Below, piece by piece: positions 1-64,000 of a DNA stretch of 64,000 nt; positions within the stretch are counted from its first letter, which is position 1, and every line of letters starts with the position of its first letter. The translations under genes were made by a program, and so were the position numbers. The notes under the pieces are model-generated. The model had not been told where the DNA came from. It saw nothing but the letters and a program-made list of their open reading frames with translations, and made no database searches. The stretch is from Apostichopus japonicus. Taxonomy: Eukaryota > Echinodermata > Holothuroidea > Aspidochirotida > Stichopodidae. Location: assembly GCF_037975245.1 (NCBI RefSeq), contig NC_092575.1, forward strand, positions 29,041,341 to 29,105,340, read 5' to 3'.

Positions 1-782
1 GTCATGTGCTAATCACCATTCTAGGTGACCTGTATTCCTGGTATCAAACTGAAAGAAAAAGAATGAAAGCAGAAAAAAAAGATAAAGCCTGTGAAGAGAC
101 GACACACGACATAAATAGCAGGACGCATTGAAACCAAGGTTCTAATCTAAGGCTTCTTCGTCATTCCAGAAGGAAGGAATTTCGTCAAAATACCTTTGAG
201 GGTTCGCATTTATCAAACCAAATATTACCAAGCTGTTATTTTTCTCACATATTTCCCATGTTTACTCAAAATAAACACGACCAACTATACAAGCACGTAT
301 ATGCCAAGGAGCCAACGATTCCCATAATTGTTTGGATAGATAACCGCTCCTCTGGTGATCCGACAAAGCTTAGAGTTACTTTCATACAGATCACTGCCTT
401 TACTGAAAGCCGTAACAGAAGAGAAGGTTGGCAGGCATGGATCCTTCAATAAATCGATGACACTTAACAGTTAGCAGCAGATCATTGACTGTTCAGTATG
501 TCACATCCTGTAGGGAGTCTCAATTGAAGTTATATACAGTACAGTAATACCAACCGGTATTTCGTCTCAGTCATTCAATGTATTCTCAATTTAGAATGGT
601 TATTCGGAACATGGAAGAAACTAAATTACTGTCCGTGTAGTTTAATCTTTGCCTGGAACTTGAAAACTCAAAAGTTATCAGCTACACTCTGTACAGAAGC
701 ATGATCATACTACTTTGAGGAAGCGATAAAATAGTATCATACTGTTGTAGGGAGACACCAACTGACGCTACCATATCTACAG
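1..782 (+). other. Upstream region ending in a probable 5'UTR exon
   Basis: No convincing coding sequence is seen; the short open frame at 258-452 has no recognisable features. The stretch ends in CTACAG followed by GTGAGT at 783, a near-consensus 5' splice donor. The next strong acceptor on this strand lies just before the PTB-domain ORF. I infer that a noncoding first exon of that gene ends at 782; its transcription start is not visible. Confidence 0.4.
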
Positions 783-1974
783 GTGAGTGAAATGATTATG
801 GTCTCATTTATATGGAAGCATGCGACCGTCATAAACGAATTACGACTTTAATGTTATTATATTTTTTTTTCAAATTTTACAATGTCAAAAAGTTATTACA
901 GTTTAACATGACCGTCGTAAACACACATCCAACTGAAATCAATTTAATGATGTAACGTTATTGATTTGATATCGGTTTCAAATGCTACTTACATGACAAT
1001 TGGTTGTAACACTTTTCGATGCATTTGACCTCATTCGCTACATTGAACGTGTGCGAATATAAAGCTGGAGGCAGAAAACTTTCTAAAATGTTAGGATGCT
1101 CAACCTTACTGAAGACCTTTATTGACAGGGTCACAGTGATAATACACCGCCATTTCCGTTCAGATGGAGGCGGCTATGTCTGTTTGCGTACGTGTGATGT
1201 GTGGATGAGTTCAAAGACGGGCATAAGTTACGACCGGCTCAGTGATGAAACCTGCGGCGCTGCAGGAGCATTTTCAGAGCCACAAACAATACAGGCAGCT
1301 TTCGGCACCTTTAGTGTCGCATGGGGGGAAAGGGGGGGGGGCCAGCTAGTATGAGTATGGAAGGAAAGGGCAACTGCCCAACATTTCCAAACTCTTGATA
1401 ATAAATATTTGAATCATTAAGTTTTATCATTCATCTCTGCACCGTAACTGACTGCCCTTCTCCATCCATCCATCACAGCGAATATTAATTGTATACATAC
1501 ATTTGAGTAGCAAACCATAGCATTGAGGGACTGGTATATAGACTTGCCAACTTTTATGCAATTGGTGACGTGTCCGTATGCCAGCGAACAAAATGATGAC
1601 CCTGAAATCAACACTTGAAGCTTTTGTCTGTTTCGTAACCACAAGAACAATGACGAAGGCCAGGCGCCATTTGCGAATCATTTATTTTGACTTCTATTTT
1701 AACACTGACGGTGGCATACTCCTGTTAGAGTCAATCTGCCCGGATGTTCTCGTTCAGGGATTGTCCATAAAAGCAGCAGGAGAACATCTTTTTTAATATA
1801 TTATCAATTAGGATCTGGTATTTTATGGCTTGCATGTTGAAGAGCACGAATGAGTACATGAGGTGCAAAAATTTTGTCAATTGATTTTGTTTAAGATATT
1901 TTTACTATACTGAGTGAAGAGGTTTGTTTACAAGTGACGTAAACTTCAGGCTCTGATAGCAAAAAAATCGATAT

Positions 1975-2145
1975 GGTCATGGTACGGAAAAATTGATGGT
2001 GCCATGAATGGCCAACTTTTCAGCTATCCAGTGATGGGTAGCGTTTAGCTAGTGAGAACTATCTAAAATTAGAAGCCACATTACTTCTGTGATTTAGTGT
2101 GTAAGTCAATGTGGCTATTAATGGGTGTATGTTACCTGAAGAATT
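1975..2145 (+). repeat. Dispersed repeat, copy A
   Basis: This segment, with landmark TTGATGGTGCCATGAA and GTGATGGGTAGC, matches the reverse complement of about 38025-38210 over most of its length with scattered substitutions. Two diverged copies in opposite orientation in different genes indicate an interspersed repeat. No terminal structure or coding capacity was recognised. Confidence 0.6.
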
Positions 2146-2696
2146 ACATGTGAAGAAACGCTAGTTTAAATTGCTCCACTAATTCACACGAAAACGATAT
2201 TGAGGGAGGGTGAGGGGCGGGGGAGGGGGAGGGGAGGGGGAGGGAGAGGTAGGTTGAGGGGGAAGGGGGTCTTTAAATGCATCATGCAACAAAAATTGAT
2301 AGGCTGTTGGGAACTTTGACTTACCAACTTCCACCCAACACCTCCCGCCGTAAATACGTTGTTTTATATAGATCTCCATTTACTAAGATTCTGACTGTCC
2401 ACTACATGCATGCCTTGTTTTTACAGGGGGGGGGGGGGAGAGTATTGTCCTAAGGATGATAGAGGTAACCATACAGTGAATGGAGGAACGAAGTTCGCAA
2501 TAAAACACATACAGCAGATTCTATACCGTCGTCCGCCCCTCCTTTTAATGTAATGGTTGTATAGTGTGCACATACAAGGGGTACACGGCTAAGGAAACAT
2601 CCATCTCAAAATACAATTGATGGGTTCCTTCGTCACACTTCTTCCAGGATTCTGCCGCCAGTAGCAACAGAACGGCAATTATGGTTATTAATATCA

Positions 2697-2698
<2 letters not shown>

Positions 2699-2728
<30 letters not shown>
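2699..2728. repeat. TA dinucleotide microsatellite
   Basis: About 15 uninterrupted TA dinucleotides inside the predicted 5'UTR intron. Confidence 0.95.
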
Positions 2729-2730
<2 letters not shown>

Positions 2731-2873
2731 GGAATATTTAAAATGTTCTTTAAGAGGCCGGAGGTGGAGGGGATCGGTGCTCTGGGTACAACAATAGGAT
2801 CCCATTCCCAAGGTCACATCTTTGTATCTTTTGTATTTCTGAGCTAACTTTCTTTCTTTCTCACCATGCAGAT

Positions 2874-3800
2874 ATGAACATGGCTAAAATTCTGCGGAAG
2901 AAACGTAAAAGTATCTCAGTGGATATGAATGATGATCTTCCGTACTTCCAAGTCTTATTCATGGGTCGAATTGAAACCGAGGCTAAGTTGGACCGGGATT
3001 GTACCAGGGTTATTGTACAACACTTAGTCGAAAAAACACGCAACGAACCACTTAAACCGGTCCGGATCACGATAACAACTCGGGGTCTTTGGGTGCAAGA
3101 AGGGCCTAAGTTTAACCCGCCTCGAAGAGAGACCTTTGTACCTATTCATAACATCAGCTATGGATCAGCTGATAAGAAATACACAAAAGTGTTCACATTT
3201 GTCACAAACTTTGAAGATCCAATGGAAACGAAATGCAAAGACAGGGATTTTGTGCCATTTTACTGCTACGTGTTCCGTTGCGAGACTCAGGCCACTACTA
3301 GAGCAATGGTCGTATACTTACTTAGGGCTTTCAAACAAGCTTACCTGTTATGGCAGAAAGATGTTAAAAAACAAGAAGTTAAGAGACGGCTTGCTGAGGG
3401 TCCAAGGGTGTCAGGTGATGGAGACAGGAGAGAATCTGATTCAAACACGGAATCAGTTGGAAGTAGTATAGATAACCAGCATACAGTACATTCGGCTCTA
3501 TCTACAGACGACGAGTTCGAATCAATGGGAAAGGAAAATACGAAATTAGAAAAATTGTCACATTATTTGGAAAGGTGGGTGCATCAGCAGAAACCCATAG
3601 TTCAGAAGACAGTGTCTACAGACACCGAAGGTCTTTATGAGCTCTCAAAACAAGAACGTGATGCAAGTTTCCGTGTAAGGGCTGATAGGTTTTCCCGACC
3701 AGACATATTAAATTGTGACGTAGATATCTATAATGAGATGAGTGACCCGGATGTTCAAAATGTACTTCAGGGAGTTATGAAAATGAATATTGCATCGTAG
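2874..3800 (+). CDS. PTB/PID-domain adaptor-like protein (FAM43/PID1-like)
   Basis: A 308-aa protein in one exon. Residues about 21-163 look like a phosphotyrosine-binding (PTB/PID) domain: a first strand DLPYFQVLFMGR, a central ISYGSADKKYTKVFTFV block matching the 'Y-x-x-A-D ... KVFAWV' signature of FAM43 and PID1 proteins, then YCYVFRCETQ and a C-terminal helix (TTRAMVVYLLRAFKQAYLLW). Such domains bind NPxY-type peptides and act as cytoplasmic adaptors. Residues about 165-240 are charged, Ser-rich and probably disordered; the tail (about 270-308) is acidic and unrecognised. A basic KILRKKRKS segment precedes the domain. An acceptor ends at 2871, so translation starts at 2874 or, in better Kozak context (AACATGG), at 2880. 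An upstream coding exon cannot be excluded. The domain call is firm; family placement is from remembered similarity and less sure. Confidence 0.85.
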   Translation: MNMAKILRKKRKSISVDMNDDLPYFQVLFMGRIETEAKLDRDCTRVIVQHLVEKTRNEPLKPVRITITTRGLWVQEGPKFNPPRRETFVPIHNISYGSADKKYTKVFTFVTNFEDPMETKCKDRDFVPFYCYVFRCETQATTRAMVVYLLRAFKQAYLLWQKDVKKQEVKRRLAEGPRVSGDGDRRESDSNTESVGSSIDNQHTVHSALSTDDEFESMGKENTKLEKLSHYLERWVHQQKPIVQKTVSTDTEGLYELSKQERDASFRVRADRFSRPDILNCDVDIYNEMSDPDVQNVLQGVMKMNIAS

Positions 3801-3834
3801 CTAGGGTAGGTCGACTCGTTTATAATATATGAAT

Positions 3835-4085
3835 ATCGCACTTTAGAGCTGGCCAGTTGTCTCGTTAAAAATGTGAATATCACACCTTAGAACTGGTTAG
3901 TAGACTTGCTGCGAATGTAAATAGCACACTTTAGAGCTAGTCAGTCGACTTGTTAAAATGTAAATAGCACACTTAGAGCTGGTCAGTCGACTCGTTAGTT
4001 AATAGCACACTTTAGAGCTAATCAGTCGATTCCTTAAAGATTTGAATATCACACTTTATAGCTAGTCGGTCTACTTGTTATGAAA
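3835..4085 (+). repeat. Imperfect tandem repeat in the 3'UTR of the PTB gene
   Basis: Five to six diverged copies of a roughly 50-bp unit built on CACTTTAGAGCTGGTCAGTC, in the presumed 3'UTR just after the stop codon. The core GGTCAGTCGACT also occurs, inverted, in the 33-bp satellite at 44.3-46.0 kb. One further isolated core lies near 4260. Confidence 0.75.
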
Positions 4086-4127
4086 AATGAAGTGACCCAC
4101 CTTATTATTACAATTAGGTATCGCTTT

Positions 4128-4133
4128 AATAAA
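4128..4133 (+). terminator. Candidate poly(A) signal of the PTB gene
   Basis: AATAAA lies 328 bases after the stop codon. A second AATAAA at 4393-4398 is an equally possible alternative. No transcript evidence is available here. Confidence 0.45.
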
Positions 4134-4473
4134 ATATTTGTCGTAAAGGAAAGGAAGCATTAACTTCGCATATATCTTTCACAAAGAAGAATATTTCCTA
4201 TGGGTATTTGCGAGTTAAGATGTAGATAATTGGGAGAGACCTAGTCTGACACCTCAGTGCTGGTCAGTCGACGCATTATATAAAGTTCATTCATACTTAG
4301 TAAAGATTCCTAAATCCTATTGGTCCATTCAGGTCAGCTGACCGTGGTGAATCCTGTGAGTAACGCACGGTAAAATTACGGGGCATCACTTTAATAAATC
4401 TTTGGTTATATGTAACCAAAAATGTTTTGTGTTATGATTTTTCCCCCACACAAATGGTAGTGTATGAATGAAC

Positions 4474-4638
4474 GGGGTTAATCAACGGTCTAGAGTGCGT
4501 TACTCACATGATAAATGCACTCCGGGTGTTAATGCTATCGCTGGATGCACTCGGGCTCGCCCTCGTGCATCGCTTGCATTATCCCCCGATCGTGCATTAA
4601 TCCTGTGAGAAACGCACCCTAGACCGTTGATCAACCCC
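4474..4638. mobile_element. Foldback (inverted-repeat) element
   Basis: Two 47-bp arms, 4474-4520 and 4592-4638, are inverted and nearly identical (core ATCAACGGTCTAG). The 71-bp centre holds a second palindrome with GATGCACTCGGGC facing GCCCTCGTGCATC. A partial extra copy of the arm core (AATCCTGTGAGTAACGCAC) sits near 4349. It looks like a small MITE or hairpin element with no coding capacity. I could not define a clear target-site duplication. Confidence 0.6.
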
Positions 4639-6704
4639 TTATTTACACACGTCGGATTCAATGAATGTCTCTGTTCGGTGGGACTATATGACCATTAATA
4701 TAACACTAGGTTCAGAGCTCATCGGTACACTCATCAATAATTTTAGGTTTTATGGACTGAATTTAACGAGAATTCCTCTTATTTAATGAAGATTATTGGT
4801 CTCATAAGGAATCAAAGCAGTTTAACTACTTTGGCATAAGTTGACAGAAACATCATCCCGAGGGTACTATGTATTGGTAACACTCCCAAACAATCACGTA
4901 ATAAAAGAACTCGACTAAATTGGAGATCTTAGTTATTGCAATTTGAAAACGTAAAGAGATTTGTCAGAATGATAAACTCTATTGTGTTTTTCATTAAAAT
5001 TGTATGAGTTTAAATGCCGTCTCGAGTATTATACATTGATAATAATATACATTGATAATATTATACATTGCCAAGCGCCTACATGTGAATTTATATATAC
5101 ATGTGTATAGGATTCTTCTGTTTCAACATAAGAGGGGAAGGCCATATCTACGATAAAAGTTGTGATCCACCAAAACAGACGAAATCCAGCTGTAGTCTGG
5201 TTCACAGTGGGGAATGCATAAATGTATTGATAGTACCGTACTAAGCCATTACAAAGCGAACATGCAACACATAATTTTTAACAACTTATAATTTTTCCCA
5301 GTCCGTATTGGCTTCAACTGTTGGCGTTCTGAGTACTAACCTATGACATGAACCCAGGTACGTGAACACAAAACACAACATAAAGCAGGACGTATAATAC
5401 AATAGGCCGGCTTATTGTCATAAATCAATTCGAACGAGCCCGGTGGCCTGCACAAGGGGGAGGGGAGGGGGGGGTGGGGGGCACGGGGACACGTCCCACC
5501 TCCATCATCAGTCGGGGAAATGGTTCAGTCGGGGCCTGGCTTATATTCAGTTGGGGAAGAATCAGACCACGTTCTCTTGCCCTAGACGTTAAACGTCGGC
5601 GCAATACAAACCTACCTCGTTATTCTCTGAACACTCATCGAAAAGAGAGGGCTAGCCACAAACCGGCCTCTATCAAGACATTTGATTTAAATACTGTCAA
5701 AGTCAAGTCGCAAGTCATTTAATTTTATTGTAATTTAAGTCACAAATCCAAAGTTAAAAACAGTCATACTACTATATAAACAACACGACAGTCAACGGCT
5801 ACACTGAGATTGAATAAGGCACTGTTCTTGAAGTGATACAGATCATGTTGGATGACAAGAATCAGTCAGCGCCAGCTGCAACGCTATCAGCCGAGTTAAT
5901 GTTAGAATAGTCTCTGAGCGTTAATAATAACAAAGGTACTGAGATATACTATATAATAACTATATTCTTGACTGACTATAGCAGTGTACTCTCTGACAAT
6001 CTTGTAACATTAGGGCAGGGAGAGAGAGAGAGACAAGATGGATCACCTGACCTAAATTTATACACCACCATGTACATCGATTTATCAACGTACAAAGAAT
6101 ACCTATAACTCAGCATATCACATGCTCTGTAGATATAAGGAATACGCCATGCCCCGTAAACAGTAAAGCAAATTAAAAACCAGTCAGCGAAACATCAAGA
6201 TATATTCAGGCAAGGCAATATGGAATATCGTAATATTAACATAATAATGAGGCAACATCGTCTACTTCACAGCTTATTTTCTCATCGCCATTTAATTGTT
6301 GACGTCATATATCATGTACATTATAGTTAATTACAAACTGAATACATCAGAAATATGCTTAAACGATCATGAAAAAGATGTGAAACCTTTTAAGTGGAAA
6401 GAAGGCTAAGTGATATTACGAACAAAAGAAACTAAATATTTGAATTTTCGATCTCGCCATGCATGCCTTTTAAACGTCTTTTATTAAACAAAATCCTGGT
6501 AGCGTCCGCTGTAGTTATGTCAATAACTCAAATTGATTGAAAACAGACCTCCTCCTCCTCACGAGTATATGTTTATAGTCAATTAGTCATGGCAAGTCAC
6601 CTTAACTAAAAGCTCATCGCTTTCTAAAGATGGAAAACAAAATTGATACAAAGAGGGAAATTATTGAGGAAAGGGCAATGGGATTATTGTCACGCGTGTG
6701 TTTC

Positions 6705-6708
<4 letters not shown>

Positions 6709-6780
<72 letters not shown>
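6709..6780. repeat. TA dinucleotide microsatellite
   Basis: About 36 TA dinucleotides interrupted once by an extra A near 6749. Confidence 0.95.
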
Positions 6781-6783
<3 letters not shown>

Positions 6784-7374
6784 TATAGACGTTGAGTAAC
6801 TTTGAAAGCTGCTTTTAGAGCTGTACAACATTCAGAGGCTTTTCCCCTTGACAATTATTACGCATATTTTTAAAATGATATTTTTGTAAGGAAAAGTGCA
6901 TCATCATACTGAAATTGTGATTATAATGTGCACTGTACATGTGTTCAATGACTTCAGCTTTGTATTTTTCTCAGTTATTAAAGTATTATGATCCTTATAC
7001 ACATTGAGTTGCGTAAAAAGATAAATTTGTAAAAATATTATCACATTAAAACGTGGTCCTTCCCAGTTTTGTAAAAATAACAAAAAGAAAAAAAAAAGGA
7101 AAAGAAAAAGAAAAGAAACACAAGAAGTGTATCTTTTGTTACTGTAAGGAAGCCCTTTAGTGAAATTTCCTTATAAAAAGCCAAAAATTCGTAAACAAAT
7201 TGGGAAATAAAATTTAACATTTGAAATTTCCGAAAAATAAACACCAAATTGTGAGTAAATATTCAAAATACAAGATAATAAAAAATTCTGAGATAATTAA
7301 GTGGAGATCTATATATCAGAGTTGAAATTTCCAACATCCCATTTAGGCAACCGTAATATCTAACAAAACCAAAT

Positions 7375-7460
7375 TCTTCTTGGGGAATACTCCCAACCCC
7401 CACGGGTGTTCCGTTATTCTTCTTGGGGAATACTCCCAACCCCCACGGGTGTTCCGTTAT
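7375..7460. repeat. Perfect 43-bp direct duplication
   Basis: Units 7375-7417 and 7418-7460 are identical and adjacent. Each contains GGGGAATACTCCCAACCCCC, itself part palindromic (GGGGAATACTCCC). It is probably a recent tandem duplication. Confidence 0.9.
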
Positions 7461-8084
7461 ACCTTACTGCCTCCTGATTGTTTCCTGTGCCACTGCCCTA
7501 GCACAGCATTGGACTGGCATTGGAAAGACCAAAATAAGATTTAAAATACGAAGGTATAGGCTTTTACCAGTGCGGTTGTCACAATAATTAAACAGTTTTT
7601 ATGAACGAAACTTTTCAAAACCAATTTATGTGTCATAGGTACGGAAAGTTCATGCTTCAATCTGTTAAGAAATTGAGAATAAATTGAATATCTGAATCAG
7701 TCGCGTCGTCAAACATTTGGAAGTGGAATTGGGTAGGGGAGAAAAATTAGGGCAACAATATGGGAGACATGTACGGTACTTATACTTCATGTACGGTACT
7801 TGTCCATATTTTTTTGACCTTCTTCTCTCCCCTTGAGGACGATTTATTAGTTTGTTTGGAAGAACCCTTTGTGTTGCTCAATGTTGGTATCAATTTATAG
7901 GAAGTTTGTGAGCAATATGGCGATGTTCAGATGGTGCTGAAGGTCTCCTAGAAGACTCCCAGAGTCCCAGAGCAAAACACCTCGCATTGATGTTTTTTGA
8001 TGTCATATCGAAAAAGATGTTCTTCTGTTGTTTTACTTATTATGATTATTGATTAATATCAACTGTAATACGAGTTTGACACCT

Positions 8085-8182
8085 TAGGTCTGTGGTGATG
8101 TCACGTATATCCTTTTGGCGTTCCATAGAATATATCACGTTCTTGCCTTCTTGTTGGCAGCTATCTTCCGGTCAACAAAAAT
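8085..8182 (+). promoter_or_regulatory. Putative ZCCHC8 core promoter and 5'UTR
   Basis: The 100 bases before the start codon contain a CRE-like TGATGTCACGTA (8096-8107), an ETS-type ATCTTCCGGT (8163-8172) and a start context AAAATATGGCGG that resembles a YY1 site overlapping the initiator ATG. ETS and YY1 sites close to the start are typical of housekeeping promoters in animals. No TATA box is evident. Assignment is by position and motif only. Confidence 0.4.
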
Positions 8183-8339
8183 ATGGCGGCCTCCGATGAA
8201 CAGCAACGTACTAATCCATTTGGAGATGTTTCGTTATTTCAGCAGTTCGACGAAACGAACATCCATTCAAAATTAGATAATCGTGCTAAAGAACAAGTAA
8301 TCGATAATGAAAAGTTACTAGCTGACTTGAAGAAAGAGA
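8183..8339 (+). CDS. ZCCHC8: ZCCHC8 exon 1
   Basis: Encodes residues 1-52, starting MAASDEQQRTNPFGD and reaching LLADLKKE, the first half of the coiled coil. The start ATG has G at +4 (ATATGGCGG). The exon ends in phase 1 at GAGA, followed by GTATCCTTTT, a textbook U12-type donor. An in-frame stop follows at 8363 if the donor is not used. Confidence 0.92.
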
Positions 8340-11300
8340 GTATCCTTTTATTACATGTAGGATAATAGTTAGTCCTAACGTTAGAGTTGGAAACTGAGGG
8401 ATTAGGCCTAGGCCTATACTGCTATAGCCTAGGCCTAACCCCCCCCCCCCCCCCCAGTTTCCAACTCGCTTCCGTTACATTAAGTTGTAATGTTAGGCTA
8501 CATGTAGGCTCATTGGCGCTCCACAAATTAAAGAGCCCAAATGTTTGCCTTACAGTATTGATAAAGGTCTATACGTATAAAAAATATGGCAAGTCGCACA
8601 GTGAAAGTTTGGCCTTTAATATGTAATGGCAAAGTTTGGTGACCAGATTTTACCCCCCCCCCCCCCAAAAAAAAAAAAAAAAAGCTAAGGAAAGAAGAGG
8701 TCAAGTCAGCTTAACCAAATTATTCAGCAAATTGACCAGACCTGTTATTAAGGGTCATACTAATTAGCGTCAACAGGCCGATTTCACGACAACTCAAGAC
8801 AACTCAAGACAACAAGTTTAAAATACCATCAAATACAATAGATGTAATCAGAGTATATATAGAAACACATTTAAACCTGACTGGAACCAGCGTGCATACA
8901 TATTTTTCACAGGAAAAAAATGTTTTTGTTGTAAAAATCGTCAAGTTTCTCTGTCCGTAGCCAGTGTTCGGTTTCTTCCGGAAGAAACCTATTTCTTCCG
9001 GGGACGTGGAAGAAACTGGAAGAAACCTGTTTCTTCCAGGTTTCTTCCAGTTTCTTCCGGAAGAAACTGGAAGAAACCGGTAGAAACTGTGAAAATTGGC
9101 ATAAATGCAACACAGCCCACACACATGATAAAGAGACAAATAGTTTACCATCAATGCATACCATTGAAACCATCAAAATATGATATTTTTGTTTTCATTA
9201 TAATTTTGGGTTGTTTTTCTACACCAAAAGATGTTTGCTTATAAATCACATTTATTGAAGGACTACTTATCATCTCGCGATCCCCCCATCAACCAGAATT
9301 GCATAACTGGCCATACTGTATGAATGATTAACCTGGATTGGCCCATGAACTGAGGATTTAATACAATGAACACCAAGAAAATAGCCGAACAATATCTGTT
9401 AGATTTAGGCAACAGTTTAATTTCTGCAACTCCCTAAATTACAACTTGTAGTTAACAGGAGGACTTGTCATCCCAACAGCAAAAAGAACAAACATCCACA
9501 ATTAAAGGCATGGAAGACTCGCCCCAAAGGGCCCTCTGAAAAAGTTAACTTTCGGTTGCTTGCAAGTGACGTTTTGTTCGTGTCGCTACAAAATGCAGAC
9601 AGTACAGTAATGAAACGTGATACCTTTTTATTTTTAGCTGGACCTGAGATGTCCATCGCTGCATTGTTTGTATACACTGTGCTGTGGGTATTGACCGCAG
9701 CTGCATGTACTGACTATACTAGTGTGTAATTACTGATGGTAGCAAGCTGTGTGTGTATTTTCTGCGATCGATGGTGGTGTCTAACACTTCTGTTACACCT
9801 CATTCGAAACTAGGTCAGATTACCGGCATCAGACGTTTTTTTTGGGCGAGTCTTCACACCCTTTAAACACAGCTGGCCACAAGCCAGCCCTCATTTCACA
9901 CTACAACTTCCAGTCGAATCTGTAACCCTCATGTCTTGAGTTCAATCTCCACAAAATATGGCCATAGTGGTCAATGTAATCGTACAGTAGTAATGAGTGT
10001 GCATTTTAGTAGGCCTACTGTACACTAGTTTCCAGGGAACACTTGCCCCTCCACTCAGAAACTAGTTTTTAACTAAGAACTGGGCTATAATCAGGACCAT
10101 TCTGGTCTGCAAAATATTGCTTGCCCATAGTTGTTCCCTGAATTGTCCGATGCTAGTAGCCTAGTACTATATTGTGTACAGTATATGCCGGAAGCAGGTC
10201 ATGTGCTCCAAACCTAGATATAGACTACCTAGATGACACTATAGTGCTTCTTGTCCATTTATTACATAGTTAGAAATCATTGCAGGTTGTTATGAAACTT
10301 TATCAACAGTTTTTCCCCAAAAAATGAGTTTCTTCCATTTTGTCCAGAAGAAACTGGAAGAAACCTATTTCTTCCGAGTGGAAAAAACCGTGGTTTATTC
10401 CGCGGTTTTTCCACCCCCGGAAGAAACCTGCGAACCCTGTCCGTAGCATTGGTCGACGTGATGCTATTGCGCTTGCGCAATGACATTGGGCCGCACCATT
10501 ACACTACAGATATGTGCAATTTTTAAGTCGAGAATGGTGCTCAAACACTTGTGTCAATGTCTTTACAAGACGTCAAAAGTAAAATAAGCAAAGACATGTA
10601 CAGAATAAAATGCATGGCCAGAATAATGAAACCAGACAAAATAATAGTTAGCAAGACTGTGTAAAAATTAATAAAAACATATGTAAAGTACAAGGGAAAA
10701 ACAATAAGAAATATTCATTATTTTAAAAGCATTCAAAGATATGATGTGGAGTTCATTCATCATACTACTTTGGTGCTTCTTACTACGTCAACCCGCCTTA
10801 CCAGAGCCGTATATTCTACACCTCTGCACCTTACCAACACTGTACACAAAGGTAGTTCGCAAACCCTAACACAAACAAACCCATATCATAATGGTGCGGT
10901 CCAAAGTCTTTGCGCAGGCGCAGTAGCATCACGTTGTCCAATTCTACAGATGGAGAAAGTTGACTATTTTTACGATAAACACATTTTTTCCCATGAAAAA
11001 CTATGTATATGCACGATACTTTCAGTCAGTTTTAAACGTGTTTCCAGATACACTTTGATTACAACCATTGTACAGTATTTGATGGTATTTTACACTTGTT
11101 GTCTTGAGTTGTCTTGAGTTGTTATGAAATGGGCCTGTTGACGCTAATTAGTATGACCGATTATTAATGTTAACAATATGACTTGGCCTAGCCTTGGCCC
11201 CTGAAGACCAACTAATTATTTGGAGATAAGTACAGCTAGGCCTAGCCTAGTTTGGCAGTTATTACTTGGCTAAATCTATTCAACAAACATTGCTTCCTAG

Positions 11301-14300
11301 CAAAAGGAGAATGCATGGACATACCTTCAATTTGTTCTTTAAATTCGCATTGCCAATATTAATATTGTTACTGGTAAGATGTGTGAAGCTGACTTGCAGT
11401 TCATTGAATTTTCATGTTTTCATCACCATTTCAATTAATCCTGCCATTAGTAAATTTATGAATGATATACCTTTGCGAAGGCATAGGAAAGTTGGTAGCC
11501 TACTGATGGCACTTAGTAACACTGGTCAACTAGCCTAACATAGTGTTGCAAATGGTATGCAACTACTGTAGCTACAATAATGCCTATATTGTGTGCTATA
11601 GTGAATATTGAATCCCACGGCTAATGCGAACCTTGGGCCTGCATAATTGATAATAGTAGTAGTAAAATCTGTTTAGGAGCTAAAGTGGATTTTTATATGG
11701 GTCTGATCCAATAGAGGTGGAGAGCAAACATAAACAGAGGTGGCAGTGCGATGTTAGTAGTGATGTTAATTATATGAAGTTATTAACAAGTTAATTGAAG
11801 CAACAAAAGCAAATAGAACTTACTGAGTTTTATGCCATATCTTACACCAACGTATTTGAACATGAAGAACATTGTCAGTGGAGAAAATAAGTCACTTTTT
11901 GTAGCATCAAATATGTAATTTCTTGAAAATGGCGTAGACAAGGCAGGGTTTTTGTTAAGAAATGAAGTAGGTGGGTCAAGTTGAAAAGTAGGCGGGACTG
12001 TCTGAACGCGGACATGGCGGAGGGGTCTAAGGGGAGGGGGTTTCCCCTCCCCTTTGCCGGAAAATTGCAATTTAAAAAGTCTCTAGATGCAAAATGGTGC
12101 AATATACAGTTGCTTGGTCAATGATATTGCCCCCTCCCAATCACCCCTTTCTTCTGTCCTATTTTTCTTTTTTTCTCCTGAATTTTTTTATTAACACTCG
12201 GGTCATGGAGCCTAGGGAGGTAGCTAAGCCACTGAACCGAACTTAGCAAGGGTGTGACGCACTTGCTGCATTAAATGAAGTGCGATCATAACAAAATGAT
12301 AATAGGTCTACGGTACCTACAAAGTGAGTAGGATTTTACTGCCAAAAAATACCCAACTAGGTCTGTGATAGAACCTTCTGCTTTTTATTCAGCTTTTATA
12401 TCTGTTGAGCAACAATTTGTATGTCAAGAGAAGCCCTTCGCCTACCTCTACTCTCACCCACCCCTCGGCCTCATCTCCTCGACCATACTACTAATGTTCA
12501 ACTTCTTGTAGTTTTTACCAACAGTTAACTGCTGTGACAGTTTCAATCACACCTGACCTGGTTGTGGGCATTTATTCCTCTCGATTTTTTTCGTCATTTC
12601 TTTTATTTTTTAATTTTAATTTTTTTTTTAAAATTTTAATTTATATATTTTTTTAATATTTTTTTTACTGAGCGTCGCAAAGTAGCCGGGTCATGTACGT
12701 GCAGTAAGCGGGTCATTTGACCCGGGTCCCGGCTACTAACGAAAACCCTGCAAGGGTAAACAAATTTTTCCCGGGTATCTGGATACCTGACAGGTAACAG
12801 CTTTTGCAACATTCAGCATTTGCAACATTGTGTGCTATAGTTAATATTGAGACTGGAATTGATTATGTCAGTTGTTGCCAGTTCATCTTTTCCTTTTTGC
12901 AGCTAGCTATGATGAGGTCTCCTGGATACAGTGATTGTATAGTCAATATTTAGACTGGTGATGAGTATCCCTATTCAAAGCTAGTTCCACAGTACTTCTG
13001 TAGCTAGCTATAATACTGTGTACAAGATAACATTCAGAGCATGCAGTCAGTATTAAGACTGCCACAGGTATTGAGTATTTGGGTGATGCCATTGAATCCA
13101 TTCCTTTCTGTAGCCAGCTACAATTAGCCACAATTCATCAGAAAGTGCAACATGTCTGACTTGAATTCGCTTTAAAGAAGATATTTAAATCAAAGTGATG
13201 GCTTTACATTCTTAGTGCTAATATGCCTGATATTCACCAACTGGAATTAGTTTTTGACCTACAAAGGTATCTTTATCTTTATCTTTATCTGGACTGTAGT
13301 TGTTATTTGACTTATTTCAATATGTGCTGTACTCTCTAATTCTTATGATTTTATACCTTAACGAAACACCAGATGAAGAACTCAGGCGACGTCTCAGACT
13401 CCTTGAGCCACCAAGGTGAATACACCCAAAAAAAGTTTTCAAGTGTTTCATAAACATGTGCTTCATTTATATGGGACTCTTCTTGGAAGTAAACAAAATA
13501 CTTAGAAATATTAAAGTCAATAAAGATCAAAGTTTTAGTAAAGGTGATAACTTTAGAGGGTAACTCTTATCTGAAGTTCACACATGGTATGCACATTAGT
13601 GATTGGAAGAAACCTATTGTTTTAGTGGGAGTTTGAAGGTAATGTGTGGTCAACAAGTCAAAGTCAATTTCTATACTGATTTATCCATGAAGACATGTAG
13701 TTAGATATGGTGAACAGAATTCAGAAGCTGAAATATTGTACTAACTCAGACACATATACATTTGGTAAAAGAACATTGGTGTCACATGATGCCAATGTCC
13801 AGTCATTATATGCTGCTTTATACAATGTCCTTATTATGTCAGAACCACTCAACTTGTAAGCTTTCAGCTACTAACAGCTCCCTTTACACCTGACTTGTAA
13901 ACTTTGTTTGCCTTCCTGGGTCTTTCCATTTTAGCTGTCACCTTTGTGAATTAAGTATACTTTTTCAAGTCCTGTTTTTTTTCCATTACAGAGAGGGTAA
14001 ATTTACTTCTGCTGAAGACAGTCCTGTGGTTCAAGTTATCTTTATGCACCATGATAGCATAAGGTATGTACACCACTTGGGTGATGATAGCTTTATTTTA
14101 GTTGGATGACCTAGGTACAGCATCCAGACAATGAGCTGTGTTGGTGATCCATTTGTGCACCAATGAAAACTTTTCTTAGTTTGATCACCTACAGTATGGA
14201 TATCCAGAGTGTGCTGTGATGGTGATCCATTTGTGCAGTGAGCTGGATGACCTAGGGACACTCAGAGTGTGTTGTGTCAGAGATCCATTTGTGCAGTGAG

Positions 14301-17300
14301 CTGGATGAAATAGGGACACTCAGAGTGTGTTGTGTCAGTGATCCATTTGTGCATTGAGCTGGATGAAATAGGGACACTCAGAGTGTGTTGTGTCAGTGAT
14401 CCATTTGTGCAGTGAGCTGGATGACCTAGGGACACTCAGAGTGTGCTGTGTCAGTGATCCATTTGTGCAGTGAGCTGGATGACCTAGAGACACTCTGAGT
14501 GTGCTGTGATGGTGATCCATTTGTGCAGTGAGCTGGATGACATAGAGACACTCAGAGTGTGTTGTGTCAGTGATCCATTTGTGCAGTGAGCTGGATGACC
14601 TAGGGACACTCAGAGTGTGCTGTGTCAGTGATCCATTTGTGCAGTGAGCTGGATGACCTAGGGACACTCAGAGTGTGCTGTGATGGTGATCCATTTGTGC
14701 AGTGAGCTGGATGACCTAGAGACACTCTGAGTGTGCTGTGATGGTGATCCATTTGTGCAGTGAGCTGGATGACATAGGGACACTCAGAGTGTGTTGTGTC
14801 AGTGATCCATTTGTGCAGTGAGCTGGATGACCTAGAGACACTCAGAGTGTGTTGTGTCAGTGATCCATTTGTGCAGTGAGCTGGATGACTTAGAGACACG
14901 CTGAGTGTGCTGTGATGGTGATCCATTTGTGCAGTGAGCTGGATGACCTATGGACAATCAGAGTGTGTTGTGTCAGTGATCCATTTGTGCAGTGAGCTGG
15001 ATGACCTAGGGACACTCAGAGTGTGTTGTGTCAGTGATCCATTTGTGCAGTGAGCTGGATGACTTAGAGACACGCTGAGTGCGTTGTGTCAGTGATCCAT
15101 TTGTGCAGTGAGCTGGATGACCTAGGGACACTCAGAGTGTGTTGTGTCAGTGATCCATTTGTGCAGTGAGCTGGATGACTTAGAGACACGCTGAGTGTGC
15201 TGTGATGGTGATCCATTTGTGCAGTGAGCTGGATGACCTATGGACACTCAGAGTGTGTTGTGTCAGTGATCCATTTGTGCAGTGAGCTGGATGACCTAGG
15301 GACACTCAAAGTGTGTTGTGTCAGTGATCCATTTGTGTGGTGAGCTGGATGACCTATGGACACTCAGAGTGTGTTGTGTCAGTGATCCATTTGTGCATTG
15401 AGCTGGATGACCTAGGGACACTCAGAGTGTGTTGTGTCAGTGATCCATTTGTGCGGTGAGCTGGATGAAATAGGGACACTCAGAGTGTGTTGTGTCAGTG
15501 ATCCATTTGTGCAGTGAGCTGGATGACCTAGAGACACTCAGAGTGTGTTGTGTCAGTGATCCATTTGTGCAGTGAGCTGGATGAAATAGGGACACTCAGA
15601 GTGTGTTGTGATGGTGATCCATTTGTGCAGTGAGCTGGATGACCTAGGGACACTCAGAGTGTGTTGTGTCAGTGATCCATTTGTGCAGTGAGCTGGATGA
15701 AATAGGGACACTCAGAGTGTGTTGTGTCAGTGATCCATTTGTGCAGTGAGCTGGATGACCTAGGGACACTCAGAGTGTGTTGTGTCAGTGATCCATTTGT
15801 GCAGTGAGCTGGATGACCTAGGGACACTCAGAGTGTGTTGTGTCAGAGATCCATTTGTGCAGTGAGCTGGATGAAATAGGGACACTCAGAGTGTGTTGTG
15901 TCAGTGATCCATTTGTGCATTGAGCTGGATGAAATAGGGACACTCAGAGTGTGTTGTGTCAGTGATCCATTTGTGCAGTGAGCTGGATGACATAGAGACA
16001 CTCAGAGTGTGTTGTGTCAGTGATCCATTTGTGCAGTGAGCTGGATGACCTAGGGACACTCTGAGTGCTGTGATGGTGATCCATTTGTGCATTGAGCTGG
16101 ATGAAATAGGGACACTCAGAGTGTGTTGTGTCAGTGATCCATTTGTGCAGTGAGCTGGATGACATAGAGACACTCAGAGTGTGTTGTGTCAGTGATCCAT
16201 TTGTGCAGTGAGCTGGATGACCTAGGGACACTCAGAGTGTGCTGTGTCAGTGATCCATTTGTGCAGTGAGCTGGATGACCTAGGGACACTCAGAGTGTGC
16301 TGTGATGGTGATCCATTTGTGCAGTGAGCTGGATGACCTAGAAACACTCTGAGTGTGCTGTGATGGTGATCCATTTGTGCAGTGAGCTGGATGACATAGG
16401 GACACTCAGAGTGTGTTGTGTCAGTGATCCATTTGTGCAGTGAGCTGGATGACCTAGAGACACTCAGAGTGTGTTGTGTCAGTGATCCATTTGTGCAGTG
16501 AGCTGGATGACTTAGAGACACGCTGAGTGTGCTGTGATGGTGATCCATTTGTGCAGTGAGCTGGATGACCTATGGACACTCAGAGTGTGTTGTGTCAGTG
16601 ATCCATTTGTGCAGTGAGCTGGATGACCTATGGACACTCAGAGTGTGTTGTGTCAGTGATCCATTTGTGCAGTGAGCTGGATGACTTAGAGACACGCTGA
16701 GTGTGTTGTGTCAGTGATCCATTTGTGCAGTGAGCTGGATGACCTAGGGACACTCAGAGTGTGTTGTGTCAGTGATCCATTTGTGCAGTGAGCTGGATGA
16801 CTTAGAGACACGCTGAGTGTGCTGTGATGGTGATCCATTTGTGCAGTGAGCTGGATGACCTATGGACACTCAGAGTGTGTTGTGTCAGTGATCCATTTGT
16901 GCAGTGAGCTGGATGACCTAGGGACACTCAAAGTGTGTTGTGTCAGTGATCCATTTGTGTGGTGAGCTGGATGACCTAGGGACACTCAGAGTGTGTTGTG
17001 TCAGTGATCCATTTGTGCGGTGAGCTGGATGAAATAGGGACACTCAGAGTGTGTTGTGTCAGTGATCCATTTGTGCAGTGAGCTGGATGACCTAGAGACA
17101 CTCAGAGTGTGTTGTGTCAGTGATCCATTTGTGCAGTGAGCTGGATGAAATAGGGACACTCAGAGTGTGTTGTGATGGTGATCCATTTGTGCAGTGAGCT
17201 GGATGACCTAGGGACACTCAGAGTGTGTTGTGTCAGTGATCCATTTGTGCAGTGAGCTGGATGAAATAGGGACACTCAGAGTGTGTTGTGTCAGTGATCC

Positions 17301-20300
17301 ATTTGTGCAGTGAGCTGGATGACCTAGGGACACTCAGAGTGTGTTGTGTCAGTGATCCATTTGTGCAGTGAGCTGGATGACCTAGGGACACTCAGAGTGT
17401 GTTGTGTCAGAGATCCATTTGTGCAGTGAGCTGGATGAAATAGGGACACTCAGAGTGTGTTGTGTCAGTGATCCATTTGTGCATTGAGCTGGATGAAATA
17501 GGGACACTCAGAGTGTGTTGTGTCAGTGATCCATTTGTGCAGTGAGCTGGATGACATAGAGACACTCAGAGTGTGTTGTGTCAGTGATCCATTTGTGCAG
17601 TGAGCTGGATGACCTAGGGACACTCTGAGTGTGCTGTGATGGTGATCCATTTGTGCATTGAGCTGGATGAAATAGGGACACTCAGAGTGTGTTGTGTCAG
17701 TGATCCATTTGTGCAGTGAGCTGGATGACCTAGGGACACTCAGAGTGTGCTGTGTCAGTGATCCATTTGTGCAGTGAGCTGGATGACCTAGAGACACTCT
17801 GAGTGTGCTGTGATGGTGATCCATTTGTGCAGTGAGCTGGATGACATAGAGACACTCAGAGTGTGTTGTGTCAGTGATCCATTTGTGCAGTGAGCTGGAT
17901 GACCTAGGGACACTCAGAGTGTGCTGTGTCAGTGATCCATTTGTGCAGTGAGCTGGATGACCTAGGGACACTCAGAGTGTGCTGTGATGGTGATCCATTT
18001 GTGCAGTGAGCTGGATGACCTAGAAACACTCTGAGTGTGCTGTGATGGTGATCCATTTGTGCAGTGAGCTGGATGACATAGGGACACTCAGAGTGTGTTG
18101 TGTCAGTGATCCATTTGTGCAGTGAGCTGGATGACCTAGAGACACTCAGAGTGTGTTGTGTCAGTGATCCATTTGTGCAGTGAGCTGGATGACTTAGAGA
18201 CACGCTGAGTGTGCTGTGATGGTGATCCATTTGTGCAGTGAGCTGGATGACCTATGGACACTCAGAGTGTGTTGTGTCAGTGATCCATTTGTGCAGTGAG
18301 CTGGATGACCTAGGGACACTCAGAGTGTGTTGTGTCAGTGATCCATTTGTGCAGTGAGCTGGATGACTTAGAGACACGCTGAGTGTGTTGTGTCAGTGAT
18401 CCATTTGTGCAGTGAGCTGGATGACCTAGGGACACTCAGAGTGTGTTGTGTCAGTGATCCATTTGTGCAGTGAGCTGGATGACTTAGAGACACGCTGAGT
18501 GTGCTGTGATGGTGATCCATTTGTGCAGTGAGCTGGATGACCTATGGACACTCAGAGTGTGTTGTGTCAGTGATCCATTTGTGCAGTGAGCTGGATGACC
18601 TAGGGACACTCAAAGTGTGTTGTGTCAGTGATCCATTTGTGTGGTGAGCTGGATGACCTATGGACACTCAGAGTGTGTTGTGTCAGTGATCCATTTGTGC
18701 AGTGAGCTGGATGACCTAGGGACACTCAGAGTGTGTTGTGTCAGTGATCCATTTGTGCAGTGAGCTGGATGACCTAAGGACACTCAGAGTGTGTTGTGTC
18801 AGTGATCCATTTGTGCAGTGAGCTGGATGACCTAGAGACACTCAGAGTGTGTTGTGTCAGTGATCCATTTGTGCAGTGAGCTGGATGAAATAGGGACACT
18901 CAGAGTGTGTTGTGATGGTGATCCATTTGTGCAGTGAGCTGGATGACCTATGGACACTCAGAGTGTGTTGTGTCAGTGATCCATTTGTGCAGTGAGCTGG
19001 ATGAAATAGGGACACTCAGAGTGTGTTGTGTCAGTGATCCATTTGTGCAGTGAGCTGGATGACCTAGGGACACTCAGAGTGTGTTGTGTCAGTGATCCAT
19101 TTGTGCAGTGAGCTGGATGACCTAGAGACACTCTGAGTGTGCTGTGATGGTGATCCATTTGTGCAGTGAGCTGGATGACCTAGAGACAATCAGAGTGTGT
19201 TGTGTCAGTGATCCATTTGTGCAGTTAGCTGGATGACCTAGAGACACTCAGAGTGTGCTGTGATCAATCCATTTGTGCAGTGAGCTGGATGACCTAGAGA
19301 CAATCAGAATGTGTTGTGTCAGTGATCCATTTGTGCAGTGAGCTGGATGACCTAGAGACACTCAGAGTGTGTTGTGATGGTGATCCATTTGTGCAGTGAG
19401 CTGGATGACATAGAGACACTCAGAGTGTGCTGTGATCAATCCATTTGTGCAGTGAGCTGGATGACCTAGAGACAATCAGAGTGTGTTGTGTCAGTGATCC
19501 ATTTGTGCAGTGAGCTGGATGACCTAGGGACACTCAGAGTGTGTTGTGATGGTGATCCATTTGTGCAGTGAGCTGGATGACCTAGGGACACTCAGAGTGT
19601 GTTATGTCAGTGATCCATTTGTGCAGTGAGCTGGATGACCTAGAGACACTCAGAGTGTGTTGTGTCAGTGATCCATTTGTGCACCAGAGGTCAAACTGAG
19701 AAGCTTATAAACACAATATCTCCAGATTGGAACTGTAACAAATCTAAAACTTTGCATGTAGGGGGTAAGAATAATGATATTTTGTTGAAGGTCAAAGGTC
19801 ATTTGAGGTCTTCAGTGATCAAATATTGAAACATAGTAAACACGATATCTCAAGTTAGGAATCTGGATACTTTCCATACTTGCTTGTGGATGTATTTTAT
19901 TGATAAGAACAACTCATTGATTTGGTGTAGGTTAAAGGTTATCTGGGTCACCAGCATTCAAACTCTGAAAACCTTTTAAACATATCTCATGGTAGAAATC
20001 ATGGATACTTTTCATACATATGATATGGATTTGCCATATTGAGCACAAGAATCATGTTGTTTGCATAGGTCAAAGGTCCTTTGAGGTCACCAGAGATCAA
20101 ACTCTGAAAATTCTTAAACATGATATCTCAAGGTACGAATCATGGATACTTGTCATACTTGGTGTATCACATTGAGTTCAAGATCACTACTGCTTTTGGT
20201 GGAGGTGTGTATTGCCACGTACAGTAGACTGACCTGTGTTTATCATGTCATAATATAACTGTACATCAAAAAAGTGTTGCAGGACATTTATATTACAATC

Positions 20301-23300
20301 TTGGGTATTTGTGGTGAACAAGCAGTAGTCTAGTGTAATTAACATAACTAGTGTAAGTAACATTTCACAGCCTGGTTCTATTTATGCTTCATACTCTACT
20401 AGATGTTTTGAAGTTGTAAAGGTAGAGGCTATACTCTTGTATTCTGAAGATGTAACATTGTTTTAACTTGTTCCTTATTTCTACTGACAGCAATAAGAGA
20501 CAACAATTAGAAGACTTTGTTCAAAATTTGATCACTAGTAATGATGGTGCAAGGACTTCATGTTCTCCATATGAGCAGCTATTACCACAGGTAAGCTAGA
20601 AAACCATAAAAAAATCAAACACTATGATAAGTGCTCATATAGTGTCATATTGTGGCAGGACTTCCTGGTAGTAGAGGGTAGCGGAACTCACTGTGCAAGT
20701 TAATTAAGTATTATGCTATGACGTTTGGAAAACACAGATTCAGGACTTGAAGAAATTGATTAGTTCAAGATAAAGTCAATCTCATTGAATTATTCTTTCT
20801 TTCTTCTCTCAAGTCAATACGAACTGTATCCAGGGTTAGAAGTGTGGTTACAGCTTGATCACATTCTAATATGATTCTGTGGCAGTATTGAACAAGATGA
20901 ATATGGTATCATTCTGATTTAAGCAACACTTTCAATCTGACAAATAAAGGGTCTAGCGATTGCAAAAACCACCCCCTGAAAACTAGAGGAAAATACAATT
21001 ACAGGATTATTCATGATGTGTTTATAGTCACACATCTCAAAAGTACCAGAAAGGAACTTATCACAAGTGAAAATGCATACATCTGCTCTGCATATATGTG
21101 TGGCATGAAGAGAAAGTCCTCTAAACTTAAGTTTGACTGCAAAGGTTAATGTTTCTTAACCTGATGTTAAACAGATTCATACACCATTTGGCAAGGAACT
21201 CCCACATGATGTAATGCCGGTTATCTTTGATGGAACACATAGAGTTGTATCGATATGGCACCCACAGGACAAACCTGTGGGCCATATTTTGCCTATCGAT
21301 ATGGTACCCACGGGACAAACCTGTGGGCCATATTTTGCCTATCGATATGGCACGTTCCACAGGACAAACCTGTGGGCCGTATTTTGCCTGCAGGATGCAG
21401 GTTGACAACATCATCTTTCTGAACCTCTTTGTTTTTTACTTAACCTTTTTCCGAATTGTTGAACATGCTCTTTGTCACTTTGCTAGAAAGCTGTTATCTT
21501 TTTAACATTTACAGAGATCAGCACTGAGGATTAAAGGCACCAATGTTACATTCCTTGCCACAGGTAGCGTGCAATACTATGACATGTTTTGTTTGGATAT
21601 ACTGGGCAGACCTTTAATTGATGGTGATATTTCCATGACAGATGACTGGACAATTCCCATGTGAGATCCCTCTTCATTTTCCTTCACCTTTCTTCCAGCT
21701 AATTTTAATTGTTGCTGATGTTGTTACTTTATTTTAGCTTTCTGGCTGTATTGAGCTGGAACATATTTAAAGTGACTGATGTAAGCACTATTTAGTTTCC
21801 TAGCTTTATAGAACTGGAACATACTTAAAGTGTATTGCAGTGACTGATGTAAGCACTAATTTGTTTCCTAGCTTTATAGAGCTGGAACATACTTAAAGTG
21901 TATTGTAGTGACTGATGTAAGCACTATTTAGTTTCCTAGCTGAATAGAACTGGAACGTACTTAAAGTGTATTGTAGTGACTGATGTAAGCACTAATTAGT
22001 TTCCTAGCTTTATAGCGCTGGAACAGACTAAAAATGTATTCCATTGACTGATGTGTGAGCACTGTTTAGTTTTGTGGCTGTATAGAGCTGAAACAGCCAA
22101 AACGTGTATTCTAGTGATTGATGTTTGACCACTGTTTAGTTTCCTAGCTGTATAGAGTTGGAACAGACTAAAGGTGTATTCCTTTGACTGATGTGTGAAC
22201 AGTTTAGTTTCCTAGCTGTTTAAAGTTGGAACATACTAAAAGTGTATTCCTTTGACTGATGTGTGAGCACTGTTTAGTTTTGTGGCTGTATAGAGCTGAA
22301 ACAGCCAAAACATGTTTTCTAGTGATTGGTGTTTGAACACTGTTTAGTTTCCTAGCTGTACATAGTTGGACCATGCTAAAAGTTTATTCCATTGACTGAT
22401 GTGTGAATAATTTAGTTTCCTAGCTGTATTGAGTTCGAACAGACTAAAAGTGAATTATAGTGACTGATGTGTGAACACTGTTTGTTTTCCTAGCTGTATA
22501 GAGTTAGAACATACTGAAAGTGTATGCCAGTGACAGCTGTGTCAACACAGTTTGGTTTCTTTGGTTGCACAGAGATATGATACATTCTATTGATGTGTTT
22601 CAGTCGCTGATTTGTGAACACTTTTAGTGTCCTTGTTTGCACACAGATGTGGAACGTAGGTTAACATAAAATGCAATAAAAACTGTCCACAGAGTGTACT
22701 GTGTGTAGTAAATAGAGATTATGTCTTAATGTGTTTTTTGCTTTAGATTTCAGCGAGGTTTTCCAGATCCTTTGCCAATTGATGAGAATGCCTCTAAGAA
22801 GGGAAGAGTGGCCAGGTAATAACACATGAGATAACCAATCATGAGATAACCAATCATGAGATAACCAATCATGAGATAACCAATCATGAGATAACCAATC
22901 ATGAGATAACCAATCATGAGATAACCAATCATGAGATAACCAATCATGAGATAACCAATCATGAGATAACCAATCATGAGATAACCAATCATGAGATAAC
23001 CAATCATGAGATAACCAATCATGAGATAACCAATCATGAGATAACCAATCATGAGATAACCAATCATGAGATAACCAATCATGAGATAACCAATCATGAG
23101 ATAACCAATCATGAGATAACCAATCATGAGATATCCAATCATGATTTTCTTCTGTTTGAGTGGTGCTCAGATCCTCAAGACTTATATGCCCTGATGACAG
23201 AGGTATTTCCAGTGTTAACCAAAGAATCAAAATATGGCTGCTGCACAGTATCCAAATCATAGAAGGATCTATTGAATGTGTTGTACTAGAAGAGCTTGTA

Positions 23301-26300
23301 TAGCAAGACCATACAGCTCAATTTGAAGAAGGAATTTTCTTAGATTGGAAGTAATTTAAACCACTATTGAACTCCTCTTTTGCTTAAAAAAAGAGTTTGT
23401 CGCTTTGTACTTCTTGCTCTGTTAGGTGACTATGAGATAAATCAATCATGTGACTATTAAGTAACTGTTGGGTGAGTCATTTAGGTAACTGTTGGTTGAT
23501 ATTATTGTGTGACTATATAATGTGTCTCAGTTATGTGACCATTAGATGATTTAATCATGTGACCATAACGTAACTGTTGAGTGAGTCATTTAGGTAACTG
23601 TTGGTTGATATTATTGTGTGACTATATAATGTGTCTCAGTTATGTGACCATTAGATGATTTAATCATGTGACCATAACGTAACTGTTGAGTGAGTCATTT
23701 AGGTAACTGTTGGTTGATATTATTGTGTGACTATATAATGTGTCTCAGTTATGTGACCATTAGATGATTTAATCATGTGACCATAACGTAACTGTTGAGT
23801 GAGTCATTTAGGTAACTGTTGGTTGATATTATTGTGTGACTATATAATGTGTCTCAGTTATGTGACCATTAGATGATTTAATCATGTGACCATAACGTAA
23901 CTGTTGAGTGAGTCATTTAGGTAACTGTTGGTTGATATTATTGTGTGACTATATAATGTGTCTCAGTTATGTGACTATTAGATGATTTAATCATGTGACC
24001 ATAAAGTAACTGTTGGGTGAGTCATTAAGGTAACTGTTGGTTGATATTATTGTGTGACTATATAAAGTGACTATGTTGTGTGACTGTTAGATATTTCAAT
24101 CATGTGACTATTAAGTAACTGTTAGGTGAGTCATTTAGGTAACTGTACAGTTGGTTGATACTATTGCGTGACTATATAATGTGACTATGTTGGGTGACTA
24201 TTATATGATTTATTCACATGCGACTTTTAAGTAACTGTTAGGTGAGTCATTTAGGTAACTGTACAGTTGGTTGATACTATTGTGTGACTATCATGTGACT
24301 CTGTTGTGTGACTATGAGATAATCACTCTGATAAGTTGGGTGAGTCAATTACTATTGTAGTTGACTCCATAGGTGACTCTTGTAGACTCTGTTTGGTGAC
24401 TCTATTTGTGACTGTAATGTGACTATGTTGTGTGACTATGAGATAATCAATCATTACTCTGATAAGTTGGGTGAGTCAATTACTATAGTAGTTGACTCCA
24501 TAGGTGACTCTTGTAGACTCTGTTTGGTGACTCTATTTGTGACTGTAATGTGACTATGTTGTGTGACTATGAGATAATCAATCATTACTCTGATAAGTTG
24601 GGTGAGTCAATTACTATAGTAGTTGACTCCATAGGTGACTCTTATAGACTCTGTTTGGTGACTCTATTTGTGACTGTAATGTGACTATGTTGTGTGACTA
24701 TGAGATAATCAATCATTACTCTGATAAGTTGGGTGAGTCAATTACTATAGTAGTTGACTCCATATGTGACTCTTGTAGACTCTGTTTGGTGACTCTATTT
24801 GTGACTGTAATGTGACTATGTTGTGTGACTATGAGATAATCAATCATTACTCTGATAAGTTGGGTGAGTCAATTACTATAGTAGTTGACTCCATAGGTGA
24901 CTCTTGTAGACTCTGTTTGGTGACTCTATATGGATGATGTTGTTAATAGTAATGGTGAGAACACCTTGATATGAAAGTGATTAAATCGTTTGTTATGTTT
25001 CCTTAAAAGGAAGAAAACTTGTTTCAATTGTGGAGACGAAGGTCATGGCTTGTCAGACTGTCCAGTTGTAAGTATTAGATGTGATGAGGTTAACTAGACT
25101 GCTTACTCTTGTATCATTGTCTGTAGCTATTAGTGTAACAATTAAAATCAACCATTTACACATACATTTTGTATGTTAAGACCATACTCATTATTTGAGA
25201 AATGATACTTTATACATCAGAGGCTCATCAGTGGTCACTGGAATACCTGTATTATTTAAGAACACTTCAAGTCAGTGGTTGAGTTGGTCAGAATCAATGT
25301 ATTAATGCAGCACACCTTTATGAAGGATTACTGGTTTGTCCATCTATACAAGAACTCCTCTTTGTGAATGACTTTATACACCAAAGTCTGTTTATCTTAT
25401 ACTCATATTGCTTATCAGGAAAAAGACTTTGCGCGGATCAATGCCAAGAAACAGGAGTTTAGGAATCTCTCCTCTCCAGGGTTGAATTCTAAGCGTTATC
25501 ACAAAGATTCTGATGGTGACCAAAAGTTTGCAGAGCTGAAACCAGGAGTTGTAAGGTGAGAAAAGTTACATTATGCAGTTACCAAAACTGAAATTCTCGC
25601 TAAGAGAATAATTTTTAGCTAGCAAGCATTGTCAAGCTCCTTACTAACTCCAAAGGGAATTGGTAAGGAGTGTGATGCCAGAAACAGAATCTTGTCTGCA
25701 TTACCTAATAGTAATACATTTATTTTCATGCTGTGTGACCATTGAGGTATTTGTCACACTGTTTACTTACCAGTGAGGTATATGTCTTGGTTGTTTAATT
25801 ATGTGTAACCACTGAGGTATTTGTTGTCCCTGTTAATTTAAACATGTGTAACCAGTGTGGTATTTGACCCACTTATGTGTAACCATTGAGGTATTTGTTG
25901 TTCCTGTTAATTTAAACATGTGTAACCAGTGTGGTATTTGACATAATTATGTGTAACCACTGAGGTATTTGCTGTCCCTGTTAATTTAAAGATACATGTG
26001 TAACCAGTGCGGTATTTGACCCAGTTATGTGAAACCACAGAGGTATTTGCTGTCCCTGTTAATTTAAACATGTATGTGTAACCAGTGTGGTATTTGACCC
26101 AGTTATGTGTAACCAGTGAGGTATTTGTTGTCCCTGTTAATTTAAACATGTGTAACCAGTGTGGTATTTGACCCAGTTATGTGTAACCACTGAGGTATTT
26201 GTTGTCGCTGTTAATTTAAACATGTGTAACCAGTGTGGTATTTGGCCCAGTTATGTGTAACCACTGAGGTATTTGCTGTCCCTGTTAATTTAAACATGTG

Positions 26301-29300
26301 TAACCAGTGTGGTATTTGACCCAGTTATGTGTAACCACTGAGGTATTTGTTGTCGCTGTTAATTTAAACATGTGTAACCAGTGTGGTATTTGACCCAGTT
26401 ATGTGAAACCACAGAGGTATTTGCTGTCCCTGTTAATTTAGACATACATGTGTAACCAGTGTGGTATTTGACCCAGTTATGTGAAACCACTGAGGTATTT
26501 GTTGTCCCTGTTAATTTAAACTACTATAACCAGTGTGATATTTGACCCAGTTATGTGTAACCAGTGAGGTATTTTCATCAATGTTTACATACATTTCTGT
26601 AACCAGTGTGGTATTTGACTCAGTACTGTGTAACCAGTGAGTTATTTGACTTGGTTAGTAATGTGTAACCACTGAGATATTTGTTGTCGCTGTCAACTTA
26701 AAAGTGTATAACCAGTGTGGCATTTGACTAAGTTATTTGTAACTTTGCCAGGGGTATTTCACTATTTTAGTTATGTGGAACAAGTTAAGTTATTTGAATA
26801 GGTTAGATACATTTAATCAGTGAGATATTTGACAAACTTGGTTACTAATTGTTACAGGCTGTGTGGTACTCCACTTAACTCACCATACCTTCTCAAAGCC
26901 ACTCTTTTAACTACATACCTAGTGCACTGTTGATACATGGTACCGCTTGTTAGTAGTATGAATTTCCTTCTTTCATTGTGGTAAATATTTGATAAATTCT
27001 GAAGTCAATGTCACTTAACTGAGGATGTCCTTTTCAAACAGTTTCCATTTGAAGTAAAGAGCTGAACAAAGGCAATAAGCTTTCTTTTGTTTATGATTTT
27101 ATTTTTAGTTTTAACTTTCTGTTTTTGTTTCAGTGATGAGTTGAGAAAGGCAATGGGTTTGAGAGAGCAAGAAATTCCTAGTTATATTTACACCATGAGA
27201 ATGCTGGGTTATCCTCCTGGCTACCTACTGGAGGCAGAGATAACATCATCTGGACTTGCAGTATATGATAAGCTAAGAGGTAATTTCTCATTATATTTAC
27301 ACCATGAGAATGCTGGGTTATCCTCCTGGCTACCTACTGGAGGCAGAGATAACATCATCTGGACTTGCAGTATATGATAAGCTAAGAGGTAATTTCTCAT
27401 TATATTTACACCATGAGAATGCTGGGTTATCCTCCTGGCTACCTACTGGAGGCAGAGATAACATCATCTGGACTTGCAGTATATGATAAGCTAAGAGGTA
27501 ATTTCTCATTATATTTACACCATGAGAATGCTGGGTTATCCTCCTGGCTACCTACTGGAGGCAGAGATAACATCATCTGGACTTGCAGTATATGATAAGC
27601 TAAGAGGTAATTTCTCATTATATTTACACCATGAGAATGCTGGGTTATCCTCCTGGCTACCTACTGGAGGCAGAGATAACATCATCTGGACTTGCAGTAT
27701 ATGATAAGCTAAGAGGTAATTTCTCATTATATTTACACCATGAGAATGCTGGGTTATCCTCCTGGCTACCTACTGGAGGCAGAGATAACATCATCTGGAC
27801 TTGCAGTATATGATAAGCTAAGAGGTAATTTCTCATTATATTTACACCATGAGAATGCTGGGTTATCCTCCTGGCTACCTACTGGAGGCAGAGATAACAT
27901 CATCTGGACTTGCAGTATATGATAAGCTAAGAGGTAATTTCTCATTATATTTACACCATGAGAATGCTGGGTTATCCTCCTGGCTACCCCCTGGAGGCAG
28001 AGATAACAACATCTGGACTTGCAGTATATGATAAGCTAAGAGGTAATTTCTCATTATATTTACACCATGAGAATGCTGGGTTATCCTCCTGGCTACCCCC
28101 TGGAGGCAGAGATAACAACATCTGGACTTGCAGTATATGATAAGCTAAGAGGTAATTTCTCATTATATTTACACCATGAGAATGCTGGGTTATCCTCCTG
28201 GCTACCTACTGGAGGCAGAGATAACATCATCTGGACTTGCAGTATATGATAAGCTAAGAGGTAATTTCTCATTATATTTACACCATGAGAATGCTGGGTT
28301 ATCCTCCTGGCTACCTACTGGAGGCAGAGATAACATCATCTGGACTTGCAGTATATGATAAGCTAAGAGGTAATTTCTCATTATATTTACACCATGAGAA
28401 TGCTGGGTTATCCTCCTGGCTACCTACTGGAGGCAGAGATAACATCATCTGGACTTGCAGTATATGATAAGCTAAGAGGTAATTTCTCATTATATTTACA
28501 CCATGAGAATGCTGGGTTATCCTCCTGGCTACCTACTGGAGGCAGAGATAACATCATCTGGACTTGCAGTATATGATAAGCTAAGAGGTAATTTCTCATT
28601 ATATTTACACCATGAGAATGCTGGGTTATCCTCCTGGCTACCTACTGGAGGCAGAGATAACATCATCTGGACTTGCAGTATATGATAAGCTAAGAGGTAA
28701 TTTCTCATTATATTTACACCATGAGAATGCTGGGTTATCCTCCTGGCTACCTACTGGAGGCAGAGATAACATCATCTGGACTTGCAGTATATGATAAGCT
28801 AAGAGGTAATTTCTCATTATATTTACACCATGAGAATGCTGGGTTATCCTCCTGGCTACCTACTGGAGGCAGAGATAACATCATCTGGACTTGCAGTATA
28901 TGATAAGCTAAGAGGTAATTTCTCATTATATTTACACCATGAGAATGCTGGGTTATCCTCCTGGCTACCTACTGGAGGCAGAGATAACAACATCTGGACT
29001 TGCAGTATATGATAAGCTAAGAGGTAATTTCTCATTATATTTACACCATGAGAATGCTGGGTTATCCTCCTGGCTACCTACTGGAGGCAGAGATAACATC
29101 ATCTGGACTTGCAGTATATGATAAGCTAAGAGGTAATTTCTCATTATATTTACACCATGAGAATGCTGGGTTATCCTCCTGGCTACCTACTGGAGGCAGA
29201 GATAACATCATCTGGACTTGCAGTATATGATAAGCTAAGAGGTAATTTCTCATTATATTTACACCATGAGAATGCTGGGTTATCCTCCTGGCTACCTACT

Positions 29301-32300
29301 GGAGGCAGAGATAACATCATCTGGACTTGCAGTATATGATAAGCTAAGAGGTAATTTCTCATTATATTTACACCATGAGAATGCTGGGTTATCCTCCTGG
29401 CTACCTACTGGAGGCAGAGATAACATCATCTGGTCTTGCAGTATATGATAAGCTAAGAGGTAATTTCTCATTATATTTACACCATGAGAATGCTGGGTTA
29501 TCCTCCTGGCTACCTACTGGAGGCAGAGATAACATCATCTGGACTTGCAGTATATGATAAGCTAAGAGGTAATTTCTCATTATATTTACACCATGAGAAT
29601 GCTGGGTTATCCTCCTGGCTACCTACTGGAGGCAGAGATAACATCATCTGGACTTGCAGTATATGATAAGCTAAGAGGTAATTTCTCATTATATTTACAC
29701 CATGAGAATGCTGGGTTATCCTCCTGGCTACCTACTGGAGGCAGAGATAACATCATCTGGACTTGCAGTATATGATAAGCTAAGAGGTAATTTCTCATTA
29801 TATTTACACCATGAGAATGCTGGGTTATCCTCCTGGCTACCTACTGGAGGCAGAGATAACAACATCTGGACTTGCAGTATATGATAAGCTAAGAGGTAAT
29901 TTCCTATTATATTTACACCATGAGAATGCTGGGTTATCCTCCTGGCTACCTACTGGAGGCAGAGATAACATCATCTGGACTTGCAGTATATGATAAGCTA
30001 AGAGGTAATTTCTCATTATATTTACACCATGAGAATGCTGGGTTATCCTCCTGGCTACCTACTGGAGGCAGAGATAACATCATCTGGACTTGCAGTATAT
30101 GATAAGCTAAGAGGTAATTTCTCATTATATTTACACCATGAGAATGCTGGGTTATCCTCCTGGCTACCTACTGGAGGCAGAGATAACATCATCTGGACTT
30201 GCAGTATATGATAAGCTAAGAGGTAATTTCTCATTATATTTACACCATGAGAATGCTGGGTTATCCTCCTGGCTACCTACTGGAGGCAGAGATAACATCA
30301 TCTGGACTTGCAGTATATGATAAGCTAAGAGGTAATTTCTCATTATATTTACACCATGAGAATGCTGGGTTATCCTCCTGGCTACCTACTGGAGGCAGAG
30401 ATAACATCATCTGGACTTGCAGTATATGATAAGCTAAGAGGTAATTTCTCATTATATTTACACCATGAGAATGCTGGGTTATCCTCCTGGCTACCTACTG
30501 GAGGCAGAGATAACATCATCTGGACTTGCAGTATATGATAAGCTAAGAGGTAATTTCTCATTATATTTACACCATGAGAATGCTGGGTTATCCTCCTGGC
30601 TATCTACTGGAGGCAGAGATAACATCATCTGGACTTGCAGTATATGATAAGCTAAGAGGTAATTTCTCATTATATTTACACCATGAGAATGCTGGGTTAT
30701 CCTCCTGGCTACCTACTGGAGGCAGAGATAACATCATCTGGACTTGCAGTATATGATAAGCTAAGAGGTAATTTCTCATTATATTTACACCATGAGAATG
30801 CTGGGTTATCCTCCTGGCTACCTACTGGAGGCAGAGATAACATCATCTGGACTTGCAGTATATGATAAGCTAAGAGGTAATTTCTCATTATATTTACACC
30901 ATGAGAATGCTGGGTTATCCTCCTGGCTACCTACTGGAGGCAGAGATAACATCATCTGGACTTGCAGTATATGATAAGCTAAGAGGTAATTTCTCATTAT
31001 ATTTACACCATGAGAATGCTGGGTTATCCTCCTGGCTACCTACTGGAGGCAGAGATAACATCATCTGGACTTGCAGTATATGATAAGCTAAGAGGTAATT
31101 TCTCATTATATTTACACCATGAGAATGCTGGGTTATCCTCCTGGCTACCTACTGGAGGCAGAGATAACATCATCTGGACTTGCAGTATATGATAAGCTAA
31201 GAGGTAATTTCTCATTATATTTACACCATGAGAATGCTGGGTTATCCTCCTGGCTACCTACTGGAGGCAGAGATAACATCATCTGGACTTGCAGTATATG
31301 ATAAGCTAAGAGGTAATTTCTCATTATATTTACACCATGAGAATGCTGGGTTATCCTCCTGGCTACCTACTGGAGGCAGAGATAACATCATCTGGACTTG
31401 CAGTATATGATAAGCTAAGAGGTAATTTCTCATTATATTTACACCATGAGAATGCTGGGTTATCCTCCTGGCTACCCCCTGGAGGCAGAGATAACAACAT
31501 CTGGACTTGCAGTATATGATAAGCTAAGAGGTAATTTCTCATTATATTTACACCATGAGAATGCTGGGTTATCCTCCTGGCTACCTACTGGAGGCAGAGA
31601 TAACATCATCTGGACTTGCAGTATATGATAAGCTAAGAGGTAATTTCTCATTATATTTACACCATGAGAATGCTGGGTTATCCTCCTGGCTACCTACTGG
31701 AGGCAGAGATAACATCATCTGGACTTGCAGTATATGATAAGCTAAGAGGTAATTTCTCATTATATTTACACCATGAGAATGCTGGGTTATCCTCCTGGCT
31801 ACCTACTGGAGGCAGAGATAACATCATCTGGACTTGCAGTATATGATAAGCTAAGAGGTAATTTCTCATTATATTTACACCATGAGAATGCTGGGTTATC
31901 CTCCTGGCTACCTACTGGAGGCAGAGATAACATCATCTGGACTTGCAGTATATGATAAGCTAAGAGGTAATTTCTCATTATATTTACACCATGAGAATGC
32001 TGGGTTATCCTCCTGGCTACCTACTGGAGGCAGAGATAACATCATCTGGACTTGCAGTATATGATAAGCTAAGAGGTAATTTCTCATTATATTTACACCA
32101 TGAGAATGCTGGGTTATCCTCCTGGCTACCTACTGGAGGCAGAGATAACATCATCTGGACTTGCAGTATATGATAAGCTAAGAGGTAATTTCTCATTATA
32201 TTTACACCATGAGAATGCTGGGTTATCCTCCTGGCTATCTACTGGAGGCAGAGATAACATCATCTGGACTTGCAGTATATGATAAGCTAAGAGGTAATTT

Positions 32301-35300
32301 CTCATTATATTTACACCATGAGAATGCTGGGTTATCCTCCTGGCTACCTACTGGAGGCAGAGATAACATCATCTGGACTTGCAGTATATGATAAGCTAAG
32401 AGGTAATTTCTCATTATATTTACACCATGAGAATGCTGGGTTATCCTCCTGGCTACCTACTGGAGGCAGAGATAACATCATCTGGACTTGCAGTATATGA
32501 TAAGCTAAGAGGTAATTTCTCATTATATTTACACCATGAGAATGCTGGGTTATCCTCCTGGCTACCTACTGGAGGCAGAGATAACATCATCTGGACTTGC
32601 AGTATATGATAAGCTAAGAGGTAATTTCTCATTATATTTACACCATGAGAATGCTGGGTTATCCTCCTGGCTACCTACTGGAGAAACCTATAACAGCATC
32701 TGGTCTTTCTGGTTATGATAAGCTGACAGGTAGAAAATAATCAATTAAGAAACAGTAGTCTATGATAACAACACATAGCATATTTGAATTTAGAACTGTT
32801 TACAATTGTATATGAATAGGCAGAGAGAGACTTGATTATGGAAGTGATAGGGTATTAAATTCAGGCAGGGGCAGGATTTTATTTTGTTAAAGGGGAGACT
32901 ATATTCAGGAATGAAATATAGGGGCTGTTTTAAACATCTTCAAGTTCATAAAGATTGATTATTTAGCTTGAGTAAGGACTATTATCTTGTGGCTGAACAG
33001 TATGAAGATCATCCTGGATGAGGACACCCTAGACCTAAAGATTACAGCAGGACACTGTCAATTTCTACATTGCATTGTTAAATTATTACATATAAGCTTG
33101 ATATGATAGCATTCAAATTACAAAATTATTCCTAACAACTGTGCTTGTGAAAGAAATCTTTGAATTATTCATTTCTGGCTTTACTTTTATGTCTACCCTG
33201 ATTGCAATATTTCAATATGGTGCTGATTTGTGATGTCAGTAAAAACTGTATAGGCTATGTAATATAAATTTAAAAACTTATAAATAGGAAGCTTAGGAGT
33301 AAAGAAAGGAAATATAAAAAATAAAAGAAATAGAACAGACAGTTCACAGTTAGTAAAGTACAACAATCAATAGTCATAAGCCAAATTGGCCCGTTGACCT
33401 CCCCGAAGTTTATAAACAGTCTTAGGTTTGTAACCTTTTATAATGTTAATCCGGTGCCTGCCATCTTTGAGTAGCTGGGCTGCAGAACGGCCGGACCATT
33501 TGGTTAAATTGTCAATCCATCGTGAATGCAGTCGGCCTGGCTTACGTTTGTAACCACAGGGTAGCCCACAGAGTGCAGCACATGTAAGGCCTCCAAAACG
33601 TACTGCATTAAAGCAGTGATGTAGGAAGGTACTTTTGAGTGGGGGGGCTGAAGACTGATGGCCGGCCTTGGGTAGGGGTCTAAGGGAAGGGGGTGTTCAC
33701 CTCCCCTTTGGTTTTTTTTTTTTGCATTTCCAGTTGGCCTCAGATGCAATTTAGTGCAATATAGCACACTTCAAAACCCACTCCAGTTTGTAAATTATTT
33801 TGCATTTTCACCTGGCCTTAGATGCAATTTGGTGCTCCAAATGAGATTTTTTTCTCATTTGGAAATGAAAAAGGGGTTTTCTGACTTCAGAAGCCGGAGG
33901 GGGGGGGGGGGGGGCGGAATGATACTTCCGCCCACCATATTTTTCACTGGGGGGGGTCTGGTGCCCCCCCCCCCCAGCCCCCCCAGTTCATATGCCCTTG
34001 GCATGATGTAAAGTACAGTTGCAGTTTTTCTCAAATAAACAAAGGTAGCTATTTCTATTATGCAGTTCATATAAACAGTGTATACTTACATATGTGCTGG
34101 TGAAACTTTTGAACTAGCAAGTAACAAGTCTTGCGTGGAGGATTCATGGACATTACTCTATACTACTGCAATGATCTAGGTACACTATGCAATACCAATC
34201 CCAGGATCAATATATATAGTTTTGATGTTTAGTTTTCTTTCACTTACTTATTTGTCTCTTTTTTGCCAGCAGATGAGGAAGGAGAGGTAAAGGAGGCACA
34301 TGACCAGCCTCTGAAGTATAATTCATTGAAACTGATTAAATATCCAGGCTTTAACGTTACACTCGGTGATGGTTTTATAGACGTGAGTTTTGTAGGCTTT
34401 AACGTCACACTCGGTGATGGTTTTATAGACGTGAGTTTTGTTTACATAAGTACTACTGTTAGGTCAGCATAAACATTTGTATGGCTGGCCATATGACAGT
34501 AGCAAGTGCTCTAGATTATTGTTTGGGTTGGGTGAAGGGGCGGGGAGGGGAGGGCTGAGGGGGCTGTTGTTACTTAGTGTTAGAAGCTGGGCACATGGTG
34601 ATAACCATTAGTACTCTTATGTAGGTTTATGTAGATCAAATTTGGTTGAGCAATGTAGATTTTGTTTACCTGTGAAAAGTCTTTTATGCCACCACATCTG
34701 CAGTATGGGAGAATAAGATCCCCAAAGTACAGATGTGACTTGATCAGTGATGTATGCTCAATTTAAGTAAGGTATATATTTAGGTAGGAAATGGCAGTTG
34801 CATTTCAAAAGTGAAATAATAATGCTGGATACTGTTTAGTCAGGTGTATAGAATTTTGGTGTTGAAATGAGACAGATGCCTTCACGATGATATAATGTAA
34901 CAAATTACGTGACAGTTTTATAGAGAAGACTGACACTCTTTAATCAAGAAGTAATACAACTCATGTGAACCTTGGAAAGATCTGCAGAATGACATTGTTT
35001 GTACTAGGAATAATACATGAGTCTAAAGTAGGGAAACAGTAACATATACCAACAGGTTATAGCATGGATACACATATCAAAGAAACATATAAACTCATTT
35101 GTAACCATATGGCACATTGTCTGCTTAATTAGTCTGCTAATATTGTTATCTTCCAATCAGGACTGCCAGTATAGAAACATGCCTCCGATGCAGGAATACC
35201 ACTCATATGACATATTTCAATCATTCATGGCCTCAAAGTCATCCAGTGAGGGAGAAAGTAAAAAGAGGAAAGGAGAATTCAGCGAAAGTGAAGAGAGAAG

Positions 35301-38300
35301 AAATAGAAAGAAAGGCCGTATTCAAGAGGTCAAAGAGATGGACATTGGTAGTCCTGTATCTCCATCTTTCTCAGGTCAGTTCTTAGATCAAGGAGAGGAT
35401 TTCAAATCCTCATTGATGTAATCACCCTGTGTGCTGCTTCCCTCTGTAGTCATGAAGGGTCTCTCACGATGTTAGGTCAGGGTTTAGATCAAGGAGAGGC
35501 TTTCAAATCCACAAATGTAATCACCCTGTGTGCTGCTTCCCTCTGTAGTCATGAAGGGTCTCTCACGATGTTAGGTCAGGGTTTAGATCAAGGAGAGGCT
35601 TTCAAATCCTCAAATGTAATCACCCTGTGTTCTGCTTCCCTCTGTAGTCATGAAGGGTCTCTCATGATGTTAGGTCAGGGCTTAGATCAAGGAGAGGCTT
35701 TCAAATCCACAAATGTAATCACCCTGTGTTCTGCTTCCCTCTGTAGTCATGAAGGGTCTCTCATGATGTTAGGTCAGGGCTTAGATCAAGGAGAGGCTTT
35801 CAAATCCACAGATGTAATCACCCTGTGTGCTGCTTCCCTCTGTAGTCATGAAGGGTCTCTCATGATGTTAGGTCAGGGTTTAGATCAAGGAGAGGCTTTC
35901 AAATCCACAAATGTAATCACCCTGTGTTCTGCTTCCCTCTGTAGTCATGAAGGGTCTCTCATGATGTTAGGTCAGGGCTTAGATCAAGGAGAGGCTTTCA
36001 AATCCACAAATGTAATCACCCTGTGTTCTGCTTCCCTCTGTAGTCATGAAGGGTCTCTCATGATGTTAGGTCAGGGTTTAGATCAAGGAGAGGCTTTCAA
36101 ATCCTCAAATGTAATCACCCTGTGTGCTGCTTCCCTCTGTAGTCATGAAGGGTCTCTCATGATGTTAGGTCAGGGTTTAGATCAAGGAGAGGCTTTCAAA
36201 TCCTCAAATGTAATCACCCTGTGTGCTGCTTCCCTCTGTAGTCATGAAGGGTCTCTCATGATGTTAGGTCAGGGTAGATCAAGGAGAGGCTTTCAAATCC
36301 ACAAATGTAATCACCCTGTGTTCTGCTTCCCTCTGTAGTCATGAAGGGTCTCTCATGATGTTAGGTCAGGGTAGATCAAGGAGAGGCTTTCAAATCCTCA
36401 AATGTAATCACCCTGTGTTCTGCTTCCCTCTGTAGTCATGAAGGGTCTCTCATGATGTTAGGTCAGGGTTTAGATCAAGGAGAGGCTTTCAAATCCTCAA
36501 ATGTAATCACCCTGTGTGCTGCTTCCCTCTGTAGTCATGAAGGGTCTCTCATGATGTTAGGTCAGGGTTTAGATCAAGGAGAGGCTTTCAAATCCTCAAA
36601 TGTAATCACCCTGTGTGCTGCTTCCCTCTGTAGTCATGAAGGGTCTCTCATGATGTTAGGTCAGGGTTTAGATCAAGGAGAGGCTTTCAAATCCTCAAAT
36701 GTAATCACCCTGTGTGCTGCTTCCCTCTGTAGTCATGAAGGGTCTCTCATGATGTTAGGTCAGGGTAGATCAAGGAGAGGCTTTCAAATCCTCAAATGTA
36801 ATCACCCTGTGTTCTGCTTCCCTCTGTAGTCATGAAGGGTCTCTCATGATGTTAGGTCAGGGTTTAGATCAAGGAGAGGCTTTCAAATCCTCAAATGTAA
36901 TCACCCTGTGTTCTGCTTCCCTCTGTAGTCATGAAGGGTCTCTCATGATGTTAGGTCAGGGTTTAGATCAAGGAGAGGCTTTCAAATCCACAAATGTAAT
37001 CACCCTGTGTTCTGCTTCCCTCTGTAGTCATGAAGGGTCTCTCATGATGTTAGGTCAGGGTTTAGATCAAGGAGAGTCATTACTTGGTATGTTTGTTACT
37101 GTGGTTTAGTTGTATCTATGTGTGAAACATTTTCCTGCACATTTTTACCAGACATGAAATTTCTGTTGAGAACTTACACAAGACAGTTTGTCAGAAAGGT
37201 TCATTACAGCTTTAGAATGTGTGTTTGGTGGAAGTTTTGAAACTTCGTTTATGGCAAATTGTATGCGCAAGAATGGATGCGAGATATTCTCAATGGACAA
37301 AAGTTCTTGTTGCAAGTTCAGTTTTAGCTATTTCTGCTGTTTGAGATGGTTAGCATTCCAAGAAATACTTTTGCATTCCTCTATTTATTATATTGTGAAC
37401 TTCAGTACAAGTCCTGGTCCATTCTAATGATCAAGGTAGACAGCAAAACAACAACCTCCTTATGTAATCATTATTATTATTAACGTGTACACAAACTAGT
37501 TTTGTTTCCTGGAACATATGCTTTGAATGTAACAAAAAGGTTACCTTAAAAACTAACATGGTACACAACATCACACCAGATTTGTGACTCTGTTAGCATG
37601 GCAATCTTTAGTTAAATTACAAATAAAACTGCCATTGATTGTGCCAATTCAGCAAACTATTTGATATGGATTAGTTTTGGATTGTTAAATGGAAACCTCA
37701 ATGCTACACTATAAAACAGTGATTGAGGAAACATGTGGGTATCATTTACACATGTCAGCTGGACCTTGTTCACAATGAAATCTGTACTGGTATCTAGTTT
37801 GTGAGGCTTTCACCCCTTCAATGTTTCACCATTGTAAGTAATGTAAGATTCATGCAGGCATCTGGGCTCTGAGCCAGAATTCTGTGTCACATTTGAGTAA
37901 TGCCATTTACGTGTCAAACAAATTTATGCCTTTTGCGTTTAATGTGGCTAAATAAATTGGCTTTACTTTTTACATCATTTAAGACAAGAACAAACCTTTT
38001 TATTTGTAATATTTTAAAGTCTGATGTCTTAAGGTAGCATACCCCCATTAAAAGCCCCATTGACTTACGCAATAAATCACAAAAGTAATATGATCTCTAA
38101 GTCTAGATAGAAGTTTTCATTAGCTAAATGCTACCCATCACCAGATAGCTGACAAGTTGGTCTTTCATGGCACCATCAATTTTCTGTACCATGACCATGC
38201 AGATTTTTTGCCATCCGAGCTGGAAGTTTTTGTCACTTGTAATCAAACCTCTTCACTCAGTGGTAAACAATTTTCCTTCGCTGCCCCTGGGAGGCCTAAA

Positions 38301-39771
38301 GTGGTCTAAATTGCCTCAATTGACCCAATTTTCTCACCACATGTACTTCCATTTTTTAGTTTATGATACTTTCACAATATTATCAGCTTTCATATTTTGG
38401 TTCTGATGCTTTGGCGTCCATTGACCTATGCAGTCAAGTTTGCATATGCGTGGGTGGGTGCGTGTATGTATGCGTGTATGTGACGCCCTAGCTTGTAAGC
38501 AAGAAGAAATGTGTGATGTCAAACTTGGTATATATGTTGGTCTTGGTCAGTAGATGATCTCTATTGTTTTTGGTAGGGCTTTATTGCATTTTATTGAGTG
38601 GGCAGGGCTTGATGTAAATTTATGAAAATGTTAGTATCTGTACAACTGTACATGTCCCATTTAGTTCATACTGGGTATGGTGATGTAACTATGTAGTAAG
38701 TAAATGTCCTGTGCAACAACAATTTTACTTCATTAATATTCATGAGTGGATGAGGCTTACTGGGAAATTGTCAAGAACAGCTTATTAACACGATCTCAAC
38801 AAACACAAGATGAGCCATGTTATAAATCACCATACAGTAGTTGTTATTATTATTAGTCAAAACATAGTCTCTCTTCATATTGGTGTGAACAAGTTCTGAA
38901 TTTAAACATATTGCTTACTACCCCATGAATACGTTTGGTCATGAGAACCACTAAACGTTTTTGTTTTCTTGTTACAGATGCTGAAAGTAGAGGCGTTGGG
39001 TTGGATGAAGATGATAGTCAGAAGTCTCCTTTCAGACCTCCCCTTCCACCTTCTCCAGCAGTGTTTGAACAACCTCCCTTGCCAGTTTCTACCCCACCAG
39101 AGACACCAAAGCGAACCCCTACCCACACACCAAGGGGCACACCTGTGGGCTCAATGGAGAACACTCCCGTCCCTAGCCCTAGTGTTTGTAGTACTGATGG
39201 TATCTATCCAGAGAAGAACTCTCAGAGCAGAGTCTCTCCAAGTTTAGAAGATTTGGTTAGCCAGCAGGTGGAACTGATGACCAAATTGGAAGGAGATTAC
39301 ACCAGCACCTCCTCAGACACAGACACTGGAGCCTTGGAAGGGAAGGAACTAGAGATTAATGACACTGCAGAGAGGGAAGCAGTGGACAGAGAGAATATTG
39401 ATAATGACTTTATAATTGTGGATGAAGCCTCCAATGAAGACATTGGATGTCAAGAGATGGATAATGATGATGATGATGGTGGTGAGATGACAGAGGATGA
39501 AGATAGAGGTATAGCTACAAGCAAAGAGGGACAGCATGAAGGAAGTCAAACATTGACAGAGGAGGAGGAGCAGGAGCAAGAAATATCTACAAGTCAAGTA
39601 TCAGAGGAAAATGGAAAAATAGTGACTGATACCTTGCTACCCAATAAATCTGGTGTGCCCCACCGACAGAATTTTGCAGAGGGCATCACCCCCCACGTGG
39701 ACGAAAATGTTTCCTCCTCAAAAGGTGTCTTCAAGAAGATACTTGGACTTTTGAAGACATCTAAAGATTAA
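8183..39771 (+). CDS. ZCCHC8: Zinc finger CCHC domain-containing protein 8, NEXT complex scaffold (12 exons, 681 aa)
   Basis: Joining 8183-8339, 13373-13415, 13992-14063, 20491-20590, 21515-21660, 22747-22815, 25010-25067, 25419-25555, 27134-27279, 34273-34382, 35161-35374 and 38978-39771 gives 2,046 nt in one frame. The length is close to human ZCCHC8 (about 707 aa). Visible parts are a coiled coil (about 36-66), a region ending LLPQ, a CCHC knuckle (C200, C203, H208, C213), a PSP domain (about 258-340, with LGYPPGYLLEAEI and YPGFN), a basic linker, a Pro-rich segment (about 430-485), an acidic region, and the C-terminal tail with FAEGITP and ILGLLKTSKD. In animals ZCCHC8 dimerises, binds RBM7 through a proline-rich segment near the PSP domain and binds helicase MTR4, forming NEXT, which delivers nuclear RNA to the exosome. 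All junctions are GT-AG. Introns 3, 5, 6, 8, 9 and 11 hold tandem arrays. Confidence 0.93.
8752..11160. mobile_element. Nonautonomous DNA element with long terminal inverted repeats (outer element)
   Basis: The left end (8753 on, GGTCATACTAATTAGCG) is the inverted counterpart of the right end (to 11158, CGCTAATTAGTATGACC). The similarity continues for about 260 bp inward, through the doubled CAAGACAACT and up to GCCGCACCATT near 10500 against AATGGTGCGG at about 10890. The left arm is interrupted by a 1,478-bp insertion (separate entry); without it and one TSD the element would be about 0.9 kb. TTATTAA flanks both sides (8745-8751; 11161-11167), a candidate target-site duplication. No transposase is encoded. 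Confidence 0.7.
8962..10439. mobile_element. hAT-like nonautonomous transposon nested in the outer element
   Basis: The left terminus CAGTGTTCGGTTTCTTCC faces a right terminus whose reverse complement is CAGGGTTCGCAGGTTTCTTC. Both start CAGNGTTCG, like hAT terminal inverted repeats. An exact 8-bp duplication TCCGTAGC flanks it (8954-8961 and 10440-10447), the length expected for hAT. Subterminal regions carry many direct and inverted TTTCTTCC/GGAAGAAA motifs, plausible transposase-binding repeats. The outer element's left arm resumes immediately after the right duplication. There is no transposase ORF; the small frames inside are unconvincing. Confidence 0.8.
11944..12750. mobile_element. Candidate MITE-like element in ZCCHC8 intron 1
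   Basis: The left end CAGGGTTTTTGTTA and the right end, read in reverse, CAGGGTTTTCGTTA form 14-bp near-perfect inverted termini. CAAGG flanks both sides (11939-11943; 12751-12755), a possible 5-bp target duplication. The inside holds a G-rich block (GGGGTCTAAGGGGAGGGGG) and an AGATGCAAA...GTGCAATATA motif, both recurring at 33.6-33.8 kb, plus a palindromic CCCGGGTC near the right end. It is noncoding. Confidence 0.5.
13373..13415 (+). CDS. ZCCHC8: ZCCHC8 exon 2
   Basis: A 43-nt exon encoding NEELRRRLRLLEPP with split codons at both ends. It completes the coiled coil and matches the human ENQELKRKLNIL segment. Its acceptor is the U12-type 3' end CCAG; its donor is CCAAG then GTGAAT. Confidence 0.88.
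13416..13991 (+). other. ZCCHC8 intron 2
   Basis: A 576-bp GT-AG intron with the acceptor TTTTTTTTCCATTACAG. No repeat array or other feature is seen. Confidence 0.85.
13992..14063 (+). CDS. ZCCHC8: ZCCHC8 exon 3
   Basis: Encodes REGKFTSAEDSPVVQVIFMH through HDSI. The PVVQVIFMHH stretch corresponds to human PILQILFMNN. The donor is AAG then GTATGT. Confidence 0.9.
14216..19684. repeat. 58-bp satellite array, about 94 copies, in ZCCHC8 intron 3
   Basis: The unit contains ATCCATTTGTGCAGTGAGCT and GACACTCAGAGTGTG, with limited variants (GACCTA, GAAATA, GACATA or GACTTA; GTGTCAG or GTGATGG). Degenerate copies start about 14100, near the exon 3 donor. A higher-order pattern is visible: the variant string at 14600-14926 recurs at 16222-16548 and 17904-18230, spaced 1,622 bp (28 units less a 2-bp deletion near 16068) and 1,682 bp (29 units). 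Minus-strand frames of repeated 'HCTNGS' peptides are by-products. Each unit has a donor-like GTGAGC in the sense strand. Confidence 0.97.
19685..20490. other. End of ZCCHC8 intron 3 with degenerate repeats
   Basis: Between about 19690 and 20180 there are four diverged copies of a roughly 130-bp motif with GGTCAAAGGTC and AACACGATATCTCAAG. It looks like an old interspersed or tandem repeat. The remainder up to the acceptor CTACTGACAG shows nothing else. Confidence 0.6.
20491..20590 (+). CDS. ZCCHC8: ZCCHC8 exon 4
   Basis: Encodes SNKRQQLEDFVQNLITSNDG through YEQLLPQ, aligning with human EIEEFVSNLV ... NLLPQ. It ends in phase 0 with CACAG and GTAAGC. Confidence 0.92.
20591..21514 (+). other. 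ZCCHC8 intron 4 with a hairpin-forming triple repeat
   Basis: A GT-AG intron. At about 21249-21395 lie three copies of a 46-bp unit built on ATCGATATGG and the palindrome CCCACAGGACAAACCTGTGG, so each copy can form a short stem-loop. Frames on both strands over it are by-products. Nothing else is recognised. Confidence 0.75.
21515..21660 (+). CDS. ZCCHC8: ZCCHC8 exon 5
   Basis: Encodes RSALRIKGTNVTFLATGSVQ through MTDDWTIP. The GSVQYYDMFCLDILGRPL segment matches human GSVLYFTNFCLDKLGQPL closely. It ends in phase 2 (CCCAT, then GTGAGA). Confidence 0.95.
21760..22640. repeat. 68-bp imperfect tandem repeat, about 13 copies, in ZCCHC8 intron 5
   Basis: The unit contains ACTGATGTAAGCAC, GTTTCCTAGC and GAGCTGGAACATAC. 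Early copies are well conserved, later ones diverged and variable in length. Each unit has a donor-like GATGTAAGC and an acceptor-like GTTTCCTAG, giving potential 40-45 nt pseudo-exons. The first such segment (about 21737-21780) follows a good acceptor (TTACTTTATTTTAG) but would shift the frame if included. Confidence 0.85.
22747..22815 (+). CDS. ZCCHC8: ZCCHC8 exon 6
   Basis: A 69-nt exon encoding FQRGFPDPLPIDENASKKGR plus VA and split codons. It sits just before the CCHC exon. The donor is GCCAG then GTAATA. Conservation with human is weak here, but phases on both sides fit. Confidence 0.85.
22825..23139. repeat. 15-bp minisatellite, 21 copies, in ZCCHC8 intron 6
   Basis: Perfect repeats of CATGAGATAACCAAT begin 9 bases after the exon 6 boundary; the last unit has ATATCC instead of ATAACC. 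Because 15 is divisible by 3, minus-strand frames run through it as repeated HDWLS or MIGYL peptides. I treat these as repeat by-products. Confidence 0.98.
23415..24330. repeat. 109-bp tandem repeat, about 8 copies, in ZCCHC8 intron 6
   Basis: The unit contains GTGACTATATAATGTG, GATGATTTAATCATGTGACC and TAGGTAACTGTTGG. The central five copies are almost identical; outer copies vary by small indels. TTTAATCATGTGAC-type motifs repeat within the unit, suggesting it grew from a shorter GTGACTAT motif. It is unrelated in sequence to the other 109-bp array at exon 9. Confidence 0.93.
24280..24930. repeat. 131-bp tandem repeat, about 5 copies, in ZCCHC8 intron 6
   Basis: Nearly identical units with GAGATAATCAATCATTACTC, GTAGTTGACTCCATAGGTG and TGTTTGGTGACTC. 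It merges on the left with the 109-bp array, and both share GTGACTAT motifs, so they probably derive from one another. Confidence 0.93.
25010..25067 (+). CDS. ZCCHC8: ZCCHC8 exon 7, CCHC zinc knuckle
   Basis: Encodes RKKTCFNCGDEGHGLSDCPV, a complete C-X2-C-X4-H-X4-C knuckle (C200, C203, H208, C213) matching human CFNCGSEEHQMKDCP. The acceptor AAAAG is preceded by only a modest pyrimidine tract; the donor GTTGTAAGT is strong. Confidence 0.95.
25068..25418 (+). other. ZCCHC8 intron 7
   Basis: A 351-bp intron with donor GTAAGT and acceptor TATCAG. No repeat array or other feature is seen. Confidence 0.9.
25419..25555 (+). CDS. ZCCHC8: ZCCHC8 exon 8
   Basis: Encodes EKDFARINAKKQEFRNLSSP through FAELKPGVV. 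It aligns with human ARISEKRKEY ... RYH ... RFKPGVIS, the run-in to the PSP domain. The donor is TAAG then GTGAGA. Confidence 0.94.
25730..26760. repeat. 74-bp tandem repeat, about 13 copies, in ZCCHC8 intron 8
   Basis: The unit has two related halves, GTGTAACCACTGAGGTATTT and GTGTAACCAGTGTGGTATTT, separated by GTCCCTGTTAATTTAAACA. It probably arose from an ancestral half-unit that duplicated and diverged. Copies at the edges are degenerate. Confidence 0.93.
27134..27279 (+). CDS. ZCCHC8: ZCCHC8 exon 9, PSP-domain core (authentic copy)
   Basis: Encodes SDELRKAMGLREQEIPSYIY, then TMRMLGYPPGYLLEAEI and TSSGLAVYDKLR. It matches human SEELQDALGV ... IYRMRQLGYPPGWLKEAELE. The acceptor is TTTTTGTTTCAG; the exon ends AGAG and the donor is GTAATT. 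The last part of this exon with its donor is the founder of the following 109-bp array. Confidence 0.95.
27280..32729 (+). repeat. 109-bp array of the exon 9 3' end plus its 5' splice site, 50 extra copies
   Basis: Units repeat at exactly 109 bp from the authentic exon 9 end; ATGAGAATGCTGGGTTATCC recurs from 27195 to 32645. Each unit holds about 98 nt of exon-like sequence (ATATTTACACC through AAGCTAAGAG) plus the donor GTAATTTCTC, giving 51 donors with the authentic one. Copies differ by only a few substitutions (for example CTACCCCCTGG at about 27985, 28094 and 31473). The period is not divisible by 3, and reading past the first donor meets TGA in the next unit (AGTATATGA). No strong acceptor is seen inside the unit. 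It lies in the sense orientation of a 7.0-kb intron. Confidence 0.97.
32636..32729 (+). repeat. Divergent terminal copy of the exon 9 array
   Basis: The first part is identical to other units up to CTACTGGAG. The rest differs at about a third of sites without indels and ends CTGACAG then GTAGAA. In the exon frame it reads EKPITASGLSGYDKLTG, keeping SGL and YDKL, against EAEITSSGLAVYDKLRG in the founder. It may be the oldest unit at the array edge, escaping homogenisation, or a conserved alternative 3' half of the exon. Confidence 0.8.
32730..33366. other. Unique part of ZCCHC8 intron 9
   Basis: AT-rich sequence with no open frame, repeat array or recognised motif. Confidence 0.8.
33367..33597 (-). 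pseudogene. 3' fragment of a non-LTR retrotransposon reverse-transcriptase ORF
   Basis: One minus-strand frame reads FGGLTCAALCGLPCGYKRKP, then GRLHSRWIDNLTKWSGRSAA, and ends about 45 residues later at a TGA (33367-33369). The PGR...RWIDNL..W.GRS...LL.D pattern is typical of the C-terminal end of LINE-type endonuclease/reverse-transcriptase proteins. Only the tail is present, so this is a 5'-truncated insertion in the intron. The RT core is absent and the clade cannot be named. Confidence 0.55.
33600..34010. repeat. Dispersed G/C-tract repeat in ZCCHC8 intron 9
   Basis: It contains GGGGTCTAAGGGAAGGGGG, AGATGCAATTTAGTGCAATA (with a second copy near 33820), long G and C runs (33898-33915; 33965-33985) and TTCACTGGGGGGGGTCTGG. 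The first two blocks also occur inside the 11944-12750 element. It is an interspersed repeat, noncoding despite short open frames on both strands. Homopolymer lengths may be sequencing-sensitive. Confidence 0.6.
34273..34382 (+). CDS. ZCCHC8: ZCCHC8 exon 10, end of the PSP domain
   Basis: Encodes DEEGEVKEAHDQPLKYNSLK, then LIKYPGFNVTLGDGFID; KLIKYPGFN matches human KLVNYPGFN. The acceptor is a tandem CCAGCAG (NAGNAG); use of the upstream AG adds three bases (one Ala) in frame. The donor GACGTGAGT is strong. The last part of the exon with its donor is duplicated once downstream. Confidence 0.93.
34347..34442 (+). repeat. 48-bp tandem duplication across the exon 10 donor
   Basis: Two adjacent copies of a 48-bp unit starting GGCTTTAACGT and including GATGGTTTTATAGACGTGAG, differing at one base (GTTACA vs GTCACA). 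Each ends with the donor GACGTGAGT. Because 48 is divisible by 3 and the stretch is open, the second donor would add 16 residues in frame. Confidence 0.93.
34443..35160 (+). other. Rest of ZCCHC8 intron 10
   Basis: About 0.7 kb of AT-rich sequence, with a short G-rich tract near 34535-34565, ending in the acceptor TATCTTCCAATCAG. No array or gene is seen. Confidence 0.8.
35161..35374 (+). CDS. ZCCHC8: ZCCHC8 exon 11
   Basis: Encodes DCQYRNMPPMQEYHSYDIFQ, a Ser/Lys-rich stretch with likely nuclear-localisation clusters (SKKRKG, RRNRKKGR), and MDIGSPVSPSFS. MPPMQEYHSYDIFQSF aligns with human IPMQACQQKDVFANY. It ends in phase 1 at CTCAG followed by GTCAGT. If unspliced, the frame stops at 35421 in the first unit of the following array. 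Confidence 0.93.
35375..37080 (+). repeat. 99-bp array carrying a 3' and a 5' splice site in every unit, 17 full copies
   Basis: It starts exactly at the exon 11 donor. Unit boundaries (GTCAGG) fall at 35375, 35476, 35575 and on to 37054. Lengths are 99 bp, except the first (101) and three of 97 that lost TT in GGGTTTAGATC. Each unit contains CTGCTTCCCTCTGTAG, a good acceptor, then 26 nt, then TTAG with GTCAGG, a donor. The period is divisible by 3, so a frame (MLGQGLDQGEAFKS...) stays open for up to 289 codons, but it is out of frame with exon 11 because of a 2-bp difference in the first unit. Confidence 0.96.
37081..38977 (+). other. Remainder of ZCCHC8 intron 11
   Basis: Mostly unremarkable AT-rich DNA with a dispersed repeat copy on the minus strand (about 38025-38210) and a TGTATG-rich segment near 38450-38480. 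It ends with TTTTTGTTTTCTTGTTACAG, a strong acceptor. No other gene is recognised. Confidence 0.75.
38025..38210 (-). repeat. Dispersed repeat, copy B
   Basis: On the minus strand this matches 1975-2145, including TTGATGGTGCCATGAA and GTGATGGGTAGCATTTAGC, with scattered substitutions. Confidence 0.6.
38978..39771 (+). CDS. ZCCHC8: ZCCHC8 exon 12 (last coding exon)
   Basis: Encodes residues from about 418 to the stop at 681. It starts DAESRGVGLDEDDSQKS, then a Pro-rich stretch with FRPPLPPSP and TPPETPKRTPTHTPRGTP, comparable to human FQFQPPLPPDTPPLPRGTPP. Next come LEDLVSQQVELMTKLE (matching the human LEELEEQQRRIWAALE helix) and a long Asp/Glu-rich region. The tail has FAEGITPHVDEN and FKKILGLLKTSKD, matching human FATGITPFEFEN and IRSLLKNS; in human this C-terminal region contacts and stimulates MTR4. 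The TAA stop is at 39769-39771. Confidence 0.95.
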
Positions 39772-39840
39772 GTCATGAAAAACCAAGATATGTTAACTTT
39801 TAGGTCAGGTAGAGAATGTGAGGTGTACCTGTTGCATCAT

Positions 39841-40590
39841 TCACGTGGATATCTGTAAGCAACCTCAGCAATACATGGATGTCTGCAAGCAATCACAGTA
39901 ATACATGGATGTCTGCAAGCAATCACAGTAATACATGGATGTCTGCAAGCAACCACAGTAATACATGGATGTCTGCAAGCAACCACAGTAATACGTGGAT
40001 GTCTGCAAGCAACCACAGTAATACATGGATGTCTGCAAGCAACCACAGTAATACATGGATGTCTGCAAGCAACCACAGTAATGCGTGGATGTCTGCAAGC
40101 AACCACAGGAATGCATGGATGTCTGCAAGCAACCACAGTAATACATGGATGTCTGCAAGCAACCACAGTAATACGTGGATGTCTGCAAGCAATCGCAGTA
40201 ATACGTGGATGTCTGCAAGCAACCGCAGTAATACGTGGATGTCTGCAAGCAACCGCAGTAATACGTGGATGTCTGCAAGCAACCGCAGTAATACGTGGAT
40301 GTCTGCAAGCAACCGCAGTAATACGTGGATGTCTGCAAGCAACCGCAGTAATACGTGGATGTCTGCAAGCAACCGCAGAAATGCGTGGATGTCTGCAAGC
40401 AACCGCAGTAATACGTGGATGTCTGCAAGCAACCGCAGTAATACGTGGATGTCTGCAAGCAACCGCAGTAATACGTGGATGTCTGCAAGCAACCACAGAA
40501 ATACATGGATGTCTGCAAGCAACCACAGTAATACATGGATGTCTGCAAGCAACCACAGTAATACATGGATGTCTGCAAGCAACCACAGAA
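39841..40590. repeat. 30-bp minisatellite, 25 copies, in the ZCCHC8 3'UTR
   Basis: Units of ACATGGATGTCTGCAAGCAA plus CCACAGTAAT begin 70 bases after the stop codon; variants are AC(A/G)TGG and (C/T)CRCAG. Frames on both strands stay open for about 220-250 codons because the period is divisible by 3 and the unit lacks stops in several frames. A short related tail (AGCAGCCACAGAAATCAAAC, about three copies) follows to 40665. Confidence 0.97.
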
Positions 40591-40794
40591 ATCAAACAGG
40601 AAGTAACAAGCAGCCACAGAAATCAAACAGGAAGTAACAAGCAGCCACAGAAATCAAACAGGAAGTATATATGCCAAGAGTGTATTTTGATTTGGCCTGG
40701 AGTCTCTTCTGAGGAGGATGCTGTCAAGTTTACAAGGGAAATGTTCTTATTCTCATGTATGGTGTTACTTTAGAATTGTAACAAGTTGATAGTT

Positions 40795-41035
40795 ATTTCT
40801 CTGAAGGCACACTACATTGTAGATAGTTATTTCTCTGAAGGCACACTACATTGTAGATAGTTGATAGTTATTTCTCTGAAGGCACACTACATTGTAGATA
40901 GTTATTTCTCTGAAGGCACACTACATTGTAGTTAGTTGATAGTTAGTTCTCTGAAGGCACACTACATTGTAGTTAGTTGATAGTTAGTTCTCTTCAGGCA
41001 CACTACATTGTAGTTAGTTGATAGTTAGTTCTGTT
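40795..41035. repeat. Short tandem repeat in the ZCCHC8 3'UTR
   Basis: About seven copies of TTCTCTGAAGGCACACTACA plus TTGTAGATAG, with or without an extra AGTTGATAG, giving units of about 33-41 bp. Confidence 0.88.
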
Positions 41036-41571
41036 TGCTAACATTAAAATATTCTAATCATGTATTATCTCCTATTGGTTACAGTAATTTTGATTGGTAT
41101 CCTGTAAACTGACATGAAGAATTATCAAATTGAGGATCCACTTGTTTTATAAATGTTTTAAGGTGCATTTCATACAATGGAAATAAGACAAAGCTTCCAG
41201 TAGGAGTGACTGCCCTTCACAAGCCACCACACAGTTATGTAGTAGGCTGTTCTCTGTTATTGTTCATGTAGAAATGTTTTTAGCCTCATGTTATATTTGT
41301 TAGAAGAATTCAAAAGAAATACATTTGTAAGGTTTCTATATTAGCAAATGAATTAAACTGATTTAATTTTGCCCCAAGCTACAACATGGGCTTGTAAAGA
41401 CAATTGTTAGATGTGTGAGATGACCGGAACTCTTGCTATTCTCCAGATTTTTATTTTGTAGGATATTGTACATTCAGGATTGTGAAATTATTTTGTGCTT
41501 ATGATATTGTACCATGTAAGTAAGTCTTTTATTAAACTATGTAATATTGAATTGCGATTTCTTTTAGAGCC

Positions 41572-41577
41572 AATAAA
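41572..41577 (+). terminator. Candidate ZCCHC8 poly(A) signal
   Basis: AATAAA about 1.8 kb after the stop, with GTG-containing sequence downstream. The position implies that the 3'UTR includes the 30-bp minisatellite. No other canonical AATAAA was noticed between 39772 and 41571, but weaker variants exist (ATTAAA near 41530). Confidence 0.4.
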
Positions 41578-42160
41578 ACTGGTGCAGTAAAAACCGATCA
41601 TGATGAATACTTGAAAAACATGTGCATCTGCATATAGTGAATGTAAAAAGAACCAGAACTAAACACCTCTGCATTATACATAAATTAAATACAAACCTAG
41701 CTAGCAGTTGTATGTAACTTCACTTCTGATTCAAAAAGAATATATGTGATTGGCATTATGGCAAGAATCCAATTATTTTCTATTACTAGGGTTTAATTTG
41801 ATGTAAGCAATGGAAGATACAGGAAGGGGAGTAGATTTCCCTTAGTCCTGTTATTCCCGCCCCCATAGATTGACCCCCTCCCCTATAGATTAACCCCCCA
41901 TAGATAGACCCCCCATAGATTGACCCCCTCCCCTATAGATTGACCCCCATAGATTGACCCCCCCCCCCCCCCCTCCATAGATTGAAACTATAAACATTAC
42001 CAGTACACTTATGAATCAGGATAAAGCCCATGACAGCTTCAAAGTCATTGAAAATTTATTTGGAAAACAAAGATACTGCAAGTATACAATGAACAACTAT
42101 TTACTAGTAATACAAATATTCACTTACAATGAACAACTATTTACTGTTAATACAAATATT
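41578..42160. other. Intergenic DNA with C-rich repeats
   Basis: At about 41855-41980 several copies of CCATAGATTGACCCCC with C runs form a small degenerate tandem repeat. The rest shows nothing recognisable apart from a doubled ACAATGAACAACTATTTACT near 42086 and 42128. Confidence 0.7.
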
Positions 42161-42164
42161 CATA

Positions 42165-42665
42165 TTCAAATGTTCTCAGTAATTTGAGTATCTACATGGG
42201 CATGTACATAAAACAACACATCACAATGGGCATGTACATAAACAGCACACCTTAATGGGCATGTACATGAAATAAAATACCATATTGGGCATGTACATAA
42301 AACAACACCATAATGGGCATCTACATAAAACAACACACCACAATGGACATGTACATAAAACAGCACACCTTAATGGGCATGTACATAAATAAGATACCAT
42401 AATGGGTATCTACATAAAACAGCACCATATTGGGTAAGTACATAAAACAACACACCATAATGGGCATTTCATAAAACAACACACCATAATGGACATGTAC
42501 ATAAATAAAATACCATAATGGGTATGTACATAAAACAGCACCATAATGGGCATCTACATAAAACAACACACCATAATGGACAAACAGCACACCTTAATGG
42601 GCATGTACATAAATAAAATATTACCATAATGGGTATGTACATAAAACAACACACCATGAAGCTCA
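42165..42665. repeat. About 30-bp imperfect minisatellite, about 16 copies
   Basis: The unit approximates AATGGGCATGTACATAAAAC plus AACACACCAT, with length variants. Minus-strand open frames of repeated MYVHAHCGV-like peptides are by-products. Confidence 0.85.
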
Positions 42666-43424
42666 TAGTTTACTGCACACAATAAGAATGGAATTTTGAT
42701 CGTAAAAGATGTAAATTTTATCTCAGTAATAGCTGTCTGGTTTGATTGCTACAGCTGGTAGTGCAGGTAAACTACGGTCAACCTAAGCATAATTTTGGGC
42801 ACAATTGTTGGGAAACCTGGTTAATATCAGTGCCCTTGCAATTTTCAGTTAGTTTTTGCACTATGACTTGCTGTAATACCCTTAAACCGTGTATAACCAG
42901 CAGTAACAATGCTGAACCCCTGAAATCAAGTTCATACATTCAAGTTTTATCTGATATTTCTTCAAAGCAAAATGCCTTAGTGATCTAGTTGAAAATTGTG
43001 TTTGTGCAATTTTGAAGTGAAACATTGCCATGGTGTGCTTTTCAATTGAAATATAAGGCTACTTCTGATTTCTTAGTTGTCCTAAAAACTTACCTTGCCC
43101 CTTTCAATCCTTAGTTGAATCCTTTTCTTACTTTAGTCTCACTTAAGCACTAAGCTCATAGGTTTTAAATGTAACTGCTAGAAGTGATAAAACTTTGCCA
43201 TGCTAGCCAAGTGCTTACTACAGACACAAGTCTTGTACAAGCTTACTCTGTTAACAATGCTACTCTGCAAACATGTACCTGCTTGAAGTTACATAACCAC
43301 AAGTGTGACATTTTAATTACCATTGTCTCAATTTGGTAGATATTAGATACCATGACAATTTAATATGCTTAATACATTAGAACTACTGCATGGCAGGTTT
43401 TGCTTCTGCACCAACTAGTTAGCT
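42666..43424. other. Intergenic, no recognised feature
   Basis: Non-repetitive AT-rich sequence. One 80-codon open frame at 42746-42988 has no recognisable domain and no homologue I know. Confidence 0.7.
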
Positions 43425-43426
43425 TC

Positions 43427-44180
43427 AATGAATATGATGTACCATACAATGAATATGATGTACCATACAGTCAATACGATGTACCATACAATGACAATGA
43501 TGTACCATACAACTGCATATGATGTACCATACAATCAGTACAATGTACCATACAATGAATATGATGTACCATACAATGAATATGATGTACCATACAGTCA
43601 ATACAATGTACCATACAATCAATTCGATGTACCATACAATGAATATGATGTACCATACAATCAATACGATGTACCATACAATGAATATGATATATCATAC
43701 AATCAATACGATGTACCATACAATGAATATGATGTACCATACAGTCAATACAATGTACCATACAATGAATATGATGTACCATACAGTCAATACAATGTAC
43801 CATACAATCAATTCGATGTACCATACAATATGATGTACCATACAATCAATACGATGTACCATACAATGACTATGATGTACCATACAGTCAATACAATGTA
43901 CCATACAATGATGTACCATACAGTCAATACGATGTACCATACAATGGCTATGATGTACCATACAGTCAATATGATGTACCATACAATGAATATGATGTAC
44001 CATACAGTCAATATGATGTACCATACAATCAATACGATGTACCATACAATCAATAAGATGTACCATACGACTATGATGTACCATACAATGCATATGATGA
44101 ACTATACAATCAATACGATGTACCATACAGTCAATACGATGTACCATACATGAAAATGATATACCATACAATTAATATAA
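43427..44180. repeat. 21-bp minisatellite, about 35 copies
   Basis: The unit ATGATGTACCATACAATGAAT alternates at its last bases (ATGAAT, GTCAAT, ATCAAT). Twenty-one is divisible by 3, so plus-strand frames read EYDVPYN or MNMMYHT heptads and minus-strand frames read CMVHHIH or IVWYIIF, interrupted by occasional indels. There is no start context, signal or flanking exon to support a protein. Confidence 0.96.
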
Positions 44181-44339
44181 TGCAGCCTTTTTAAAAAAAT
44201 GATATACCATACAATTAATATTATGCAGCCTTTATACAAAGCATTCAAACAGTCAAGCCCACCCAATGCATACCTACATTTTAACAGCCAATAGTGAACT
44301 GTCCCAGAGCATAGTGATAGCTGATAGTCAAACAACCCA

Positions 44340-45990
44340 ATGCATACTTACAGCAGATAGTCGACTGACCCAGAGCCTACTTAAAGCATAGTCGACTGAC
44401 CCAGTGTGTTCTTACAGCCGATAGTCGACTGACCCAGAGCCTACTTATAGCATAGTCGACTGACCCAGTGTGTTCTTACAGCCGATAGTCGACTGACCCA
44501 GTGCGTTCTTACAGCCGATAGTCGACTGACCCAGTGCGTTCTTACAGCCGATAGTCGACTGACCCAGTGCCTACTTACAGTCGATAGTCGACTGACCCAG
44601 TGCATTCTTACAGCCGATAGTCGACTGACCCAGTGCCTACTTATAGCAGATAGTCGACTGACCCAGAGCCTACTTATAGCATAGTCGACTGACCCAGTGT
44701 GTTCTTACAGCAGATAGTCGACTGACCCAGTGCCTACTTACAGCTGACAGTCAACTGACCCAGTGCATTCTGACAGCAGATAGTCAACTGACCCAGTGCC
44801 TACTTATAGCATAGTCGACTGACCAGTGCCTACTTACAGCCGATAGTCGACTGACCCAGTGCGTTCTTACAGCAGATAGTCGACTGACCCAGTGCCTACT
44901 TATAGCATAGTCGACTGACCAGTGCCTACTTACAGCCGATAGTCGACTGACCCAGTGCGTTCTTACAGCAGATAGTCGACTGACCCAGTGCGTTCTTACA
45001 GCAGATAGTCGACTGACCCAGTGCCTACTTACAGCCGATAGTCGACTGACCCAGTGCATTCTTACAGCAGATAGTCGACTGACCCAGTGCTTACTTACAG
45101 CCGATAGTCGACTGACCAGTGCATACAGCAGATAGTCGACTGACCCAGTGCCTACTTACAGCAGATAGTCGACTGACCCAGTGCGTTCTTACAGCAGATA
45201 GTCGACTGACCCAGTGCATTCTTACAGCAGATAGTCGACTGACCCAGAGCCTACTTACAGCATAGTTGACTGACCCAGTGCCTACTTACAGCAGATAGTC
45301 AACTGACCTAGTGCCTACTTATAGCATAGCCAACTTACCCAGTGCGTTCTTACAGCAGATAGTCGACTGACCCAGTGCCTACTTACAGCAGATAGTCAAC
45401 TTACCCAGTGCGTTCTTACAGCCGATAGTCGACTGACCCAGTGCCTACTTACAGCAGATAGTCGATTGACCCATTGCCTACTTACAGCAGATAGTTGACT
45501 GACCCAGTGCCTACTTACAGCCGATAGTTGACTGACCCAGTGCATTCTTACAGCAGATAGTCGACTGACCATTGCATACTAACAGCAGATAGTCAACTGA
45601 CCCAGTGCGTTCTTACAGCAGATAGTCGACTTACCCAGTGTATTCTTACAGCAGATAGTCGACTGACCCAGTGCCTACTTACAGCAGATAGTCGACTGAC
45701 CTAGTGCCTACTTACAGCAGATAGTCAACTTACCCAGTGCGTTCTTACAGCAGATAGTCGACTGACTCAGTGCCTACTTACAGCAGATAGTAGACTGACC
45801 CAGTGGCTACTTACAGCAGATAGTCGACTGACCCAGTGCCTACTTACAGCCGATAGTTGACTGACCCAGTGCATTCTTACAGCAGATAGTCAACTGACCC
45901 AGTGCGTTCTTACAGCAGATAGTCGACTGACCTAGTGCGTTCTTACAGCAGATAGTCGACTGACCATTGCATACTAACAGCAGATATAGC
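44340..45990. repeat. 33-bp satellite, about 50 copies
   Basis: The unit is CAGCAGATAGTCGACTGACC plus CAGTGCCTACTTA or CAGTGCGTTCTTA, with shorter variants lacking part of CAGCAGAT. Each typical unit contains the 8-bp palindrome AGTCGACT. Neighbouring units alternate loosely between the CTACTTA and GTTCTTA types. Confidence 0.95.
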
Positions 45991-45999
45991 CCAGCGCAT

Positions 46000-46355
46000 A
46001 CAGCTAACCAGCCTATAACTCTTGCTCTTGCTATGCTAGAGAAACATTTTAGTGTTTGTTATTGGCAATTCAATGTGTAAAACAAACCCTTCATGAAAGC
46101 ATGAAATCAATGATAATTACAAATAACAACATATTTCAACACTGCAAGTGAACATGTGAATTCATCATGTGAAGCAACTGTAAGCCAAATAATATTTAAG
46201 AAATGCTTCAAAATATCAACTCTTCTTTTGGCAAACTGACAAATTGTATTAAAGCTAAAATTCCTAAATGCACCTGAAAGATAATTTGTTTTCTTTCTTT
46301 GCATGTCACATGAGTAAGTTGGTATACTTTGATAGCACCAATAAATTTAGAAGGG
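46000..46355. other. Intergenic spacer between satellites
   Basis: Non-repetitive AT-rich DNA; no gene recognised. Confidence 0.7.
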
Positions 46356-46356
46356 A

Positions 46357-48553
46357 AGAAACTATAACTGGAAGCATCAATGACCATGTGTCTAGTAGAT
46401 TTACCCCAGAAACAGACAGAAACTATAACTGGAAGCATCAATGACCATGTGTCTAGTAGATTTACCCCAGAAACAGACAGAAACTATAACTGGAAGCATC
46501 AATGACCATGTGTCTAGTACATTTACCCCAGAAACAGACGGAAACTATAACTGGAAGCATCAATGACCATGTGTCTAGTACATTTACCCCAGAAACAGAC
46601 GGAAACTATAACTGGAAGCATCAATGACCATGTGTCTAGTAGATTTACCCCAGAAACAGACGGAAACTATAACTGGAAGCATCAATGACCATGTGTCTAG
46701 TAGATTTACCCCAGAAACAGACGGAAACTATAACTGGAAGCATCAATGACCATGTGTCTAGTAGATTTACCCCAGAAACAGACGGAAACTATAACTGGAA
46801 GCATCAATGACCATGTGTCTAGTAGATTTACCCCAGAAACAGACGGAAACTATAACTGGAAGCATCAATGACCATGTGTCTAGTAGATTTACCCCAGAAA
46901 CAGACGGAAACTATAACTGGAAGCATCAATGACCATGTGTCTAGTAGATTTACCCCAGAAACAGACGGAAACTATAACTGGAAGCATCAATGACCATGTG
47001 TCTAGTACATTTACCCCAGAAACAGACAGAAACTATAACTGGAAGCATCAATGACCATGTGTCTAGTAGATTTACCCCAGAAACAGACGGAAACTATAAC
47101 TGGAAGCATCAATGACCATGTGTCTAGTAGATTTACCCCAGAAACAGACGGAAACTATAACTGGAAGCATCAATGACCATGTGTCTAGTAGATTTACCCC
47201 AGAAACAGACGGAAACTATAACTGGAAGCATCAATGACCATGTGTCTAGTACATTTACCCCAGAAACAGACGGAAACTATAACTGGAAGCATCAATGACC
47301 ATGTGTCTAGTAGATTTACCCCAGAAACAGACGGAAACTATAACTGGAAGCATCAATGACCATGTGTCTAGTAGATTTACCCCAGAAACAGACGGAAACT
47401 ATAACTGGAAGCATCAATGACCATGTGTCTAGTACATTTACCCCAGAAACAGACGGAAACTATAACTGGAAGCAACAATGACCATGTGTCTAGTAGATTT
47501 ACCCCAGAAACAGACGGAAACTATAACTGGAAGCATCAATGACCATGTGTCTAGTAGATTTACCCCAGAAACAGACGGAAACTATAACTGGAAGCATCAA
47601 TGACCATGTGTCTAGTAGATTTACCCCAGAAACAGACGGAAACTATAACTGGAAGCATCAATGACCATGTGTCTAGTAGATTTACCCCAGAAACAGACGG
47701 AAACTATAACTGGAAGCATCAATGACCATGTGTCTAGTAGATTTACCCCAGAAACAGACGGAAACTATAACTGGAAGCATCAATGACCATGTGTCTAGTA
47801 GATTTACCCCAGAAACAGACGGAAACTATAACTGGAAGCAACAATGACCATGTGTCTAGTAGATTTACCCCAGAAACAGACGGAAACTATAACTGGAAGC
47901 ATCAATGACCATGTGTCTAGTAGATTTACCCCAGAAACAGACGGAAACTATAACTGGAAGCATCAATGACCATGTGTCTAGTAGATTTACCCCAGAAACA
48001 GACAGAAACTATAACTGGAAGCAACAATGACCATGTGTCTAGTAGATTTACCCCAGAAACAGACAGAAACTATAACTGGAAGCATCAATGACCATGTGTC
48101 TAGTAGATTTACCCCAGAAACAGACAGAAACTATAACTGGAAGCATCAATGACCATGTGTCTAGTAGATTTACCCCAGAAACAGACAGAAACTATAACTG
48201 GAAGCAACAATGACCATGTGTCTAGTAGATTTACCCCAGAAACAGACAGAAACTATAACTGGAAGCAACAATGACCATGTGTCTAGTAGATTTACCCCAG
48301 AAACAGACAGAAACTATAACTGGAAGCATCAATGACCATGTGTCTAGTAGATTTACCCCAGAAACAGACAGAAACTATAACTGGAAGCATCAATGACCAT
48401 GTGTCTAGTAGATTTACCCCAGAAACAGACAGAAACTATAACTGGAAGCATCAATGACCATGTGTCTAGTAGATTTACCCCAGAAACAGACAGAAACTAT
48501 AACTGGAAGCATCAATGACCATGTGTCTAGTAGATTTACCCCAGAAACAGACA
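46357..48553. repeat. 61-bp satellite, 36 copies
   Basis: Highly uniform units containing ACTATAACTGGAAGCATCAA, GACCATGTGTCTAGTAGATT and CCCCAGAAACAGAC. Variants are few: AGACGG vs AGACAG, GTAGAT vs GTACAT, CATCAA vs CAACAA. AGACAG types sit mainly at both edges and AGACGG in the middle, a pattern expected from expansion in the array interior. Confidence 0.98.
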
Positions 48554-49048
48554 ATGCAAGTTAGCCTGAACACTGAAACAATTCTTTAAAGCTTATTTGA
48601 TGTGGGACAAAGTACATCTGGTCATATAGTTCATGCCCAAGCATTATACATTGGCATTCATTCATTGAGAAGTTAACCAACTGTATGTATGTATTTTAGA
48701 TCCTCCTGCAAGCAAGAACTCGCGAAGAAGCCTCATTGGCTTATCAAAGACACAAACCGACTGGAATCAGTCTCTTAGGTTCATATTAAACATCCATGAA
48801 TATGAATTGTCAACAACCCTGTAACTGGACGACATACATTAACTGGGGACCTTATGATTGGAAGGCACCAGAGTTAACCACTGAGCTAACACTCCCAGCA
48901 ATAACTTTCAGATTTAATTTCATGATGAAGTCCAAAAATTGTTTAATAATTATTAATTTTTTTATTTCCTTAACAGGTAACACAAAATGTCAGGGGTTGA
49001 TTTAAGTTAAACACAAACATCTTGCTGCTCCATCATCATGAAGACATT
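48554..49048. other. Spacer between the satellites and ASL, including the probable ASL 3'UTR
   Basis: Non-repetitive. A plus-strand segment after TATTTTAG (48700 on) is open for a short stretch (DPPASKNSRRSLIGLSKTQT) but I do not recognise it. The minus-strand part from 49048 down to about 48950 is probably ASL 3'UTR. Confidence 0.6.
48961..48966 (-). terminator. Candidate ASL poly(A) signal
   Basis: AATAAA on the minus strand, 83 bases after the ASL stop codon. This would give a very short 3'UTR. Confidence 0.5.
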
Positions 49049-49187
49049 TCACTCTTTGCCAATGCTAGCTTTAAGTTCCTTGATTTGTTTGGATACTGCT
49101 GATTTAGCTGTTCCACCTAGACTTGAGTACTGTTCCACGCTGGTCTCATAGTCCCAAAGCTTTGCAACGTCTTCATCGAACTGGGAA
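49049..49187 (-). CDS. ASL: ASL last exon
   Basis: Encodes [20 protein letters not shown], then [11 protein letters not shown] and [12 protein letters not shown] with stop TGA (49051-49049). The acceptor is TTTTATCTTAG. The first base completes a split codon (CA+T, His) from the previous exon, giving LKSIHSQFDEDV against human LQTISPLFSGDV. Confidence 0.95.
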
Positions 49188-52100
49188 CTAAGATAAAATA
49201 GAAATAAAAGTAAACAAAAGCTTGAAAAGTAGTAAATGGACATAATAGGGCAGCAGAATCTGGTATAGTTAAGAACATACAATTCTTTATCTATTTAATG
49301 AAAATGATCATCCATGAAGAAACTACAACCAAGTAGCAGCATCTATTTATCTACACAGGTAAATAACCATCCATAAAGAAACTAATGTAACCAAGTAGCA
49401 CTACCCATTTATCTGCACAGGTAAATGATCATCCTTTAAGAAACTAATGTAACCAAGTATCACTATCCATTTATCTGCACAGGTAAATAACCATCCATAA
49501 AGAAACTAATGTAACCAAGTAGCACTATCCATTTATCTATATTGGTAAATGATCATCCATGAAGAAACTAATGTAACCAAGTATCACTATCCATTTATCT
49601 ATATTGGTATTAAAATAACCATCCATAAAGAAACTAATGTAACCAAGTAGCACTATCCATTTATCTATATTGGTAAATGATCATCCATGAAGAAACTAAT
49701 GTAACCAAGTAGCACTATCCATTTATCTATATTGGTAAATAACCATCCATAAAGAAACTAATGTAACCAAGTATCACTATCCATTTATCTATATTGGTAA
49801 ATGATCATCCTTTAAGAAACTAATGTAACCAAGTATCACTATCCATTTATCTGCACAGGTAAATAACCATCCATAAAGAAACTAATGTAACCAAGTAGCA
49901 CTATCCATTTATCAATATGGGTAAATGATCATCCATGAAGAAACTAATGTAACCAAGTATCACTATCCATTTATCTATATGGGTAAATAACCATCCATAA
50001 AGAAACTAATGTAACCAAGTAGCACTATCCATTTATCTATATTGGTAAATGATCATCCTTTAAGAAACTAATGTAACCAAGTATCACTATCCATTTATCT
50101 GCACAGGTAAATAACCATCCACAAAGAAACTAATGTAACCAAGTAGCACTATCCATTTATCTATATGGGTAAATGATCATCCTTTAAGAAACTAATGTAA
50201 CCAAGTAGCACTATCCATTTATCTATATTGGTAAATAACCATCCATAAAGAAACTAATGTAACCAAGTATCACTATCCATTTATCTATATGGGTAAATCC
50301 ATGAAGAAACTAATGTAACCAAGTAGCACTATCTATTTATCTATATTGGTAAATAACCATCCATAAAGAAACTAATGTAACCAAGTATCACTATCCATTT
50401 ATCTATATGGGTAAATGATCATTCATGAAGAAACTAATGTAACCAAGTAGCACTATCCATTTATCTATATTGGTAAGTAACCATCCATAAAGAAACTAAT
50501 GTAACTAAGTAGCACTATCCATTTATCTATATGGGTAAATGATCATCCATGAAGAAACTAATGTAACCAAGTAGCACTATCCATTTATCTATATTGGTAA
50601 ATAACCATCCATAAAGAAACTAATGTAACCAAGTATCACTATCCATTTATCTATATGGGTAAATGATCATTCATGAAGAAACTAATGTAACCAAGTAGCA
50701 CTATCCATTTATCTATATTGGTAAGTAACCATCCATAAAGAAACTAATGTAACCAAGTAGCACTATCCATTTATCTATATTGGTAAATGATCATCCATGA
50801 AGAAACTAATGTAACCAAGTATCACTATCCATTTATCTATATGGGTAAATGATCATCCATGAAGAAACTAATGTAACAAAGTAGCACTATCCATTTATCT
50901 ATATGGGTAAATGATCATCCATGAAGAAACAAATGTAACCAAGTATCACTATCCATTTATCTGCACAGGTAAATAACCATCCATGAAGAAACTAATGTAA
51001 CCAAGTAGCACTATCCATTTATCTATATGGGTAAATGATCATCCATGAAGAAACTAATGTAACCAAGTAGCACTATCCATTTATCTACACAGGAAAATGA
51101 TCATCCATGAAGAAACTAATGTAACCAAGTAGCACTATCCATTTATCTACACAGGTAAATAACCATCCATAAAGAAACTACTGTAACCAAGTAGCACTAT
51201 CCATTTATCTATATGGGTAAATGATCATCCATGAAGAAACAAATGTAACCAAGTAGCACTATCCATTTATCTATATGGGTAAATCCATGAAGAAACTAAT
51301 GTAACCAAGTAGCACTATCTATTTATCTACACAGGTAAATAACCATCCATAAAGAAACTACTGTAACCAAGAAGCACTATCCATTTATCTATATGGGTAA
51401 ATGATCATCCATGAAGAAACAAATGTAACCAAGTAGCACTATCCATTTATCTATATGGGTAAATCCATGAAGAAACTCATGTAACCAAGTAGCACTATCT
51501 ATTTATCTACACAGGTAAATAACCATCCATAAAGAAACTACTGTAACAAAGTAGCACTATCCATTTATCTATATTGGTAAATGATCATCCATGAAGAAAC
51601 TAATGTAACCAAGTAGCACTATCCATTTATCTATATTTGTAAATAACCATCCATAAAGAAACTAATGTAACCAAGTAGCACTATCAATTTATCTATATTG
51701 GTAAATGATCATCCATGAAGAAACTAATGTAACCAAGTAGCACTATCAATTTATCTACACAGGTAAATGATCATCCTTTAAGAAACTAATGTAACCAAGT
51801 ATCACTATCCATTTATCTGCACAGGTAAATAACCATCCATGAAGAAACTAATGTAACCAAGTAGCACTATCCATTTATCTATCTTGGTAAATGATCATCC
51901 ATGAAGAAACTAATGTAACCAAGTAGCACTATCCATTTATCTATATTTGTAAATAACCATCCATAAAGAAACTACTGTAACCAAGTATCACTATCAATTT
52001 ATCTATATTGGTAAATGATCATCCATGAAGAAACTAATGTAACCAAGTAGCACTATCCATTTATCTATATTTGTAAATAACCATCCATAAAGAAACTAAT

Positions 52101-55100
52101 GTAACCAAGTAGCACTATCCATTTATCTATATGGGTAAATGATCATCCATGAAGAAACTAATGTAACCAAGTATCACTATCCATTTATCTATATTGGTAT
52201 TAAAATAACCATCCATAAAGAAACTAATGTAACCAAGTAGCACTATCTATTTATCTACACAGGTAAATAACCATCCATAAAGAAACTACTGTAACCAAGT
52301 AGCACTATCCATTTATCTATATGGGTAAATGATCATCCATGAAGAAACTAATGTAACCAAGTAGCACTATCCATTTATCTACACAGGAAAATGATCATCC
52401 ATGAAGAAACTAATGTAACCAAGTAGCACTATCCATTTATCTATATGGGTAAATCCATGAAGAAACTAATGTAACCAAGTAGCACTATCTATTTATCTAT
52501 ATTGGTAAATGATCATCCTTTAAGAAACTAATGTAACCAAGTATCACTATCCATTTTATCTGCACAGGTAAATAACCATCCATAAAGAAACTAATGTAAC
52601 CAAGTAGCACTATCCATTTATCTATATTGGTAAATAACCATCCATAAAGAAACTAATGTAACCAAGTAGCACTATCAATTTATCTATATTGGTAAATGAT
52701 CATCCATGAAGAAACTAATGTAACAAAGTAGCACTATCCATTTATCTATATGGGTAAATGATCATCCATGAAGAAACTAATGTAACCAAGTAGCACTATC
52801 CATTTATCTATATGGGTAAATGATCATCCATGAAGAAACTAATGTAACCAAGTAGCACTATCCATTTATCTATATTGGTAAATGATCATCCATGAAGAAA
52901 CTACTGTAACCAAGTTGCACTTTCAATTTATCTACACAGGTAAATGATCATCCTTTAAGAAACTAATGTAACCAAGTATCACTATCCATTTATCTGCACA
53001 GGTAAATAACCATCCATAAAGAAACTAATGTAACCAAGTAGCACTATCCATTTATCAATATGGGTAAATGATCATCCATGAAGAAACTAATGTAACCAAG
53101 TAGCACTATCCATTTATCTACATGGGTAAATGATCATCCATGAAGAAACTAATGTAACCAAGTAGCACTATCCATTTATCTATATTGGTAAATGATCATC
53201 CATGAAGAAACTAATGTAACCAAGTAGCACTATCCATTTATCTATATTGGTAAATGATCATCCATGAAGAAACTAATGTAACCAAGTAGCACTATCCATT
53301 TATCTATATGGGTAAATGATCATCCTTTAAGAAACTAATGTAACCAAGTAGCACTATCCATTTATCTATATGGGTAAATGATCATCCATGAAGAAACTAC
53401 TGTAACCAAGTAGCACTATCAATTTATCTATATTGGTAAATGATCATCCATGAAGAAACTAATGTAACCAAGTAGCACTATCCATTTATCTATATTGGTA
53501 AATGATCATCCATGAAGAAACTAATGTAACCAAGTAGCACTATCCATTTATCTACATGGGTAAATGATCATCCATGAAGAAACTAATGTAACCAAGTATC
53601 ACTATCCATTTATCTATATGGGTAAATGATCATCCATGAAGAAACTAATGTAACCAAGTAGCACTATCTATTTATCTACACAGGTAAATAACCATCCATA
53701 AAGAAACTACTGTAACCAAGTAGCACTATCCATTTATCTATATGGGTAAATGATCATCCATGAAGAAACTAATGTAACCAAGTAGCACTATCAATTTATC
53801 TATATTGGTAAATGATCATCCATGAAGAAACTAATGTAACCAAGTAGCACTATCCATTTATCTATATGGGTAAATGATCATCCATGAAGAAACTAATGTA
53901 ACCAAGTAGCACTATCAATTTATCTATATTGGTAAATGATCATCCATGAAGAAACTAATGTAACCAAGTAGCACTATCCATTTATCTATATTGGTAAATG
54001 ATCATCCATGAAGAAACTAATGTAACCAAGTATCACTATCCATTTATCTATATTGGTAAATGATCATCCATGAAGAAACTAATGTAACCAAGTAGCACTA
54101 TCCATTTATCTATATTGGTAAATGATCATCCATGAAGAAACTAATGTAACCAAGTAGCACTATCCACTTATCTACATGGGTAAATGATCATCCATGAAGA
54201 AACTAATGTAACCAAGTAGCACTATCAATTTATCTATATTGGTAAATGATCATCCATAAAGAAACTAATGTAACCAAGTATCACTATCCATTTATCTATA
54301 TGGGTAAATGATCATTCATGAAGAAACTAATGTAACCAAGTAGCACTATCCATTTATCTATATTGGTAAGTAACCATCCATAAAGAAACTACTGTAACCA
54401 AGTATCACTATCAATTTATCTATATTGGTAAATGATCATCCATGAAGAAACTAATGTAACCAAGTATCACTATCCATTTATCTATATGGGTAAATGATCA
54501 TCCATGAAGAAACTAATGTAACCAAGTAGCACCATCAATTTATCTATATTGGTAAATGATCATCCATAAAGAAACTAATGTAACCAAGTATCACTATCCA
54601 TTTATCTATATGGGTAAATGATCATCCATGAAGAAACTAATGTAACCAAGTAGCACTATCAATTTATCTATATTGGTAAATGATCATCCATAAAGAAACT
54701 AATGTAACCAAGTATCACTATCCATTTATCTATATGGGTAAATGATCATCCATGAAGAAACTAATGTAACCAAGTATCACTATCCATTTATCTATATGGG
54801 TAAATGATCATCCATGAAGAAACTAATGTAACCAAGTAGCACTATCAATTTATCTATATTGGTAAATGATCATCCATGAAGAAACTAATGTAACCAAGTA
54901 GCACTATCCATTTATCTATATGGGTAAATGATCATCCATGAAGAAACTAATGTAACCAAGTATCACTATCCATTTATCTATATGGGTAAATGATCATCCA
55001 TGAAGAAACTAATGTAACCAAGTAGCACTATCTATTTATCTACACAGGTAAATAACCATCCATAAAGAAACTACTGTAACCAAGTAGCACTATCCATTTA

Positions 55101-58100
55101 TCTATATGGGTAAATGATCATCCATGAAGAAACTAATGTAACCAAGTAGCACTATCAATTTATCTATATTGGTAAATGATCATCCATGAAGAAACTAATG
55201 TAACCAAGTAGTACTATCCATTTATCTACATGGGTAAATGATCATCCATGAAGAAACTAATGTAACCAAGTAGCACTATAAATTTATCTATATTGGTAAA
55301 TGATCATCCATGAAGAAACTAATGTAACCAAGTAGCACTATCAATTTATCTACACAAGTAAATGATCATCCTTTAAGAAACTAATGTAACCAAGTATCAC
55401 TATCCATTTATCTGCACAGGTAAATAACCATCCATAAAGAAACTAATGTAACCAAGTAGCACTATCCATTTATCTATATGGGTAAATGATCATCCATGAA
55501 GAAACTAATGTAACCAAGTAGCACTATCCATTTATCTACATGGGTAAATGATCATCCATGAAGAAACTAATGTAACCAAGTAGCACTATCAATTTATCTA
55601 CATGGGTAAATGATCATCCATGAAGAAACTAATGTAACCAAGTAGCACTATCAATTTATCTATATTGGTAAATGATCATCCATGAAGAAACTAATGTAAC
55701 CAAGTAGCACTATCAATTTATCTACACAGGTAAATGATCATCCTTTAAGAAACTAATGTAACCAAGTATCACTATCCATTTATCTGCACAGGTAAATAAC
55801 CATCCATAAAGAAACTAATGTAACCAAGCAGCACTATCCATTTATCTATATGGGTAAATGATCATCCATGAAGAAACTAATGTAACCAAGTAGCACTATC
55901 CATTTATCTACACAGGTAAATAACCATCCATAAAGAAACTACTGTAACCAAGTAGCACTATCCATTTATCTATATGGGTAAATGATCATCCATGAAGAAA
56001 CTAATGTAACCAAGTAGCACTATCAATTTATCTATATTGGTAAATGATCATCCATGAAGAAACTAATGTAACCAAGTAGCACTATCCATTTATCTATATT
56101 GGTAAGTAACCATCAATGAAGAGACTAATTTAACCAAGTAGCACTATCCATTTTTCTATATGGGTAACTAACCATCCATGAAGAAACTAATGTAACCAAG
56201 TAGCACTATCCATTTATCTATCTTGGTAAGTAACCATCAATGAAGAGACTAATTTAACCAAGTAGCACTATCCATTTATCTATATGGGTAAATGACCATC
56301 CATAAAGAAACTAATGTAACCAAGTAGCACTATCCATTTATCTATATTGGTAAGTAACCATCAATGAAGAGACTAATTTAACCAAGTAGCACTATCCATT
56401 TATCAACACAGGTAAAAAAAAGTAAGCTATAAGCTATAATCATTTTTTTTTTAACAGCTGACTCTACTTACTGGATTGACTTAATATTTGTATGTTAAAG
56501 TCAGCTATAACCAGTTGTTTCTTCTTAACAGCTGACCCTACTTACTGGATTGACTTAATATTTGTATGTTAAAGTCAGCTATAACCAGTTGTTTCTTCTT
56601 AACAGCTGACTCTACTTACTGGATTGACTTAATATTTGTATGTTAAAGTCAGCTATAACCAGTTGTTTCTTCTTAACAGCTGACTCTACTTACTGGATTG
56701 ACTTAATATTTGTATGTTAAAGTCAGCTATAACCAGTTGTTTCTTCTTAACAGCTGACCCTACTTACTGGATTGACTTAATATTTGTATGTTAAAGTCAG
56801 CTATAACCAGTTGTTCCTTCTTAACAGCTGACCCTACTTACTGGATTGACTTAATATTTGTATGTTAAAGTCAGCTATAACCAGTTGTTTCTTCTTAACA
56901 GCTGACCCTACTTACTGGATTGACTTAATATTTGTATGTTAAAGTCAGCTATAACCAGTTGTTTCTTCTTAACAGCTGACCCTACTTACTGGATTGACTT
57001 AATATTTGTATGTTAAACTCAGCTATAACCAGTTGTTCCTTCTTAACAGCTGACCCTACTTACTGGATTGACTTAATATTTGTATGTTAAAGTCAGCTAT
57101 AACCAGTTGTTTCTTCTTAACAGCTGACCCTACTTACTGGATTGACTTAATATTTGTATGTTAAAGTCAGCTATAACCAGTTGTTTCTCCTTAACAGCTG
57201 ACCCTACTTACTGGATTGACTTAATATTTGTATGTTAAAGTCAGCTATAACCAGTTGTTTCTTCTTAACAGCTGACCCTACTTACTGGATTGACTTAATA
57301 TTTGTATGTTAAAGTTAGCTATAACCAGTTGTTCCTTCTTAACAGCTGACTCTACTTACTGGATTGACTTAATATTTGTATGTTAAAGTTAGCTATAACC
57401 AGTTGTTCCTTCTTAACAGCTGACCCTACTTACTGGATTGACTTAATATTTGTATGTTAAAGTTAGCAATAACCAGTTGTTTCTTCTTAACAGCTGACCC
57501 TACTTACTGGATTGACTTAATATTTGTATGTTAAAGTCAGCTATAACCAGTTGTTTCTTCTTAACAGCTGACCCTACTTACTGGATTGACTTAATATTTG
57601 TATGTTAAAGTCAGCTATAACCAGTTGTTCCTTCTTAACAGCTGACTCTACTTACTGGATTGACTTAATATTTGTATGTTAAAGTTAGCTATAACCAGTT
57701 GTTCCTTCTTAACAGCTGACCCTACTTACTGGATTGACTTAATATTTGTATGTTAAAGTTAGCAATAACCAGTTGTTCCTTCTAAACAGCTGACTCTACT
57801 TACTGGATTGACTTAATATTTGTATGTTTAAGTTAGCTACAACCAGATGTTTTTTCTTAACAGCTGACTCTACTTACATTTCTACATCTTCGACCAGCTG
57901 TTTCTTCTTAACAGCTGACTCTACTTACTCGATTGACTTTATATTCGCATGTTAGCTACAACCAGATGTTTTTTCTTTACAGCTAACTCTTCTTACTATT
58001 TGTACATTAAAGTTAGCTACAACCAGCTGTTTCTTCTTAACAGCTGACTTTACTTACTGGATTGACTTAAGATCTTGCATTGTCAGTTCTTGCATCTTGC

Positions 58101-61100
58101 AATTCTTTTTCTCTGCTAGAGCAACTACTTCCCCTGATTTACCATGAGCATCCCTGAAAGGAACCTACAATAGAAAAGAAACCTATGATAAACAACATCT
58201 ATAACAACCAGCAACAGCAGCAGGAATGAAATAACAATAAAATAAACCGAAGAAGAGGGACAGAAAAAGAAAAAACAAGGAAGGAAATAAGCCTGCAAGA
58301 ACAAAAAAGAAAGAAAGATATCATAGACAACCCGAAATACAATCAGCTTTGTGATTCATTGTCATACAATTTGCCCAAAATTCCGAATAACTATCTGACT
58401 AATGTAGTGCAAGTTTGTTAACCAGGAAAGATCAGAGATTTAAATCTCTTATTTGTAGCACTCCCTTGTGGGGCATCTACCATTTAATTCACTGGTAAGG
58501 ATTTAACATTATAGAATTTTTTATTCCAAAATGTTTAAATATCCAGAAAGAAAAGTCTTCCTGTGTGAAATATAGACCCATTAGATGTATGAATAAAAGG
58601 ACATTTTCTTCTACCAATTTCAGCTAGCAAATCAGCTCTGCTACGAACCACCCCTTTAATAATTGTTATTAATGAATGAGAGTTACATGACATTGTTTAC
58701 ACACTGTAAAATAGTTTTACAAAGCTACTGCCTAAGCAAAAAATTTTATCTAGTAAAAATCACAGAGAAAATGGCAAATGTTTTCACCGTTTGAGATAAC
58801 CTGTTGACCCCATGGAACTCAGAGTGTGCAAACTGATAAGAGCCATTTGAGATAACCTGTTGACCCCATGGAACTCAGAGTGTGCAAACTGATAAGAGCC
58901 ATTTGAGATAACCTGTTGACCCCATGTAGCTCAGAGGTCTAAGCTATATCCAGTCTGGAGTCCTCGTCTAGGTTCCTGCATCAGCCTGCTTGCTCTACAG
59001 GTCTCAGCTCTATCCAGTCTGGAGACCTCACCTAGGTTTCTGTCTCAACCTGCTTGCTCTATAGGTCTAAGCTATATCCAGTCTGGAGTCCTCGCCTAGG
59101 TTCCTGTCTGAACCTACTTGCTCTACAGGTCTCAGCTATATCCAGTCTGGAGTCCTCGCCTACGTTTCTGTCTCAACCTACTTGCTCTACAGGTTTTAGC
59201 TATATCCAGTCTGGAGTCCTTGCCTAGGTTCCTGCATCAGCCTGCTTGCTCTATAGGTCTAAGCTATATCCAGTCTGGAGTCCTCGCCTAGGTTCCTGCA
59301 TCAGCCTACTTGCTCTATAGGTCTAAGCTATATCCAGTCTGGAGCCCTCGCCTAGGTTCCTGTCTCAACCTACTTGCTCTACAGGTCTCAGCTATATCCA
59401 GTTTGGGGACCTCACCTAGGTTTCTGTCTCAACTTGCTTGCTCAATAGGTCTAAGCTATATCCAGTCTGGAGTCCTTGCCTTGGTTCCTGTCTCAACCTA
59501 CTTGCTCTACAGGTCTCAGCTATATCCAGTCTGGGGACCTCACCTAGGTTTCTGTCTCAACTTGCTTGCTCTATAGGTCTAAGCCATATCCAGTCTGGAG
59601 TCCTCGCCTAGGTTTCTGTCTCAACCTGCTTGCTTTACAGGTCTCAGCTATATCCAGTCTGGAGTCCTCGCCTAGGTTCCTGCATCAGCCTACTTGCTCT
59701 ACAGGTCTCAGCTATATCCAGTCTGGGGACCTCACCTAAGTTTCTGTCTCAACCTGCTTGCTCTATAGGTCTCAGCTATATCCAGTCTGGAGTCCTCGCC
59801 TAGGTTCCTGCATCAGCCTACTTGCTCTACAGGTCTCAGCTATATCCAGTCTGGGGACCTCACCTAAGTTTCTGTCTCAACCTGCTTGCTCTATAGGTCT
59901 CAGCTATATCCAGTCTGGAGTCCTCGCCTAGGTTCCTGTCTCAACCTACTTGCTCTACAGGTCTCAGCTATATCCAGTCTGGAGACCTCGCCACAACCTG
60001 CTGTATCTGTAGGAGGCCAACTTAAACATTTCCAACTAATTATTCTTTTTAGTCATTTCCAACTCAGTTGTTATGGCTGTGAATATTTTTCTCTCATCCG
60101 AATTGTTGGATAGTAAGCTTTGTATAATGAAAAGCTTAGTTAGCTAGGCATATGTCACAACAGAGACAAGATATTAAGTGGGGAGTTTCGAGAAAGTGTG
60201 GAGTTTTCCCTTTAAGCTAACAGATATCCTGTTAGTTTTAACATGACGTAAGTGTCCTAGGCTAGCAGTACTGTGTACATGCAGATGTAATTGAATCTAT
60301 TAGTTTGCTAGTCCACCCACAAAAGATCACACAGCACTGAGTTAATACTTACTCCCTTTCTGACAAGATAGTATGCAACATCTGTAGCAAGCATCGTAGT
60401 ACTGAGGGCAGCCTTCATGTTGTCTGCATTGATAGTCAATGTTGCCAGGACCCCAGCAGAGATTTGAAGCATATCTGATCCAATAATAAGATAAGGATGA
60501 AAGTAAGCTATACATTTGTTTGAATTCTAACTTGATTCTAGTGCTGTGGCCTAGCTTCATGGAAAACCTTTAGAATAACCTTTCACCCCCTTTAATGTCG
60601 TATATCTATACATGATATTGAATTACTTTCAGAGACTTTAATATATCAGTCACAGAAAACATCAAACTTTATGTCATTGACTTTAAGAGCATCAATCATG
60701 TGAGTACCCTACGGATATGTTTTAGCACTTAAATATATATCCAATCAAAATCAGTCACCTACAAACCAGAGACGGCATCTTTTGCTTCAAAAAGTGCCTC
60801 ACATTGCCATTAACTTTAGCCACTTAATATATATCCAATTGAATTCAGTCACCTACAAACTGACTAGTGACAGTGTCATATACTTCAAAGAGTGCCTCCC
60901 TATTGCCATCGCTACATACCAGAGAGTGTCATATACTTCAAAGAGTGCCTCCCTATTGCCATGACTACCTACCAGAGACAGTGTCATATGCTTCAAAGAG
61001 TGCCTCCTTATTGCCATGACTACCTACCAGAGACAGTGTCATATGCTTCAAAAAGTGCCTCCCTATTGCCATCACTACATACCAGAGAGTGTCATTTGCT

Positions 61101-62695
61101 TCAAAGAGTGCCTCCTTATTGCCATGACTACCTACTAGTGAGAGTCTCATATACTTCAAAGAGTGCCTCCCTATTGCCATGACTACCTACAAGTGACAGT
61201 GTCATTTACTTCAAAGAGTGCTGCCCTATTGCCATGACTACCTACCAGAGACAGTGTCAAATGCTTCAAAAGTGCCTCCCTATTGCCATGACTACCTACC
61301 AGAGACAGTGTCAAATGCTTCAAAGAGTGCCTCCTTATTGCCATGACTATGTACCAGAGACAGTGTCATATGCTTCAAAAAGTGCCTCTCTATTGCCATG
61401 ACTACCTACCAGACGGTGTCATTTGCTTCAAAGAGTGCCTCCTTATTGCCATGACTACCTACTAGTGAGAGTGTCATATACTTCAAAGAGTGCCTCCCTA
61501 TTGCCATGACTACCTACAAGTGACAGTGTCATATACTTCAAAGAGTGCTGCCCTATTGCCATGACTACCTACCAGAGACAGTGTCAAATGCTTCAAAAGT
61601 GCCTCCTTATTGCCATGACTACCTACTAGTGAGAGTGTCATATGCTTCAAAAAGTGCCTCCTTATTGCCATATCTACATACCAGAGAGTGTCATATACTT
61701 CAAAGAGTGCCTCCCTATTGCCATATCTACATACCAGAGAGTGTCATATACTTCAAAGAGTGCCTCCCTATTGCCATATCTACATACCAGAGAAGTGTCA
61801 TATACTTCAAAGAGTGCCTCCCTATTGCCATATCTACATACCAGAGACAGTGTCATATACTTCAAAGAGTGCCTCCCTATTGCTATGACTACCTACCAGA
61901 GACAGTGTCATATACTTCAAAGAGTGCCTCCCTATTGCCATGACTACCTACAAGTGACAGTGTCATATACTTCAAAGAGTGCTGCCCTATTGCCATGACT
62001 ACCTACCAGAGACAGTGTCAAATGCTTCAAAAGTGCCTCCTTATTGCCATGACTACCTACTAGTGAGAGTGTCATATGCTTCAAAAAGTGCCTCCTTATT
62101 GCCATATCTACATACCAGAGAGTGTCATATACTTCAAAGAGTGCCTCCCTATTGCCATATCTACATACCAGAGAGTGTCATATACTTCAAAGAGTGCCTC
62201 CCTATTGCCATATCTACATACCAGAGAAGTGTCATATACTTCAAAGAGTGCCTCCCTATTGCCATATCTACATACCAGAGACAGTGTCATATACTTCAAA
62301 GAGTGCCTCCCTATTGCTATGACTACCTACCAGAGACAGTGTCATATGCTTCAAAGAGTGCCTCCCTATTGCCATATCTACATACCAGAGACAGTGTCAT
62401 ATACTTCAAAGAGTGCCTCCCTATTGCCATGACTACCTACCAGAGACAGTGTCATATACTTCAAAGAGTGCCTCCCTATTGCCATGACTACCTACTAGTG
62501 AGAGTGTCATATACTTCAAAGAGTGCCTCCCTATTGCCATGACTACCTACCAGAGACAGTGTCATATACTTCAAAGAGTGCCTCCCTATTGCCATGACTA
62601 CCTACTAGTGAGAGTGTCATATACTTCAAAGAGTGCCTCCCTATTGCCATGACTACCTACCAGAGACAGTGTCATATGCTTCAAAGAGTGCCTCC

Positions 62696-62727
<32 letters not shown>

Positions 62728-62763
62728 TGGTAGACCCTTTAGTGTCATTAAGAAACCAGAACA
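49049..62763 (-). CDS. ASL: Argininosuccinate lyase, C-terminal part (last four coding exons; 5' part outside the window)
   Basis: On the minus strand, 62763-62661, 60474-60353, 58164-58058 and 49187-49049 join in frame into about 157 residues to a stop, aligning almost gap-free with the C-terminal third of animal ASL. ASL is the cytosolic, homotetrameric enzyme that splits argininosuccinate into arginine and fumarate in the urea cycle and arginine synthesis. Seen here are [38 protein letters not shown] (human [18 protein letters not shown]) and [17 protein letters not shown] (human WDYGHSVEQYGALGGTA). The signature loop with the catalytic serine (GSSxMPxKxN) is encoded upstream, beyond 64000. 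Introns are about 2.2, 2.2 and 8.9 kb and are mostly satellite DNA. The gene is convergent with ZCCHC8. Confidence 0.93.
49284..56415. repeat. 62-bp satellite, about 115 copies, in the last ASL intron
   Basis: The largest array here, 7.1 kb. The unit has GTAAATGATCATCCATGAAG, AAACTAATGTAACCAAGTAG and CACTATCCATTTATCTATAT. It has two interchangeable variant blocks: GATCATCCATGAAG, AACCATCCATAAAG or GATCATCCTTTAAG, and CTATATTGG, CTATATGGG, CTACACAGG or CTGCACAGG. On the left, blocks alternate, suggesting a dimeric 124-bp ancestral unit; on the right the GATCATCCATGAAG type dominates. It ends about 95 bp from the last exon acceptor. Unlike the other ASL arrays it carries no exon sequence. Confidence 0.98.
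56440..58057 (-). repeat. 74-bp array of the ASL exon 3' end plus 5' splice site, about 21 copies
   Basis: On the minus strand the authentic exon ends TTAAGTCAATCCA with donor GTAAGTAAAGTCAGCTG. The array that follows it into the intron repeats, every 74 bp, TTAAGTCAATCCA with GTAAGTAGGGTCAGCTG. Each copy thus has about 13 nt of exon and a consensus donor. The two or three copies nearest the exon (57840-58045) are diverged; the rest are nearly identical. Confidence 0.95.
58058..58164 (-). CDS. ASL: ASL exon (VPFRDAHG exon)
   Basis: Encodes [20 protein letters not shown], then [15 protein letters not shown]. It aligns with human [20 protein letters not shown] ... LNQLSLQELQTI. Phase 0 on entry, phase 2 on exit, donor CCA then GTAAGT. 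Confidence 0.95.
58165..58790. other. Unique part of an ASL intron
   Basis: AT-rich, with an A-rich purine segment (58180-58320). No gene or array is seen. Confidence 0.75.
58793..58930. repeat. 56-bp tandem repeat, 2.5 copies, in an ASL intron
   Basis: The unit contains GAGATAACCTGTTGACCCCA and AGAGTGTGCAAACTGATAAG; copies are essentially identical. It grades directly into the 64-bp array. Confidence 0.9.
58935..59995. repeat. 64-bp tandem repeat, about 17 copies, in an ASL intron
   Basis: The unit has GCTATATCCAGTCTGGAGTC, CTCGCCTAGGTTCCTG and CAACCTACTTGCTCTACAGG. Two main types alternate: GGAGTCCTCGCCTAGG and GGGGACCTCACCTAGG. The latter reads CTAGGTGAGG on the sense (minus) strand, a donor-like motif. 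Open plus-strand frames are by-products. Confidence 0.94.
60000..60352. other. ASL intron adjacent to the donor, unique
   Basis: Unremarkable AT-rich sequence next to the donor GTAAGTATTAAC of the 60353-60474 exon. Confidence 0.75.
60353..60474 (-). CDS. ASL: ASL exon ([15 protein letters not shown] exon)
   Basis: Encodes, after a split Asp codon, [20 protein letters not shown], then [20 protein letters not shown]. It aligns with human [20 protein letters not shown] and ...[14 protein letters not shown]. The acceptor is TATTGGATCAG; the donor is GGGA then GTAAGT. Confidence 0.95.
60475..60774. other. ASL intron near the acceptor, unique
   Basis: About 300 bases of AT-rich sequence between the exon acceptor and the start of the 55-bp array. 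Only a weak repeat of TTAATATATATCCAAT-type sequence (about 60730 and 60824) is seen. Confidence 0.7.
60775..62660 (-). repeat. 55-bp array of the ASL exon 3' end plus 5' splice site, about 33 copies
   Basis: On the minus strand the authentic exon ends GAGGCACTCTTTGAAGCATA plus TGACACTGTCTCTG, with donor GTAGGTAGTCATGG. Every unit repeats GGAGGCACTCTTTGAAG, TATATGACACTGTCTCTG and GTAGGTAGTCATGG or GTATGTAGATATGG, so each carries about 34 nt of exon ([11 protein letters not shown]) and a donor. A higher-order block of 434 bp is present twice (61545-61978 and 61979-62412). Units near 60780 are degenerate. Both-strand open frames are by-products. Confidence 0.96.
62661..62763 (-). CDS. ASL: ASL exon ([17 protein letters not shown] exon)
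   Basis: Encodes [20 protein letters not shown], then [14 protein letters not shown]. It aligns with human [20 protein letters not shown], then EAVFEVSDTMS. The acceptor is TTTTCTTACAG; it ends in phase 1 at TCTCTG followed by GTAGGT. Confidence 0.95.
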
Positions 62764-63364
62764 CTGTAAGAAAATTTTATTTTGAGTTATTCACATAGCT
62801 TAACCAGATTGCAAGTAGGCTTATTGTGATTCCTTGCCAATTGAGATTATAATCCCAAGCTTTCGTCATTGTTGATTAAATTGATCAGTAAGGATCTTTC
62901 GCTGGCTGTGGATGTACCTACTAAATATGTTAACTTACCATGTTTACAAGCTATTTTTAGCAAAAATCATCTCAAGCCCTGCCCCCTAATAAATATGCAT
63001 AATATCACATTGAACATACATTATCATGTACCGGCTAACTACTAACACCTTCACACAAAGTATGATTCAATTCTGAAAATGTTTACATTTGACCCTGTGA
63101 CTTCATTAATATGTGATGAGTACCAAAATCAATAGGGCTCTTCTACTCACTATGGCGCATATATGTACCAAGTATGACTTCAATCCAACTTGTCGTTGTT
63201 CAGTTACCGTGTTTACAAGCTAATTTAGTGAAAATAAACTTAACGCCGCCCCCTAAAGAAAATGCATAATATAAATATCAACTTGAACATATATTACCAT
63301 GTACCCACTATCTACCAACACATTAAAACCAAGTATGAATGAATTCTGACTTTCAGTTGTGGAT
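62764..63364. repeat. ASL intron with a degenerate interspersed repeat, two copies
   Basis: About 62930-63060 and 63205-63345 share ACCATGTTTACAAGCT (or ACCGTGTTTACAAGCT), GCCCCCTAA and ATGCATAATAT in the same order, followed by ACCAAGTATGA or ACAAAGTATGA. They are diverged copies of a moderately long repeat, with no coding sequence. Confidence 0.6.
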
Positions 63365-64000
63365 CTTGACAGCAACTCACAACTGTATACTTCATTTATG
63401 CTGTTGATTGCATGTGGTATGTCATGTGCACAAATACTGCTGTATCAGCCTAGTCTGTCAATAGATCTTGACAGACTAACAACTGTTTACTTCATTTATG
63501 CTGTTGATTGCATGTGGTATGTCATGTGCACAACTACTGTTGTATCAGCCTAGTATGTCAATAGATCTTGACAGCTACTAACAACTGAATACTTCATTTA
63601 TGCTGTTGATTGCATGTGGTATGTCATGTGCACAACTACTGTTGTATCAGCCTAGTCTGTCAATAGATCTTGACAGCTACTAACAACTGTATACTTCATT
63701 TATGCTGTTGATTGCATGTGGTATGTCACGTGCACAACTACTGTTGTATCAGCCTAGTCTGTCAATAGATCTTGACAGCTACTAACAACTGTACATTTCA
63801 ATACATTTATGCTGTTGATTGCATGTGGTATGTCATGTGCACAACTACTGTTGTATCAGCCTAGTATGTCAATAGATCTTGACAGCTACTAACAACTGTA
63901 TACTTCATTTATGCTGTTGATTGCATGTGGTATGTCATGTGCACAAATACTGCTGTATCAGCCTAGTCTGTTAATAGATCTTGACAGCTACTAACAACTG
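63365..64000. repeat. About 102-bp tandem repeat, at least 6 copies, cut by the window end
   Basis: The unit contains CAATAGATCTTGACAGCTAC, TTCATTTATGCTGTTGATTG and GTGGTATGTCATGTGCACAA. It lies in an ASL intron and continues past 64000. It carries no recognisable exon sequence, but the neighbouring upstream exon is outside the window, so this could not be checked. Confidence 0.93.

Follow-up and report, generated by a model that had tools for sequence, protein, structure and literature searches.

Tandem arrays that copy splice junctions in the sea cucumber Apostichopus japonicus resemble amphioxus mirage minisatellites

Results

Arrays at exon ends of ZCCHC8 and ASL

The window, the whole 64-kb stretch of A. 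japonicus DNA analysed here, holds exons of ZCCHC8 on the plus strand and of ASL on the minus strand. Exons were placed by tblastn with the human ZCCHC8 and ASL proteins, by splice sites and by reading frame; for ZCCHC8 exon 11 we relied on the latter two. Strong tandem arrays make up 54% of the window. Five of them lie at donors, as an initial annotation had proposed, and all five were recovered by TRF. The 3' end of the ZCCHC8 exon that we call exon 9 (27134..27279, plus strand) is the first copy of a 109-bp array in the following intron (27182..32732; TRF x 50.9, about 51 copies), and this copy consists of 98 nt of exon end, then the donor and the intron start. Exon 10 (34270..34382) ends in a bare tandem duplication of 48 bp that includes the exon end and the donor (34346..34441; 2.0 copies, one mismatch). 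At 2.0 copies, its matching bases do not continue past either end, and it plausibly represents the birth stage of such an array. At exon 11 (35161..35374), a 99-bp array (35383..37076; x 17.2) shares only the donor side, as annotated: the shared stretch begins at AG/GTCAG (donor 35375), and the exon sequence itself is uncopied.

On the minus strand, an ASL exon at 58058..58164 is joined by a 74-bp array (56432..58068; TRF finds x 19.6 at 56432-57877, and degenerate copies continue at 57893-58068) whose unit copies roughly the last 13 nucleotides of the exon and the donor CCA/GTAAGT. A second ASL exon (62661..62763), whose translation ends in DTVS, is followed by a 55-bp array in its intron (60869..62699; TRF x 33.6, 33 copies found); the first copy takes in the last 39 nt of the exon together with the donor CTG/GTAGGT. 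In four of the five arrays, those of ZCCHC8 exons 9 and 10 and of the two ASL exons, the unit thus includes the 3' end of the exon and the donor. Use of the first-copy donors leaves no internal stop in the last five ZCCHC8 exons (25419 to the stop) or in the last four ASL exons.

Three other arrays in the window leave the junctions alone. A 15-bp array (22825..23144, plus strand) starts 9 nt past the donor at 22816; it is an ordinary intronic array adjoining a donor whose junction is uncopied (probe score, see below, 2/40). A 58-bp array (14205..19683, plus strand) starts about 140 nt past the donor at 14064 and occupies most of a ZCCHC8 intron with no junction copy, and a 62-bp array (49302..56404, minus strand) occupies most of the last ASL intron and is in contact with neither of its junctions.

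Junction copying was also assessed independently of TRF, with a probe made of the last 24 nt of an exon and 16 nt of intron that was sought in the following 250 nt. Scores out of 40 were 40 (donor 27280), 32 (34383), 38 (62660) and 25 (58057), and 11 at exon 11; a reversed probe, run on ZCCHC8, scored 3 at donors 27280 and 34383. Copied junctions in the window were 4 of 14 donors versus 0 of 15 acceptors (Fisher p=0.04 in what is the discovery set). The adjoining 10 kb held no copied junction among 5 donors and 4 acceptors. Among the junctions tested in these two regions, donor model 8340 and acceptor model 13373 are weak.

Properties of the copies

The units of the five arrays (48-109 bp) are unrelated, with cross-matches of only 8-9 nt (E 0.23 or more), which speaks against a single mobile element. 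The proposal that the process is recurrent was borne out, both by these unrelated units and by further cases elsewhere in the genome. GT is kept in every copy found (51/51, 2/2, 16/16, 33/33 and 21/21), and no purging of decoy splice sites by selection was seen in the copies of the five window arrays. In the 109-bp array, the one array examined for this, the inner copies are homogenised and the edge copy has diverged: the last copy is identical at 52/52 positions in its first part and at 38/57 in the remainder. A PSP-domain search for a paralogue as source of this diverged copy found at least two loci, the ZCCHC8 exon and C8:17722304.

Junction copies in a genome sample

We sampled 298 exons from four gene families located elsewhere in the genome than the window. 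The first three families contributed 208 hits, from which we left out 4 TCP1-like hits located in long frames without interruption; the kinesin family, picked after the first result, gave 126 hits, of which 32 were left out. With 46 of the 298 exons lacking a donor model and 10 lacking an acceptor model, 252 donors and 288 acceptors were available. Strong TRF arrays straddled 14/252 donors versus 6/288 acceptors (Fisher p=0.04). Two of the 14 donor models, L098 (score 0.0) and L137 (1.5), are weak, and both fit the frame of the neighbouring exon; with one weak donor removed the contrast is 13/252 versus 6/288 (p=0.06). The smallest TRF period per straddling array ranged from 28 to 124 bp. Using the probe at a score of 20 or more, we found copies at 11/252 donors versus 6/288 acceptors (p=0.14), or 12/252 donors (p=0.10) once the L105 donor model was corrected; at a cut of 22 the numbers were 9 or 10 versus 6 (p=0.31 or 0.21). 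The kinesin set yielded 1/74 donors and 1/90 acceptors.

Residue by residue, nine donor cases (including L105) and six acceptor cases are clear. Independent donor cases occur in nine of the sampled genes, and some have just two or three copies. In the acceptor cases (6/288), the upstream copies consist of the real acceptor and the exon start, with AG kept in 22/22 aligned copies; the phenomenon is therefore not confined to donors, as had been supposed from the window.

Is a donor copied more often than any other sequence in its surroundings? With the same probe, exon middles were copied in 2/298 cases downstream and 0/298 upstream, and intron 40-mers in 14/247 to 22/242 cases near donors (40-100 nt further on) and 7/281 to 11/266 near acceptors; the reversed probe gave 0 or 1. 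Junctions are thus copied at a rate above that of exon middles and below that of intron, so that they show no surplus of copies relative to intron. The deficit of donors relative to intron is mostly non-significant (12/252 versus four intron positions, p 0.69, 0.26, 0.14 and 0.075). Special targeting of donors, as claimed initially, is not borne out by this comparison: a donor excess appears when array starts are counted and is lost when the same probe is run on intron control positions.

Position, skew and clustering

The tests of junction copying above, like those of position, skew and clustering that follow, are small and uncorrected. Eleven strong arrays start in the interval -50..0 of a donor versus 11 in 0..150 (p=0.01); when the comparison is widened to 0..300 and beyond, 13 starts fall there (p=0.0002). 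On the acceptor side, the count is 5 of 16 array ends (p=0.37). In 84 complete sampled introns, all six strong arrays straddle a junction (four donor, two acceptor), where uniform placement expects 1.24 per side (P=0.015 for donors, P=0.36 for acceptors); adding weaker arrays gives 23 in all, of which 17 are within the intron, and P=0.03 for donors. For the first three families, arrays cover about 3% of the 25 nt that precede acceptors, compared with 7-8% of the 50 nt that follow donors. The arrays show a weak excess of G over C on the sense strand (mean GC skew +0.103 versus +0.026 in matched intron, P=0.019); their G+T content does not differ significantly from matched intron (P=0.09). Junction cases cluster by gene (P=0.001). 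The TRF counts suggest a modest donor bias in the sample, which is not significant with the probe, and the comparison with intron does not uphold a donor excess.

Discussion

How do splice junctions come to be copied many times over? The initial annotation knew of no described class for such arrays. The 'mirage' minisatellites of amphioxus, however, fit, and in humans, too, exon-intron boundaries with tandem repeats have been described. In the sections of PMC3087553 and PMC3902484 that concern them, mirages are reported from Adh3, the globins BflGb6 and BflGb9, PGBD5 and troponin C. Their units of 10-160 bp lie across exon-intron boundaries on the donor or the acceptor side, AG/GT is kept in many units, and the authentic exon-side copy is intact. 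Inner copies are homogenised to the exclusion of edge copies, as is likewise reported for the globin mirage; splicing is described as undisturbed, with length and somatic instability. On these accounts, the sea cucumber arrays share the unit across the boundary, both junction types (in the window, donors only), the length range, the kept AG/GT, the intact exon-side copy and, in the 109-bp array, the diverged edge copy. They differ in belonging to an echinoderm, in that one array reaches 51 copies, compared with 3-6 in the globin mirage described there, and in that arrays occur at more than one exon both in one gene and in the gene next to it. As to splicing, the observation here is an uninterrupted reading frame through the exon-side donors.

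Other systems, to the extent that the cited texts cover them, are less close. Human internal tandem repeats overlap exon-intron boundaries and alter intron structure (PMC2812944), but are presented there as recent paralogue differences in segmental duplications, some of which create new introns, whereas the sea cucumber arrays are attached to introns between expected exons. A scheme of intron gain in which AGGT sites are duplicated in tandem (PMC4974935; discussed in PMC3087553) also involves a duplicated segment with splice signals. Unlike in that scheme as outlined, no new intron need be assumed here, because the reading frame continues from one coding exon to the next across every affected intron. 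PMC4039745, by its stated subject, concerns minisatellites and splicing in C. elegans. Searches aimed at echinoderms found no echinoderm case of junction-spanning arrays in print.

We regard the arrays as mirages, that is, minisatellites whose unit spans a splice junction by chance, and put the probability of this reading at about 0.73. Short tandem duplications would arise often inside genes of this genome, and some would become arrays, growing and shrinking by unequal exchange or slippage. When a duplication spans a junction, the gene would survive as long as one copy, that adjoining the exon body (the first at a donor, the last at an acceptor), stays intact, and it is this intact copy that would make arrays tolerable at junctions; the other copies, splice signals included, would be intronic and tolerated as decoys that splicing probably ignores. 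The arrays, the intact exon-side copy, the retained splice signals, the involvement of both junction types and the lack of a junction surplus over intron are directly established. Such a general birth is favoured by the large share of the window that strong arrays take up, by the junction copying rate between those of exon and intron, and by the coding frames that in the window pass through the exon-side copies. The polarity that had been taken to suggest an RNA-linked mechanism is uninformative about RNA: for an array that contains an exon 3' end, any course other than into the intron would break the exon, so its direction is built in by geometry. The concentration of array starts before donors, the donor bias in TRF counts and the donor P value from complete introns run against general birth, and gene clustering counts against a uniform process, which would not produce it.

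A refinement of this chance-spanning reading, which we hold only tentatively, is that birth is even and tolerance is greater for extra donors downstream than for extra acceptors upstream, so that a mild donor bias results; such asymmetry would rest on the branch point, the polypyrimidine tract and the acceptor that is transcribed first. The TRF contrast (p=0.04), the sparser array cover before acceptors and the window counts (p=0.04, discovery set) agree with it; the non-significant probe difference at either cut, and the acceptor decoys kept in all six cases, do not. Could duplications instead be started at transcribed exon ends, by a paused polymerase, an R-loop, U1-bound nascent RNA or paired nicks? 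The array starts, the complete-intron test, the sense-strand GC skew (though not G+T) and the gene clustering would suit donor seeding. We nevertheless consider it unlikely, given that intron 40-100 nt further on is copied in 14/247 to 22/242 cases against 11 or 12/252 donors, that acceptors are affected too and that the kinesin set contained a single copied donor. Rather improbable, too, is a bolder version in which certain genes acquire junction arrays in bursts through a transcription-linked process in the germ line, involving a G-rich sense strand and driven by R-loops or nicks, with edges favouring exon 3' ends and with the donors of those genes as mutation hotspots in the lineage.

Selection for extra donors, in which copied 5' splice sites would bind U1 and, for example, shield long introns from premature 3' end processing, appears very unlikely. 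The GT present in every copy found of the four many-copy arrays (51, 16, 33 and 21) would agree with it, and in three of these arrays uniformity is a little higher for the donor 9-mer than for the remainder of the unit (0.996 versus 0.995/0.984; 1.000 versus 0.996/0.973; 0.984 versus 0.975/0.953); in the 55-bp array, the most varied, it is a little lower (0.926 versus 0.935/0.946). The copies share descent, which makes these uniformity figures weak in either direction. Strong donor-like consensus sites (score 5 or more) occur on the sense strand of 8/53 arrays and on the antisense strand of none; five of the eight are at loci with junction-straddling arrays, where they are expected. At loci that lack straddling arrays, the top-scoring sense site outdoes its antisense counterpart in a ratio of only 16:10, and acceptor-side arrays keep their acceptors as well (22/22). 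Repeats falsely created, collapsed or expanded in assembly might be suspected from the very high identity (99%) of the 109-bp array. The assembly that PMC10344927 reports, in the part describing it, was built from PacBio HiFi reads at about 64x with a mean length of 14.7 kb, well beyond the 5.5 kb of the longest of the five arrays. Provided that the present assembly is that one, an artefact is unlikely; with independent donor cases in nine sampled genes, two- and three-copy ones included, we give it next to no credence. The original observation thus holds, and its interpretation is supported in part: a recurrent process is borne out, most of the rest is not.

These results extend mirages, known from a few amphioxus genes, to an echinoderm, and four gene families provide a first rough estimate of their rate, about 4-6% of sampled donors and about 2% of acceptors. 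The arrays offer a natural test of the spliceosome's choice among dozens of identical sites, and new exons and introns might arise from them; their clustering by gene offers a handle on what drives the birth of minisatellites within genes.

Tandem arrays at exon-intron junctions of ZCCHC8 and ASL

The junction arrays described by the initial annotation in the window (C15:29041341-29105340; genome of 671.58 Mb, 35 contigs) are real, and TRF, which returned 66 rows for the window, finds them. ZCCHC8, on the + strand, carries units of 109 bp at exon 9 (27182-32732), 48 bp at exon 10 (34346-34441) and 99 bp at exon 11 (35383-37076); ASL, on the - strand, carries units of 74 bp (56432-58068) and 55 bp (60869-62699) at two exons. 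Four of the five arrays copy the exon 3' end together with the donor, and the fifth starts at the donor. The donor GT is kept in all copies found (51/51, 2/2, 16/16, 33/33 and 21/21), and both genes retain frames without internal stops when spliced at the exon-side copies. Strong arrays, defined by a TRF period of at least 25 and a score of at least 150, make up 54% of the window and, within the span of the initial finding, 69%. In the window, 4/14 donors are copied, with array sequence occupying more than half of it.

The terminal copy of the 109-bp array (32632-32740) is identical over its first 52 nt and then matches at 38/57. Its exon-like part is in frame, with differing residues (EKPITASGLSGYDKLTG versus EAEITSSGLAVYDKLRG), and may be either an old copy or the relic of an alternative exon end. 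Every 99-bp unit contains an acceptor-like TTCCCTCTGTAG 26 nt upstream of a donor-like TTAG/GTCAGG, and its sequence would permit interpretation as a micro-exon. Inverted copies of one sequence flank 8757-11152 (approximate ends), within the first ZCCHC8 intron, with TCAAGACAAC repeats at 8784 and GTTGTCTTGA repeats at 11098 (TRF; by eye); this stretch of ~2.4 kb looks like a DNA transposon.

An RNA-linked cause had been proposed from the polarity of the arrays, which is the same in both genes when read along transcription and opposite when read along the chromosome. An array that includes an exon 3' end can grow harmlessly only toward the intron. Because growth must enter the intron, this polarity is expected in any donor case, and it is no evidence of an RNA-linked mechanism.

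Junctions across four gene families

Exons were located genome-wide by Pfam searches for dynein AAA_6, TCP1, myosin head and kinesin motor. A first set of 138 stretches held 204 exons (81 dynein, 70 myosin, 53/57 TCP1), and a kinesin set of 59 stretches held 94/126 kinesin matches; splice-site models for the 298 exons of both sets yielded 252 donors and 288 acceptors. Strong arrays lie across 13/178 donors versus 5/198 acceptors in the first set (Fisher p=0.05), 1/74 versus 1/90 in the kinesin set (p=1.0) and 14/252 versus 6/288 in both (p=0.04). Acceptors are thus straddled as well, contrary to the proposed donor specificity, and in alignments the donors are truly copied, as are the acceptors, together with their tract, AG and exon start. 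Exon-plus-donor copies were aligned in 8/14 donor cases, and in a ninth, locus L105, with the donor placed at the upstream copy; in the remaining 5/14 the array overlaps the modelled exon by just 2-13 nt. Two clear donor cases, L098 and L137, have weak donor models.

With intron length uncontrolled throughout, the 14 donor cases fall in 9/77 genes, with 12.9 genes expected (P=0.001); taken together, cases at donors and at acceptors occupy 14 genes (P=0.016), and the 23 donors that have an array beginning between -100 and +120 occupy 13 genes (0/20,000 shuffles). Like ZCCHC8, the C17 TCP1, C21 TCP1 and C4 myosin genes have several exons with donor-side arrays; these lie at or just past the donors (loci L041-L044, L098-L099 and L124-L126, respectively). 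The sense strand of the arrays shows a mild excess of G over C (P=0.019; G+T content, P=0.09). In the window, G exceeds C on the sense strand in 11/12 arrays measured in ZCCHC8 and ASL introns, and GC skew reverses at about 40 kb, in the interval separating ZCCHC8 from ASL.

The open frames around conserved exons at G000:C21:16417768, C5:20152916 and C17:29994585 measure 958, 649 and 1109 aa, respectively; in the first, the exon continues into an array of period 46/138, 138 being a multiple of three. TCP1/Cpn60-like matches in long uninterrupted frames at C3:29768027-29769685 (613 aa) and C8:490794-491699 (380 aa) may be intronless copies or foreign DNA.

Seeding at donors or tolerance at junctions

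Are such arrays born at donors, or merely tolerated there? Eleven strong arrays of the sample start in -50..0 before donors versus 11 in 0..150 (p=0.01); the comparison with 13 over the whole downstream stretch (p=0.0002) is overstated, because arrays that begin far from the exon extend beyond the retrieved sequence and go uncounted. Acceptors show no corresponding pile-up of strong arrays (5/16 array ends, p=0.37). Within 84 complete introns, 6/6 strong arrays straddle a junction; at lower thresholds 17/23 do not.

A TRF-free control, in which copies of 40-mers were sought (for donors, in the next 250 nt; maximum score 40), gave no donor excess, however. At a score of at least 20, donor 40-mers have a downstream copy in 11/252 cases versus 14/247 to 22/242 for intron 40-mers at four positions 40-100 nt into the intron, acceptors in 6/288 versus 7/281 to 11/266, and exon middles in 2/298 (downstream) and 0/298 (upstream); at 22 or more, donors reach 9/252 and acceptors 6/288. 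The junction copying rate on both sides therefore lies between the exon and intron rates. Placing the L105 donor at its upstream copy raises donors to 12/252 (score 20) and 10/252 (score 22), with p=0.10 and p=0.21 against acceptors and, at score 20, p=0.69 to 0.075 against the four intron positions. Donor bias is mild at most. This placement narrows the gap between donor and intron rates, which slightly favors donor-seeded birth, an explanation we nevertheless regard as unlikely, and slightly lowers confidence in general minisatellite birth.

The arrays had been thought to fit no described class, and our search of the open-licence literature found no echinoderm case. Yet in amphioxus, minisatellite-like tandem duplications of exon-intron boundaries are described as 'mirages' in Adh3 and globins, the latter with one acceptor-side and one donor-side case, and splicing is reported to be undisturbed and length unstable (PMC3087553). 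PGBD5 and troponin C are further cases (PMC3902484), and boundary repeats have been described in human too (PMC2812944). On every testable feature, the ZCCHC8 and ASL arrays belong to this known kind. We consider it probable (about 0.73) that they are mirages produced by general minisatellite birth and tolerated at junctions as long as the exon-side copy stays intact.
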